From Spisula solida (Eukaryota; Mollusca; Bivalvia; Venerida; Mactridae), in assembly GCA_947247005.1 (NCBI GenBank), contig OX365957.1, forward strand, positions 7,722,817 through 7,786,816: DNA of 64,000 nucleotides. Reading direction: 5' to 3'. The translations under genes were made by a program, and so were the position numbers. Each line of letters starts with the position of its first letter. Position 1 is the stretch's first letter. Under the pieces are notes generated by a model. That model saw only the letters and a program-made list of their open reading frames with translations. It searched no databases and had not been told where the DNA came from. This document shows positions 1-64,000 of this stretch, piece by piece.

Positions 1-234
1 TCCGATATTTTCGGCATTTGAAATTATAGAGTTGTCCGGGACTAAATTTTACTTTTTTAGCGCATTGTCAGCGGTCCGAAAGTGATTTAAAGCTGTCCAG
101 GACGTCGGACTATAAGATTTGTAGAGCCCTGATGATACATTTTATATTTCAGATTTTGTTTAGTAACTGCCAGCTCATTTTAACCAGTTGAGAGGAACAT
201 ACTGAAAACAATTTAGTGCGAACAGTGATTGGGC
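1..234. other. Upstream flank of the transposase gene
   Basis: This AT-rich leader precedes the first ATG of the transposase gene. It holds two related short segments around 33-48 and 91-104 (GTTGTCCGGGACTAAA-like and GCTGTCCAGGACG). I see no coding exon. A CACTA-type terminal inverted repeat would be expected in or before this stretch, but I could not identify one, so the left end of the element is unresolved. Confidence 0.3.
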
Positions 235-464
235 ATGTCGTCCTTAAAGAACTGTATTTGCCAAATGTGCAAAAATGTTGGTGAACCTGTTCAAAGGCAC
301 ATTAGGAGACGACACGAACTCATGTATGGCATTTTTGTTCCTGCTGACGTAGATGAATATAGCTCGGAAACAGAATCAGGAACATTATTCACATGTACGC
401 AGCAGCATGATTCGGATCCATCTATTCTTGAACCCAAGACTGATAGCCCAGCCATCGAAAGCAG
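235..464 (+). CDS. CACTA/EnSpm-type transposase, exon 1
   Basis: First coding exon of the transposase that continues at 2397. The ATG at 235 is the first Met codon of the open frame; the frame opens six bases earlier at a TTG, which is unlikely to be a eukaryotic start. The exon encodes about 77 residues and starts with a Cys/His cluster (CxCxxC near residues 7-12, then HIRRRH) that looks like a small zinc finger, as seen at the N-terminus of animal CACTA proteins. It ends at AAAGCAG|GTATAT with two bases of a split codon. The exon at 2397 opens with the one base needed, so the phase-2 junction keeps the frame. Splicing is inferred from the matching phase, the consensus sites and the continuity of an acidic Ser/Glu-rich linker. 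Confidence 0.75.
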
Positions 465-828
465 GTATATCTTTAAACAGATTTATGAACTTAAAGGGAC
501 TAATACATACTTCTTGGACCCAATATGGAAAAAAGAACGCTTATAATTGACTTCTAAGCATCATTGCATTTTAATTCTATGTCTAGTTTTACAACAATAG
601 ATGCTGTTTGTTGGGATACACTCCATACAGTATCATAATAAACTATCATCATTATCCTATTTGTACATCTACTTTCTCCGAAATTTTAGTTACATGTGAA
701 TTCTTAAAAATAGAATTTGTCGGGGCCCAGGATAAGTAAAACGGTTAATAACGGCACATGTGAGCGAAAAATATCTTGTTATCGAATGCTTTCTCTCACA
801 TTAAGTATGCATGCGATGATGGCTTTTT

Positions 829-1500
829 AGCTCACCTGAGCACTTTACCCTGAGCACGAAGTGCTAAGGTGAGTTATAGTGATCGCCTGATGTTTGTCGT
901 GTGTGCATGCGTCCGTACGTCCACAATTTAAGTGTTTACACAATATATACCACATTTCTCGAGCAGAGAATCAACTTGTAGAGATTGTATATGACCATCA
1001 GATGTTGGACGAGTTCTTTACTGGACTAGATCTGACCAGTATTGTATATACTAGAGTAACGGCCCTTGAATTAGTGAAAAATGCTATATTTCACATTGTT
1101 TACACAATAGAGGCCACATTTATTGACCAAAAATTGGAACTAAACCTGCAATAATTGTATGTGTCCATAAGATCTCAGACAAGTTCGATAATGGGCAAGG
1201 TTGGACAAGTAATATCAGAGTTATGTCCCTTGAATTAGCAAAAATGTTATATTTCAGCTTGTTTATACAATTGAGGCCACATTTATTGACCAATTATCAC
1301 CAAACTTGCAGTAGCAGAGATTATATATATGGCTATAATATCTCGGAGGAGTTTGATAATGGACTAGAGCAGACCAGTATTACCAGAGTTACGGCCCTTG
1401 AATTAGCGAAAAATGAGGCCACATAAGTTTTGTGTGTGCTTCATTTAAAAAACCTTGACAGAATTCAGTGCAACTTGGTATGAAATATCAATTTGAAGGA
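829..1500 (+). repeat. Bivalve interspersed repeat in transposase intron (CTCACCTGAGC type)
   Basis: Starts with AGCTCACCTGAGC, has a short inverted segment (GAGCACTTTACC / GTGCTAAGGTGAG), a GTCCGTACGTCC tract, and then three loose internal repeats of about 150 bp containing ACGGCCCTTGAATTAG and TATATGACCATCAGAT-like words. The short ORFs here (894-1154, 1223-1426) are by-products of the repeat. It lies entirely within the intron 465-2396. Confidence 0.6.
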
Positions 1501-1529
1501 TAGTTGTGCACGTCATTTTCGCATTCTTA

Positions 1530-2205
1530 TCGGGTTATTATACCCCACAAACAAAGTTTGAAGGGGGTATACTGGAGTCACCATGTTGGTCTGTTAAATC
1601 GTGTCTGCTCTGTAACTTTGTCATTTCTTACTGGATTTTAGAATTACTTGGTATAAATTTTCACCACATCAAGACGATGTGTCATGCGCAAGACCCAGGG
1701 TCCTAGCTCAAAGGTCACACTTAGAGGTCAAAGGTTATATAGTCATGCAAATCGTGTCAGCTCTGTAACTTTGTCATTTCTTACTGGATTTTAAAATTAC
1801 TTAGTACAAATGTTCACCACATCAAGACAGTGTGTCATGCGCAAGACCCAGGTCCCTAGCTCAAAGGTCAAGGTCACACATGGAGGTCAAAGGTTAAAAG
1901 GCATAAATAGTCATGCGATGATACGTAGTAGTGTGTTACTTATTTTTTGCCACTGCAATTCAAGATGGCCCGACTGGCAGCCATCTTGGATTTGTTAATC
2001 TTTTTACAGTGGCCAATTTCTATGAAATTTCATACAGTTGATGCTTATGATGTGTAGTACGTAGTGTGTGACATTATTTTTAGTTCGACAAAATTCAAAA
2101 TGGCCAACTGGCGGCCATCTTTTAATTTTAAACAAATTATTTTATTCCTGTGTCAAGGCAGTGCTGCGGGGGTATGATTCATCACTCCTGTGATAGCTCT
2201 AGTTT
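1530..2205 (+). repeat. Second interspersed repeat in transposase intron (TTATACCCCACAAACAAAG type)
   Basis: Begins with TATTATACCCCACAAACAAAG and carries two tandem copies of a segment of about 150 bp (roughly 1600-1735 and 1750-1890) with the shared words TGTAACTTTGTCATTTC and GTGTCATGCGCAAGACCC. It continues with two GGCAGCCATCTT-like segments and ends near GGGGGTATGATTCATCACTCC. Repeats of this style are common in molluscan genomes. No coding content. Confidence 0.55.
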
Positions 2206-2396
2206 TTAGCCGATTTTAGGCCCTTTAAATCTTTCAACAATTGCCTTTGTTAAGGGAAGGTTTGTCTGCGCTTCATCTCCAAAATCCCTGAACGGATTTC
2301 AATGAAACCTGACATGAAGCATCGATATGAAGGCTAGAATCCTTTATAAGGTTTTAAAAACATTTCTAGTTTCTATTCTACTTATATTTTTTTCAG

Positions 2397-5166
2397 TTCT
2401 GAAGATGAACATACCACTTGTGAAAATACATCAGGTAGTGACATTTCAAGCACAGATGAAAGTGAGGAATGTGAAAGCATGTCTGACATCGAAAGTTCAA
2501 GTGATTCAGCATCTAGTTCTGACCGTCCATGGTCATTCTGTTATGATAAAAGCATATATGAAGAGGGTCCAGCAATCCAAACTTTACCAAACTCAACCAT
2601 GACAGTTCTACAATGGCTGGCTTTGAACTTTTCCATGTTTGTTGCACACCCCGCAATAAGCAAGGCAGCATTTACCCATAACATTCAAGTGCAGAAAGTT
2701 ACTCATGGTGATGTAACTAATACTTTGCCGTCTTCTTATTATGAAGCAAGAAAACTTTTAGATCCATATGTCGTTAAAAAAGTGGTATTTGATGTTTGTG
2801 TAAACGAGTGTGTTATATTTAGAAATAGTGGTACATTACAATGTGCTGACATGCTACAGTGCCCTGTTTGTGGTGAAAACAGATATAATACAAATTCTTC
2901 CAGTAAAACTAAAAGGCCTGTTTCAAGAAGAAGATTCACATATATTCCAATTGGCCCTAGACTTGCCAGATTGTATGGTGAAGTTAATCTTGCACAGCTA
3001 GTTATGTCTCATCCTGGTAGCGATTATGATGGAGATGAGATGTGGGATGTTCACCATTCAGCTTCATGGAAAGAACTATATTCGGAAAATGGTTACTTGG
3101 GGGGGGATAAAATGGGCATTTCTTTTGCGTTAGAACTAGATGGTGTGAATCCATTTCATAACATTGGGGCTATTTATTCTATGACACCAATTATGTTAAC
3201 TATTTTAAATTTTCCAAGACATATCAGAAATGCATTTGGAAATATAAACCTTGTTGGTATTATACCTGGTAAGGAGAAGTCAGAGTCTTCAAACGTGAGC
3301 CCATATATGGAAATATTAGTAGATGAACTGATTTTTCTTACCCAGACCAAAGCTTATAGTGCATATGCCAATGCTCCAGTTGATGTAAAGTTGAAGCTTC
3401 TATTATATGTTTTGGATTATCCAGGCCTCTCAAAACTGTTTAACCAGCATGGAAGTGGTAGCTTATTAGGCTGTCACTGGTGTTATGTACGAGGAGAATA
3501 TAACAAACACTTAAGCAAAGTTGTTTACTTTTCAAACAGGTCATATTTAGAAAAAGAAGACCCACTACGTCTTGATGAAACAATGTTTGCTTCAAAGTCA
3601 GGAGACATTTCTGAAAGACCAAAAAAGCGAGTATTTGTTAAGGAACATTCTTATCGCGAAGCATATGAAAATGCAAAGAATAAGACACAAGCGCAACTAG
3701 TTGCATCTGCCACTGGGTGTAAACAGAGTTATTCTGTTTGTAAGTTACCTGGACATGATCGTGTTAATGAAAGCCTACCAGACTGTTGCCACACAGTGAA
3801 AGATGTTATTCAAAACATAATGAAAGTTGTCACAGGTAATTATGTTGACATTAATAAAATAGTTAGTGCCGAGAAGGTGATGGGTCGCCTACACACCTTG
3901 CAAAGATCTTCTTCACTGGATACAACAGTTTTGGCCGATGGTCAGGCAAAAAGCAAAAAGCCAAGGCTTGGAAAGTCGCAATCAAATGAATCAACATTGC
4001 CATTTATGTTAACAAAAGATGAGCTTAGTGAGGCAGACAGACGAGCTAACAGTATACATGTTCCAATAGATTTTGGATTGAAACCCTCGCCATTTATCAG
4101 CAAACCGGGAAGTTTGAAATCACACGATTGGAAGCAAATAGCAACACAGGGTATCTTAAAATTTTGTCTCAAAAACACATTGTCCGAAAGATGTCGAAAA
4201 ACACTGTTTATAGTTCTTGACAGTCTTACCAATCTTTGCCATGAGCATGTATCAGTTGAAGATATTGATCAGATTGAGGTGGACCTGAACAGAGCATTAG
4301 CCCTACTTGAAAGAGACTTTCCTCTGTCTCTTGCAAACATTACTACGCATATTCTTCACCACATTCCTGATGGAATTAGAAGATACGGTCCAGTATACGG
4401 AACATGGATGTATGTGTTCGAAAGGTTCAACTCGTGGATCTGCAAAAGAGCGCTTAACATGAGGTATCCGGAGTCCACAGTTATTGAGACATTCATAATA
4501 CATGACTGGTGTAATTTCATGGTGTCTTCAGGCCGCATACCAAATGTTACAAATGCAGTAGCAACAGACACAGTTATCCAAGAGGATGAAGGCAACAACT
4601 TGGAAAATTCCAGTGTAAAAGTGTCAAAATCTAATGGCGCAGATAAAAGACGATTAATTCATTTGAGAAACAGAGACCTTCGGTCAATACATAAACAACT
4701 TGAAGGCCCATCTTGTGATAGCTGTGAAATAAATAAGTACCTGTATCATACAGAAATCCACCCAGTTACAAAACGAGGAACTGTTTTTACTTCAAAGTTG
4801 TATGAAAAAGAAACGGCTAAAACAGTTTCATCTTTCGTGTGCAGTGAATTTGTAAGAGGTGCACCAGGACAAAAATTAGACATTGGGACATTTTTAGAAT
4901 TTGGAAGGATCTGTTACTTTGTTGAGCATGTTTCAGAAAGTCACTTAGAAACTGAGAAGAATTGTTTTGCCTTTGTTGAATGGTTTGATAGTGTTCAGTT
5001 TGATAATGACACACATCTCTGGTTTACAGACTTGAATTGTGGTGATAAAAGGAAGTGTTCCTATATCAAAGTAAATAAGTTATCTAAGCCATTAGTGACT
5101 GCAGAGGAGACAACACCTAAACATTTACTTTGGTTTCTGAACAGTGGAAAAATACCTGTGGTTTAA
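2397..5166 (+). CDS. CACTA/EnSpm-type transposase, exon 2 (transposase tnp2-like core)
   Basis: Main exon of a 999-residue transposase (235-464 joined to 2397-5166, exactly 3000 nt with stop). The acceptor is a T-rich TTTTTTTCAG. Visible landmarks (residue numbers in the joined protein): acidic Ser/Glu linker at about 78-125; CPVCG zinc-binding pair at 232-235; LELDGVNPF at about 323, corresponding to the first catalytic Asp region of CACTA transposases; LDYPG near 417, then GCHWC, corresponding to the second Asp and zinc knuckle; CCHTVKDV at about 540; LKSHDWKQI near 652, matching the tnp2 KTHD block; and YVFERFNSWICKRALN at about 750, resembling DUF4218. These match the order in tnp2-family proteins, which cut and paste CACTA elements. 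The frame is uninterrupted, so the copy may be young. Family assignment is confident; activity is inference. Confidence 0.88.
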
Positions 5167-5203
5167 AGTATGCAATACTAGATGAACTGTTTTACCTATT
5201 ATG

Positions 5204-5607
5204 AGTCAGTGGTGAGACTGATTTAAGTTACTTTTTAATGTACTTCAGTATCTTTCAGTCAATTAATTCAAGTTTCATATAAATTCAAATTGATAACTGT
5301 ATAAAGTTATTTCAAATTTAGTTTTCAATTGAAACTTATTTGTGAGCTCTCTAGTTCAAATATTTTTGAACCCCATTTACACAAAAACAAGAATTTTCCT
5401 GAATGTCAAAAAACACCAACTTGATATAAAAGTCTGTTAATTTTTTTCGCATTGTCGGAAAACTTGTATGCAGGTCCTTTGAACTGAAAATAACTGAAAT
5501 ATGAATATATTTACAATAAAAATATTCTGTAGGAATAATTTCTGAAGGAAATTATGGAAGAAAGTAACTTGTATGAGTTATAGTAACTTAAACCAGTCTC
5601 CCCCTGA
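5204..5607. mobile_element. Small inverted-repeat element downstream of transposase
   Basis: A 26-27 bp sequence (GTCAGTGGTGAGACTG followed by ATTTAAGTTAC) recurs inverted at about 5581-5607 with three or four differences. The roughly 350-bp AT-rich interior has no ORF. This is compatible with a MITE or with subterminal repeats of the adjacent CACTA element. No clear target duplication was seen. Confidence 0.45.
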
Positions 5608-5619
5608 CAGGTTATTTGA

Positions 5620-6245
5620 TGGACATTAAAATAATTGGTTATTAGAATTGAAATGGAATGTCATTTGATTGTCCCTAAAATACCTCCTTTTATCTGTTCA
5701 TGCCCGTTAAATGTCATTTAATGGTCTTAAATGATGTCCTTTCAATATTTTCATGGTGTACATAAATAGCATATTTGACATTAATGGGCATGAAATAAAT
5801 TGTAACTGCCATTAATTTTACTTCGATCATAAATTTTTGTATTCATGGCCATGAAATGTAATTTAATTGCCATTAATTTTACTTTGATAATAATTTTTTG
5901 TATTCATGGCCATGAAATGTAATTTAACTGCCATTAAATTTACTTCAATCATACATTTTTGTATTCATGGCCATGAAATGTAATTTAACTGCCATTAATA
6001 TGACTGTTAAAAATGAAACTTACAAATTTTCATGGCTTTTTCCTGGGCCTTAAATTTTCAGGTCGAAATAACATTTGTTTAAAGGCACTTTCAAAGCCAT
6101 GAATGAGATTTTTCATGGTATTTTAATGGGATACCCATTAAACTTGTTAAACCTGTTAAATAAGTTGTTACGAGAATTAATGGGGTAAATTAATGGTTTT
6201 TTCAGTTTTCATGGGCATTTAACAGGAATTTAATACATATTTCAT
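5620..6245. repeat. AT-rich repeat with three 61-bp tandem copies
   Basis: Units starting CATTAATTTTACTT begin at 5810, 5871, 5932 and (partial) 5993, a period of exactly 61 bp, each containing ATTCATGGCCATGAAATG. The sequence after 6050 carries the same words in the opposite sense (TTAATGG, TTTCATGG), so the whole block is loosely self-complementary. No coding sequence. Confidence 0.6.
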
Positions 6246-6370
6246 GGCTTGTGCATGCAGTAGTGTTAACCGGTACTAACTAACTCTCCCTCAAGAGATG
6301 AGCAACATCTGTACTTGTTTGGTGTAGGAAAGTTGACTTTGTTGTCAATTTTCATGAAGGATATAGCTTG

Positions 6371-6450
6371 CCGCCACGGCCTGTAACCCAAACTAGGATT
6401 GCCAGGTTACAAATCCAGCGCACTAACCACCGGACCACGGCCACGGCTAT
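6371..6450 (-). repeat. tRNA-derived SINE fragment
   Basis: Read on the minus strand, GTGGTCCGGTGGTTAGTGCG resembles the A-box and D-arm of a tRNA-derived SINE head. The remainder is degenerate and no intact B-box is present. The forward ORF covering it is spurious. Confidence 0.45.
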
Positions 6451-6477
6451 TTACAATTATACATATATACATTTTAG

Positions 6478-9400
6478 ATTCTGATGGAGAAGTACCAGAT
6501 CCAGTCAGTTTATATCATAGATCCAGCCAGGCTGGCTATCATCTCATCAGGTCGCTTGACTGGAGTTGTTCTAGATGTGGGCGGCAGCACTACACATGTA
6601 TCAGCTATGTATGATGGTAGGTGTCTGCACTACACATGTATCAGCTATGTATGATGGTAGGTGTCAGCACTACACATGTATCAGCTATGTATGATGGTAG
6701 GTGTCAGTACTACACATGTATCAGCTATGTATGATGGTAGGTGTCAGCACTACACATGTATCAGCTATGTATGAGGGTAGGTGTCAGTACTACACATGTA
6801 TCAGCTATGTATGAGGGTAGGTGTCTGCACTACACATGTAGCAGCTATGTATGATGGTAGGTGTCAGCACTACACATGTATCAGCTATGTATGATGGTAG
6901 GTGTCAGCACTACTCATGTATCAGCTATGTATGAGGGTAGGTGTCAGCACTACTCATGTATCAGCTATGTATGAGGGTAGGTGTCAGCACTACTCATGTA
7001 TCAGCTATGTATGAGGGTAGGTGTCTGCACTACACATGTATCAGCTATGTATGATGGTAGGTGTCAGCACTACACGTGTATCAGATATGTATGAGGGTAG
7101 GTGTCAGTACTACACCTGTATCAGCTATGGAGAGGGGTTACTACATGTACATGCAGTCTTCATGCTTTATTGAACACAGCTCTTTATATTTTTAGGTAAA
7201 AATCTCCTTCAGACAAGTGATAGTGATGGAGAAGGGTATATGTTCCCATGGAGATCTGACATGGGTGGGAATGATGTTACTAAGTACCTACAGCATGTAG
7301 TAGGCAAGAAATTGAATGTAGATGTTGACTCCTGGAATAATGGTAAAATTTGGAACATCATAATCTGTTTGTATGCACAAAGGGCCTTATTATGTTGTTG
7401 CACAGGCGTCCGTCTGTCCATAAGCAATATTGTGTCTGCTCTGTAGCTTTTTAAGCCTTTGAAGGATTTTCAAGAAACTTAACTAAAATGTTTTAGATGA
7501 TTTGCAAAGGGCATGTTCTCAAGAAACTTTACTCAATTGTTTGAGATGATGTGCAAAGAACATGTTGGGAAGAAACTTTATTCAAATGTTCGAGATGACG
7601 TGCAAAGAACATGTTCACAAGAAATTTTACTTAAATATTTGAAATGATGTGCAAAGAACATGTTCTGAAGGCAGAATTAGCTCCAATATCTTTCTTAGAT
7701 GTAAAAGGATTTATTTTGTGTACTCTCTATAAGACTGAGAATGAATGCGAGGAAACTGGATATCCAGATAATGTTCAGATTTCCTCTACATGTGCAGAGT
7801 AAATTATATAGTCTAGGAAAACTAGTTAGATTAATTGGTCACTAAAAATAACTTAATATATGTTGTTGAGAAACAGCATATAACCTGAATAAAATACAAT
7901 AAAGTACAAAACACTACTTAACTGTTGCTAAAATATGTTTGTAGAGCAACGCTTGCTAGAAGTTGAGAAGTTAAAACACAGTATAGTATCCTGGGATGGA
8001 AGTGTTGCTACGTCGTACACATTCACAGATGGTACGGAAGTTGTGATTGACGAAGACTTACTTAGATGTTCTGATGTTTTACTAGAGCCACATCTTGCGG
8101 GTAAACACTTGCTATGCCTCTCTTAGTTAAGGGTGGAATATTAACTACCTTTGTTTGCAAGTTTATGAAAAAGATCATGTTTGATGCTACTAAATGATTG
8201 TTGAATACTTTCTATGCCTCTCTTAATTTTGGGTGCAATATTTACTTTATGGTTCAGTTACGTCTGTTTTCATTTTGTTCACATCATGATTGATGCTGTA
8301 AAATTATTTTTAAAAGAGTCCACCTAGTGGCAATGTGTTACACACTACTTTTGGCAAAGTCTTTTCAAGACTTACATCATCTTGTGAAACAAATGACTAG
8401 ATTGGGGATCCGCATCTGGGGTCCAGTGGTTAGTTATTTAACATGTCCGGTGTACTATATCACCGATAGATGCGATACTACCTCTGGGTTGCAAACCTAT
8501 TCATCTCTACATGTACATTGTAGTTGGATGGGAAACTTTCTGACATTTCTGTTGACTCAATCAGGATTTGAATAAGGGACCTGATTGATCGTCTAGAGCC
8601 TGTTCCCCTTGTCCACCATGCCACCCCTTAACACCTTTAACATATTGGTAATGAAATGCAATATCATTTCATTTTGCATGTATTGTAGGGTTAAATTCAA
8701 TTGGTGTAGATAAGTTATTGAAAGATGCTATAGAGAGTTGTGAAGAGAGTGTAAAACAGGAACTATATTCTAATGTGATATTATCTGGTGGAACTACTAT
8801 GTGTAAGGGTTAGTTACATTCTTTATATTACAGTATAACAGTAAGGTCATAGTGTTCAATACAGCAATATGCCCCACCATCTACTGATGCGAGGGTAAAT
8901 AGAGGATATGTGTTTGTTTTGATTAAATATGGTTCATATCTCATCGTGAAGTGATAAAATTCCATACTTTCATGAGCGCTTATCTGGTGTCAAAAATGGT
9001 ACTATTAATGCCAAATTACTACTTTGGTTAAATTGTGTATGAATATCTTGGAGTATGATGAAGGTTTGAAAATGACTATATTGAGAACTATGCACCAAAA
9101 CATACACCAACTTATAAGAATTGGCTAACTAAGTTTATGAACCCCCTCATGACATGTTTCCATTCAGTAATATATACAGTTACATAGTGGCCTCAGTAGC
9201 TCAATGGTTAGCGCCCTTGTCGTCTAATCTGGCGACCCGGGTTCAAATCCGGGTGGGGGCACACATATATGCCTGCCATATTTCAGCATAAAGCTGACTG
9301 GCAAATAAAGGCTATGCTTGGCATCGGCATTTTTACAGACAGTTTTGTGAGTTTTTTGTAAAATTAAAGTAGCTTCTGTGGGGGCGGAGCTTATATCAGT

Positions 9401-10296
9401 CACAGTGTGAGTGATAACCAGTGACTGATATAGGTTTTATTTCGCTGATAGAACTCCATATCTCATCAGTTCGCATTAGATTAATATAGATAGTGTCCTG
9501 TCCATCTATCTGTTCGTCCGTCCCATTGAAAATGTCAACCAAAACTTTCAATTGTTTTTGCAAAATCCATCCATGCATTGCTTTCTAAATTTGGCATACC
9601 ATCATAAACACCTTACATTGTCAATGCCTTGTAAGATTATCCAGCATTGCATACAATTAGGGTCCCTAATTGACTTAGCTAGTTATTTTGGCCAAGAATT
9701 CCACTGGGGCCTGAGCTTTTATTGAAGCAGTCTTGTTTAATTCCTGATGATGACATCAACAAACACTCCATTTTCAATGTAATGAGTTCCTAAACATACA
9801 ATTGCTAAAAAGAGCTTAAATAACATACATGTAGAAGTAAAGATGAAAATGTTTTTAATCCAATTTACCATGAGTGGCAAGGTGATGAAATATTAATCTT
9901 TGTTAAAAAATGTGACTTTAAACCTATTTCAGGAGAAGCTTGTTATTGCGAGCATATTTAACAAGTTCTCCGCCATATGTCATAAGAATGTACATGAACT
10001 TAGAACCTAAATTTAACTTACTCACTGAACTTTCTCCTCAGGATTAGATGTCTTTTCTAGGTTTTACAGACAGAATTTCATGCAGTTTGAAAGATGATTT
10101 GGTGGATAGTAAAGGCTACAATGTACATGTGATAGGACCGCCTGAGAGGAGGAAATCATCCTGGCTAGGAGCATCCATCATTGCTTCTCTAGATATCTTC
10201 CCTTCATTGTGTAAAACTAGACACACTTACTATGATAAGGGTGTTGCTGAATTCTGCACATTTTCTGGACTTGAGTGTATGAAGGGTTTAGGCTGA
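6478..10296 (+). CDS. Divergent actin-related protein, five 3' exons
   Basis: C-terminal part of an actin-fold protein in exons 6478-6616, 7196-7342, 7945-8100, 8689-8808 and 10061-10296 (stop TGA). All four internal junctions are phase 1 with GT/AG sites, and the joined frame is 265 residues. The first exon aligns to the actin second phosphate loop (GRLTGVVLDVGGSTTH, against actin GRTTGIVLDSGDGVTH). GGNDVTKYL matches AGRDLTDYL; SYTFTDGTEVVIDEDLLRC matches the SYELPDGQ...RFRC segment; VILSGGTTMCKGFTDRI matches the adenosine loop; PPERRKSSWLGASIIASL matches the C-terminal region. The Asp at the actin 157 position is Gly, so nucleotide handling may differ. The N-terminal ~130 residues are not found downstream of the transposon and are probably upstream of the window. 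The protein is too divergent for me to assign to a named ARP class. The acceptor of the last exon is at 10060; a nearer CAG at 10041 would break the frame. Confidence 0.85.
6584..7135 (+). repeat. 40-bp minisatellite built on an ARP exon/5' splice site
   Basis: About 13 copies of a 40-bp unit (TCAGCTATGTATGATGGTAG followed by a GTGTCWGCACTACACATGTA-type half) start at 6601, 6641, 6681 and so on, ending near 7121. The first unit is the last part of the ARP exon ending at 6616 plus the donor GTAGGTGT. Every unit therefore carries a copy of the exon end and a potential 5' splice site. Units differ by a few substitutions (TGATGG/TGAGGG, CTGCAC/CAGTAC). Confidence 0.92.
8415..8626 (-). repeat. tRNA-headed SINE copy (family shared with 35.7, 37.7 and 52.5 kb)
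   Basis: On the minus strand it begins GGGTGGCATGGTGGAC, like the head of the copy at 37668. It contains TATCGGTGATATAGTAC and GTTAAATAACTAACCACTGG, degenerate counterparts of the conserved core TATCGGTGCTATACATCG and GTTAAAGAACCAGGG. It lies in an ARP intron. Confidence 0.6.
9187..9330 (+). repeat. tRNA-derived SINE
   Basis: The head has an A-box-like TAGCTCAATGGTTAGCG and a B-box-like GGGTTCAAATCC flanked by a nearly complete T-stem and a GC-rich acceptor-like end. It is followed by a tail with CATAAAGCTGACTGGC. One mismatch in the T-stem and the extra tail argue for a SINE rather than a working tRNA gene. It lies in an ARP intron. Confidence 0.65.
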
Positions 10297-10320
10297 AACC
10301 TCAGTTTCAGAATCTGACAT

Positions 10321-10545
10321 ACTGTAAAATCATTAATAACAGATTAATGTTCATTAATTATATGGACAAACTTTTCGTCCACGAAATCAGATCCCTTAGA
10401 TGAAGCAAACTCTGAACTTTATGAGTAATGGTGGAATTTCCTTTTGGCATTTAAAAAGAATTATCATCACCACAAAATTGTCATTTTGATCACTACCTAT
10501 CTAATTAAATTTTAATACTCATGCGGATTAATGATTTTATGGTAA
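10321..10545. mobile_element. MITE with TGTAAAATCATTAAT ends
   Basis: Left end ACTGTAAAATCATTAATAAC, right end GGATTAATGATTTTATGGT; these are inverted with minor differences. The interior is non-coding and includes TTTTCGTCCACGAAATC. The element at 61472-61685 has a closely similar terminus and seems to be a relative. Confidence 0.55.
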
Positions 10546-10871
10546 TAAGTGTGTATTTAATTTCTTTCCTTGTGAAGTGAATTATTGACAATATTGACAA
10601 TGTTGACAATGTTTCTATCTGTGATATATTTCTGTGATATATCTAGCTAACTGAATAATTTTACTGTTCAACACTGATCTGGTAAGTCATAGCTTTTTCA
10701 CCTGGTAGGCCAAAAATAAGATATTGTTTGTTTCCCTTCCTGACAGGCCAAAATTAAAACATTGTTTCCCCTTCTTGACCCTGGCCAATTAGGCTTGGGA
10801 AGGTAGGTTGGTCAAATATTTGTAATGTCAATAATTTTTATTTTCGTACTTTTGTACCCAAAATTGTTCTT

Positions 10872-11200
10872 AGCTCACCTGTCACAAAGTGACAGAGTGA
10901 GCTTTTGTGATCACTCTTCATCCGTCTTCTGTCCGTCATTCGTTGTCCGTAGACAATTCGCTTGTGTTGACACTAGAGGTCACAGTTTTGGCTTAATCAT
11001 TATGAAACTTGGTCACAATGATCATCTCAACAAAATCTAGGTCAAGTGCGATATTGGGTCATATAAGGTAAAAAACTAGGTCACTTTGTGCTCTCTCGTT
11101 CTGAAATAAGATAAAAAAATTCAGAGGGAGTGAAAAATACAAACTCTGAAATACCCCAATAGAAAAATATATAGTGTAGCAAAGTTCTTTAACTTAATGT
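10872..11200 (+). repeat. AGCTCACCTGTCAC-type repeat, truncated
   Basis: Begins AGCTCACCTGTCACAAAGTG, with the inverted GTGACAGAGTGAGC hairpin, a TCCGTC tract and the GAAACTTGGTCACAATGATC segment seen in full-length copies at 17046 and 20772. It is cut short after about 230 bp. ORF 10825-11040 lies across it and is not a gene. Confidence 0.65.
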
Positions 11201-11205
11201 ATGTT

Positions 11206-11490
11206 TTTATGCCCCCCTATCGATAGATGGGGAGGCATATAGTGATTCACCCTTGTCGTCCGTTCGTCCGTCCGTCCTGGTTAACCCAAATTGACCTTTT
11301 CTTCTAGCATTAATATGGCTTGCTACAAAGCTTTCATACTTGCATGGATGTTGTGTATGAACACTCTCCACACGCCAGTATCACCTAACCCCATTTTGAC
11401 CTTCACCTTGACCTAATTTTGGACTTAGACTTATTTATGGACAAGGCTTCCACAGGGGGCATAAGCGTTTATTGAACGCAGTCTTGTTGA
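11206..11490 (+). repeat. Repeat with GGGGGCAT inverted ends
   Basis: Starts TTTTATGCCCCCCTATCGAT, contains GTCCGTTCGTCCGTCCGTCC and ends CCACAGGGGGCATAAGCG. The ATGCCCCC/GGGGGCAT ends are inverted. Non-coding. Confidence 0.55.
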
Positions 11491-11587
11491 ATACCCAATT
11501 TCATTTTTCAAAACCCAAACAACATTGAAACTGGGAGATAAAATACCCAACAGAATGCTAGCTTATATCCTGTGTGGAAAAGCTGGC

Positions 11588-11850
11588 TGCTAAACATACC
11601 TTTGTTTTCCCGACCTTCGTCTCTCAGTAGTACTTGCCTTGGCTGCTCCCTCTGTAATGGAATTTTCCTTTTGTTTCCCAACTAACTCACCTTCTTCTCC
11701 AATCTGTTTGCTTCTTACCTTAGTTCCTCCGACTCGTCCAATCTCACTAACAGCATCATTTTCTAATTCCCACATGAAGTGATTTGAGTTATGACCCTTA
11801 GCATGGTTAAATGGTGAGTGTGAGTATCTGTGTAGCAAGCACTCTCAACT
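11588..11850 (-). CDS. Exon-like ORF of unknown function
   Basis: A minus-strand frame of about 80 residues (HAKGHNSNHFMWELENDAVS, then EIGRVGGTKVRSKQIGEE) ends at a good donor ACAAAG|GTATGT near 11597. It is charged and lysine-rich, and coding-like in composition. An upstream acceptor is not clear, and a stop lies just upstream of the frame. I do not recognise the family. It may belong with the other minus-strand fragments at 13.3-16.0 kb, or be part of a mobile element. Confidence 0.35.
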
Positions 11851-11914
11851 ATGGTGTATTGTGGACTGTTCAGTTGCATCTTCAAGCCACATATCATAGA
11901 ATTTCTTAGTATAT

Positions 11915-12240
11915 TAGCTCCACTGTTTAAAGAGTAAGGGGAGCTATTGCAGTCGCCTAGGCATCGGTGTTGGCGTAATGCTTCTGTTAAAGTTTAGGAA
12001 CAAGTTTTGTATCCTCTTATATTTTCAAAGTCATTCACATACAGTATTGATTTGATATTTTGCACACTTGTTCATCATCATGGCCTCAACCCCTACACAG
12101 GAGAAGGTAACTTGATAATGCTTTTTGTTGAAAGTATGCCACTTTTGGACTTTAAAGTTTAGGTACAAGTTTTTTAACCTCCAATATCTAAAAAAATGGA
12201 GGGCGCTGTTCGTGGACAGCTCTTGTCAAAATTATATAGC
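11915..12240 (+). repeat. Interspersed repeat (TTAGCTCCACTG type)
   Basis: Starts near ATATTAGCTCCACTGTTTAA and has a weak inverted counterpart at its end (GGACAGCTCTTGT). Two internal segments share AAAGTTTAGGTACAAGTTTT-like text. Non-coding. Confidence 0.4.
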
Positions 12241-12448
12241 TTACCTATGTGGGTTGGTAATAGGTATGTGAGATATAATTATTAGTTCTTGGCATCTGGT
12301 CTACAATGTCATTCTTAAATATAACTTAATTTAACACAAATCGATTTTTGTAATGTAAGTATAACACTGACTGTTTTGTATCAAATTTAATCAAGTTTGC
12401 TACAAATAGTTAGGAGACATGAAATGTTTGTACCTTGCACCACTTTTT

Positions 12449-13055
12449 TGTGCCCTCACACTTATTTATAAGTGGGGTATATAGCATTGGTGATTTCTGT
12501 CCGTACGTACATACCGCAAATCATGTGTGTTGAACTCCTTACAAACTACTGGATGGAAATTAATTAATTTTAACCAGAGTTATGGCCCTTTGTTACTTTT
12601 ATTATATACTCCATAGTGAAAAATCTTGTGTTGAACTCCTCACAAACTGTTGGATGTAATTTCGTCAAACTTTCACAGATAAACTATCTCTATGTTTAGA
12701 TCAAGACCGTAAAGACGGAATTTTTGTTGCGTCTATTTTACTTGAGGTATAGCACTTTGTTACTATTACTATATACCCCATAATGCAAATCATTGTGTGT
12801 TGAACCCCTCACAAACTGTAGAGTGGAAGTTCTTCAAACTGTCACATATTAACAATCTCAATGTATAGATCCCCATAAAAGTGTGTACATTTTTAGGATG
12901 GACCTTTGATATTTGTAATAGAGTTATAATCCACAAGGCTAGAGAAATTGAATAATGATGTTACCTCAAACCGCTATACCTCTCTCCTTCCCCATTTGAA
13001 ATGATATACGCTATAATGGGGGCACCCGTGTCACATGGACACATTTCTAGTTACA
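12449..13055 (+). repeat. Interspersed repeat with three internal ~150-bp copies
   Basis: Bounded by TGCCCTCACACTTATTTATA and ATGGGGGCACCCGTGTC. It contains repeated GTGTTGAACTCCTYACAAAC segments (about 12529, 12625 and 12800) and a GTCCGTACGTACATACCG tract. Same overall style as the other GTCCGT-bearing repeats here. Confidence 0.5.
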
Positions 13056-13272
13056 GTTGAGTCCTATCTTTTGGCCTGGAATTTAACGTTCATGGAAAAC
13101 ATTTAATGTTGACAACATCATCCTGTTTGTTGCAACTGTCAAATAAACATCCATTCACCTTTGGGACTATGAAGAATGTCAATGGTTTTGAAAGTTTTTT
13201 TGAGCTATCCACAAACGATCTGTCATAAATTCTCCTTTAATGTTCAATGTTCTGATGTCCTAAAACATTTAA

Positions 13273-13536
13273 TATTTAGTAATCATCCCCGACACTCTGG
13301 AATGCTGGCATAGGCTTGATGATACTAGTTAACATACTATTCCTATATGGATAAACGTCTTGAATAACTGTCAGCAAGCCCTTAATTTCTGTGATAGCAT
13401 CAAGTCCGTACTGTTTGATCAGCTGAGGTATCGCTTCATCTTTGTCTTTCACCTGCTTGACAATGGGTGATGAATGTCCAAAATATCTTGGCCTCTTGTT
13501 CTTTTGGTAGTCATTATAAATAAATAATGTAAACAA
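13273..13536 (-). CDS. Unidentified minus-strand ORF (possible last exon)
   Basis: Encodes about 85 residues ending in a TAA stop; the central part reads KDEAIPQLIKQYGLDAITEI. A possible acceptor (AATATTCAG) lies just upstream of the frame near 13545. Composition is coding-like. No known domain recognised. It may be the 3' end of a gene with the fragments at 13.6-16.0 kb. Confidence 0.35.
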
Positions 13537-13608
13537 ATTATACTGAATATTGTGGAGATAAAAATATTAATTTCAATCCATTATTAGGACTATAAAATAA
13601 AATAGCAA

Positions 13609-13842
13609 TTATTAAGTGTTTTCCCGCTTGGGAGCAATTGCTTGTGAATTAACTTTCACAGAGACTGTTGAGATAATGTTTCTTACATGGTTTCTTACAT
13701 CTTTCACTGATAGGTTGTTGTTCGCACCGCACTTGCTTCTATATAGTGTCCAAAGTGCTGCTCTATACGATCTTGGTTGAACCTTTGAGTCAACACAGAA
13801 CTCGCGCCTCCATTTAATAGTCTTATCACTTATAAATGTCAA
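13609..13842 (-). CDS. Unidentified minus-strand ORF
   Basis: A frame of about 76 residues, rich in Arg/Lys (DSKVQPRSYRAALWTLYRSK), ends in TAA at the 3' side. I recognise no domain. The tone resembles mobile-element-encoded proteins, but this is only an impression. Confidence 0.3.
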
Positions 13843-14232
13843 GAAATAAAAAATAAGGGATTACATAATTGCTTATTTTTTATGTCTTGGCATGACAATA
13901 ATGCTTAATATTATACACCATTTTAAAGGTAATATTTTAAACTTATTCTTAAAAACAATTGTAACTTTTAAACTCATCAATATATATCACAGGAATGTCC
14001 TGATTTATGTGATTGTTGAAAACTGTCACGCTTTTCCCTCCTAACATTTTTGGCCTGTTTTTTCAGCATAACTTCTTTTTCTGTTAAGCAATTTCTTTTA
14101 AACTTCACACACTGTTTCATGACAACGACTTATATGTTTTAGGGTAAAAGATATAAGAATAACTTGTTTAGAATACATTTTATTGTGGAAAACCATAAAC
14201 TAGCCATTTTTTTGAAAATAGCCCATATTAAT

Positions 14233-15725
14233 AAATTCATGCATAAATTGACAGTTCACCGTCAATTTTCATTGTGATGTTGTGTTCTAGACCATCAACA
14301 GATCTTCCAACAAACTGCCACTATTTATTTTCACCACTTTTCAGTTAACAAATTTGATTTCACATTCACCTGTTTGTGTCTAAAGCTCACACACATAAGC
14401 TCTGGAGGTGCCGGATTAGATTGCGAGTCTTAAAACACTTCCTGCTCTTATATTTTTGTTGCTCCGTTGCTATTTCTGTGGAGACCCCCTCTACCTTGAA
14501 ATTGCACACATGGGTGAAACCATCATTAGATTCAGTCAGATTGGACATCATCTGTTCATTAATACTAAAGAACACATCCACTAGGTGACGTGCGATGGCT
14601 GTCATGGATTTGGAAGATTCTGTAGCCATCTTCAACTGCTTCTCATATAAATATACATATGAACCTCACACCAACTCTACCATCTGCAATAGAGAATCAT
14701 TCAGATCACATGACACAACAATTCAATCATTTAAGATACCCATGCTGTTGCTTCATTAATGAACTAATTTATATAGACTCATTACTTGCAATGCTAAATT
14801 CAAATATTATTAAATTCATACATAAATTGCCGGTTCACCGTCAATTTCCATTGTGATGTTGTGGTGTTCTGGACCAACATTGGCCCGGTAACGGTCCAAC
14901 AGATCTTTCACTTATTATTATGGAAGTGACTATTCTTACGGGCTCGTAAGAATAGCCTCTCAGGCTATTCTTACGGCTCTCCCGTAAGATAGCGATCCGC
15001 CCGCGAATGACTTGTCTTACTGCTGTTTTATTTAAATGTACCGATCTCCTTTAAGTAATGTTCGATCTGTACCTTAACAATATAATGTTAATAAACATTA
15101 TAGTTGTTAAATTATCGCTCCTGTGATGAATAATAAAAACAGTGACTTACTTTGAATGTCTATGACCGGAACTCGATCTCTGCCTCTATGAATACAGCTG
15201 TAACACTTTCTAAGTCTTCCGAAGACGAGGATTTTTCTCCAATCACGAAATTAATGAGGAAGCAGTTGTGGTTATCATAGTGATAAAGCGTTTATTTTTC
15301 GTTTAGATTTATGCAACAACTACACAGTTGCTCAAAATCTAGGAATTTTAAAATTTACTTTTCCACGCCTTATACGACGAATTTACTTTTTTTCTTTTCA
15401 CTTTGACTACTATTTCAGTTAACAAGTTTAATTCACAGTCTCCCGTTTGCTACTAAAACAACACACGTAGGCTCTAGAGGTGCCAGACTATCTAGATGGT
15501 GCGTCTTAAAACGCTTCACTTCTTGTTGCTTCGTTGTGTTTTCTTTTGATACCTCTTCTACTTAAAAATAGCGCTTGTGGGTGAAACCATCTTTGGGTCC
15601 AGTCTGATTGGACATCTTCTGTTCATTGATTCTAAAGAAAACATCAACTAGGTGACGTGCATTGCCTGCCATGGATTTTGATGATTCTGTTACTAGCTTC
15701 AACTGCTTCTCATTTAAAAATACAA
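14233..15725 (-). pseudogene. Duplicated exon-like block, second copy interrupted by an insertion
   Basis: The segment 14233-14640 is repeated at 14820-15725 with the same order: AAATTGMCRGTTCACCGTCA, then AACAGATCTTYC, then a coding-like minus-strand block. On the minus strand the first copy reads ARHLVDVFFSINEQMMSN and the second ARHLVDVFFRINEQKMSN. The second copy then meets a stop, and a piece of about 480 bp (roughly 14918-15400) is inserted in it. The protein family is unknown. Conservation of the amino-acid sequence between copies suggests an exon that once coded for protein. Confidence 0.5.
14934..14992. repeat. Tandem hairpins in the inserted segment
   Basis: CTATTCTTACG GGCT CGTAAGAATAG forms an 11-bp perfect stem with a four-base loop. 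It is followed at once by CTATTCTTACGG, a short loop and CCGTAAGATAG. They sit at the left edge of the ~480-bp insertion and may mark its terminus. Confidence 0.6.
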
Positions 15726-16034
15726 AGGAACCTCACACCAACCCAGAAGATGAACTGGATACTCGTATATCGGATCGGGCGCATCTTTAATAAAACTGAT
15801 ATTGAAATTGACTTTACTGAGAATGAATGTATGTATACTAACCGTCTTTGTTATTTGCACCCTTTTCCCAGCACATGGGTAGTCTGGGTGGACGTGACCA
15901 CCTAGCCTAGCTGTTATGGTACCATTGAACTCCTTAACAGACGCGGTGCATGTCATATTCTTGTTACCGATGGGACATATACAATACCGTCTTTCTCCTA
16001 CTTTGACCTTCGAAATAAAAATAAAATATAACAT
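15714..16034 (-). CDS. FLYWCH-like zinc-finger ORF fragment
   Basis: A 106-residue minus-strand frame contains RRYCICPIGNKNMTCTASV, a hydrophobic stretch, and GGHVHPDYP. This spacing (C...C.A...H.H) resembles FLYWCH zinc fingers, which are found in chromatin proteins and in Mutator-like transposases of invertebrates. No transposase core follows. The match rests on the metal ligands only; alternatives include another WRKY/GCM1-fold finger or chance. Confidence 0.35.
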   Translation of the reverse strand: MLYFIFISKVKVGERRYCICPIGNKNMTCTASVKEFNGTITARLGGHVHPDYPCAGKRVQITKTVSIHTFILSKVNFNISFIKDAPDPIYEYPVHLLGWCEVPLYF

Positions 16035-16140
16035 AATTATTATCGACGTATCATTGCATACGTTATTATTATTATTGATTAATACATCGAGAAGGTAGCA
16101 TCCTTTTAATACCTTTTAATATATAGGAAATATATACCTA

Positions 16141-18295
16141 CTGAGGAAAATCATCCAGTTGAAATCGGTAGGGGGTATTGAAATGGTGTTGTCCGTCCGT
16201 CCGCCGTCAGTCCGTCTGTCTATACGCACCCACTTTATTTAGATTATATTCATTCCATTGCTTACGGGGTGCAAACTGTTGCTTATGGGGTTGAAAGAAC
16301 AAAAGAAAACCCCACAACGTCAAGTCAGGGAGTCCGTCTGTCTGTCTGTATGCGCCCACTTGACGTTGTGAGGTGTGGAACAATAGGCTATATTTAGATT
16401 CTATTCATTCCGTTGCTTACGGGGTGCAAAATGTTGCTTATGTGGTTTAACAAATAAAAGAAAGAACAAAAGAAAACCCCACAACGTCAAGTCAGTGAGC
16501 CTGTCCGTCTGTCCGCAGCCATTTTTCTGTAACTTCCTGGTAGGATTTCATGAAACTTGAAATAAATGTGAACTAGCATACTGGGATGATGCCTGTCAAG
16601 TTTTTTTCTGATCTATAAAAAACTCTGGTTGCCATGGCAACCGATTGAAAAAACTTTAAAAAATCATAGAAAATCAACCACAGGCCAGAATTCAAAATAG
16701 TTTCACAGAAATAGTTTTTGGGTGACCTTCTTACACAAGTGACATTTTTATCGTGATTCGTCAAAAAACATGGCCGCCAGTGGGTGGGGCTCTATTTGCC
16801 CTATATATCAATAGAGAAGTCTTTAAAAATCTTCTTCTAAAAGTACTAGTTGGAATTTATTATGAAGTATTAACAATGTTCTTTTGATGATCCTCTATAG
16901 AAATAGCGAAAAGAAATCTATAAAGTCTGGTTGCCATGGCAACCGATTGGAAAAACTTATAAAAAATCATAAAAGTCACTGGTCAGATTTGAAAATAGTT
17001 TTACAGAAATACTTGTTGGGTGACCCTCTTACAAAAGTGACCTTTTTAGCTCACCTGTCACAACGTGAGCTTTTGTGATCACTCTTCGTCAGTCCGTCCG
17101 TCTGTCCGTCGTCCGTCAGCAATTTGTTTGTGTAGACACTAGAGGTCACAATTTTGACCTAATCTTAATGAAACTTGGTCACAATGATCATCTCAACAAA
17201 ATCTAGGTCAAGTTCGATATTGATTTATCTGGGTTCAAAAACTAGGTCACATGGTCAAATCATTGAAAATTCTTGTGTAGTCACTAGAGGACACACTTTC
17301 GACCTAATCTTCATGAAACTATGTCACTATGATCATCTCATCAAAATCTAGGTCAAGTTTGATATTGGGTCATCTGCAGTAAAAAACTACGTCACAAGTT
17401 CAATTCTTGTGTAGTCACTAGAGGTCACCATTTTAGCCTAATCCTTATGAAACTTGGTCACAATGATCAACTCAACAAAAGCTAGGCAAGTTCGATATTG
17501 GCTCATCTCATCAAAGTCTAGGTCAAGTTTGATATTGGGTCATCTGGAGTAAAAAACTACGTCACAAGTTCAATCCTTGTGTAGTCACTAGAGGTCACCA
17601 TTTTAGCCTTATCCTTATGAAACTTGGTCACAATGATCAACTCAACAAAAGCTAGGCAAGTTCGATATTGGCTCATCTGGGGCCAAGAAGTTGGTCACTA
17701 GGTCAAATCACAGGGCTTGCGTGCACTGCTAAGACAGGTGAGCGACCTAGGGCCCTTTGGGCCCTCTTGTTGTCATGATTCATCAACAAACATGGCCGCC
17801 AGTGGATGGGGCTCATTTACCCCTATATATAAATAGTGAAGTCGTCTTATCTGCATTTCTGGATTTCATTACAAATTGGTAACAATATTCTGTAAGTACT
17901 CCATTCTATAAATAGCTAAATAATTGAAATTCATGCAGAACCATAACAACAGAAATCAAAGTCCTGTTTGATTATGGTTCTTTTAGTTCAATATGCACAG
18001 ATGAGCGATACAGGGCCATCTTGGCCCACTTGTTTATTGGTCAATTTTCCTAAGAGTTACTGCCCTAGGTTTATTGACTAATTTCGTCCACTAACTAGCG
18101 TGTAGAATTTCATGAAATATGAACAATCTTACTGTGATGATGCCTGTCAAGTTATTTTTATTGGTCAATTTTGTGTTGAGTTATTGCTCTTGATTTATTG
18201 ACAATTGTTTTCTGATGGAAGCTTACATTCCAAACTGTGCAATGAAATACTTATAACCTGTAGGCGGGGGATATCAATTCAACGAATTTGCTTGT
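16141..18295 (+). mobile_element. Repeat B (GGTAGGGGGTATTGAAATGG type), interrupted by repeat A
   Basis: Starts with ...ATCGGTAGGGGGTATTGAAA and GTCCGTCCGTCC. It contains repeated GGTTGCCATGGCAACCGATT and CATGGCCGCCAGTGG segments and ends ACCTGTAGGCGGGGGATATC. A second copy lies at 21467-22625. In this copy a complete AGCTCACCTGTC element is inserted at 17046-17772. The segment 16200-16500 also holds two CCCCACAACGTCAAGTCAG copies. Confidence 0.7.
17046..17772 (+). mobile_element. Repeat A (AGCTCACCTGTC...GACAGGTGAGC) inserted in repeat B
   Basis: About 725 bp with inverted ends: TTAGCTCACCTGTC at the left, GACAGGTGAGCGACC at the right, plus the near-palindrome AGGGCCCTTTGGGCCCT at the right edge. 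The interior has several units of about 150 bp carrying GAAACTTGGTCACAATGATC. It splits the AAAGTGACCTTTT / TCATGATTCATCAAC sequence of repeat B, which is continuous in the second B copy. Non-coding. Confidence 0.75.
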
Positions 18296-18346
18296 TGTTT
18301 ATTTATTTATTACTCAACCCTTTGGTGTAGGTAAACCCGTCATTAC

Positions 18347-18625
18347 TGACTAGTTTTGACGAACCCCTTTTTGTCCCCGACTCAAAAATTTCACATGTAA
18401 TTCGTCTGGAATAGTATCGTCAGTTAGTGGTCTGTCTTCTAGCGATGATTTTAGAGGAGCCAATTGTGGCTGGAAATCTCGACCAGATACATCGAAAGTG
18501 ATATCAGAAATGACACCATTACGTAAATCATTGGTATATGTTGATCTCATCGGAGTGATGTCTAAATCCGTGGGTGGTGTGAAGTTTGATCGTCCATCGT
18601 TGTGACGGGAACGCTCAACTTCCAT
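18347..18625 (-). CDS. Unidentified hydrophilic ORF
   Basis: A 91-residue minus-strand frame starting at an ATG (MEVERSRHNDGRS), acidic and polar with no membrane segment. It lies just 3' of the YqaJ-like fragment on the same strand and could be its last exon or a separate piece. No family recognised. Confidence 0.3.
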
Positions 18626-18892
18626 GATGTGGGCTGTTCATATAAGTCAGGACATTTTCACTCTTATTTCAAGTCCACCTCGTTGCATCCGCAGATACTG
18701 CTGATGCGTTATTCCTGTAATGAAAATATATTATTATTGGTAATTACCGATCACCTTTAAACAATAAAATCATATAAGACTATACGGAAAACAAATCATA
18801 AGTTGAATTTTCATACATGCAATTGCAGATCTATTGACAGGCAAGTTTATGATATAAATAATTAGATTATGAAGTGAAATAGTTATTGAAAC

Positions 18893-19437
18893 TCATTATC
18901 TTTGATAGGTCGACCAAATAATTTTAATACATGTCAAATACTGAACCTGTTTCATATTCTCAGTCCCAACAAAAAAGTCACACCCCTCCAAACCAGTCAC
19001 TTCAATCTGAGTATGATTCCTCTTTAGTTTTTGAAAACCTAAATTGTCTTTGCTGAGACAAGGAGCCTCTATTACACATTTTATTTCTAATAGTCTGAAA
19101 GGTGACACACATGTTGGTTTATAGACCTTTCTGTCTGGACTTGCTGCAATCCATGGTGCCCAGTAGTTGACAACCACACCAGATGGGTTCAAGTTAACCA
19201 GTTCACTTTCTGCATGGTAATATGCATTGGCTGTTCTCGGTTCACATGTTATACACCTTCTCATGGCCGCAGTTGTAACATGCCTTGTATCTCTCAGTCG
19301 TTTTGCCAAGGTGTCTGCATTATTTCGTGATGCAGTAATCCGATGGCGTCTTATGTTGTGCCAAAGTGAACTTTGAGTTTGAAGTCTCGTCTTGTACTTA
19401 AATTTAATATCTGTTTTACTGAGGTGCAGTCCTTCCT
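18893..19437 (-). pseudogene. YqaJ-type (lambda-exonuclease-fold) nuclease fragment
   Basis: On the minus strand the open frame runs from a stop near 19437 to 18896. It has HRITASRNN (the usual R.TAS opening of YqaJ domains), NYWAPWIAASPDRKVY (the GASPDG-like block with the metal-binding Asp) and LLEIKCV (the EIKC motif), then GLEGCDFFV near the end. YqaJ-like proteins are frequent in invertebrate genomes, often in mobile-element-derived genes. A QVQGQL-type segment expected between the last blocks appears to be missing. Neighbouring same-strand coding remnants at 20.0-20.8 kb contain stops, so I call it a decayed gene. Confidence 0.65.
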
Positions 19438-20039
19438 ATTTATTTTCTTGTTCATGCATTGGAGCAGAATTGTAGGACTGTGTCATGACATTGCTTACTG
19501 GCAAGTTAGGGACAGCCACTCCATTATGTTCATAACAAGATCATTTTCTAGCTTCTGTTTTGTAACTTAACACAGAAGCCACAGGGGAAGGTACAAACAT
19601 TGATCAATGTGGGGGTCATCATGAAGTATCATCCCGATATTATTGTCTTCTGTTGTGTTAATCACATTTCTCAAGAAAGGAGAAGTTTGTGTAATTGTCC
19701 AATTAATTGTAGTTTGGGCAGACATTGGACTCCTCTGGTCTTTCTTCTGCTGCTTTGCTCTTTTCTATGTGTATCACTTCCATCTCCGTATCTTTCTCAT
19801 CACCACCGGAGACTACCCAGTTGTGTACAGGGAGTTACATATATAACTGAGAGAGGTATTGAGATTGATAAATGATGAGATGTTCTTGGTGGAACTATTA
19901 CACCCACTTTTTGTCGGTAGTACTTGGTGTGTATAATGTTTCTTTTGCGTTTGAGTAAACATCTACATGATGCATTGAAATATCACCATTGACAATACTT
20001 TAATGGTGCGCTAGATAGATAGAAAATAAAAAATAAATA

Positions 20040-20765
20040 AAAAAGTAATGGACAACAGTTCTCTCCAATCCAAATTCTGCTTCTTCTGTACTAGGAGCCC
20101 AAACAAATCAAAATTGTCAACATCAGAATCTGACACATCTTCATTGAAATGTAAAACTCATTCTCTTAATATAGATAAAGGTACATTTTCCTCAACATCA
20201 GAGTCAAAACTTAATACAGGACAAAATCCACTAAAGTCTTTCAGCTGAACTGGCATGAATAAGATCTACCTTAAGAGAATATTTGATAACCCAAAATATT
20301 CATCACACTGAAAAAGACTTTGCAGACTGATAAATTGCTTTAAATGTACATAGTTCTTCAGAGCCTTGTCGTTTCGTTAAACTAGCTTTTCCATTTTCAG
20401 GTCAGTGCAGTCCTTCATTCTGTGTGAGTTGAAGTGAAAGACATAGAAACTGTTTCCAAATTTCATCATTGCTATCATTCATCAACAAACTGTCTAAATG
20501 AATAACTTTCCTACAGCACTGATGGCATCTTTTATTATTTAATAAAAGATAGCATTAGGAGGAATTTTTCGCACAACCTCTAAAATAGATGTACCGACGC
20601 TGTAATCATGTGTCATCCATGTTCATCAATACTTCCTTCCTGTCAGGATCATCCACAGCTTTGTATGTCTCTTCAAGATATTTGTGTTTCTCTTCTGGTT
20701 CACCTTTTTTCTCAGTAAGTGATGGTGCCCACTGTAAACATCCGTAGCTTAGTGTCTCTAATTGT
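20040..20765 (-). pseudogene. Decayed coding remnants upstream of the YqaJ fragment
   Basis: Minus-strand pieces look coding but are broken by stops: 20640-20765 (LQWAPSLTEKKGEPEEKHKY, ending in a stop after NMDDT), about 20400-20540 (DSLLMNDSNDEIWKQFLCLS), and 20040-20250 (FSGFCPVLSFDSDVEENVPL, a stop, then DVSDSDVDNFDLFGLLVQKK). Order and strand fit the N-terminal part of the YqaJ-like gene. Family not recognised. Confidence 0.4.
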
Positions 20766-20771
20766 CATTTT

Positions 20772-22900
20772 TAGCTCACCTGTCACTGACAGAGTGAGCT
20801 TTTGTGTTCACTCTTTGTCCGTCGTCTGTTGTCCGTCGTCCGTTAACAATTTGCTTGTGTAGACACTAGAGGTCACAATTTTGGCCTAATCTTTATGAAA
20901 CTTGGTCACAATGATCATCTCAACACAATCTAGGTCAAGTTCGATATTGGGTCGTCCGGGGTCAAAAACTAGGTCACAAGGTCAAATCATAGAAAAACAT
21001 TGTGAAGTCACTAGGGGTCATAATTTTGACCTAATCGTTATGAAACTTGGTCACAATAATCATCTCAACAAAATCTAGGTCAAGTTCGATATTGGGTCAT
21101 CCGGGGTCAAAAACTAGGTCACAAGGTCTAATCATAGAAAAACATTGTGTAGTCACTAAAGGTCATAATTTTGACCTAATCTTTATGAAACTTGGTCACA
21201 ATGATCATCTCAACAAATTATAGGTCAAGTTCAATATTGGGTTCTCCGCTGTCAAAAGCTAGGTCACAAGGTAAAATCATAGAAACCCCTGTGTATTCAC
21301 TAGAGGTTATAATTTTGACCTAACCCTTATGAAATTTGGTCACTACGATCATTTCAGCAAGATCTCGGTCAAGATTTATATTGGGTCATCGAGTGTCAAA
21401 AACTAGGTGACAAGGTCAAATCACAGTATAGTCACTAGAAGTCACAATTTTGGCCTAATATTTTTATCCCCGCCGATGAAATCAGTAGGGGGGGTATTGA
21501 AATGGCGTTGTCCGTCCGTCCTTCCGCAGCCATTTCTCTGTAACTAGCTGGTAGAATTTCATGAAACTTAAACTAAATGTGAACTAGCATACTGGGATGA
21601 TGCCCGTCAAGTTTTTTTCTGATCAATAAATAACTGGTTGCCATGGCAATCGATTGGAAAAACTAAAAATTCATAAAAATCAACCACTGGCCAGATTTCA
21701 AAATAATTTTACAGAAATAGTTGTTGGGTGACCTTCTTACAAAATTTACATTTTTATCATGATTTGTCAAAAAACATGGCCGCCAGTGGGTGGGGCTCAT
21801 TTTCCCCTATAATATAAATAGTAAAGTCTTTAAAAATCTTCTTCTAAAAGTACTGGTTGAATTTCATTATGAATCATTAACAATGTTCACTTGCTAATCC
21901 TCTATAAAAATAGCTAAAATAATTGTAATCTATAAATTACTCTGGTTGCCATGGCAACCGATTGGAAAAACTTTTAAAAATTCATATAAAATCAACCACT
22001 GGCCAGATTTCAAAATAATTTTACAGAAATACTTGTTAGGTGACCCTCTTACAAAATTGACATTTTTGTCATGATTCGTCTAAAAACATGGCCGCCAGTG
22101 AGTGGGGCTCGTTTACCCCTATATATAAATAGTGAAGACTTTTATCTGCAGACTGGATTTCATCACAACTTGGTAACAATATTTCTTGAGTGCTCCATTC
22201 TATCATTCTATGAATAGCTAAATAATTGAAATTCATGCAGAACCATGGCAACACAATCAAGGTCCTGTTTGAATATGGTTCTTCTAGTTCAATATGCACA
22301 GGTGAGAGATACAGGGCCATCTTAGCACACTTGTTTATTCAATTTGGTCAATTTTCCTTAGAGTTACTGCCCTTGTACTGCCCTTGGTTTATTGACTAAT
22401 TTCATCTAATAACTAGCGGGTAGAATTTCATGAAACTTAAAATAAATATGAACAACTATACTGTGATAATGCCGGTCAAATTATTTTTATTGGTCAATTT
22501 TCTGTTGAGTTATTGCCATTGATTTATTGACAATTGTTGTCTGATGGAAGCTTACATTCCAAACTGTGCAATGAAATACTGATAACCTGTAGGCGGTGGA
22601 TATTAATTCAACGAATTTGGTTGTTGAAACTTTGTCACAATGATTATTTTAACACAATCTAGGTCAAGTTTGATAAGGGTCATCCTTGTTGAAAAATAGG
22701 TCACTAGATAAAATCGTATGAAATCCCTTTGTAGTCACTGGAGGTCACCATTTTAGCCTAATCTTTATGCAAATTGATCACAATGTTCATATCTCAACAA
22801 AATCTAGGTAAAGTGTTAGGTCATTAGGTCAAATCACTGGGCTTGCATGCACTACTACGACAGGTGAGCGACCTAGGGCCCTTTGGGCCCTCTTGTTTTA
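20772..22900 (+). mobile_element. Repeat A copy interrupted by repeat B
   Basis: Left end TTTTTAGCTCACCTGTCACTG, right end CGACAGGTGAGCGACCTAGG, same ends as 17046-17772. Between about 21467 and 22625 a copy of repeat B is inserted (from CCCCGCCGATGAAATCAG to TGTAGGCGGTGGATATTAAT). Repeat A then resumes with AAACTTTGTCACAATGATTA. Internal A units of about 155 bp repeat four or more times. ORF 22069-22320 is a by-product. Confidence 0.75.
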
Positions 22901-23399
22901 CTTTTTGTCCACTATCTGTTTGTGCATACTGTTGGCTTTCACTACATTAGGTATTTGGTTTAACTGACCAAATCAAGTTTTTCATTTCTGGCGATAAACT
23001 GTTTTAACAAAGAATCATGGCCAGTGCCGGATTTGATTTTGTCTATACGGTGTTGAAACGTCAATGAATATACACCTACAATTTCTTTAGCAACAGACTC
23101 CTAACTGATGTTTGTGTGTATGTTGTTGAATTTTTCCTTAATTCAACTATTAGTACTTCCATGATAAATTTTTGCCGAGCATCTGCTGCCAGTCTCTATC
23201 CAGCGTCAATGACATCTTTGATTTCCGACATCTTTTCCAGTTCTGCATCCAGACTGAATTTCTGCTCGCTTTACTGTCCTTTCAGGCTTTGTGGCAACCC
23301 ATCGCTTCACATTGCTGTCCCTAAGTAAGCTTTTTGGATGGCATACTTGGTTGTGAGCCAGGAGCTGGAAAACAACATTAATTAATCAAATTGACAAAC

Positions 23400-23660
23400 T
23401 AGAGCTGTCGCCAATCGGCAGACTAATATCGCCCTGCCGGCAAAGGACCATAATTCTGCCAAAAATTGCAAAATCCTTTCTTCACGCACCTCTACATGTT
23501 GATGTTGTTTATCTGTGAAAGTTTGAGCGAAACACTTCCAAAACTGTAGAAAGTGTTGCGTTAACAGGAATGCGTCTACGGACAGACAGACTGACCTACG
23601 GACAGAATGAACAAGCTAAATCATGTATATCCCCTTACAACTTGTTGATTCTGAAACCAT
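23400..23660 (+). repeat. Interspersed repeat (AGAGCTGTCGCCAATCGGC type)
   Basis: Begins CTAGAGCTGTCGCCAATCGG and contains GTCTACGGACAGACAGACTG, an inverted form of the GTCCGT tract of the other repeats. Ends near CCTTACAACTTGTTG. Non-coding. Confidence 0.4.
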
Positions 23661-23671
23661 GTGCCTATGGA

Positions 23672-24240
23672 CTATACGCAGTCATTATAGCTGTCAACAG
23701 TCGTAGGATTTGATCTTGTATTCAGTGGTTTATCCTTTCTTACAATTTCACAATATCTGCAACAGAAGTCAGAGGAAACACTTTCATTGAAACCTCCAAC
23801 ACCATGTGAGGCCAAATTATTTCCACATATAGAAATCAATCTTCCTTTAATCACTTCACCATTGACTTGGACAATGCCATATTTCTCTAAAACTTTCAAA
23901 TCAAGAACAAGTGGGTCAAACACAACCCCAACTGAAAAGGTTTTCAGATTCCAAGTGTGTAATAAGCTGATTGACAACTTGAAAGGCGTCTAAAGACACT
24001 ACCATCTTTTACATCACAAAAACAGCCATTTTCTATTACGATGCTAGCATCATCATCATAATTAAAAGGAGCAGTGCTGCATAGGAACTGTGTTCTATGT
24101 CAATGACTACAAGAGCTTCCCTTAAACTAGTGATTTTATCCTCAAATGGCTGTTGCCGAGCCAATATACGTATATATGTAACTCGGTGTGGAAGGATGGA
24201 CTCGGTCAGTTTGACAGAACGTCCTGAAGCAAACACCTGT
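23672..24240 (-). pseudogene. Mobile-element protein fragment (GxNL...CRYC type)
   Basis: The minus-strand frame at 23977-23672 contains VFDPLVLDLKVLEKYGIVQV, ICGNNLASHGVGGFNES and DFCCRYCEI. This is the layout I know from transposon-encoded proteins with a GDNLGLHxxxGFxES...CRxC block next to a zinc knuckle; compare GCHWC in the CACTA protein at 2.4 kb. Just upstream, around 24000-24055, another frame reads DVKDGSVFRRLSS, a piece usually found before it, so a frameshift or small intron separates them. ORF 24036-24236 (minus) continues upstream. No catalytic core is left. Confidence 0.45.
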
Positions 24241-24334
24241 CATCTTCCAATATGCAGTAGATACCTGTCAATCCCTAATGCTGAACAATTATGCATCATA
24301 ATGATGAAATTATTTTGCTTTTTTACTTTCTTAA

Positions 24335-24790
24335 TGGCATATTACTATACATAACAAAACCATTGTGAATAACCATAGCTGATGCATTGTTGGCATTACT
24401 GTACATAACAAAACCATTGTGAATAACCATAGCTGATGCATTGTTGGCATTACTGTACATAACAAAACCATTGTGAATAACCTTAGCTGATGCATTGTTG
24501 GCATTACTGTACATAACAAAACCATTGTGAATAACCTTAGCTGATGCATTGGTGGCATTACTGTACATAACAAAACCATTGTGAATAACCTTAGCTGATG
24601 CATTGTTGGCATTACTGTACATAACAAAACCATTGTGTATAACCTTAGCTGATGCATTGGTGGCATTACTGTACATAACAAAACCATTGTGAATAACCTT
24701 AGCTGATGCATTGTTTGCATTACTGTGCATAACAAAACCATTGTGTATAGCATTAGCTGATACATTGATGTCATTACTGTATGTCACCGG
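24335..24790 (-). repeat. 54-bp minisatellite, about eight copies
   Basis: The unit is 54 bp (GCTGATGCATTGTTGGCATT followed by ACTGTACATAACAAAACC and a variable GTGAATAACC). Because 54 is a multiple of three, the minus strand stays open across the array in two frames, one reading SNANNASAKVIHNGFVMY repeatedly (154 residues). No start context, splice site or homology supports translation. Confidence 0.9.
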
Positions 24791-24996
24791 GTATCAGTAT
24801 ACAAAGCATTTGATTATCTTGTATATATAATATAATCTGCTTTAAAATGTCAATAAATAATAAATTAAACTAAAATATATCCCAATACCACCTTACATTA
24901 TAAACTTTAAACAAACTTACTAGTTACTAATAAATAAATAAATAGGAATATGAATTATAATAAAATATCGATATCACATGTTATACAAATCTACTT

Positions 24997-25230
24997 TTTT
25001 ATACGTCCGTTGAAAACGGGACGTATTATGTGAACACCCTTAGCGGGCGGGCGTGCGGGCGGGCGGCGACGTGTTCGTGCGATCGTCTTCAAACTTGCTG
25101 ACGATGCTTATGGACGTTCTATCTAGACCAATTTCGATTATAGGCCAAATCGGCCCAGGCCTTCTTTGGTCATGGTCCTTCTTTTTTCTGTACAAGAGGT
25201 ATCAAACACCTGATTTTTATGAAGAACACA
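24997..25230 (+). repeat. ACGTCCGTTGAAAACGGGACG-type repeat
   Basis: Starts with a hairpin TACGTCCGTTGAAAACGGG / ACGTA, then a GGGCGGGCG-rich tract and TTCAAACTTGCTGACGATG. Typical short mollusc repeat; truncated after about 230 bp. Non-coding. Confidence 0.5.
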
Positions 25231-25631
25231 CTCATGATAATGATTGTGCAAACACATAACAGTTTTGCTCTGCTAGTTTTCAAGATATTTAAAAATGTGT
25301 ATATTTAAAGATGAGCACATGCTCTTCTGCATTAGCTTAATATAGTCTTTATTCTTACGAAATAAATGCACAAGAACATTCCTCTAAAGTAGTCGGGATG
25401 CTTGCTAAAACCAAATATTAAAACTTGGATAAAATTTTGTGTGGGCGCATTATATTACGTTTCACATACCTTGTAGCTAGTATTCGCGAGTGTTGGTGTT
25501 TAAACGTTTCCACATTTGTCATTAATATTATACACGCATTGAACATGTATTATAGCAAGATGATTGACATTAATAGTTGAACCGTTATAATTTGCAACAT
25601 GTTATATATTTAATCATATCACATTACCCAT

Positions 25632-25722
25632 TTATGTTTTGTATTGTATTTTGGGCCGGAGGCCTCTCATTACATTGAATAAATCTTGAAAATCTTGAAA
25701 TCTTGAAAATCTTGAATAAATG
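25632..25722 (+). mobile_element. 3' end of a non-LTR retrotransposon
   Basis: GGGCCGGAGGCCTCTCATTA followed by CATTGAATAAATCTTGAAAA and a short ATCTTGAA tandem tail is a recognisable LINE-type 3' terminus (hairpin GGCCGGAGGCC plus microsatellite end). No reverse transcriptase sequence precedes it, so this is a 5'-truncated insertion. Confidence 0.55.
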
Positions 25723-26112
25723 ACACATACAATTTCAGCTATAGCTTTATTCTGCAAGCTTATTATAGTATAATATAGTAATAACTATACAGTAAATTCG
25801 CGATTTTTAAGACATGATAACATGCTGACACGTCAATTTTAAGTTTTTCGTACTATTTCATCATGGTAGTCAGACGCTTTCAATACGTCTTATTTACACC
25901 GATTTTTAAACTTCCGCTCAACTGAAGAGTTGGGAATTACCTTAACTTAGTATAAATTAGTAAGTGATTGTTAAACATACATTATGACCTCACTGATGAA
26001 TATATTTCAACCAATTTTTTCCCAAGATGACACAATAGTCCAATGGGTACACATGTCAAGTTTGGTGCACGAAAACCTTGAAAATACAAAGATATGCATG
26101 GAATCATAAACT

Positions 26113-26352
26113 ATACAGGTTGTTAAAAAGTTCGTTCCCAACGTTAAAGATTCAGTAGTTTAGTTTTCGGACCTCAGAAAACTGACACATTTTCAAGTTA
26201 AAATCCAAAGGGTCTACCATTGTTCTAATCTTAATCTGGCGTTAAATGAAGCTATCAGAGTAAGAAATTAATATAATCTACTGCATACATAGCTCAAATA
26301 ACACTTTATATCAATTTAAATTTTGATAACAAACTTTTGTAACACCCTGTAT
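26113..26352. mobile_element. MITE with ATACAGGKTGTTA ends
   Basis: Left ATACAGGTTGTTAAAAAGTT and right (inverted) ATACAGGGTGTTACAAAAGT bound 240 bp of non-coding DNA. The ends resemble those of the larger element at 36170-40915 and of Tc1/mariner-like elements, flanked by TA. Confidence 0.6.
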
Positions 26353-26654
26353 GTCTAAGAACTGATCATTTCAATAGAAATCTATTCATTCTAATTGTCT
26401 CATACACTTAATAATCATTACATTTGTGTTAATTAATATATATATATATCATTGCGGGAGTAAATTATATATAATTGGTACCATGTGTTGTTATTCTATT
26501 TAGAAGCGTTTGAGTCATTTGTGTTATACAAACCAGTGCTAACTGTAACCACCTCAGTGCTGCATTGCACAGGGATTCGCTGAACCTGGATGTTTGGTAT
26601 CTCCCACTGTACACATATACAAGTATACCTGCTATCTTGTGAAAGGCAGTGCAG

Positions 26655-26735
26655 CTTAACACGATCCCTGGCACATGGTGTCACACGATCCCTGACACAT
26701 GGTGTCGCACGATCCCTGGCACATGGTGTCAAACA
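26655..26735 (+). repeat. Three copies of a 24-bp unit
   Basis: CACGATCCCTGGCACATGGT plus GTCA is repeated three times with single-base changes. Short ORFs on both strands here derive from it. Confidence 0.75.
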
Positions 26736-26799
26736 CACAACATCAACAATATCGGCTGGACGAACACAGCCCAAAAAAAAAAATGTGTAACAAATGCCA

Positions 26800-27080
26800 C
26801 CAAAATGACGAACAAATTACTAACAAATCATGTTTTTATCATTCATTAATGTCATTTGTTAGTCATTCATTTAATGAAAGATAAACAAATGCTTGTTTTA
26901 TGGAAGTGATTTGTTGTACATTCATTTAAATCACGTAATTTGCTTATCACTCATTGAACTTGTATCGTTCGCAGATGTAATTTGTTAGTCATTCATTGGA
27001 CATAAACTCCTAGATTCGAGATTTGTTTATCACTCATTGAACTTGTATCTTTCGCAGATGTAATTTGTTAGTCATTCATT
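26800..27080. repeat. TTTGTTAGTCATTCATT repeats
   Basis: TGTCATTTGTTAGTCATTCAT occurs at about 26850, 26978 and 27060, with ATTTGTTTATCACTCATTGA and the inverted GAACAAATTACTAACAAATC nearby. The period between the last two copies is about 85 bp. Similar words form the array at 30.2 kb. Confidence 0.55.
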
Positions 27081-27084
27081 GGAC

Positions 27085-27500
27085 ATACCCCTGCAGAAAT
27101 TAATTCAATGTTTTCCCTATTCCAATGAATTCCTATGATTTCCTAAGAATATGCAAAGTTTTCTCAATGAGAAAAGATTGGAATTCCTAGGATTTTTTTT
27201 CCAAACAATTCCAAAGAATTCTTTGGATTTGTTTGCATTTTTAGGTTGGAATAGATGGAATTACTTTGGAAAAAAATCCAAACAAATCCTTTGTTTTCCA
27301 AATGTCAAAGACATTGGAATACTTGGACTTTTACTTCCTCTCTCAAATCAGAATTCCAAAAGAATTGGAAAAGTTTGGACTTTAACATTTGTCTGTATAA
27401 GCCATTGGAAAACTTTGGAATAGTTTGGACTTTTTTATATTTGTGCTGATTTTTTGTCCAGAACATAAAAGTCCAAACTTTTCCATACTTTTCCTTAGTC
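27085..27500. repeat. AT-rich block dense in TTTGGAA/TTCCAAA dyads
   Basis: The words GGAATTCC, TTCCAAA, TTTGGAA, AAGTCCAAACTTTTCC and the inverted GGAAAAGTTTGGACTT recur throughout on both strands, so much of the block can pair with itself. No ORF of interest; frames on either strand are low-complexity. Confidence 0.6.
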
Positions 27501-27504
27501 TTCA

Positions 27505-30190
27505 CACATGTACAAAAACATTGAAATAGTTCGGACTTGTATAAAATATAATTACATTAAAGAAGAAAAAAACATCTTTTACAAACTATCTTACGATTGT
27601 GTCTCAGACCTACTTAGTTTATTTGGTCATTTTCTGGCTCTGTGGTTGCATTGGACGGTTCAGGCATTAATCTTTAAATCTAACAATCACAGGCTCAATC
27701 CATGCCTCGATCTGCTATGCACATATTACAATTAATATGCTTATTTGATCACCTACAAATATTTCTAATGGTCAACCTCTCTTAAAATCCCCCCACTGTT
27801 TCATGTATGAAAGCTAGTTGTGTGCCAGGTAAATATATTTCAGTTATAAAATAACATACTGAATTCTTTGGAAATTGCTGATCATTTTATTTCAATAAAC
27901 AGAGTTTGTATTTACATACAAATAATGATATTGAAGTAAATAAGAACAATTTTATGAATTCAACCTAACATCGGCATCTCATAAAACTCTTCAATGAATG
28001 TGTAGAGAATGAGATAAAGATTTATTATGTTCTCCTGCTCATAGCCAGGTCAAATTGTGTAAATTGCAGACAACAGGTGATGGTCTGAAAGGTCACTGTG
28101 GGTAATAAAATGCTAGGAGGTTATATTGATGATCTGATAAACCAGCTTGGACCAGTCCATTTATCTTGTACTTGGGTCAACATTAATTCCTTAGATACCA
28201 AAAATAAAGGTTAATTTAGATCAAATGTTGATATGTAAATTATAAAATATACTTAGTAGGCAGAGTTGTTAATTTGTCTGTTAATTTCAAAAATGCATAG
28301 TCATTAACAAGTAGAACTTGACTGGTTTAATGGATTGATAATGGATGGATTTACCTATCACGTTGGACAGAACTGGTCTTGTCTGTACAAGAACCAATCA
28401 GAACACCGGAAGGAAGGAAATTTGAATGTCTGTGTAGGCTATATTGTCAGCATTAAACCAAATGGTGGACAATGTTTTATTATTTTGTGGACATACTGCT
28501 GTTAAAGTGATGTAGGAGGATATCAACATATGCACTGCAACAAACATGCAAGGTACACTGTTTATTTGATTTAGCTATAAGTATTATATATATTAGTAGT
28601 TTCCTATAAACAATAATATATATGCTCAAAACCTCAACATGATGCATACAAGATATTTTGTGAATTACATTGTATATAGTATTTTGTCATGTTTGTCCTT
28701 AGCATGCTGACTATCCAACCACTTAGATTTAAGTATGTATAGCTTTTAAGCACCTTCAGGATGAACAATATGTCATTTATGATGCACCAAATTAAAGATT
28801 TGAGACTGATTCTTATCATTCTCCTTTCTCAGAATATTCTTCAGCTTGTATGTCTAGTGACTTGACTAGCCACTGCATGATGTATGAGGATGGGTTAAGT
28901 AAACGTTAATGTGATTAAAAACCAATTAATATGTCGGTATATACACGTCATATTTTCTAGCTGACCCACTATATGGAATTTTTCAGGTTTTGGAATTAAT
29001 CTCATAGACCATGACAAAGAATAAATATGGTATGTCTATGACATCATTATCAACAACCAGGATCATTACAGTTCACACAACTCTTCGGGAAGTACATAAT
29101 TTAAGCAAGGCAGCTAAGAGAGCATGACCTCGCCAAAGTACATCAAAGGTATTATTTTCATATTGTTTTCCTTGAAATATGCTCAGTGTTATTTGTTTAA
29201 ATAGTTCATTTTAGTCTTTATATACTACAAACAGTGTCACAGATGTACCTATATATAATGACGCAGTTTCCTGGAATGAATAATCAACTAGTAATAACTT
29301 GTTCTTCTGCAAGCAATTGATTCACTCCTTACTTACTGCCCGTTATGCCCTCTGGTATGTAGGGCAGCAATATCTGTATACTTGTACCAGTCTTATATTG
29401 TTTGAAAACGCCATTAGATATCTTAATTGTATATGAAGTAAGTCGATCAGTCTTCAAAATAAAAATTAACATTAAATGACTGCTTTCAGTTTGGTCCTAA
29501 AAATATTAAAATGTCAATTTTGATTTTCAGTCATGGGGCAAGGCAAATGGGGAGACACTTAAAATGACGAACAGAAAACTTCAATGGATTCTGAACAAGT
29601 AGAATGTGCCAGGAACTAAAAATAAGATTGTTAATAAAACTCAGAATGGTGGACCGCATTGAATCAGTTGTTGGTTTTAATTTAGCCAGTGGACATTACA
29701 AGTTTTTCAATTGCCTTGCTCTGGAACATATCTTCTTTCACATTGCATAAGTAAAATATTTAGCAGAACGTAATTGTTTTTGAATTATTATTGTGGTCAA
29801 CCCGCCATCACATGCATACAGTGTGGATCAAAATAAGTTGGAAGCTTGAACAAACAACCTTGTTCCAATGATCCAGTTAAAACAATAGAACGGTTGCTCT
29901 AGCTTGCATATTGAAATAGACTGCTAGCTCACAATAACATAAGCCTGTTGAAGCGCACCCTTCACAGGGTGGAACACGCACAAATAACATTAATTGGTAA
30001 GCAATCGCTAAAACTTAATTTAGACCAAAATCGCGAAATTTGGAGTACATAAGCATAACCCGATATGGTACTTCGTAGGCAGGTTTGGTAATCACCAGTA
30101 GATGACCCCTATTTATTTTGATGTTCAAGGTTCATGTGACCTTTAAAATTAATGGCTATGATGCCATGGGACATACATGTGTTACAATCA
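27505..30190. other. AT-rich non-coding stretch
   Basis: I see no convincing exon, RNA gene or named repeat in this 2.7 kb. The longest ORFs are about 60-75 residues with no recognisable motif. Small words such as TTACTTACTGCCCGTTATGC are single-copy in the window. Confidence 0.4.
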
Positions 30191-30199
30191 ATTAAATTA

Positions 30200-30390
30200 G
30201 ATTTGCTAGTCATTCATTAGTATGATTTGTTTGTCATCCATTAGTATGATTTGGTAGTCATCCATTAGTATGATTTGGTAGTCATTCATTAGTATGATTT
30301 GGTAGTCATTCAATAGTATGATTTGGTAATCATCCATTGATATGATTTGGTAGTAATTCATTGAATGAATGACTAACAAATCATACCCAT
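30200..30390 (-). repeat. 24-bp minisatellite
   Basis: About seven copies of TTAGTATGATTTGGTAGTCA plus TTCA, with minor changes. The minus strand reads DYQIILMN repeatedly. Related single units continue to about 30600 (ATTTGTTTATCATTTATTAT). Confidence 0.8.
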
Positions 30391-30716
30391 GGGTGGTTTT
30401 CAAATGATGGCATTTGTTATACATTTATTAACCTTCCCTTTTCATGTATGATTTGTTAATCTTTCGTTAGTATGATTTGCTTATGATTTGTTTAGTCATC
30501 TGTTAGCTCATTTGCATGTGATTTGGGTTACTATCAAATGCCTTTCAAATGTATCATTTGTTTATCATTTATTATAGTCATTCATTCTCACACTTTTTTT
30601 GTTTGGGAGCACAAAAGCAAACCGTTGCATGTGTATAAGAATCGTACGGCGAGTCTACATTGTGAGATACTGATAGTACTTACAGTTAAACTGTCAGATG
30701 GTGTGTCCTCTTAATT

Positions 30717-31049
30717 CAGTGTAGCAATACCACGTGACTTTTGGCTACAGGTCCAAGACGATATTTGCTCCATTGCGAAAACAAAATATTTATTTCTTCA
30801 TTTCTTTATCGATTTCTATGAAATATAAGCCGCAAGTATTTTCAAGGTTTCACAGGGTGCTGGACAAAATGGCACATCTGCTGAAAAAGTTCTTATATTT
30901 CATGGAAAGCAAATACTTGTCCCCTTAGCATGGTGTATATTTCATAGTAATCGATGAAGAAATAAAATACTTATGGCTATTTTTGTTTCCCAAGTGAGGC
31001 AAATTCGTCTTGGACTTGTAGTCCAAAGTCACGTGGTATTGCTACACTG
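30717..31049 (+). mobile_element. Inverted-repeat element, family shared with 60.1 kb
   Basis: The first and last ~45 bp are inverted copies (CAGTGTAGCAATACCACGTG at both ends, extending to CAAGACGA), and weaker inverted similarity continues inward for about 100 bp (TATTTCTTCAT, ATCGATT, CTATGAAATATA). The 110-bp core, on the plus strand, has an open frame ending LLKKFLYFMESKYLSP-stop. The homologous core at 60.2 kb ends LLKKILYFVESKSFSP-stop. Both cores also share GGTTTCACAGGG. Flanks start TAAT on each side, but an exact target duplication is not certain. Confidence 0.7.
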
Positions 31050-31477
31050 TAATGGGTATCACCATAGAATTATATGAATACAATAATTCCGTGGACGGTG
31101 GTATTACACATCATTATTAATTGACCTTTCTGCAGACGCGTCGTAGCCACGTCCCCCATAGTTACGGGTATTCGTTGTAACCATGCAGGACAAGCTTCAT
31201 CAAAATGGCGTCTAACACGGAGATTCCGTATGATGCTCTTGATACAATACCGTTAAATATTTCGCTTTTAGTCAATGTATTGAAAATATTGTAATACATA
31301 ATTATGTGCATACTTAAAACTTGCATATGGACGAGGCTTAATCATGGAAATTACGTAAACAGTTACTTGAACAATCTTCGAATAAACAGACATTCACACA
31401 CGTAATTTTGTCGCTCAAACAGAACGTTTCTTTTTAATTAAATTACTATTTTATGTATACTGTTTGTGCAAATCGAG

Positions 31478-31773
31478 GTCAGTCAGTCAGTCAGTCAGTC
31501 AGTCAGTCAGTCAGTCAGTCAGTCAGTCAGTCAGTCAGTCAGTCAGTCAGTCAGTCAGTCAGTCAGTCAGTCAGTCAGTCAGTCAGTCAGTCAGTCAGTC
31601 AGTCAGTCAGTCAGTCAGTCAGTCAGTCAGTCAGTCAGTCAGTCAGTCAGTCAGTCAGTCAGTCAGTCAGTCAGTCAGTCAGTCAGTCAGTCAGTCAGTC
31701 AGTCAGTCCGCCCGCCCGCCCGCCCGCCCGCCGTCCGTCCGTCCGTCCCGTCCCGTCCCGTCCCGTCCCGTCC
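31478..31773 (+). repeat. Compound microsatellite GTCA, CCGC, GTCC, GTCCC
   Basis: About 57 pure GTCA units (31478-31708) run into CCGC units (to 31732), then GTCC units (to about 31747), then five GTCCC units (31745-31769). All three frames are open (SVSQ repeats), but this is a consequence of the four-base period. No gene. Confidence 0.97.
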
Positions 31774-31889
31774 GGGCCAACCTCCAATGGTTTATGAGGT
31801 TCATTCCGTCCATAATTTTAGTTAAATAAAGAAGGAAATCCACATAAACCACATAAAGATCAAAGGAAAAGCCCCGTAAACCCCAAATG

Positions 31890-32260
31890 TTGGAACGTCC
31901 GTCCGTCCGTCAAAAATTCTGGATCCTGACATAACTCAAGAGTTTTCAAGCTAGGTTTATGAAACTTGGTATGTGGATAGGGGGCAATAAGGGGATTATG
32001 CACGTCTAAAAATATTTCTGACAAAAATTGTGGTTGCTGTGGTGACAGAAAGAGTGAAAATATGCCGAAATCTGGATCCTGTCATAACTCAAACAATTTT
32101 CAAGCTAGGTTTATGAAACTTGATAAGTAGACAGGGGGCAAAAGGAGATTATGCACGTCTAAAAATATTTTGATTCTGACAATAATTGTGGTTGCTATGG
32201 CAACAGAAACATTGAAAATGGCTTAAAACCGATAGGGGACTTCTGTATTGCTTGCAATTC
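31890..32260 (+). repeat. Interspersed repeat with two ~155-bp internal copies
   Basis: Begins GGAACGTCCGTCCGTCCGTC. TCTGGATCCTGWCATAACTC and CAAGCTAGGTTTATGAAACT occur twice (about 31916 and 32071), each followed by GATTATGCACGTCTAAAAAT. This is the bivalve repeat style seen elsewhere in the window. The compound microsatellite just upstream may be the expanded GTCCGT tract of this element. Confidence 0.6.
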
Positions 32261-32404
32261 TTAATTACTTGTTTCTGAAAGATTGACTGAGATAGTGTCT
32301 AACTATACATGTAATATTATTCGCACAAAATTACGTTTTTTCTAAGACATACATTTACATAAGAGAGTACGGCTTCTGTTTTGTATACCATTTGTGTTTA
32401 AATC

Positions 32405-33535
32405 TATGAAACCTTCGCTATCCTGCGACAACGAAGGTTATATCACTGCATTTGGTGAGAAAAGTCATATTATAACGTGAATGTACACATTTTACTTCAT
32501 TGCATTTAAAAGTCTGTTACATGGGTATGAAATTGGTACCATTACCTAATTCGCAATGTGTTCTGTTATTATTTGTTGAAGAGCAAACCGGGCTACGGTA
32601 AAATATATAATTGTCTTCGTGTTCTGCAAGTGATTGTTAGAACAGTTATCATATTATCCATACGCAATATCAACCTAAGTATTGCTATTGCATAGACTTA
32701 TATCATTTCTTAAGTTTTATAGTGCATTAATATAATTACAGTCTTACGATTTGGTATATAATTACGATAACGAAGGTTTCATAAAGATAACGAAAGTTTA
32801 ATTTATTATATGCGTTTTATAAACGGTATATTGTAAGCGCCTGAAAGAGCAAAACAATGAAGACTATCTATGACCGGAACGAGAGAGAATGTGTCGTAAT
32901 TATGTACGTTCCTCTAAACTGCCAGAAAGAAGGTGAAAAGGGAGAAACAAGCAAAACAGAAAATACTTAAAATGACAGATATGAAGACGTTAGCAAAGTA
33001 CATGAAGAAAGGGAAACCGGCATTGTGGTTGAAACAAAATATGCAGTTGGTGATCATGTTACTGCTGAGTGCAAAGATAGCTTGTTTATTGATAACATTG
33101 TTAATCAAGACGATAAAAAACATGAAGTGAATTTTATGAAAACTAATATGCAGTTTTCTATTAACCTAGACATAACGACATAGTTTGACGGAAGTCTTGT
33201 TAAATATTGATACATGTAATAGTAGATGCACCAAAGGCTACTCGAAAGTCAAAGTCATTGTTAAAAAGTAGTGGTATTGACAGAGAGTGTATTTTGAACA
33301 TGTTAGCGGTGTATACTGAAAAGTTCTGATGTCACTAAACCTTCGTTATCAGCCAGTTTGTTGGTATTGACGTTTTCAATGATCCTGTTTTGTATTATCT
33401 TTAAGTTTTGTGACCAAGTGTCTCTCGTACATTTCAGCATGCTTATCAATGTACTTACAACTTAGATACTTGTCAATGTTCCCACAGTAATTGTTATCAT
33501 GTTATATTTTGATTATCAGGAAACCTTCGCTACCA
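32405..33535. repeat. Four scattered AAACCTTCGYTATC motifs in a non-coding block
   Basis: GAAACCTTCGCTATC at 32408, its inverted form GATAACGAAGGTTTC near 32766, AAACCTTCGTTATC near 33338 and GAAACCTTCGCTAC near 33520. The first two face each other over about 370 bp like ends of a small element. ORF 32933-33130 lies between and has a GTG start and no homology I recognise. Confidence 0.45.
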
Positions 33536-33539
33536 ATAG

Positions 33540-34290
33540 TATTTTATCGTCTATCGCCATGTTATAAGTACGTGTGTATGTTGCATTATGAAAATGATAT
33601 CATATCGTGTTTTGGGGTAAATTGAAATCAGAAACATCCTAGAAACGTGTTTTATGTTTGTATACGTTTGCCAGTTTGACTTTTAAGTGTTGTTCTGATT
33701 AAGGACATGGGGTATGATCTATAGTGGGTGTGTGCATGCTTTTTTCAAATGCATTTTATTCTTCAAATTGATAGTTTATGGGTACAGTAAGCATATTATT
33801 ATGATGCACTACATATACCCTTGAAGTTAAACAAAAAATAAATATTAATAAAGTGAATTTATTGCAGTATGACAGCATTTTCATTGTAAGTCTTTATGTG
33901 TCCTTGTTCTATAACAAACAATAAAATAATTTCACGTGTCTATGGTTTAAAGTACATACATTTTTAAAACAGTCGGATCAAATTAAAGACGAAGCTTCCG
34001 AGTTTCTCAACAAGTAATTATTTGGAATTATGTTGATGTAAATATCAATGATATTACTTTTAAATCAAACTATATTTGAGAAATAATGTACATATGTAGC
34101 TAAGTACTACTTCTGAGGCCCTATGGATTTATTAAATTAATTCACTTTCATGACTTGCTATCAAATTAAAGTTGAAGGTCTCTAGTTTCTAAACATACCA
34201 ATACTTTGAAAATGTGTTCATTATTAATGAAATAAGGCTTAATTGAATATTGCACAATTTACATTGATTTTAGCTTGTCTAATGTCCAGG
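33540..34290. other. AT-rich non-coding stretch
   Basis: Nothing recognisable: no long ORF, no tandem array. Two loosely similar pieces, TCAAATTAAAGACGAAGCTT and TCAAATTAAAGTTGAAGGTC (about 33970 and 34160), each precede GAGTTTCTC/TAGTTTCTA, possibly an old duplication. Confidence 0.35.
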
Positions 34291-34885
34291 TTGTCCTACA
34301 AGATGGCGGTGGTAACTCGTTGCCGAAATGCTGCAAAACGATTGGCTAACGCCACCTGTCAATCAAAATCGGCAGAAAGGTCAATTGGTTAGAATATATT
34401 ATGTTAATATTTTTAAATTCGTCTCCTTGACGTGTAAGTTCGTAGTAAAGGCCACGTATCGACGTCACGACATTATTATCTTAAATATTTGATAAAGTAT
34501 GACCTAGGCTAGGTATAGTCGGAACATAATAGGGAGAACAGGCGAGAGCAGTCATGTGTTAGCAGGTTGAAGTCCTAGGGAGACGTAACTTTACGCAGGG
34601 TTTTGGAGTTTTGGTTTAATACCGGGTATAATAGTACATGTAGTTCTGAATTTTGGGTTTGTTGGTTGAAATCATATTACTTTTACTTATTACTGATTGG
34701 TTTAATTGTTTGAATTGTAACGACGGGAAACAAGTTCCCAGTTTTCGCCTCTTTCATCAGGTGGATCAACAAAATACACCAGTAACCAATGTTAAACACG
34801 TGTTTGATAGTGACAGCAGATTTAGTGTTGATGTGTTACAAAAGTCAGTGGAATGTTGCGACTGACACTAATTTACTATAAAAAA

Positions 34886-35166
34886 AGATTTAACTGCAGC
34901 AACAGCTAAGCAACTTCTCTTTGAAGAAGAAAATGTGGAGCTTAAGGGTACAGTCCAAATCCTAAAAAGAGGAAAAAACAGAGCTTGTCCTTCAGTACAT
35001 GAAGTTGCATGTTAACTCTGAGTCTGCTGATTCTAAAATACAAAATGTTGTTGACAGTATGGAAATGAAATTAGCAGCAGAAATGTCAAATTTGAAGTCT
35101 GCAATATTTGAGGAATTATCTGATAAAAAACTCAAAACCAAAATATCGTATAAGACAACATCTTAA
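34886..35166 (+). pseudogene. Frameshifted coiled-coil ORF
   Basis: Two adjacent plus frames look like one protein: the first reads LTAATAKQLLFEEENVELKG, and after a shift in the run of A residues near 34970 the second reads ELVLQYMKLHVNSESADSKI, then SMEMKLAAEMSNLKSAIFEE, ending in TAA at 35166. The heptad-like leucines and many Lys/Glu suggest a coiled coil, as in ORF1 proteins of retroelements. The ORF at 34653-34865 just upstream starts at TTG and could be an earlier part (SDSRFSVDVLQKSVE). Function unknown. Confidence 0.4.
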
Positions 35167-35702
35167 CAACAGATCCAAATTATCACCTCACAATCTGCCC
35201 ATGAAGATAATTACAGCTATATAATAACTCGTCGGCTTAGAATTATTTTGAGCTATATATACATGTATGTACCAAAAATCAATTTTTAGATAATTACAAC
35301 CCTGGGTTCCTAATATGTCGAGCTCTCTAGATAATGCGCCCATTGCTTTCTAAATGAAACACCCGTTACGAAGTTTGTGCGTCACACCTTGCGCTAATTC
35401 AATAATTTTCACTCAATAGTAAGGGTTATTTTGAGTTATGTACGTGAGATAACGCACTATAACCACGCACGTTAATTGATTAAACTTCGTGCTATAACCA
35501 ACCAAAAAGAAGCATTTCGTCACGTGATAGGAAACAAAATACTACACATGACGTCATTTCTTGGAGATAGCTCAAAATTGAAATGACGATGATTATAAAT
35601 AGCTACCTCATGATCGCTCACTATGATTATAGATACAATCAAACTATTGTTCCACTAATGAGCTGTCTCAAAACATACTTTAACAAAACTACATTGTTGT
35701 AT

Positions 35703-35952
35703 GTAATTATTTAGACCTTTCGCTCAAGGATAACCAATAAAAGTGCAGATCCTGTTTTTTTGCTGAAAGGCCGGTAAGTAGAAGAGATAGCAGTGTGATA
35801 CAAGGTTTCCGGGTGGGTTACTCTAGCACTTTTCGAACAGAGTCCTTGGTTCTTTGTAACATCGATACACACGAGACTACCAGGCTAAATTCGAACCAGG
35901 GACCTCCAAATTCGTTGTCGAGAGCGTTAACCACTCGGCCACCGTCCCTATC
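35703..35952 (-). repeat. tRNA-headed SINE
   Basis: Minus strand: GGGACGGTGGCCGAGTGGTT (A-box), CTGGTTCGAATTTAG (B-box), CTCGTGTGTATCGATG, AAAGAACCAAGGA, CCGGAAACCTTGTATCAC and GGTTATCCTTGAGCGAAAGG. These pieces are in the same order as the copy at 37668 (plus), with some core deletion. ORF 35818-36024 lies over it and is spurious. Confidence 0.8.
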
Positions 35953-36302
35953 GTGTTGAACATAACGACGTGACAAAACATTAATAAACAACTTCCAGTG
36001 GCGTTTAACCATAGGAATTTGCAATCAAATAAATAAATAAATAAAAGTACACTAGGCTAGATATACTGTATTTAAAAAAACCGCCTGCATGTAGTAATTT
36101 GCTGTTATTGCCAATTAGCTAATGTCACTAAAAGAAATTCAATAATTCAGAAAATGTTGAGATTGGCATATACAGGGTGTCCCAAAACAAACAAGGATCT
36201 GGGTTAAACATTTGTAACTTTGGCTGTTTTATCAATAACACATCGTCAGTATGACAAAACATCAAGGGATAAACAGAATTCAAAGTACCAGCATCATAAT
36301 TC

Positions 36303-36853
36303 AATGGGGATAACGTATAGAACGGAAGTGATACCCCTGACGGGTTTTCGAGTGTAAATTTCGTCGCTTCGGTAAGTAAATCTTGATTTTTCTTTGTTTT
36401 GTAAGACGCTTTCAATGAAATCACCTAGCCCACCGTACCCGGCCCTATGGATACTTGCAGACCCAAGCCCATTTTCCCTTCAAATACCTGTGATTAAGGA
36501 GAACATTCGATTCTAGTGCGGTTTTGGTTACTGCACCCCTGACGACCCGTCTACATTTTCCCCAATTTCTGCCGATTTGCATGGTGTGTTGCTGTTTTAT
36601 GGTGCCAACTTCATTGTTGACCTTATTCTATGTATGCATTTTGCAAAATTAGTTCGATGCAGTCAGGTTATGAGGCAGAATAGACGAAAGAACCACTATG
36701 ATACACCTGACGGTTGCTGTCCCTCACTGATACCCCTGACGCCTCAAAATACTATAATGTTGTAATACGATGTCGGTCGGCTCTGTACATGTTCAACCAC
36801 TAAAAAATCAAGATTCTAATCAATACAGTTATTGCGTAAATACATGAAGAACT
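36303..36853 (+). repeat. Left arm of a 0.55-kb inverted repeat
   Basis: From CAATGGGGATAACGTATAG to ACATGAAGAACT this ~551-bp arm matches 39340-39882 in inverse orientation with only scattered differences and a few short indels. The word TGATACCCCTGACG, or a variant, occurs about four times in the arm. Both arms keep the same 62-codon frame (here 36577-36765, TTG-initiated, containing FAKLVRCSQVMRQNRRKNHY). Confidence 0.9.
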
Positions 36854-37667
36854 TGATAAACAATTCCAATAGACAAAAACAGTTGCAAACATAGATTTGG
36901 AATCGTACAGCAAGACAAGTTGTTTGAGCTATAACAATTCATATCACAAATTATTATAAAGGAGTCCGTATTAATTTATTTATTAATCTTACATTTCGAC
37001 GGCTCATTGTTGAATATTGGAACCACCGTAAATGGGTTGTTATTAAGCTGCTGTTTGCTGTGTGGGTGCCTTGATACTTCAGTAAGTACTACTTAGGAAG
37101 CTCCACCAATCTAAACGAAATGCTTGTTCATAATAGGCAATATTTGACAAGCATTTTTATAAATTAATTGTGATATATCGTTGTTTCGCATCGAATTGTG
37201 TTTAGGAAATATAACTTATGTGAATATTCAGACTTAATAATTCAGATCACCTCACGATGTAACGCGGACATTATTTTATACACGCGTTCGTTTCAATTCA
37301 AATATGACATTGTATTACTTCATGACATGTACTTGTATTACATTTCTTATTCTTCTTTCTTTGAACGCTTTACTTATTACTTACATTTCTATTTATTTAC
37401 ATCCAGTTCTTGTTTACTTTGACCAGTAACCACCCATCAAATTAAAGTCAAGTGTGACTGACATGATGTAAATTATAGAATGATGTATAGTTTAACTTAT
37501 ACAGCAGATTAATATATTGTGATCTGAGGTACCTTGTACTGCCCTGCATTCAACGAAGCTTTACGTGAGGGGTGTTACGTACCTATGTCGTACCTGCCCT
37601 GCGTTCAAGGAAAGTTACCTGTAAACATGTTAAAAATCAGGGTTTTTTGTCGCTATAATTATGGGTG

Positions 37668-38018
37668 GCATGGTGGTCGAGTGGATAACGCCCTTGACTA
37701 CTGATCGAGAGGTCCCTGGTTCGAATTTCGGCCGGGACACTTGGTCATTTCTGGAACGCTTTTCAGTGTTTCCCACCCAACTAGAGATGAGCTGGTTGGA
37801 AACATAGAAGTAGTCTCGCGTGTATCGGTGCTATACATCGGGCACGTTAAAGAACCAGGGAGTCTATTCGGAACGAGCTAGGGTAACGCACCCGGATTCC
37901 TTGTATCACAACTCTTTCTTCTACTCGCTGTCCCTTCAGCAAAAAACAGGACCCCATTGGAAATAAGTGCTTGCACTTTCATGGGTTATCCTTGACCGAA
38001 AGGCCATAATAATTACAT
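37668..38018 (+). repeat. tRNA-headed SINE, longest copy
   Basis: Starts GGGTGGCATGGTGGTCGAG. A-box TGGTCGAGTGGATAACG and B-box GGTTCGAATTTCGG are well kept, followed by the core TATCGGTGCTATACATCGGG, CACGTTAAAGAACCAGG, CCGGATTCCTTGTATCAC, and the 3' tail GGTTATCCTTGACCGAAAGG. It lies inside the palindromic element and so post-dates it. The tRNA-like head is not a functional tRNA gene, given its tail and mismatched stems. Confidence 0.85.
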
Positions 38019-38685
38019 ATGCACATACACATAATCCTTCGCTGTACGCTTCGTTTGCGGCAAACAATTTGAAAGTATAAGTCCCCGTTCTTTTCGTTCT
38101 CAGTTTTGAAATATGTACGCATGTACGGGTTTTGCTATTCATATTCTTTTGTTTGCCTCTGTCTGCCATTTTGTTTAATTACACCAATACACGCACACCA
38201 CCTCAGGATATGGTTATTGTTCAACGAATAACAGGTACGTACCAGGTAAAAACGTGCGTCACTTTATTTTTTCCTTGAACGCAGGGCTGTTATTCATTTA
38301 ACGTTATGTTAAAAAAACCTGTTCGTCACGTGAGCGAAGTTTGGCTAACCATATCCGGAGGTGGTATACCTAAATTGGTAAATTTTAACAAAATGGCGGA
38401 CAGAGGCAAACAAAACAATGGCAATAATGCAACCCATGCATCCGTACATATATCGAAATGTCCTGCGTTCAACGAAGAATTACGTGACGCTCGTTTCGAC
38501 ATGTTATTCTTCGTTGAACGCAGGGTGGTCGAGAAGGGAAAAAACGGAGATTTATACTTTCAATGTGTTTGTCGCAAACGAAGCGTACAACCAAGGATTG
38601 TAACGACAAAACCCTCTTTTTTAACATGTTTGCAGGTAACATTCCTTGAACGCAGGGATGTTTTGTTATGCTTGTTCAAGTGAAT
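37936..38685. repeat. Inner inverted duplication with mirrored MADRGKQ ORFs
   Basis: Minus strand 38169-37936 reads MADRGKQKNMNSKTRTCVHI...; plus strand from 38393 reads MADRGKQNNGNNATHASVHI... The frames share TYTFKLFAANEAYSEG-like and DLYFQCVCRKRSVQP-like segments, so an ancestral coding piece is present head to head. The words CCTGCGTTCAACGAA and TTCGTTGAACGCAGG occur repeatedly from 37540 to 38660. No protein family recognised. Confidence 0.6.
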
Positions 38686-39339
38686 ATTACACAAGTTAAT
38701 AACATTATTTAATGTTTGCTTATCGTTCGTGTAATTATATAAGCGGAAACTAGCAGCCACTACTCGGTATCATTTCCGGGTCGCGGAAACTTGTGACAGT
38801 TCACTCAATAGCCATCGATCCAGAAACAAGCAATTCAGACGTTGCAGGTATCGATGCATGTCAACAAACTCTTTAAATTGACATACCTTTCTATGTCTGA
38901 AGTATGCTTATTTACATGTGCGTTTGATTTGAACGATCAACGCTGTGTTTGCTATAAACCGGTGTAGTTGTGAACGTAATGTACATGTGTAGAATACCAC
39001 CAAACTCCTGGCAGTAGCTCACTACCTTAGTCCTTACTTAAGTATTGAAGAAAATATAAATAAATCCGTAAACTAGTTCCTTGCGTACTTATAGTTCTAA
39101 ATAGTAAATCGGCTTTCAAAAATAATGTTAACATTAAAAAATAAATTCAGTTTATACTTCTTCAAACACCATAGCCAATCAAAATGGGTGGCTTTCGATT
39201 TCTGTTGATATTTTATATTGCCAGTCTTTGTTTTGCATGTGTCTGATTATATTATAACGTCTATTTTATCAATAAAACAATGCGTAGGAACTTCTTTTAA
39301 CGGTTTGTTCTACATTGGTAGAGAAGTGCCAGAACTATG

Positions 39340-39882
39340 AGTTCTTCATGTTTTTACGCAATTGATTAGAATCTTGATTTTTTAGTGGTTGATCATGTAC
39401 AGAGCCGACCGTCTCGTATTACAACATTATAGTATTTTGAGGCGTCAGGGGTATCAGTGAGGGACAGCAACCGTCAGGGGTATCACAGTGGTTCTTTCGT
39501 CTATTCTGCCTCATAACCTGACTGCATCGAACTAATTTTGCAAAATGCATACATAGAATAAGGTAAACAATGAAGTTGACCCCATAAAACAGCAACACAC
39601 CATGCAAATCGGCAGAAATTGGAAAAAATGTAGACGGGTCGTCAGGGGTGCAGTAACCAAAACCGCACTAGAATCGAATGTTCTCCTTAATCACAGGTAT
39701 TTGAAGGGAAAATGGGCTTGGGTCTGCAAGTATCCATAGGGCCGGGTACGGTGGGCTAGGTGATTTCATTGAAAGCGTCTTACAAAACAAAGAAAAATCA
39801 AGATTTACTTACCGAAGCGACGAAATTTACACTCGAAAAACCGTCAGGGGTATCACTTCCGTTCTATACGTTATCCCCATTG
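39340..39882 (-). repeat. Right arm of the 0.55-kb inverted repeat
   Basis: Inverse counterpart of 36303-36853. It ends CGTTATCCCCATTG where the left arm starts CAATGGGGATAACG, so this is the outer boundary. The mirrored 62-codon frame is at 39607-39419 on the minus strand and differs from the left one at a few residues only. Confidence 0.9.
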
Positions 39883-40371
39883 TAATTGTGATTGTTTGGT
39901 CCAATATCCAGAGTTACCTCGTTTTCAATCACGTATTTCAGTATATTAGCATACAATGAACAAGGAATTTCCGCGTGTTCATGGAGAAAAATTTACATGC
40001 TGACCCAAATGACATCTCAGGTGTCCCATAGTCAAGGATTATGGATCTGCATACACTTTAAATTATGTTCATCAAGTAGGGCAAACAGATTCACTATAGG
40101 GTTCATGTCCGCGCTAAATATAGGCCGGGTATAAGGTCAAATGTCAGTACTTTCTCGCGAACGTATCCTGGTTTTGCTGCCGATTTGCTGTTTTTTCTGC
40201 TTCCTTATAAATTCTGACACACTTTAAATGACGCTAATAATATATCTATGAACTGTTGATATGGTTACAGTTCACTTTAATTTATATCTTTCTAAGCTTT
40301 CTTGTTGATTGTTCTAAATAATAATAAATTACTATCTTTGCTTGTTTTCCGTAGGGAAATATATAAGGACT

Positions 40372-40478
40372 CTGAGTCAATTTCACGAGTTTAATATTTC
40401 GGCCGACGGCCTTCTTCAGAAATATAGTTTCTGAAGAAGGCCGTCGGCCGAAATATTAAACTCGTGAAATTGACTCAG
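40372..40478. repeat. Perfect 51-bp palindrome with 5-base loop
   Basis: CTGAGTCAATTTCACGAG through CTTCTTCAGAAA (40372-40422) is repeated exactly as its reverse complement at 40428-40478, separated by TATAG. The inner half contains GGCCGACGGCC on one side and GGCCGTCGGCC on the other. The sequence CTGAAGA-AGGCC-GTC-GGCC-GAAA at 40431-40453 resembles the ends of some invertebrate retroelements. Confidence 0.95.
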
Positions 40479-40919
40479 AATAATAAATTAATATTTATAG
40501 TTTGCTTCTTGGGGATTTAATGAATATTTTGAAGGTTGCATGCTTCCCTTTTATTTGTAAACTCGCCACTTTCTCACAGCTTTCATTATTTTATTGCAAA
40601 GTTATTCAATTTTCACAAGATTATCACCATCTTTGTGATTTTAAAGCCTTGTTTTCTCAATGAATGCTCAGACGACAATGTCTTATCATTTTCTTATGAC
40701 GTTTTCTACGGTAGTCTGCAAACAAAACCAGGAAATGACACCATAGGCAAAATGATGACATCGCGTCCTGTTTTAAAGCAAATCATAATAAACGTACCTG
40801 CGTTAGAAGTAGAGATCACTTTAAACACTCTCATAAAAGAACAATCAAAATTCATAGCAAATTAAATAAGTTATAAGAGTTTTAGATAGGTCCCCGTTTT
40901 TTGGACACCCTGTATATAT

Positions 40920-41610
40920 TAATTCATTGATCATAACGTGAATACGAATGATGTTTCAAGTAAGCCGGATATTATTCAAACAGATTCAATGACATGCAGT
41001 GCAAATAGAACACCACAAACTCGGAATTGTGTTGTATTTCTTTTTTTGCAAAGATTGCGTAATTGTACAAGCTTAATATATAATTTTTATGCAATGTTAA
41101 TAGATATATGGTGCGAACATATCAACGTAATCCTCAAACTTTCTATTAATATAGTTTAATAATTTAAAACAGTTGTTCTTGAGTAGAATATTTTACCTTC
41201 GGTATAACGTGAAACACCAAACTAATCGCCTACATGACACGACTTCTCGGGGAGAAATTGATATATGCCACACAAGAAACTTGTAATACCATTATACATG
41301 TATAAAGGTCGAGACCCTAGTGATTCGATTCGCACTATAAAGTTACCGTGAATATAGAATTTTAAATGTATTGTCAACAATGTTGTCTACTTAAATTGCA
41401 TAATACTTATCATTTTTTTTAGATTTGATTTAATTTAGATACTTTTAACACATGACGTAGTTGATGTCGACGCATGCGCCCTAAACCGATTCATCATTCT
41501 TAAGTGGTTAAATAAACTGACATTTATCGCGATTGTTCACAATAATTACCATATGTTAATTATATTGTATTGTAATGAGCTAAACTTTAAAGTGTAAACA
41601 TACATACATT
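40920..41610. other. Intergenic region upstream of the esterase gene
   Basis: AT-rich with no repeat I recognise. It should contain the promoter of the gene that starts at 41617, but I see no convincing TATA box or initiator to mark. The ORF 40938-41159 has no supporting features. Confidence 0.35.
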
Positions 41611-41616
41611 TCTGAT

Positions 41617-44136
41617 ATGGATTCCGTTTACATTTGTTTGTTTGTCTTAGTATGCGGTGTGGCAAGGATACTTTCAGAGCAGGTAAAGGTGTCATCACCG
41701 ATAGGTGACATAGTTGGAATCAGGGACGATTTCATCTTTGCTGGAACTACGTATAAAGTACGAAAGTTTCTGGGTATTCCATACGCCGAAAGCCCAGCTG
41801 GAGAAAATAGATTTACCAAGCCGGCAAAGAAAGCTCCCTTTTCTGACGATTATTACGCAGTCGATGACGGAATGTCATGTGTACAAAATACCAAACTGTA
41901 TCCGGGATTACACATGCTTCTAGCTGATGAAGATTGTCTCAACTTGAACATTTACGTTCCAGACAGTGCGTCAGTTAATAATACCAAGACGGTGATGGTT
42001 TTCATCCACGACGGCGGGTTTCAGATTGTCTCACAGATATTTTATCCTGCCGAAGCACTGCCTGCTCTATATGATGTTGTCTATGTGACATTAAACTACA
42101 GACTCAATGTTTATGGTTTTCTTGCGAGTAAGAAACATGGTTTGAGTGGTAACTATGGACTCTGGGATCAACACATGGCTATACGGTGGATACATGATAA
42201 CATAGCATCGTTCGGTGGAAATCCTGATCAAGTGACGTTGTTCGGTATATGGGCAGGTGCTGCCTCGGTGATGTACCAAGCTTTATATGACGGTAACAAG
42301 GGCTTATTTAATCGTATAATACTTCAAAGTGGAGTAGTTGGTGCCTACTGGTCATATACAAGAGATCCCGACTTAACTTTCAATAACACTGTAAAATCAG
42401 TTGGGTGTGAACGTGAAGAAACGACGGAAGTGATGTCATGTCTACGCCAAGCAAACCTCAGTTTTGACGAAGCTTATACGTCAACATTTGCGGTCGATGG
42501 TATCTATTTACCCGTACAGGACGGGGAGTTTGTCAAGTACGATCCTGCCGACCTTTATAATATCAAAAACCCATCGTCAGTTGAAGCACTTCGTAACTTT
42601 GCTTCTGTTGATATTATTAATGGATTCAACAGCCACGAAGGGTTTATCATGTTTAAACGGTCACTTGGCGCGCCTACTTATTCGGATGTCCCTAATCTTA
42701 CAAGTGGACTCACTTTATCAGATTTTAACACGTATGTTGACAATTACGATGCCTACGCTGGGAATCTATTTAACAATGACGTACGTACGTCCGTTATTCA
42801 TAAATATACCGATTGTGACAATCCAGGAGACGCCATAGCAAGACGAACCAACCTACTAGATTTAATATCCGACACAAGTATTCATGTTCCAGCGATACAG
42901 GCATGTACTGCGCATGCGCTAAGATCTAAAGATCGACACACTTACATGTACAGGTTTGAATATCGTCCTGTAAGTTACAGCAAAGAACCAGAATGGGAAT
43001 TACCTGAATGGGTGACCGGAGCTATCCATGGCGATGAAAAGCGTTTTATGCTAGGCTTTCCATTATTCGCGATGCAGGGAACCGATCCTGCTTTCGTTGT
43101 GCCGAACAGTGAAATTGAATTGTCAAAGTTAATGATGAAATTCTGGACACAGTTTGCAAAATTAGGGTAAGAATTTTTAATCAACAATTTAGGTTTGAAT
43201 CCTTGTCCGTAGACAATGCATTTCTGGATATATTATTTTTAATTTAGAACTTGAACTGAAGTTTAAAAAGCACCGAGTTACAAAGTGAGCTTTTTTATGA
43301 ATCTTCGTCCGTCCGTTCACAATTTGCTTGTAAACTGTGTAGGCATTAGTATAGGTCAATTTTTTATTGGGTCATATGTGGTCAAAAACTAGGTCACTAG
43401 GTTAAATAATAGAAAACCCTTGTGTATACACTACAGGTCATGATTTTGGCCTAATCTTTATTAAACTTAGTCACAATGATCATCTCAATAACATCTAGGT
43501 CAAGTACGACATTGGGTCATCCTGGGTCAATAACTTGGTCACTATGTCAAATCATCGAAAAACCCTTGAATTATCACTGAAGGTCACAATTCTGGACTTA
43601 TCATTATGAAACGTGGTCACAATAATCAGACTTTTTGGGAAAACCAATAAAACTAAAATTTGCATAGTGATTTTAGAAATGTTGTAAAACAGGGAAGGTA
43701 AAAATCAACATTTAACTTTTACATCCGTTGTATTCATTTTTCGGGATAATTTGTTTTTTTAAAGCGTTTTATACACATTTATTTTTAAAAAAAATATACT
43801 AAGCTAAGTATTGCCTATTTTCAATTATTTTACCTTTATTTCAGAAACCCAAATGGTGACGATACGTCAAATGCTTGGCCCGAGTATGAACCGGGAAACG
43901 GAGAGTACATCATATTGAAAACTGATTCGGTCCCGTTTTCGGTCGGAGATCACTTCCGGGATGAATATGTTTACTACTGGAGTACGGTATATCCCAGACT
44001 TGTTGCCGACATGAAGGGAGCTGATAGACAAACTAACTGTACCTACGTAACTGGAAGAGCGACATCCAACGTGTCCCACCATAGCTATATAATACTGTAT
44101 TACTTTGTAGTGATGGCACTCAAACTTAAATCATAG
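41617..44136 (+). CDS. Cholinesterase-like (carboxylesterase type B) protein lacking the catalytic Ser
   Basis: Two exons, 41617-43166 and 43845-44136, joined in phase 2 across a GT-AG intron (ATTAGG|GTAAGA, TTATTTCAG|A), give 613 residues, normal for the family. A signal peptide (residues 1-20) is followed by the type-B esterase fold: FLGIPYAESP at 51, EDCLNLNIYVP at 105 with the conserved Cys88-Cys107 pair, FIHDGGF at 129, WDQHMAIRWIHDNIASFGGN at 183, and VTLFGIWAGAASV at 206. The nucleophile motif GESAG is GIWAG here, with Trp at position 212. The acid (Glu341 in NSHEGF) and the His (His471 in AIHGDE) are present. The oxyanion GGG is DGG. The C-terminus ends in a hydrophobic stretch (IILYYFVVMAL), so a GPI or membrane anchor is possible. 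It is probably a non-enzymatic adhesion or binding protein, like neuroligin-type relatives. Confidence 0.93.
43272..43645 (+). repeat. Repeat A fragment in the esterase intron
   Basis: Contains AGTGAGCTTTTTTATGAATC, TTCGTCCGTCCG and the AACTAGGTCACTAGGTTAAA-type units of repeat A, without its characteristic ends. It fills part of the intron 43167-43844. Confidence 0.65.
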
Positions 44137-45330
44137 TAACTCGTTTTGTTGCGCCGTTTCTGTGGACTGCGTTAATGTGGGTTTGCCTACTATATTTGTA
44201 GCTCATGACACTGACATTAACATGATCATAATCTAAAATGATAGAAATAAGTGGTAACGTTATTGCACGCACTTTTGCTGGGCTGATATCTAACACACTG
44301 AACATTTGCTACCCGATGTCCGCATGATGTCTAGACATCGTGTACACATCTGATACATATATCGTCCGGCTGATGTCTAGACATCGGGTACACATCCGAT
44401 ACATACATCGTCCGGCTGATGTATGTCCTAGGTATTATCACTGTGAGGAACCCTGCTTCTTTTCCTACCTATGGTATACTTCAAAACTTAGCTCCAAACC
44501 GTAGCATTTTCTGAAAATAGCTCCGGACTGTAGCATTTTCATTTCAGCTCCGAACTGTAGCATTTATGTTTATGGCGTCTCATTTTGTCTGTTGTCCATA
44601 TTTATCAGAAATATTTTGCTTGTTGGTCTTAAATATTGCGACCCATAATGTGTAGACGCTATTAAATTGTAACTTTTAATGAAGCTGTAATTTATTTGGG
44701 ACATGTTTTAGTGAATCGAACCGTAGCATAGCATAGCATATTGCGGTTTACGAAATGCGCCGTTGCACAAATAACAAAAAGTACACAATATTGTCACTTA
44801 GGTAAGAGCGTCGAAAGGAGACGGAACTCGTCTAAATTTCATCCAAATCGGTCAATTATTAAGAAAGTTACAAGCAAAAATGTTACCTGAATCGAGGCGG
44901 TATGTTGACAAAATTGGCTCCGAACATTAGCATCTGGTCACGTGAGTTCCCAACAGTGATTATAATACTATATAATTTAGTGTAATTTTCAATTGAATGT
45001 GTTGTTGTTTTTTTACTTTGGGGGTCCCCCCCCCCCAATAGTCCGGTGTAGTATGAATTCCGCAAGTTTATGAAAAATGCAAGTTTCGCTTCCGCTTCCG
45101 GATTCACTGTATAGGTTATGAGATGCGTAAGTCGTGAGAATTGGAAGTTTTACTTCGATTATCGCTGAATTGTTTTCTAACCCCCCCCCCCCCCCCTTCA
45201 AAAGTTCTATATATAGAATCTATACCTTATTTGATAACGGAGATATAATTGTAAAATGGATCTCGCATTGTATTGAATTTTAATTGATGAACGCTTCGAT
45301 CGTATATAACGGGCCTTGTATACGTCCGTT
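44137..45330. other. Intergenic stretch with short tandem duplications
   Basis: Holds a twofold repeat of about 57 bp (GATGTCTAGACATCG...ATCGTCCGGCT, 44320-44430), three copies of AGCTCCGAACTGTAGCATTT at about 44488-44565, and two poly-C tracts (45028 and 45181). No coding region. Confidence 0.45.
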
Positions 45331-45333
45331 CAG

Positions 45334-46440
45334 TACGGAATCCTGTTAGTGTTATTTTAAATATCGCCCTCCAAGGGCGAGACACGAGAATTACGCGAGG
45401 TAAGAAACGAGACACGAGAATTAGACGCGATATTTGAAACGAGAACTCGCTCTAGACCCACAACTTTTGCAAGTTAATATCTAATATCGTGTAATTCTCG
45501 CGTATCGTATCGTGTCTCGCAGTTGATTCTCGCGCCTCGTTTTAAATATCGCGTCTTAATCTCGTGTCTCGACTTCCAAGGACGAGACACGATAGTTAAA
45601 ACGAGAAACGAGAATTCAACGCGAGGCTCGAGAATCCAACGCGAGACACGACAATGCTATCGTGCAAATATCGCGCAATTCTCTTGCCTCGCGTTTCTAT
45701 TTGGTCCACGAGACACGAGAACTCAAACGAGACACGAGAATTAAACGCGAGGCACGAGGATGCTATCGCGTCGATACAGCAATTCTCGCGTCGATAGCAT
45801 TATCGTGTATCGCGTCGAGACACGAGAATTGCGCGATAGCATTGTCGTGTATCGCTGCGAGACACGAGAATTGCGCGAAACCATTGTCGTGTATCGGGGC
45901 GAGACACGAGAATTGCGCGATATTTGCCCGATAGCATTCTCGTGCCTCGCCTTCAATTCTCGTGTCTCGCTTTAATTCTCGTGTCTCGTGGGGGGGGGGG
46001 GGGTAGAAAAGCGAGGCAAGAGAATTGCGCGATATTTGCACGATAGCATTGTCGTGTCTCACGCTGGATTCTCGTGCCTCGCATTGAATTCTCGTGTCTC
46101 GTTTAATTCTCGTGTCTCGCCCTTGGAAGTCGAGACCCGAGATTAAGAGGCGATATTTGAAACGAAGCACGAGAATCATCCGCGAGGCACGATACGATAC
46201 GCGAGAATTACACGATATTAGATATTAGCTTGTAAAAGTTGTGGGTCTAGGGCGAGATTAAAACCGCGAGAATTCAATTTTTAATTCTCGTGTCTCGTTT
46301 CAACCCTCGCGCAATTCTCGTGTCTCGTTTTAAATATCGCGTCTAATTCTCGTGTCTCAATTCTTGCCTCGCGCAATTCTCGTGTCTCGCCCTTGGAGGG
46401 CGATACACGATATTTAAAATGGCACTAACAGGATTCCGTA
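45334..46440. mobile_element. 1.1-kb foldback element with 6-bp target duplication
   Basis: Ends are TACGGAATCCTGTTAGTG at the left and CACTAACAGGATTCCGTA at the right, exact inverted copies. Immediately outside both ends is GTTCAG (45328-45333 and 46441-46446), a 6-bp target-site duplication. The interior is a mosaic of CGAGACACGAGAATT in both orientations (AATTCTCGTGTCTCG) together with AATATCGCG and GCGATAGCATTGTCGTG words, so the whole element can fold on itself. The centre has three ~60-bp tandem units (45795-45915). All ORFs here are by-products. Confidence 0.9.
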
Positions 46441-46714
46441 GTTCAGGGACCATGGTGGTTTAATAATTCGTATAAATTCATGTTTTGTACTTCGATGGAT
46501 TTGAAGTTTTGGCAGATGATTTTTTGCTTTCATTTAAAAATTTTTAATTAAAATTAAACCATCTTTAACATTCAGAACAAAAATTACATGGGCGGCCCCA
46601 GCACATTTTGGGGGGGGGGGGTGTCTAATAATAATAACAACGACTTAATTTATTGTGGATGTTGTTTTTTGGTTCTGGACCATTTTTCAATATGGTCAAC
46701 AATATGGGCTACCT

Positions 46715-47240
46715 GATAACTGTATGCTATAGGTTCACATTGATAGGCGATGCCCCCCTACAGTATAGATTCACATTGATAGGCGATAGCCCTGTACGGT
46801 ATAGGTTCACATTGATAGGCGATGGTCCCCATACGGTATAGGTTCACATTGATAGGCGATAGTCCTGTACGGTATAGGTTCACATTGATAGGCAATGATA
46901 GGCGATGGCCCTGTACGGTATAGGTTAATTCACATTAATAGGCGATAGCAATGTACGGTATATGTTCACATTGATAGGCGATGGCCCTGTACGGTACCGG
47001 TTCACATTGATAGGCGATAGCCCTGTACGGTATAGGTTCACATTGATAGGCGATGGCCCTGTACGGGACAGGTTCACATTGATAGGCAATGACGTTGTGC
47101 AGTATAGGTTCACATTGATAGGCAATAGCCTTGTACAGTAAAGGTTCACATTGATAGGCGATGGCCCCCCTACAGAATTGATAGGCAATAGCCCTGTACA
47201 GTAAAGGTTCACATTGATAGGCGATGGCCGCGTATGGTAA
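46715..47240. repeat. 36-37-bp minisatellite
   Basis: About 13 copies of GGTTCACATTGATAGGCGAT + GGCCCTGTACGGTATA, with small indels. A single similar sequence (CACATTGATAAGTGATGGCA...GTATAGGTTCGAA) lies at 54077-54120. ORFs on both strands are repeats of YQCEP/INVNL type and not genes. Confidence 0.9.
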
Positions 47241-47639
47241 TATTGCAGTCTTCAACTGCAAGTTGATAACTACATATAAATGTGATTTATTATAAAATAT
47301 GATTATAAATAACAATGTAGTTCACCGATTCCAAGAATTCGCAGTTTCGTTTATATTTTGGAACTTTTACCCCAATTTTCTCAAAATGCTCAAGGGTGAC
47401 ACAATGTCACCCGTCAGAAATTCCATTCGAAAGGTCTTGTCTACCGAAATCAGCAAAGAAAAAATATTTATACTCCAATGCAAGGTTCTGTCAAATTTCG
47501 GGGATTTCGGGCCGGACTACAAGTATTGTTACATACCAACTTCAGAAATCACTGCGATTTTACCAATGAAATTTCTCCACGACCAATTCATCCGAACAAA
47601 AAACGAGTTCCAGCTAATCTAAACCAAAATCAATCATTT

Positions 47640-48298
47640 TCAATCATTTTTAAGAACATTTGTCCCTAGCAATTGAATTATGTTTTATTTCTTTGTATTT
47701 CGAGAAATTTTGGAATGTTTCTTCTGTGAGTTAATGTTTTTGTGGGAATAAATTCCTACGCGCTGTAAAATGACTAATGGTTTTTGAGGGTTGATAAAAA
47801 TGTCGCTGTTACAGTACCTGGTTAAGCAGACGAAATTTACACTGTTTGGTTTCTTAACGTTCATATTACAGTTTAGCAACCAACTCCTGCTATAATGTAT
47901 TTATTTTCACGATTTACAATATTTTGCATTGATAAATAGTATTGATCAACGTTTCATCCATTAAATTTACCTCAGATCTTCGGCTTAATATTTTGCGTCT
48001 ATCGTTAGAACAACCCTTTTCCAAGCGGCGTTGTTTACACATTTCGCGCCGAGATTCGAGACCGTTACATAGTGTTTCGTCCCCTTTATGAATCGTTCGG
48101 GCTATTCGTATCCTATTCCGTTCGTTTGTAGCTAGAGTTATGGAATTTCGACTTAGTGCAGTTTTAGTTGTTATTATTATTTTTGCGACTATTTGTCCCC
48201 TATCCAATTACTTATATTATTTTTGTTTACTACCGTCAAACATTATTTATGCATATTCATGATAATACAATTTACTGTTATTTTTAGTCTGTTTAATA
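47640..48298. repeat. Dispersed repeat C, copy 1
   Basis: Shares with copy 2 (50297-50830) the words TTTGTCCCTAGCAATTGAAT, ACGCGCTGTAAAATGACTAA and GCAGACGAAATTTACACTGT, and with copy 3 (50870-51260) ATGGAATTTCGACTTAGTG-like and ACTACCGTCAAACATTATTT-like words. Minus-strand ORFs in copies 1 and 2 share NSVNFVC and NSQKKHSK, but frames are short and start late. Confidence 0.75.
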
Positions 48299-48485
48299 CT
48301 TTTTACTTGGGGGATTTCCCCCAAGTATTGCTTATACATACAATCCAGAAATCATTACGATTTTAACCATGTAATTTCTCCACAACCAATTCATCCGAGC
48401 AAGAAACGAGTTCTGACCTAACTCAACCAAAATCATAAAAGGGGAATTCCCCAAGGTCGCGAAGCGACCGGGGAATCCCCAGTTA
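48299..48485. repeat. Small GC-hairpin element
   Basis: Bounded by CTTGGGGGATTTCCCCCAAG (perfect dyad) and GGGGAATTCCCC ... GGTCGCGAAGCGACC ... GGGGAATCCCC. Between them ATTTCTCCACAACCAATTCA also occurs, slightly altered, at about 47571, so the piece duplicates part of the sequence just before repeat C. Possibly a small mobile element. Confidence 0.5.
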
Positions 48486-49499
48486 CGATTATATGCGAAA
48501 ACGCACGATTGTTGTTGTTGTTGTTGTAGTTTTGCATTTGCTAACGCCGTTATTTTTTTTGACAGACCGGATCTCTATGGTCACTAGGTAGACGGAATCT
48601 TGCTTCCTACTTCCGGTAGCACGACTTTGATACCGAGAAATCGATAACCGTTCTTGATTCTGTTTTTATTTTTTAAATGTGGAACATAAATAACAATCAT
48701 AGTAAAAGACCAGAATAAAACTATAATTAAATATTTATAGAATAAATTTATTATGCCAAAAAACCTTTAAATAAAAAAAATAAACCAGTCTTCCATGGTT
48801 GCTGTGCAACCCGTCTCCTAGATGGAAGACACTCTTTTCCATAGTTTTAGATGGGAAGCACTATTTCCTAATTGTTTGGAAACGAAAATGGCAGCCATTT
48901 TTTTGCCCGCTTCGGAAGTCAATTTTAACATTTTCAGTGCATAAACGATGCTTCAAACTGTTATGAGACACATGATGACTCTGAGATTACGAAGTAAGTC
49001 GAGCGGGAATCGTTCAAATGTGTGAAATATCAACCAATCTTAAGAAAATCTAATAAAAACGACACATGTTCATGTTACTTCTTTTTGCAAAGCGGTTACT
49101 TCCCTTTGCAATGCAATTAATATAAAGTCCGTTTCGCGTATCCGGACCGGACGGTGATAATTCCACATCGTAGTTGTAGGTTTTTGTAAAGAAAGTAACA
49201 CGAATGCATTTCGTAATTCCTCGCCGAGATGTAATAAGAAATCCCTCCAAAATCGTCAAAAAATGTAAAAATATTCGCGGGATAAAGGTCGCGAAAACTA
49301 ATTAAATGTTGTTGTTGTTGTTGTGATTGGATACAATAAAACCCGGAATTTTCCGTCTAAATATTAAAAGATATTCAGGCGGAAAATTGATGATTTGCAA
49401 CAGAGTTTATTTAACATTCTAACATAGCACGTTAGATTTGCCTTCTTTACGTATATTGAGCTGACCATATTTATTACCGCGATAAAATATAGCTGATTG

Positions 49500-49810
49500 A
49501 TGACGTCACGTTTGACGTCATATAGAATGACAAATGACGTAATGTTGACGGTAACGTTCCTAGGAAAGAAAATAGTTTGACGTCAACCTGTCTTGTTGTG
49601 CTATAAATGGTAAAGCATTGGCGATGTTAGAATCGAAATAATAAATAGGAGCTGTACTTTGTTGTGTTATAAAATATAGGCACTCGTTTGAATGGGTACA
49701 TTAAATCACTCGTGCTACGCACTCGTGATTTAATTACTACGCATCCAAACACGTGCCCCTATATTTTATTACGCAACAAAACATAGCTACGTATTCATTA
49801 TTTCTTAAAG
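49500..49810. repeat. TGACGTCA cluster and 175-bp palindrome
   Basis: 49500-49565 has TGATGACGTCACG, TTTGACGTCATAT, AATGACGTAATG. Then 49633-49807 is an inverted repeat: GTTGTGTTATAAAATATAGG pairs with CCCTATATTTTATTACGCAA, and the centre is CACTCGTGCTACGCACTCGTG. Arms are about 85 bp with some mismatches. Either a MITE or a cruciform-prone regulatory DNA; no gene nearby. Confidence 0.6.
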
Positions 49811-50296
49811 AAAATGTGATTAAGATTAAAGATGTTTGATGTAATTAATTGAAATGAAAATAGCCTTTTCTCTGGAACAAACGTACTGTCTGATATGCTC
49901 ATGCAACCCATTATAAAAAGGTAAAATATAAAATAGGCCTATTTGAAATCAGTTGTTATATATGTGTTTATATCTAATTATATGTAAACTAGTAACCCCT
50001 GAATTAAGTAGACCTAGAATTAAACAAATTGAAAAACGTGCGTTATCTACAGACAGATATATTTTCATTTTTATCGGGCTGACAAATGTTCATTCGGACA
50101 ACATTTTTATTTCTGCCAGTCCGAATGACTGAAAGCCTTTTAAAGTTTTCGCATCTGACCTTTAAAGCAAGAATGATAAATGACTAAGCATTTTTTTGCT
50201 ATGCCTTCTACGTGGTTCTGTCTGGGAGCCAAAGACTATAGTGTCAAAGACCTGATGGGAATTTCCCTACTTGATGCAGTGCATTTGTTCATATTA

Positions 50297-50830
50297 TTTA
50301 ATCATTTTTAAGAATATTTGTCCCTAGCAATTGAATTAATTTTTTTTCTTTGTATTGCGAGATAATTTGGAATGTTTTTTCTGTGAGTTAATGTATCTGC
50401 GCAAATAAATTCTTACGCGCTGTAAAATGACTAATGAATTTCGAGGGGTGATAAAAATGTCACTGTTAAAGTAAACGATTGAGCAGACGAAATTTACACT
50501 GTTTGGTTTCATAGCGCTCATATAAGAATTTAGTTAAAACTCCTATTATAATGTGTGCTTATTTTCACTATTTACAATATTTTGCAATTGTTAATAGTAT
50601 TGATCGACGTTTCATCCATGAAATTACCTCAGATATTCAGCTAAATATTTAGCGTCTATTTTTAGAATAACCCCTTTCCAGGCGCTGTTGTTTACACATT
50701 TCCCGCATACTGGTTATTTGTGTTTAGTCCCCATTCTGAATCGTTGGCGCTACTCGTACCATATACAGTTCGTATGCAGTTAGAGTTTAAGTATATGGAA
50801 TTTGGATTTTGTGTAGTTTAGTGGCTATTT
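50297..50830. repeat. Dispersed repeat C, copy 2
   Basis: Corresponds to the first 530 bp of copy 1, with about 15-20% visible differences. It ends at a T-then-G homopolymer (50830-50848), after which copy 3 begins. Confidence 0.7.
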
Positions 50831-50869
50831 TTTTTTTGGGGGGGGGGTTAAGTCTAGCGCCTCATGTTT

Positions 50870-51260
50870 ATAGTTTCGATCGATGTCGTGTCAATTAATT
50901 TACCCGATATATTCAGTGAAATAGTTTGCGTATATCGTTAAAACAACGGTCCATTCCACACAAATTTCCCTTCCAGATTCGAGAGCATGTCTGTCGATTT
51001 TTCTTTTATCCCCTATCTGATTCTTACGCGCAATTCACATCATATGCGGTTCGTTTATAATGCAGCTAAAGAGTTATGGAATTACGACTTAGTGTATTTT
51101 TTGTGCTATTTTTCATATATTTTTGCGCCCATTCATCCATTATCCAATTATATGTACTTATATTATTTTTGCTTACTAGCTACCGTCAAACGTTATTTGT
51201 GCAGCTGCATGATATTACCATTTACTTAATCTTCCTAATACCTTTTCTCAGCTAAAACTA
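50870..51260. repeat. Dispersed repeat C, copy 3
   Basis: Corresponds to the last ~350 bp of copy 1 (GTTTCATCCATTAAATTTACC onward) and continues GCTGCATGATATTACCATTT. The ORF 50987-51229 sits in it with no homology. Confidence 0.65.
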
Positions 51261-52535
51261 AGTTCGTTTGGTGAGACCTGAATGCTGTTAAACCTATATT
51301 ATTATTATTTCGATATCCCCCAAGTACTAGTACTTCAGTACTTTGATTCTCAGTTAAAACTACGTATTTCAGCCCCCTTTATAGTTGAAACTAGTTCATT
51401 GAGTTTTTGATGGTCGGATTGTCTAAATGGATTCGTTAGATGAAATTTGAATCAATGAGTCAGCTGTCATCGATATTTCTGAAAAGTTTTCACAGTATTC
51501 ACAATTTTTAATCCAATACCATTAAGGTAATTTTTTAATAGATCACTAAGATTTGCGTTATCCTCCACGTAACGGTACTTCAGTACTTTGATTTAAATTT
51601 TGTGAAGGTGTGTGTATAAGCGAGTAATAATTGTCTGAATCACTAATTTCAAAAACGGTTGGGGCTAAATGATAATAACATATCAGACGAGGATGGCGGC
51701 ATTCTACAGAAACAGCAGTGCACGAAATGCACACACAGAAGCATGCACGGATTCCAAGAACAAGTCACAACGAGAATTATAAAATTGTACAATAAATTAT
51801 ACATCCCTGTACCTGATGTTACAAGTCCGACATCCAAATAGTTTCAAAGAAACTGTACAGAAATGACGTATAACATATTTCTATAATTAGGATATATCGT
51901 CATTTTAAGGCCCCATTAAGCCCTAAACGGCTATTTTCAAAAAAGAGTAACTTGGTAACCTTGGTAACCTATCTGCAGAATGATGGATTTGAACACTTTA
52001 TTTGAGTCCCAAAGCTGGCAAACACCAGGAGATGGAAGAAAACAAGTTCAGCCTCTTGTTGTTTATTTTACAATTAACGAATTGCAAACAATATATAATG
52101 CGTAATTGATAGTTTAAGGGAAGCACCTCTTGCAAAATAAGTATTTTATCTTCCATACAGTTTACTTAAATATGATTTTTTGGCATACTATTTCGACAGA
52201 TATACATGTAGTTACATCCTGTCGTCATTTATTGGTATTTGTGAAAAACATCCTAATTCCTTGTGTTTACTTGATGATCGAAAAAAAGTTTTGGAAAACA
52301 ACCAAGCGGACAGGAATAAGTGCGAAAGATCCAAAAAGGACAGTAAAAGAACAAAATGCTTAATCTTCATGAAAATGACACATGTGAAAATGACGAATAG
52401 GGATCTTCAAACTTTATAGCGATGTTGGTCACCGTCAGTTTTGATGTTATACAGACTCCAGTGATGTCCAATTCTTGTGTAACAGAGAAGGGAATCCATG
52501 ATATATAAGAAACAAATCTAATTTGGGGCGGGCAA
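51260..52535. other. Non-coding stretch with weak ORFs
   Basis: The frame 51659-51841 (NISDEDGGILQKQQCTKCTH) has some coding character but starts at TTG, and the opposite strand is open too. No splice sites or homology convince me. The rest is AT-rich without recognised repeats. Confidence 0.3.
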
Positions 52536-52800
52536 GTTGTCCATTGATGAGAGCTACTGACTGCTGATCCGAAGATTGTTGGTTCGATCACGCCTCCAGT
52601 CAGATTTAAACAGAAATGCATCTCAGTGTGTCCCATCTAACATAACTAACAGTATTTCGGACGAGACTTTAAAACAGAGATCCCGTATATGATGCGTTAC
52701 ACCAGGCACGTAAAAGATGCTTCTGGAACAGGGGCATCTTCTGTATCATGCATTATCCCTCAAAAACTAAAATGGCTAACCTCTTCTGGAGACCTCGCCC
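52536..52800 (+). repeat. Degenerate SINE of the tRNA-headed family
   Basis: B-box-like GTTGGTTCGATCACGCC followed by CAGTGTGTCCCATCTAAC, GTTACACCAGGCACGTAAAA and GATATGAGTGGCAAAG. The CACGTAAAAGATG segment is the counterpart of CACGTTAAAGAACC in the 37.7-kb copy. ORF 52367-52636 (minus) overlaps it and is not a gene. Confidence 0.5.
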
Positions 52801-53629
52801 ATGGATATGAGTGGCAAAGATAAATAAAAGCATATAAATCGAAAAACCAAATAAAAAAATGTTTAAGTATTTTATTTGTCCAAATAATGACCTATTTTAC
52901 AACAAGCAAATAAAGTCGATACTGTACATAGATTGTATGCTGTTGTCTCGTATATCCGTGCCTCTTAACAGTTTCATCGGCGCATGCGCACTAGCGCATA
53001 TAAGTTCAAAAATCATCTTCACCAATCTCGGAAGAAAAATTGTTAACTTAACAAATAAAAACAAGAACAATGACAAAATGATTATGAAAATATGTAAAAT
53101 GATTGCTTTTGTATGTCTAGGTTGGTGCTCTGAATCCTGTTGACTGGTAACCATGAAATCCGTGCCTCCTTAAAAACTTGTCTGTACTGGGGCCCCATGG
53201 AGTAAATTTTTGTATTTGTGTTTAAACTAAATAAATTTGGAGTAGTACTCATCATAATCTGTTTTCATTTTGAGTGTAATAAACTGTGGCGCTAAATAAA
53301 ATGCGTAATAAAAATGGTATGCAAAACAATTAACACCAGTTGAAGAATCCCAATTGGAATAAGTACTACCCGTATTGTTCCTCGTCGTCAAGGTAACAGC
53401 AATGAGGAGTCGTCCAAAATGACTGCCCCAATTGAAACTGGCCATTTGTGTGAATATTATTTGGGGTAATTTTAGTAAAAACATAACGTAGCGCATATAT
53501 TAGAGCTGAAATAAACCAGGCACGAATTTCAGGAGAAGGCACGAAATTATGAGACAGAGGTATATTTAAATAAACAGAATTCTAATATTGTTCTTTATTA
53601 TTTGCTTTCAATGGATTACGGAGATTTTT

Positions 53630-53992
53630 CAGTGAAAATAACAGTGAAAATAACAGTGAAATTACCACTTCGTTATTTTCACTGTTTTAGAAGCTGGTTC
53701 CAGTATCGTTCAGAAAAAGAAAAGTAACGTCAACGACGCCGGGCTTTAAAATGTACGTTACGTCATCATGACGTCACAATTGTCACGTCGTGACGTTCCA
53801 ATTTCGACGTGATTTTTCCAATTAAGCCAATTGCGGTACACTTTTAAGAGAAATTAAAGCATATAATAAACAGAAAATTTGTTGGTTTTTGGTGAAAGAT
53901 CAATTTTATTTCACTCGTGAATATTGATTTTCTGTGATTTTCTGTGATCACTCGATGAAATAAAATACGATCTTACACCAACATCAACAAAT
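53630..53992. repeat. Cluster of hairpins and TGACGTCA sites
   Basis: 53630-53695: CAGTGAAAATAACAGTG repeated, facing GTTATTTTCACTG. 53740-53820: TTACGTCATCATGACGTCAC and GTCACGTCGTGACGTTCC. 53881-53992: GTTGGTTTTTGGTGAAAGATC faces GATCTTACACCAACATCAAC with TTTTATTTCACTCG inside. Non-coding; resembles a foldback element with CRE-like sites. Confidence 0.55.
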
Positions 53993-54831
53993 ATCCTCTA
54001 TACAATGCATCTATGCGATGTTTAACGTGGGTGATTGAATTTGACATCAATAGAGTTGCACGTTGTAAACATAATGTCACATTGATAAGTGATGGCACCG
54101 TTCATCAGTATAGGTTCGAATCCCGCCATAAGTGCAAACTATATAATGTAAATGCGTGTTATATATGTATAATTATGTATAAAATTGGTGTATATTGCCT
54201 CATAGAAAATGATAAAAAAAATACCAAGTTAAATCTATTTTCAGACATACGTCCGTTCAACCGACTGTACAATAACCCCTCCCCGGTCAATGAGTAATAA
54301 GTCGACTGTTACACTCGGCCCCGATGAAAGCCACAGCAAATTGACTTTTGACCCACACAGGTACATTCATACCCCTGAGTAAGATGGAGCATTGTGAGTT
54401 TCTGCTCAGAGAAAACATATTTATAACAGTATTCATTGCTGAGTATAATTTCGTACATGTACTACATTGTTAAATATACAATAATTAATATACCAATAAA
54501 TAATTTGCATGATTCAAAATTGTACGTATAAATCGATCATTCAGGTCAGTCACTTGTTTACATAACATTATGTACACAAACATTGCAATTTCCATTATTA
54601 ATATCTTATATGAATATATATTATGTGTATTAGTATGTTGCTTGGTGAATAAGGTACCGTATTGGTTTTCACTGACTTTGTGTTTAAAACAATACAAAAT
54701 TTGATACAATGTTATGATAATTTATTGCAATGTTTGTATACAAGTGCCAGACCTGAACAAATGACCTATAATATTTGTCATAATAGTCTCTATCCAGTTC
54801 AGATTAAAATATCACATGGTAGTCACAATGA

Positions 54832-55016
54832 CTACCATATCTTACACTTGTTGTTTGGATTCATAAAACTACCATATCTGACACTCGTTGTTTGGATTCA
54901 TAAAACTACCATATCTGACACTCGTTGTATGAATTCATAAAACGACCATATCTTACATTTGTTATTTGAATTCATAAAACTACCATATCTTACACTTGTT
55001 ATTTGGATTCATAAAA
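54832..55016 (+). repeat. 37-bp minisatellite, five copies
   Basis: Units CTACCATATCTKACACTYGT + TGTTTGGATTCATAAAA, exact period 37. ORF 54662-54940 runs through it and is spurious. Confidence 0.9.
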
Positions 55017-55019
55017 GAT

Positions 55020-56190
55020 CCATCAGGACAGTTCCAAGCTCTTGAAAATTCCTTCATGTTTTGCAAAGGACCATACACCCTGAAATAGTTGTATGAAACA
55101 CTTCAATGAAATGTATAATATGTCCATTTGAATACTTTACAACAAACACACAACAGTTTGTGTACTATATCACACGGGTATGCGTTGACGCGGGATACGC
55201 CAGGTTTTATCACCTATATACTTCATCACTCATGTCGATTCCCGAAGGTATTATGCTCCAACTGACACGTAATTTTAGACACACTCGTTTTGTTTCGCAA
55301 GAAAATTTAAATTGCAATCTGTATGTACACGTTCACGTTCCTTTCGCAACTTTCCTATCGTTTCAGTTTTTTCTGCCAGCTTACTGTTTTATCAAAACAC
55401 TTACGGAAGTATTAAACTTACGTTCAAATTTGGATTATTAATTATTCTTTAAAACCTACACATTTGGGACAGATATTGGTTGCAGGAATTCGCTCACTGA
55501 ATAAAAAGTAATATTTAACAACCCTTTACCACAATTTGTATCTGTTGAAAGAATTAAACGTATAGGAAATATAAATTTGAACATATGTTTACGGTTTCCG
55601 TATGTGCTTTGATAAAAATAGTACCCTGTCAACTACCAGCGACCAATCTAAGAAAACATGTGTTGAAACATAGGCTGGGTTTTGGCGCTAACTGTAGTCT
55701 AGTCTAGTTCGATTATCTGCGCATGTCTGATTTCTTCAGGCGCCAAACCTATAATAGCGTTTGGGTAGTTTCAATATGGCACAGATGAAACTAGAATAAA
55801 AGCAAACTAGTGATAGTTCGACCATAGTTTTACCATTGAAGGTTTTCGCGGTCTCTAGTTGAACTATAGTAACCCCAGTCAGCACTAAAACATAGCTATA
55901 TTGACTACCATACATAACGTCTACACTACCTGAACGGGGACAGACTTAATCGTCCTCTGTATATCGCTTGTATGGCAGTCTCCTTCCGATAACTAGAGCA
56001 CATTGTCTGTGAAAACAGAAACATTGAGGAAGCATGAGAAATAGTTTATTCATCATATGTGCAGGTGTAAAAAGCCACAATGTCATGCGCGCGTGCTAGC
56101 AACACATTGACAACCTAATAAAAGGTGCCCGTAGAATACTCTTATACCCCACTTTGTCATTGTGACACACATTTAAGCCTAGGTCACACT
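55020..56190. other. Non-coding stretch
   Basis: No exon recognised. The final exon of the minus-strand M13 gene (beginning with a VWC-type segment) could lie in or beyond this stretch, but I found no match. Weak inverted words (AGTCTAGTCTAGTTCGATTA and CTAGTTGAACTATAG) occur around 55700-55870. Confidence 0.35.
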
Positions 56191-56385
56191 GAGTAATTTC
56201 ACATCAGCGATGTTCTCCCGATTTGTTTCCGATACCACCCGATTCATCACAATTCCTTTCGATATCACAACCTGTCTCATGACTTCCCCAAAGCTTCCAC
56301 TAGACCACGATGAACCTGTTTCCGATGTCCTGATAGCTCATTAATTTCAATCGGGAGTACATCGCCGAGGCAAACAATGCTCAGT
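56190..56385. repeat. Interspersed repeat, copy at 56.2 kb
   Basis: AAGCCTAGGTCACACTGAG, then CACTAGACCACGATGAACCT, GTTTCCGATGTCCTGATAG and CTCATTAATTTCAATCG; matched in order by 63282-63485 (AAGCCTAGGTCCCAC, CTAGACCATGAGGAACCT, GTTTCCGATGCCTTCCG, CTCATTAATTTCCATCG). Direct orientation. ORF 63228-63419 falls in the second copy. Confidence 0.65.
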
Positions 56386-56981
56386 GGGACATATGATTTA
56401 CCCTTGCACAACAAACATTTATATAATAACCGTTACATTCAAATGACACCTATATACATTTGCCAGTGACTATTTATGCAAGTCGAGTAATATTTGATTT
56501 ATACAATTCTTTCGCGTCTTCTCGCTAATTGGAACACATAATGGAAACTCGGGCAAGGAAGGCATCACTCAACAGAACAGCTAAGCACACGAACAAGTAC
56601 ATTAGGACAATTCATGCAACCAAGCCCCGATCTCCAGAAGCGTCACAATCTGGGCTAAATCTCATCTCAAATATTGCCATTTGTATTTATGTTAATATCC
56701 TTTGGAGGCTTCAAACTCGAAATTGGCTTCTAAAAACAGAAATTTTAGTTTAAGTTTATTACAGTAAAATTTCAAGAGCTCGAACTTCAGATTTATCTCA
56801 AATTTGGATTCTGATTCGAGCAAAGTCTCGATTTGACCTGAGATTACTACTTAAGATGCTTCAGGAGATCGGGGCCAGATCAAGATTATTACACAAACAT
56901 ATAAAAGTATACGCTTTAATAGTGAACAAGCCATTTTCAATTACATGAATATATTAGTTATATAAAAACAGTTTCACGTAC

Positions 56982-57080
56982 TTGGGCAGCACTGATGAAG
57001 AACAGTTGTTCCGGTGTGTACTTTACTCCAGGAAGACTTTTCTCAACATCACCGGTAGAAGATAGCCAAACTTGATAGCC
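56982..57080 (-). CDS. M13 (neprilysin/ECE-like) peptidase, exon with LPG..YTPEQLFF
   Basis: A 33-codon exon in phase 0 at both ends (TCTACAG|GGCTATCAA; GCCCAA|GTACGT). It encodes GYQVWLSSTGDVEKSLPG followed by VKYTPEQLFFISAAQ, which matches the M13 metallopeptidase segment AYxxW...LPGLxxTxxQLFFLxFAQ just after the zinc-site motif. M13 enzymes are membrane ectopeptidases that cleave small peptides. The preceding exon is at 62878-62943, so the intron is 5.8 kb and mostly tandem repeats. The following exon (VWC to the C-terminus) was not found in the window. An open frame continues from the upstream minisatellite straight into this exon. Confidence 0.85.
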
Positions 57081-60000
57081 CTGTAGAGTAGTATATATAG
57101 TATGAGAGCAAACTTGATAGCGCTGTAGATTAGTATAGAGTATGAGAGCAAACTTGATAGCGCTGTAGATTAGTATATAGAGTATGAGAACAAACTTGAT
57201 AGCGCTGTAGATTAGTATATATAGTATGAGAGCAAACTTGATAGCACTGTAGATTATTATATAGAGTATGAGAGCAAACTTGATAGCGCTGTAGATTAGT
57301 ATAGAGTATGAGAGCAAACTTGATAGCACTGTAGATTAGTATAGAGTATGAGAGCAAACTTGATAGCGCTGTAGATTAGTATAGAGTATGAGAGCAAACT
57401 TGATAGCACTGTAGATTATTATATAGAGTATGAGAGCAAACTTGATAGCGCTGTAGATTAGTATAGAGTATGAGAGCAAACTTGATAGCGCTGTAGATTA
57501 GTATAGAGTATGAGAGCAAACTTCATAGCACTGTAGATTATTATATAGAGTATGAGAGCAAACTTCATAGCACTGTAGATTAGTATGAGAGCAAACTTGA
57601 TAGCGCTGTATATTAGTATATAGAGTATGAGAGCAAACTTGATAGCGCTGTAGATTAGTATGAGAGCAAACTTGATAGCGCTGTATATTAGTATATAGAG
57701 TATGAGAGCAAACTTGATAGCGCTGTAGATTAGTATAGAGTATGAGAGCACACTTGATAGCGCTGTAGATTAGTATATAGAGTATGAGAGCAAACTTGAT
57801 AGCACTGTAGATTAGTATAGAGTATGAGAGCAACCTTGATAGCACCGTAGATTATTATATAGAGTATGAGAGCAAACTTGATAGCGCTGTAGATTAGTAT
57901 GAGAGCAAACTTGATAGCGCTGTAGATTATTATAGGGTATGAGAGCAAACTTGATAGCGCTGTAGATTAGTATAGAGTATGAAAGCAAACTTGATAGCAC
58001 TGTAGATTAGTATAGAGTATGAGAGCAAACTTGATAGCACTGTAGATTAGTATATAGAGTATGAGAGCAAACTTGATAGCGCTGTAGATTAGTATAGAGT
58101 ATGAGAGCAAACTTGATAGCGCTGTAGATTAGTATAGAGTATGAGAGCAAACTTGATAGCACTGTAGATTAGTATAGAGTATGAGAGCAAACTTGATAGC
58201 GCTGTAGATTAGTATAGAGAGTATGAGAGCAAACTTGATAGCACTGTAGATTAGTATAGAGTATGAGAGCAAACTTGATAGCACTGTAGATTAGTATAGA
58301 GTATGAGAGCAAACTTGATAGCACTGTAGATTAGTATAGAGTATGAGAGCAAACTTGATAGCGCTGTAGATTAGTATAGAGTATGAGAGCAAACTTGGTA
58401 GCACTGTAGATTAGTATAGAGTATGAGAGCAAACTTGATAGTACTGTAGATTAGTATAGAGTATGAGAGCAAACTTGATAGCGCTGTAGATTAGTATATA
58501 GAGTATCAGAGCAAACTTCATAGCGCTGTAGATTAGTATAGAGTATGAGAGCAAACTTGATAGCGCTGTAGATTAGTATAGAGTATGAGAGCAAACTTGA
58601 TAGCACTGTAGATTAGTATATCGAGTATTAGAGCAAACTTGATAGCGCTGTAGATTAGTATAGAGTATGAGAGCAAACTTCATAGCGCTGTAGATTAGTA
58701 TATAGAGTATGAGAGCAAACTTGATAGCGCTGTAGATTAGTATAGAGTATGAGAGCGAACTTGATAGCGCTGTAGATTAGTATATAGAGTATGAGAGCAA
58801 ACTTGATAGCACTGTAGATTAGTATAGAGTATGAGAGCAAACTTGATAGCACTGTAGATTATTATATAGAGTATGAGAGCAAACTTGATAGCGCTGTAGA
58901 TTAGTATGAGAGCAAACTTGATAGCACTGTAGATTAGTATAGAGTATGAGAGCAAACTTCATAGCGCTGTAGATTAGTATAGAGTATGAGAGCAAACTTC
59001 ATAGCGCTGTAGATTAGTATAGAGTATGAGAGCAAACTTCATAGCGCTGTAGATTAGTATAGAGTATGAGAGCAAGCTTGATAGCGCTGTAGATTATTAT
59101 ATAGAGTATGAGAGCAAACTTGATAGCGCTGTAGATTATTATATTGAGTATGAGAGCAAACTTGATAGCACTGTAGATTAGTATAGAGTATGAGACCAAA
59201 CTTCATAGCGCTGTAGATTAGTATATAGAGTATGAGAGCAAACTTCATAGCGCTGTAGATTAGTATAGAGTATGAGAGCAAACTTGATAGCGCTGTAGAT
59301 TAGTATAGAGTATGAGAGCAAACTTGATAGCACTGTAGATTAGTATATCGAGTATTAGAGCAAACTTGATAGCACTGTAGATTAGTATATCGAGTATTAG
59401 AGCAAACTTGATAGCGCTGTAGATTAGTATAGAGTGTGAGAGCAAACTTCATAGCGCTGTAGATTAGTATATAGAGTATGAGAGCAAACTTGATTGCGCT
59501 GTAGATTAGTATAGAGTATGAGAGCAAACTTGATAGCACTGTAGATTAGTATATAGAGTATGAGAGCAAACTTGATAGCACTGTAGATTAGTATATCGAG
59601 TATTAGAGCAAACTTGATAGCGCTGTAGATTAGTATAGAGTATGAGAGCAAACTTCATAGCGCTGTAGATTAGTATATAGAGTATGAGAGCAAACTTGAT
59701 AGCGCTGTAGATTAGTATAGAGTATTAGAGCAAACTTGATAGCACTGTAGATTAGTATATAGAGTATGAGAGCAAACTTGATAGCGCTGTAGATTAGTAT
59801 AGAGTATGAGAGCAAACTTGATAGCGCTGTAGATTAGTATAGAGTATTAGAGCAAACTTGATAGCACTGTAGATTAGTATATAGAGTATGAGAGCAAACT
59901 TGATAGCGCTGTAGATTAGTATATACAGTATGAGAGCAAACTTGATAGCGCTGTAGATTAGTATAGAGTATGATAGCAAACTTGATAGCGCTGTAGATTA

Positions 60001-60095
60001 GTATAGAGTATGAGAGCAAACTTCATAGCGCTGTAGATTAGTATAGAGTATGAGAGCAAACTTGATAGCGCTGTAGATTAGTATAGAGTATGAGA
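57081..60095 (-). repeat. 3-kb minisatellite of ~40-bp units derived from the M13 exon's 3' splice site
   Basis: Roughly 70-75 units of GAGAGCAAACTTGATAGCRC + TGTAGATTAGTATAGAGTAT (40 bp; 42 bp with an extra TA; about 33 bp where the TAGAGTAT part is missing). Read on the minus strand, each unit contains ATCTACAG|CGCTATCAAGTTTG, that is, the splice acceptor and the first ~13 bases of the M13 exon at 57080. The degenerate unit at 57062-57105 is the true junction. The many LQRYQVCSHTLYTN ORFs are translations of the array. Confidence 0.95.
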
Positions 60096-60097
60096 GG

Positions 60098-61297
60098 ATG
60101 TCCGTACCCACTGCTGCTATACCACGTGACTTAAACATCACTAAAGGATACAACTCTAAGACGAAAATGTTTTCTAAAGCACCCTGTGAAACCGTTGAAA
60201 AGAAGACGGTTGAAACTCCGAAGGTTTCACAGGGGGCTGGAAAAACAGCCCAGCTGCTGAAAAAGATCCTATATTTCGTGGAAAGCAAATCATTTTCCCC
60301 TTAGAATGGAGTATGTTTCATAGAGATCGATGTAAACATACAATACTGTCGGCTATTTTTGTCTTTAGTGATGTCAAAGTATGTCGGCTATTTTATCTTT
60401 AGTGATGTCAAAGTCTGTCTGCCGGCTATTTTTATCTTTAGTGATGTCAAAGTCTGTCTGTCGGCTATTTTTATCTTTAGTGATGTCAAAGTCTGTCGGC
60501 TATTTTTATCTTTAGTGATGTCAAAGTCTGTCGGCTATTTTATCTTTAGTGATGTCAACGTCTGTCGGCTATTTTATCTTTAGTGATGTCAAAGTCTGTC
60601 GGCTATTTTATCTTTAGTGATGTCAAAGTCTGTCGGCTATTTTTGTCTTTAGTGATGTCAAAGTATGTCGGCTATTTTATCTTTAGTGATGTCAAAGTCT
60701 GTCTGCCGGCTATTTTATCTTTAGTGATGTCAAAGTCTGTCTGCCGGCTATTTTATCTTTAGTGATGTCAAAGTCTGTCGGCTATTTTATCTTTAGTGAT
60801 GTCAAAGTCTGTCTGCCGGCTATTTTATCTTTAGTGATGTCAAAGTATGTCGGCTATTTTATCTTTAGTGATGTCAAAGTCTGTCTGCCGGCTATTTTTA
60901 TCTTTAGTGATGTCAAAGTCTGTCTGCCGGCTATTTTATCTTTAGTGATGTCAAAGTCTGTCGGCTATTTTATCTTTAGTGATGTCAAAGTCTGTCGGCT
61001 ATTTTATCTTTAGTGATGTCAAAGTCTGCCGGCTATTTTATCTTTAGTGATGTCAAAGTCTGTCGGCTATTTTATCTTTAGTGATGTCAAAGTCTGTCGG
61101 CTATTTTTGTCTTTAGTGATGTCAAAGTCTGTCGGCTATTTTATCTTTAGTGATGTCAAAATCTGTCGGCTATTTTATCATTAGTGATGTCAAAGTCTGT
61201 CGGCTGTTTTTGTCTTTAGTGATGTCAAAGTCTGTCGGCTATTTTTGTCTTTAGTGACGCCAAAGGCATGTGGTATTGCTACACTGCAACCGATCCG
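60098..61297 (+). mobile_element. Second member of the 30.7-kb element family, expanded by a minisatellite
   Basis: The left end CTGCTATACCACGTGACTT and the right end GGTATTGCTACACTGC are related to the CAGTGTAGCAATACCACGTG ends of 30717-31049. The core GGTTTCACAGGG...CTGAAAAAGATCCTATATTT is homologous. It also has a local hairpin, CCCTGTGAAACC against GGTTTCACAGGG. Between core and right end, the TCTTTAGTGATGTCAAAG sequence has been amplified (60355-61260). It abuts the end of the 3-kb array directly. Confidence 0.75.
60355..61260 (+). repeat. 34-38-bp minisatellite inside the element
   Basis: About 26 units of TCTTTAGTGATGTCAAAGTC + TGTCGGCTATTTTA, some with an extra TGCC (CTGTCTGCCGGC). 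The last unit grades into the element's right end (TAGTGACGCCAAAGGCATGT), so the array was probably seeded from the subterminal sequence. ORFs 60359-60583 and 60762-61013 are by-products. Confidence 0.93.
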
Positions 61298-61471
61298 TTT
61301 GAATGAGTAGGAACCATAATTATGTTCAAGAGAATTTATGTTTACATAGGTACACAATCCTTGACATCTAGTCTAAGACAACATCTTTATTGTATCTAAG
61401 GTAAGATAGTCCTAATATGGAAGTCACAATTAACGGACTCTGCACTTCACTGAATTATAGACTACAGTAAC

Positions 61472-61685
61472 TGTAAAATCACATATTTTCGTGGGTATTA
61501 AATTTCGTTGATTTTGATAAAAATGCATTTTCCTGGAGTGGAAAATTCGTGGATTAAAAAAATATAAGTGCAAGCCCATGTGCTGTATTTAAGAGGTCGA
61601 TTAATCGCGGGGATTATCATTCGTGGGCAAGTTTAACCACGGAAATCATGAAATTTCAACTCCCTCGGAAAATAATGATTTTACA
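61472..61685. mobile_element. MITE with TGTAAAATCA ends
   Basis: Left TGTAAAATCACATATTTTCG, right GGAAAATAATGATTTTACA (inverted). Inside are further inverted words such as AAATTTCGTTGATTTT / GAAATCATGAAATTTCAA. Similar ends are seen at 10321. Non-coding; intronic to the M13 gene. Confidence 0.65.
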
Positions 61686-62070
61686 CTACTAACTTCGCTG
61701 AATTTAATGACTTACTTGTAAGAACATTCTCTCTGTGTATAAAATGAAAAGTCACAACGTAGAAAGTAGATGTACATGTAATAATGATTATGTCACTATC
61801 CGTAGCTATGGTACATGTTGATGATAAACCACTGTCGCCATTACATTAGAAAGTAATGGATACCATTAATATTAGGACACAATCTACTTTTAGAGAATGG
61901 TCATACAGGCGTTCCATATATATATTTAAATCTATTAAAACGCAACCAGTTTCAATGCGTTTTGTGTTGAGGAATTTCATATTCAAGTGAGGGCTTCATT
62001 GACGCAATAAAAATTGTAGACCTGCATGATAATGTCAGATTCCAATGATCTATTCTGATCAGAACATTTG

Positions 62071-62220
62071 TACGGTGCCCCTGAAGTGATAAATGCGACA
62101 TTTATTTTATTCCGTTTAAACGGTTAAGCTGTTTAAACAGCAAAAAACGGGATAATAAACCGTTGTAGTTTAAACGACATAAAATAAATGTGGCATTTGT
62201 CACTTCACGGTGGCTCCGTG
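62071..62220. mobile_element. 150-bp foldback element with three GTTTAAAC palindromes
   Basis: TACGGTGCCCCTGAAGTGAT...ATTTATTTTAT faces ATAAAATAAATGTGGCATTT...GTCACTTCACGG. The centre contains CCGTTTAAACGG, CTGTTTAAACAG and AGTTTAAACGA. It would fold almost completely. Intronic to the M13 gene. Confidence 0.75.
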
Positions 62221-62540
62221 CATTTGAAATAAAGATCGTTACAGCAAAGAACTTATGATGTATTTAAGAAACAGTCTTTACTTAATGAAAAGGGAGGTAA
62301 ACCAATTCGTAATTTTATTTTGTGCACTGCTAGTCTTCTGGCAGATATATTTGAACAAACAGATAGAACTGTTGAACATTAGGACATGGCAAACACACCC
62401 ACTTTTAAATAGTGTCTAACAAGATGTCCTGTAAAAAGGACAGGCAGCTTGTTTTCTATCAAATGAGCTGCCTTAATATTAAAGCCGTTCAGACTGTATA
62501 TATCAAGTTGTGTGTGTTTAGTTGTTTCTATTTAATGTAT

Positions 62541-62880
62541 TACCTTAAATGCCTGTCTCATAGCGGCACTGTCTGCTATATTACCTTAAATGCCTGTCTC
62601 ATAGCGGCACTGTCTGCTATATTACCTTAAATGCCTGTCTCATAGCGGCACTGTCTGCTGTATTACCTTAAATGCCTGTCTCATAGCGGCACTGTCTGCT
62701 ATATTACCTTAAATGCCTGTCTCATAGCGGCACTGTCTGCTATATTACCTTAAATGCCTGTCTCATAGCGGCACTGTCTGCTATATTACCTTAAATGCCT
62801 GTCTCATAGCGGCACTGTCTGCTATATTACCTTAAATGCCTGTCTCATAGCGGCACTGTCTGCTATATTGCCCTTACCTT
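62541..62880 (-). repeat. 41-bp minisatellite derived from an M13 exon and its 5' splice site
   Basis: Units start at 62541, 62582, 62623, 62664, 62705, 62746, 62787 and 62828, then after a short insertion at about 62875, where the unit merges with the true exon. On the minus strand every unit reads ATATAGCAGACAGTGCCGCT + ATGAGACAGGCATTTAAG|GTAATA, the 3' part of the exon at 62878-62943 with a 5' splice site. Confidence 0.95.
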
Positions 62881-62943
62881 AAATGCCTGTCTCATAGCGG
62901 CACTGTCTGCTATATTGCCCATTAATGTACTTTCTCCATTTAT
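62878..62943 (-). CDS. M13 peptidase-like exon carrying the ENIAD-type motif, altered
   Basis: A 66-nt exon, phase 0 at both sides: acceptor TTTTGTAG|ATAAATGG, donor TTTAAG|GTAAGG. It encodes INGESTLMGNIADSAAMR followed by QAFK. In M13 enzymes this block reads ..NG..TLGENIADNGG.R.A, where the Glu of GENIAD is the third zinc ligand and the Asp supports the catalytic His. Here GE is MG and NGG is SAA, while Asp is kept. If the exon is read correctly, zinc binding would be weakened and the protein may be a non-catalytic M13 homologue. The reading is supported by both neighbouring exons being in the same phase. Confidence 0.8.
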
Positions 62944-62944
62944 C

Positions 62945-63598
62945 TACAAAACACCCACATGATAACAAGACAGTGTTATAGTCACTATTACACACTTTCA
63001 GCAATATAATACAATGCGATGCGATATTTCACAATACTAATAATAAATTACTGGTTTGAAAAATATCCTACGAAATATGTTTACTTAAGAAAATTGTGAA
63101 TTCAGTTGACAAGAGAAAGGATTTAATTTTGATTGTAAAACATTCGAAAATTTTGTTCATGCTCGCATAAGTCAACGGATTCATTTACGACAGACAATGT
63201 CCGACAAACGATAGGGCGTGGTCATCTTTGCTCTGTCGTAAGGTCTGTTTCCCGCCCCCCAGTCTCAAAATCATTTATCTTAAGCCTAGGTCCCACATCG
63301 ACAATGAGGAATCACACATAGTTTCCCCGGTGGTCCCCGATTGCTCCCAATGCTTTCGATTTATCACGATTACTCCCGATTTAACAAATTGTCTCATTAC
63401 TCCCCGAGGTTTCCCCTAGACCATGAGGAACCTGTTTCCGATGCCTTCCGAAGGTTCAAGCTCATTAATTTCCATCGAGGCAGTAAAATTGGGTTTACTC
63501 AGTCTTCCATGTGAGCCTCATTATGAATTTAAATGTATGTACAGTAACGACAGTTACATAATTGCCTGCATGAAATAATGACTTTACAGTGTATATAC
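62945..63598. other. M13 intron with an interspersed repeat copy
   Basis: The right-hand part (63282-63485) is the second copy of the repeat at 56190. The left part is AT-rich with no recognised feature. Confidence 0.45.
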
Positions 63599-63732
63599 CG
63601 TTAATCCACCAGTTCCTGGCACTGTGAACTTATTGTACTGGTCTATGAAACATTGTTGTCTAGATTCAAAGTTGGACACGTCTTCATCAGTCCACCATGG
63701 ATTCAGCTGGCCGTATTGATCGTACTTTCTGC
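63599..63732 (-). CDS. M13 peptidase-like exon (GRKYDQYGQLNPWW)
   Basis: Exon bounded by TCTTCCAG|GC and TTAACG|GTATAT. After a split Gly codon it encodes RKYDQYGQLNPWWTDEDV, then NFESRQQCFIDQYNKF and a VPGTGGLT end. This corresponds to the M13 region after HELTHGFDDxG: (GR)xFDxxGNLxxWW...F..R..C...QY. The exon with the HExxH zinc site should lie just beyond the right edge of the window. Joined phase 0 to the exon at 62943. Confidence 0.88.
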
Positions 63733-63814
63733 CTGGAAGACATGCATCAATCATGATATATGTTCTCAAAATATAAAAACATATCGGAAAAAAGGAAGCA
63801 CTCAACAGAAACAT

Positions 63815-64000
63815 CCGAGCACGAAAGGCACAAAAAGGAACACACCCAAAAAGGAGCATACACAAAAAGGAACACACACAAAAAGGAGCATACACAAAAA
63901 GGAACACACACAAAAAAGAGCACACACAAAAAGGAGCACACACAAAAAGGAGCACACACAACGAGGAACACACACAAAAGGAACACACACAAAAAGGAGC
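63815..64000 (-). repeat. AAAAAGGARCACACAC short tandem repeat
   Basis: About 11 copies of a 16-bp unit (AAAAAGGARCACACAC), running off the right edge. The minus strand is open in all frames (CVCSFLCVLLF and similar), a repeat effect; the start of ORF 63584-63988 lies here, but its genuine part is only the exon 63599-63732. Confidence 0.9.

Follow-up and report, generated by a model that had tools for sequence, protein, structure and literature searches.

Minisatellite-like tandem copies of exon-intron boundaries have been described in amphioxus as 'mirages', in Adh3, the globin genes BflGb6 and BflGb9, PGBD5 and troponin C (PMC3087553, PMC3902484). As these accounts describe them, repeat units range from 10 to 72 bp in Adh3 and from 150 to 160 bp in the globins, donors and acceptors are both affected, splice signals are often retained and several genes of a single genome carry such copies (PMC3087553, PMC3902484). 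RT-PCR results suggest regular splicing despite the mirages (PMC3087553). Related processes on record are the gain of introns when a proto-splice site is tandemly duplicated, and intron sliding, the latter in connection with Drosophila near intron pairs (PMC2891723, PMC4974935). The original prediction for the DNA analysed here, which knew of no described mechanism for such arrays, overlooked the amphioxus mirages, although the globin paper itself calls the way in which they are generated unclear (PMC3087553, PMC3902484).

We analysed a 64,000-nucleotide stretch of the bivalve Spisula solida (the window). Our search of the open-access literature with mollusc terms found no mollusc case of boundary minisatellites. 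The prediction that the window holds three ~40-bp minisatellites on exon-intron junctions was confirmed, with array edges called by TRF differing by at most 36 bases from those first proposed. The arrays were correctly assigned to two unrelated genes, one actin-related (ARP) and one neprilysin-like of the M13 family; however, two of the three share one intron, which is flanked by the M13 donor array on one side and the M13 acceptor array on the other. As summarized in Table 1, the repeat unit of each spans an exon-intron boundary, with junctions placed by homology. GT or AG was intact in 13/14 ARP units (exon end + GTAGGT), 9/9 M13 donor units (AAG followed by GTAA) and 74/75 M13 acceptor units. 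A fourth boundary array in the window, beyond the three predicted, lies on the stop codon of the M13 gene, and donor, acceptor and stop codon are thereby all represented.

Table 1. Exons and tandem arrays of the two genes in the window (positions counted from its first base)
Feature	Position	Strand	Evidence
Actin-related gene exon (VVLDVGGSTTHVSAMYD, then split G), phase 1 end	6478..6616	+	Pfam Actin 1.9e-8
ARP donor array, 32 exonic nt + GTAGGTGT, 40-bp unit x 13.6	6585..7129	+	TRF, unit parsing
Next ARP exon (G/KNLLQTSDSD)	7196..7342	+	compatible phase; partial phmmer alignment
Stop-codon array, FMNPNNKCKIW* + 1 nt, 37-bp unit x 5	54831..55016	-	TRF, paralogue comparison
Last M13-like exon, terminates KCKIW*	54980..55079	-	Pfam Peptidase_M13 7.8e-6
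M13-like exon TMCSSYRKETAIQAIYRGRLSLSPF(R), ends array-free	55930..56006	-	paralogue comparison, exon-end test
M13-like exon GYQVWLSSTGDVEK to FFISAAQ	56982..57080	-	paralogue tblastn, neprilysin alignment
M13 acceptor array, TACTAATCTACAG + 14 exonic nt, 40/42/33-bp units x 75	57067..60096	-	TRF (40 bp x 75)
Array of 34 bp x 26 inside the intron flanked by both M13 junction arrays, off exon ends	60346..61265	-	TRF
Donor array of exon 62878..62943, exon end + GTAATA, 41-bp unit x 9	62538..62916	-	TRF (41 bp x 9.1)
M13-like exon INGESTLMGNIADSAAMRQAFK	62878..62943	-	paralogue tblastn, neprilysin alignment
M13-like exon GRKYDQYGQLNPWW to GGLT, ends array-free	63599..63732	-	Pfam Peptidase_M13 4.1e-8

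Homology supports the window junctions as probable splice junctions. A profile scan for Pfam families covered 8 exon or ORF pieces, among which the second ARP exon and the two short M13 exons adjoining arrays gave no match of their own. The Actin match of the first ARP exon was also obtained in the genome search, and by phmmer its actin alignment continues across the junction. When seven C-terminal M13 exons were joined at their exon-proximal copies, all 198 residues aligned to neprilysin (7.9e-46) with a single one-residue gap; their reading frames are open and their phases agree as far as the canonical C-terminus. The same two conserved segments flank the intron with both M13 arrays in 10/11 sampled paralogues, the intron being absent in the C6 paralogue (locus L040). 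On this comparison the intron is old and was therefore not created by the arrays, and we rejected intron birth by the arrays on the same ground.

Boundary copies were also present beyond the window. Upstream of it, the same M13 gene carries another donor array (45 bp x 13) and another acceptor array (36 bp x 4), and two of its introns have arrays on both ends. The 36-bp array lies at exon YMSYGSLGY, which has lost its own AG; if this exon is spliced, its acceptor must therefore be a repeat copy, and such a copy may now be the working splice site. At locus L037 a copy appears to stand in for a lost AG. Outside the window, 5' and 3' splice boundaries are affected at L037, L029, L033 and L050, with GC replacing GT in the L050 copy, and homologous boundaries in paralogues have copies at the acceptor of the same intron (L029) and at the stop codon (L032). 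Many but not all copies keep AG or GT: nearly all window units do so, versus 0/17 parsed spare units in L029, where in addition none of 66 YAG sites in the array gives an open frame. Two-copy boundary duplications elsewhere measure 76, 82, 98 and 144 bp. A copy at L026 matched at 22/26 bases in the first method and was not found by the second. A 34-bp array at L037 (6418-6896) was considered as a start-codon array, a reading we rejected since M13 exons lie on both sides, and it was counted as intronic. A 17-bp array beside a donor at L028 begins inside the intron and was rejected as a true boundary copy; close to an acceptor, the same locus also has a degenerate array with a 23-bp unit.

We compared these frequencies with the background of repeats. 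The sampled sequence (264 kb) contained 100 arrays of period 15-200, covering 10.8% of it. Among 196 exon ends chosen regardless of arrays, 9 had a tandem boundary copy versus 6.5 expected (P = 0.21, margin-corrected control), and 8 (P = 0.33) when the 17-bp L028 array was excluded. Paralogues and myosins together gave 6/174 fresh ends versus 5.7 expected under the same control. The number of boundary arrays is thus close to that predicted by random repeat birth, and the proposal that junctions are preferred for repeat birth is not supported as a general statement, whereas the M13 gene of the window does look enriched, with copies at 3/22 fresh ends versus 0.84 expected (P = 0.05 margin-corrected, P = 0.005 with the narrower control). 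Of the known ends of this gene, 5/24 carry arrays, and its 29 kb contain 9 arrays of at least 4 copies, of which 5 sit on exon ends. Paralogues gave 5/101 versus 2.07 expected (P = 0.058) with the narrower control, which under-counts array margins. Outside the 196, no copy was present at 11 other ends of the actin-related gene or at 4 ends of an esterase. Narrower control rates were 2.05% (paralogues), 1.32% (myosins) and 1.63% (window gene), margin-corrected rates 3.8%, 2.2% and 3.8%, and the founder-weighted rate 3.85%, with 379/2972 points in repeats. Exon ends in part of these tests are ends of homology hits and not exact junctions, and offsets of up to 12 bp were tested; another part used flanks of only about 250 bp. 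L042 is nearly a copy of L030, and the ends of these two loci are not independent. Donor-like motifs were over-represented in fresh array units (8/56 at p<=0.05 versus 2.8 expected, P = 0.006), although these 8 include 2 boundary arrays that also enter the counts above and 4 units from a single locus (combined test p 0.07); acceptor motifs showed no excess (0/56). The splice-site matrices used for this test were general ones.

Unit length set the boundary arrays apart. Among arrays with at least 4 copies, units of 35-45 bp were present in 7/7 boundary arrays versus 4/31 others, a recount that refutes ~40 bp as the usual period of this genome. With the three given arrays removed the figure was 4/4 (Fisher P = 0.0013), and the prediction that the near-identical unit lengths exceed chance therefore stands. 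Given this narrow range and the P values for the M13 gene, a local preference for birth at boundaries may exist.

Taken together, these findings are best explained by frequent random birth of minisatellites, with boundary arrays surviving where their extra copies stay outside the protein, a reading to which we assign a probability of roughly 0.6. We infer that minisatellites arise often in this genome (arrays make up ~11% of the sampled sequence), and that a chance tandem duplication straddling a coding boundary would leave one complete copy on the exon, with the extra copies landing in the intron or past the stop codon. The protein would be unaffected provided that the exon-proximal copy is spliced. 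Duplications within coding sequence would mostly be purged by selection, such that surviving exon-derived arrays would be found at boundaries, where they could then expand as other minisatellites do. Toleration of the duplicated sites, as the prediction allowed, is supported. In the three donor arrays an open frame follows from the exon-proximal copy alone, and 0/33 spare donors keep it (0/13 in the ARP array, 0/8 in the M13 donor array of the window); among the spare acceptors of the M13 acceptor array, 1/73 does. The human interferon-induced 6-16 gene contains a minisatellite of short tandem units, each with a donor site, and these donors are used alternatively. Units carry donors in both cases, but the spare donors here would break the frame. 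The second half of the proposal, that selection keeps copied splice sites for buffering, is very improbable, because almost all spare copies would add a stop or break the frame and so are not equivalent. The intact GT or AG of nearly all window units and the apparent substitution at L037 favour buffering; against it, many further unit columns are as invariant as AG, the parsed spare L029 units lack AG at that place (17/17) and L050 has GC.

Several observations count against random birth: the 36-45 bp range of the many-copy boundary arrays, which is narrower than the background and which this explanation leaves unaccounted for, the fresh ends of the window M13 gene (3/22), the paralogue count with the narrower control (P = 0.058), the donor-motif excess and the copies at homologous boundaries in paralogues. 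Array birth or growth may instead be biased to exon boundaries in some genes at least, by way of some mechanism linked to transcription or splicing with a bias towards units of ~40 bp. The arrayed ends of the M13 gene, its two introns arrayed at both ends, the narrow unit length and the paralogue result with the narrow control are consistent with such a bias, yet we consider it unlikely given the margin-corrected counts for paralogues and myosins, the copy-free ends of the actin-related gene and esterase, the missing acceptor excess and the two-copy duplications of other lengths (76-144 bp). Less probable still is pseudogene decay of the M13 gene, which would leave its boundary arrays simply unconstrained. 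Neprilysin HEITH aligns with IISMF and GENIAD with MGNIAD, and one exon's acceptor is without its AG, as decay might predict; the open frames and fitting phases of the seven C-terminal exons argue otherwise, and relaxed constraint by itself does not put arrays at boundaries. A further reading, that the exon boundaries of this M13 gene are birth hot spots of ~40-bp arrays whose copies are starting to replace the original splice sites, is possible if rather doubtful. Were it true, exon YMSYGSLGY and its protein would lengthen or shorten by 12-codon steps, and splice-site minisatellites would be one active means by which junctions migrate and proteins change in length.

If confirmed, the arrays would extend the amphioxus-type structure to another animal with far more copies, and would provide a natural test of splice-site choice, namely how the spliceosome settles on a single acceptor when 75 nearly identical ones are on offer. 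The acceptor array of 36-bp units would then represent a splice junction shifting into a minisatellite, and the common ~40 bp unit length would be a clue to the origin of such arrays. As in the published accounts of proto-splice-site duplication and intron sliding, exon sequence and splice signals are tandemly duplicated, with new or moved junctions as the outcome there; unlike intron gain by duplication, the M13 intron is old and common to 10/11 sampled paralogues. Studies of amphioxus looked at normal splicing and at instability, which concerns array length and in Adh is also somatic, while the arrays described here are known from the sequence of one assembly. They differ from the mirages, as those are described, in the animal concerned, in reaching 75 copies, in arraying a single intron at both ends and in including a stop-codon version. 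They share with them tandem boundary copies, donors as well as acceptors, signals that are mostly kept and occurrence in several genes, and are a further case of the structures known from lancelets.

All three arrays put forward in the original prediction were recovered by TRF in the window (C15:7722817-7786816, in a genome of 932 Mb). In the actin-related gene (ARP; plus strand), the array unit comprises 32 terminal exon nucleotides plus GTAGGTGT, and the donor is intact in 13 of 14 units. The other two arrays flank a single intron of the neprilysin-like M13 gene (minus strand), whose exons are IADSAAMRQAFK and GYQVWLSS: the 41-bp unit consists of exon end plus GTAATA (donor intact in 9/9 units), and the 40/42/33-bp unit joins the intron end to the 14 initial nucleotides of the following exon, retaining AG in 74 of 75 units. 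A Pfam scan of 8 pieces matched the first ARP exon to Actin and two M13 exons to Peptidase_M13, with no match for the second ARP exon or the two short array-adjoining M13 exons scanned singly. When 7 M13 exons were joined at the exon-proximal copies, all 198 residues aligned with neprilysin (E = 7.9e-46, single one-residue gap). The two segments beside the M13 intron are separate exons in 10 of 11 sampled paralogues (L026-L030, L032, L033, L034/35, L041 and L042); only L040, on C6, has them as a single exon. The proposed ARP and M13 junctions, backed by homology rather than RNA, are well supported as predicted splice sites.

Further boundary arrays, with units spanning an exon-intron junction or stop codon, were found in the same M13 gene and elsewhere (table). 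In a partial exon set, 5 of 24 homology-identified exon ends of the window's M13 gene carry arrays (18 ends, two exons having been placed by eye, plus 6 from a second round). The HEITH and GENIAD motifs hold the zinc ligands of neprilysin; since the alignment has IISMF and MGNIAD in their respective places, the product of this gene is probably an inactive relative.

Boundary arrays and other features in the window and in other sampled loci (L numbers; L037 continues the window's M13 gene upstream)
Feature	Location	Description
Stop-codon array, 37-bp unit	window 54831-55016	copies the end of the window's M13 gene: C-terminus plus stop codon
Donor array, 45 bp x 13	L037	copies donor of M13 exon VFPAAVLQTPIYQQDTAG
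Acceptor array, 36 bp x 4	L037	copies acceptor of exon following VFPAAVLQTPIYQQDTAG
M13 gene of the window: HExxH exon	L037 1380-1520, minus	reads GIISMF; catalytic motif gone
Acceptor array, 42 bp x 33	L029	M13 paralogue; same intron acceptor as the 75-copy array, different unit; AG missing in 17/17 parsed spare units
Two-copy acceptor, 76 bp	L033	
Diverged acceptor copy at 144 bp	L026	
Stop-codon region copied, 98 bp	L032	
Two-copy donor, 82 bp	L050 (myosin)	GC instead of GT in second copy
Arrays of related unit TTGGTCAATACTGACACACCTT	L026 2939-3163; L026 6445-6867; L045 1475-2205	this type of unit also arrayed around M13 acceptor in L026
Tandem units, ~134-170 bp, alike in wording	window 17128-21423; L034 6030-6580; L035 6243-7084; L038 1103-1588	perhaps a dispersed tandem family
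42-bp array	window 26935-27081	strongest acceptor-like motif among window arrays (TTGTATCTTCGCAG, p 0.025); no exon identified at that place
GTCA array, 4 bp	window 31478-31708	perfect, 57.8 copies
Open frame, 938 aa	window 2350-5163, plus	carries domains Transposase_21 and DUF4218; likely a DNA transposon
Carboxylesterase gene, long exon	window 41584-44133, plus	Pfam COesterase, 4.2e-108

Splice junctions had also been proposed as preferred sites of repeat birth. Arrays of period 15-200 number 100 in 264 kb (coverage 10.8%). Since every array begins from one founder unit, the rate to be expected at junctions was taken as founder bases per base instead of coverage. Among exon ends of M13 paralogues and myosins chosen regardless of arrays, 6 of 160 had a local boundary copy; 101 of 855 control points lay within repeats. 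A further 20 ends had no copy. At the margin-corrected founder rate, 9 copies were seen vs 6.5 expected among 196 ends (P = 0.21), or 8 with one doubtful case dropped (P = 0.33); paralogues and myosins alone gave 6/174 vs 5.7 expected. A narrower control, which overlooks array margins, gave 5/101 vs 2.07 expected for paralogues (P = 0.058) and 1/59 vs 0.78 for myosins. In the window's M13 gene, copies occurred at 3 of 22 such ends vs 0.84 expected (margin-corrected P = 0.05; narrower rate, P = 0.005). No boundary copy was found at the 11 other ARP exon ends or the 4 esterase exon ends checked. These counts therefore demonstrate no general preference for junctions, though a two-fold one is possible, and the window's M13 gene may be richer in boundary arrays than average.

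The similarity in unit length noted in the original prediction was borne out: units of 35-45 bp, the range named in advance, occur in 7/7 boundary arrays of at least 4 copies vs 4/31 others, and in 4/4 when the three given arrays are excluded (P = 0.0013). This rule may be local, because a single M13 gene holds five of these seven arrays and a paralogue of it holds another, and because boundary duplications with two copies measure 76-144 bp. Donor-like motifs were somewhat over-represented in fresh array units (8/56 at p<=0.05 vs 2.8 expected), the eight including two already-known boundary arrays and four from a single locus; acceptor motifs in these units showed no excess (0/56). Unit length and the donor-like excess favour the original prediction.

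The suggestion that duplicated sites buffer splicing is disfavoured. Use of a spare donor, meaning any besides the exon-proximal one, would lose the frame in 13/13 ARP cases and in 8/8 and 12/12 cases in the two M13 donor arrays, and among the 75-copy M13 array's 73 spare acceptors just one (+42) would keep it open. Judged by reading frame, spare copies are decoys, not backups. The arrays would be survivable solely with exon-proximal splicing, which fits a model in which random tandem duplications persist where surplus copies stay outside the translated message, the region behind a stop codon being one such place. The 36-bp acceptor array is, by its sequence, an exception to the exon-proximal pattern: the unit, 12 codons long, keeps the reading frame open, and CTTTCAG stands in the three upstream copies. 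Because the exon-proximal copy reads CTTTCCG, this exon, if spliced at all, must take its acceptor from an array copy.

Tandem duplications of exon-intron boundaries, termed mirages, have been described in amphioxus, where they affect Adh3, globin, PGBD5 and troponin C genes (PMC3087553, PMC3902484). These mirages involve both boundary types, show length instability and leave splicing apparently regular, and their origin is called unclear. The Spisula solida arrays share the sequence features of mirages as described there.
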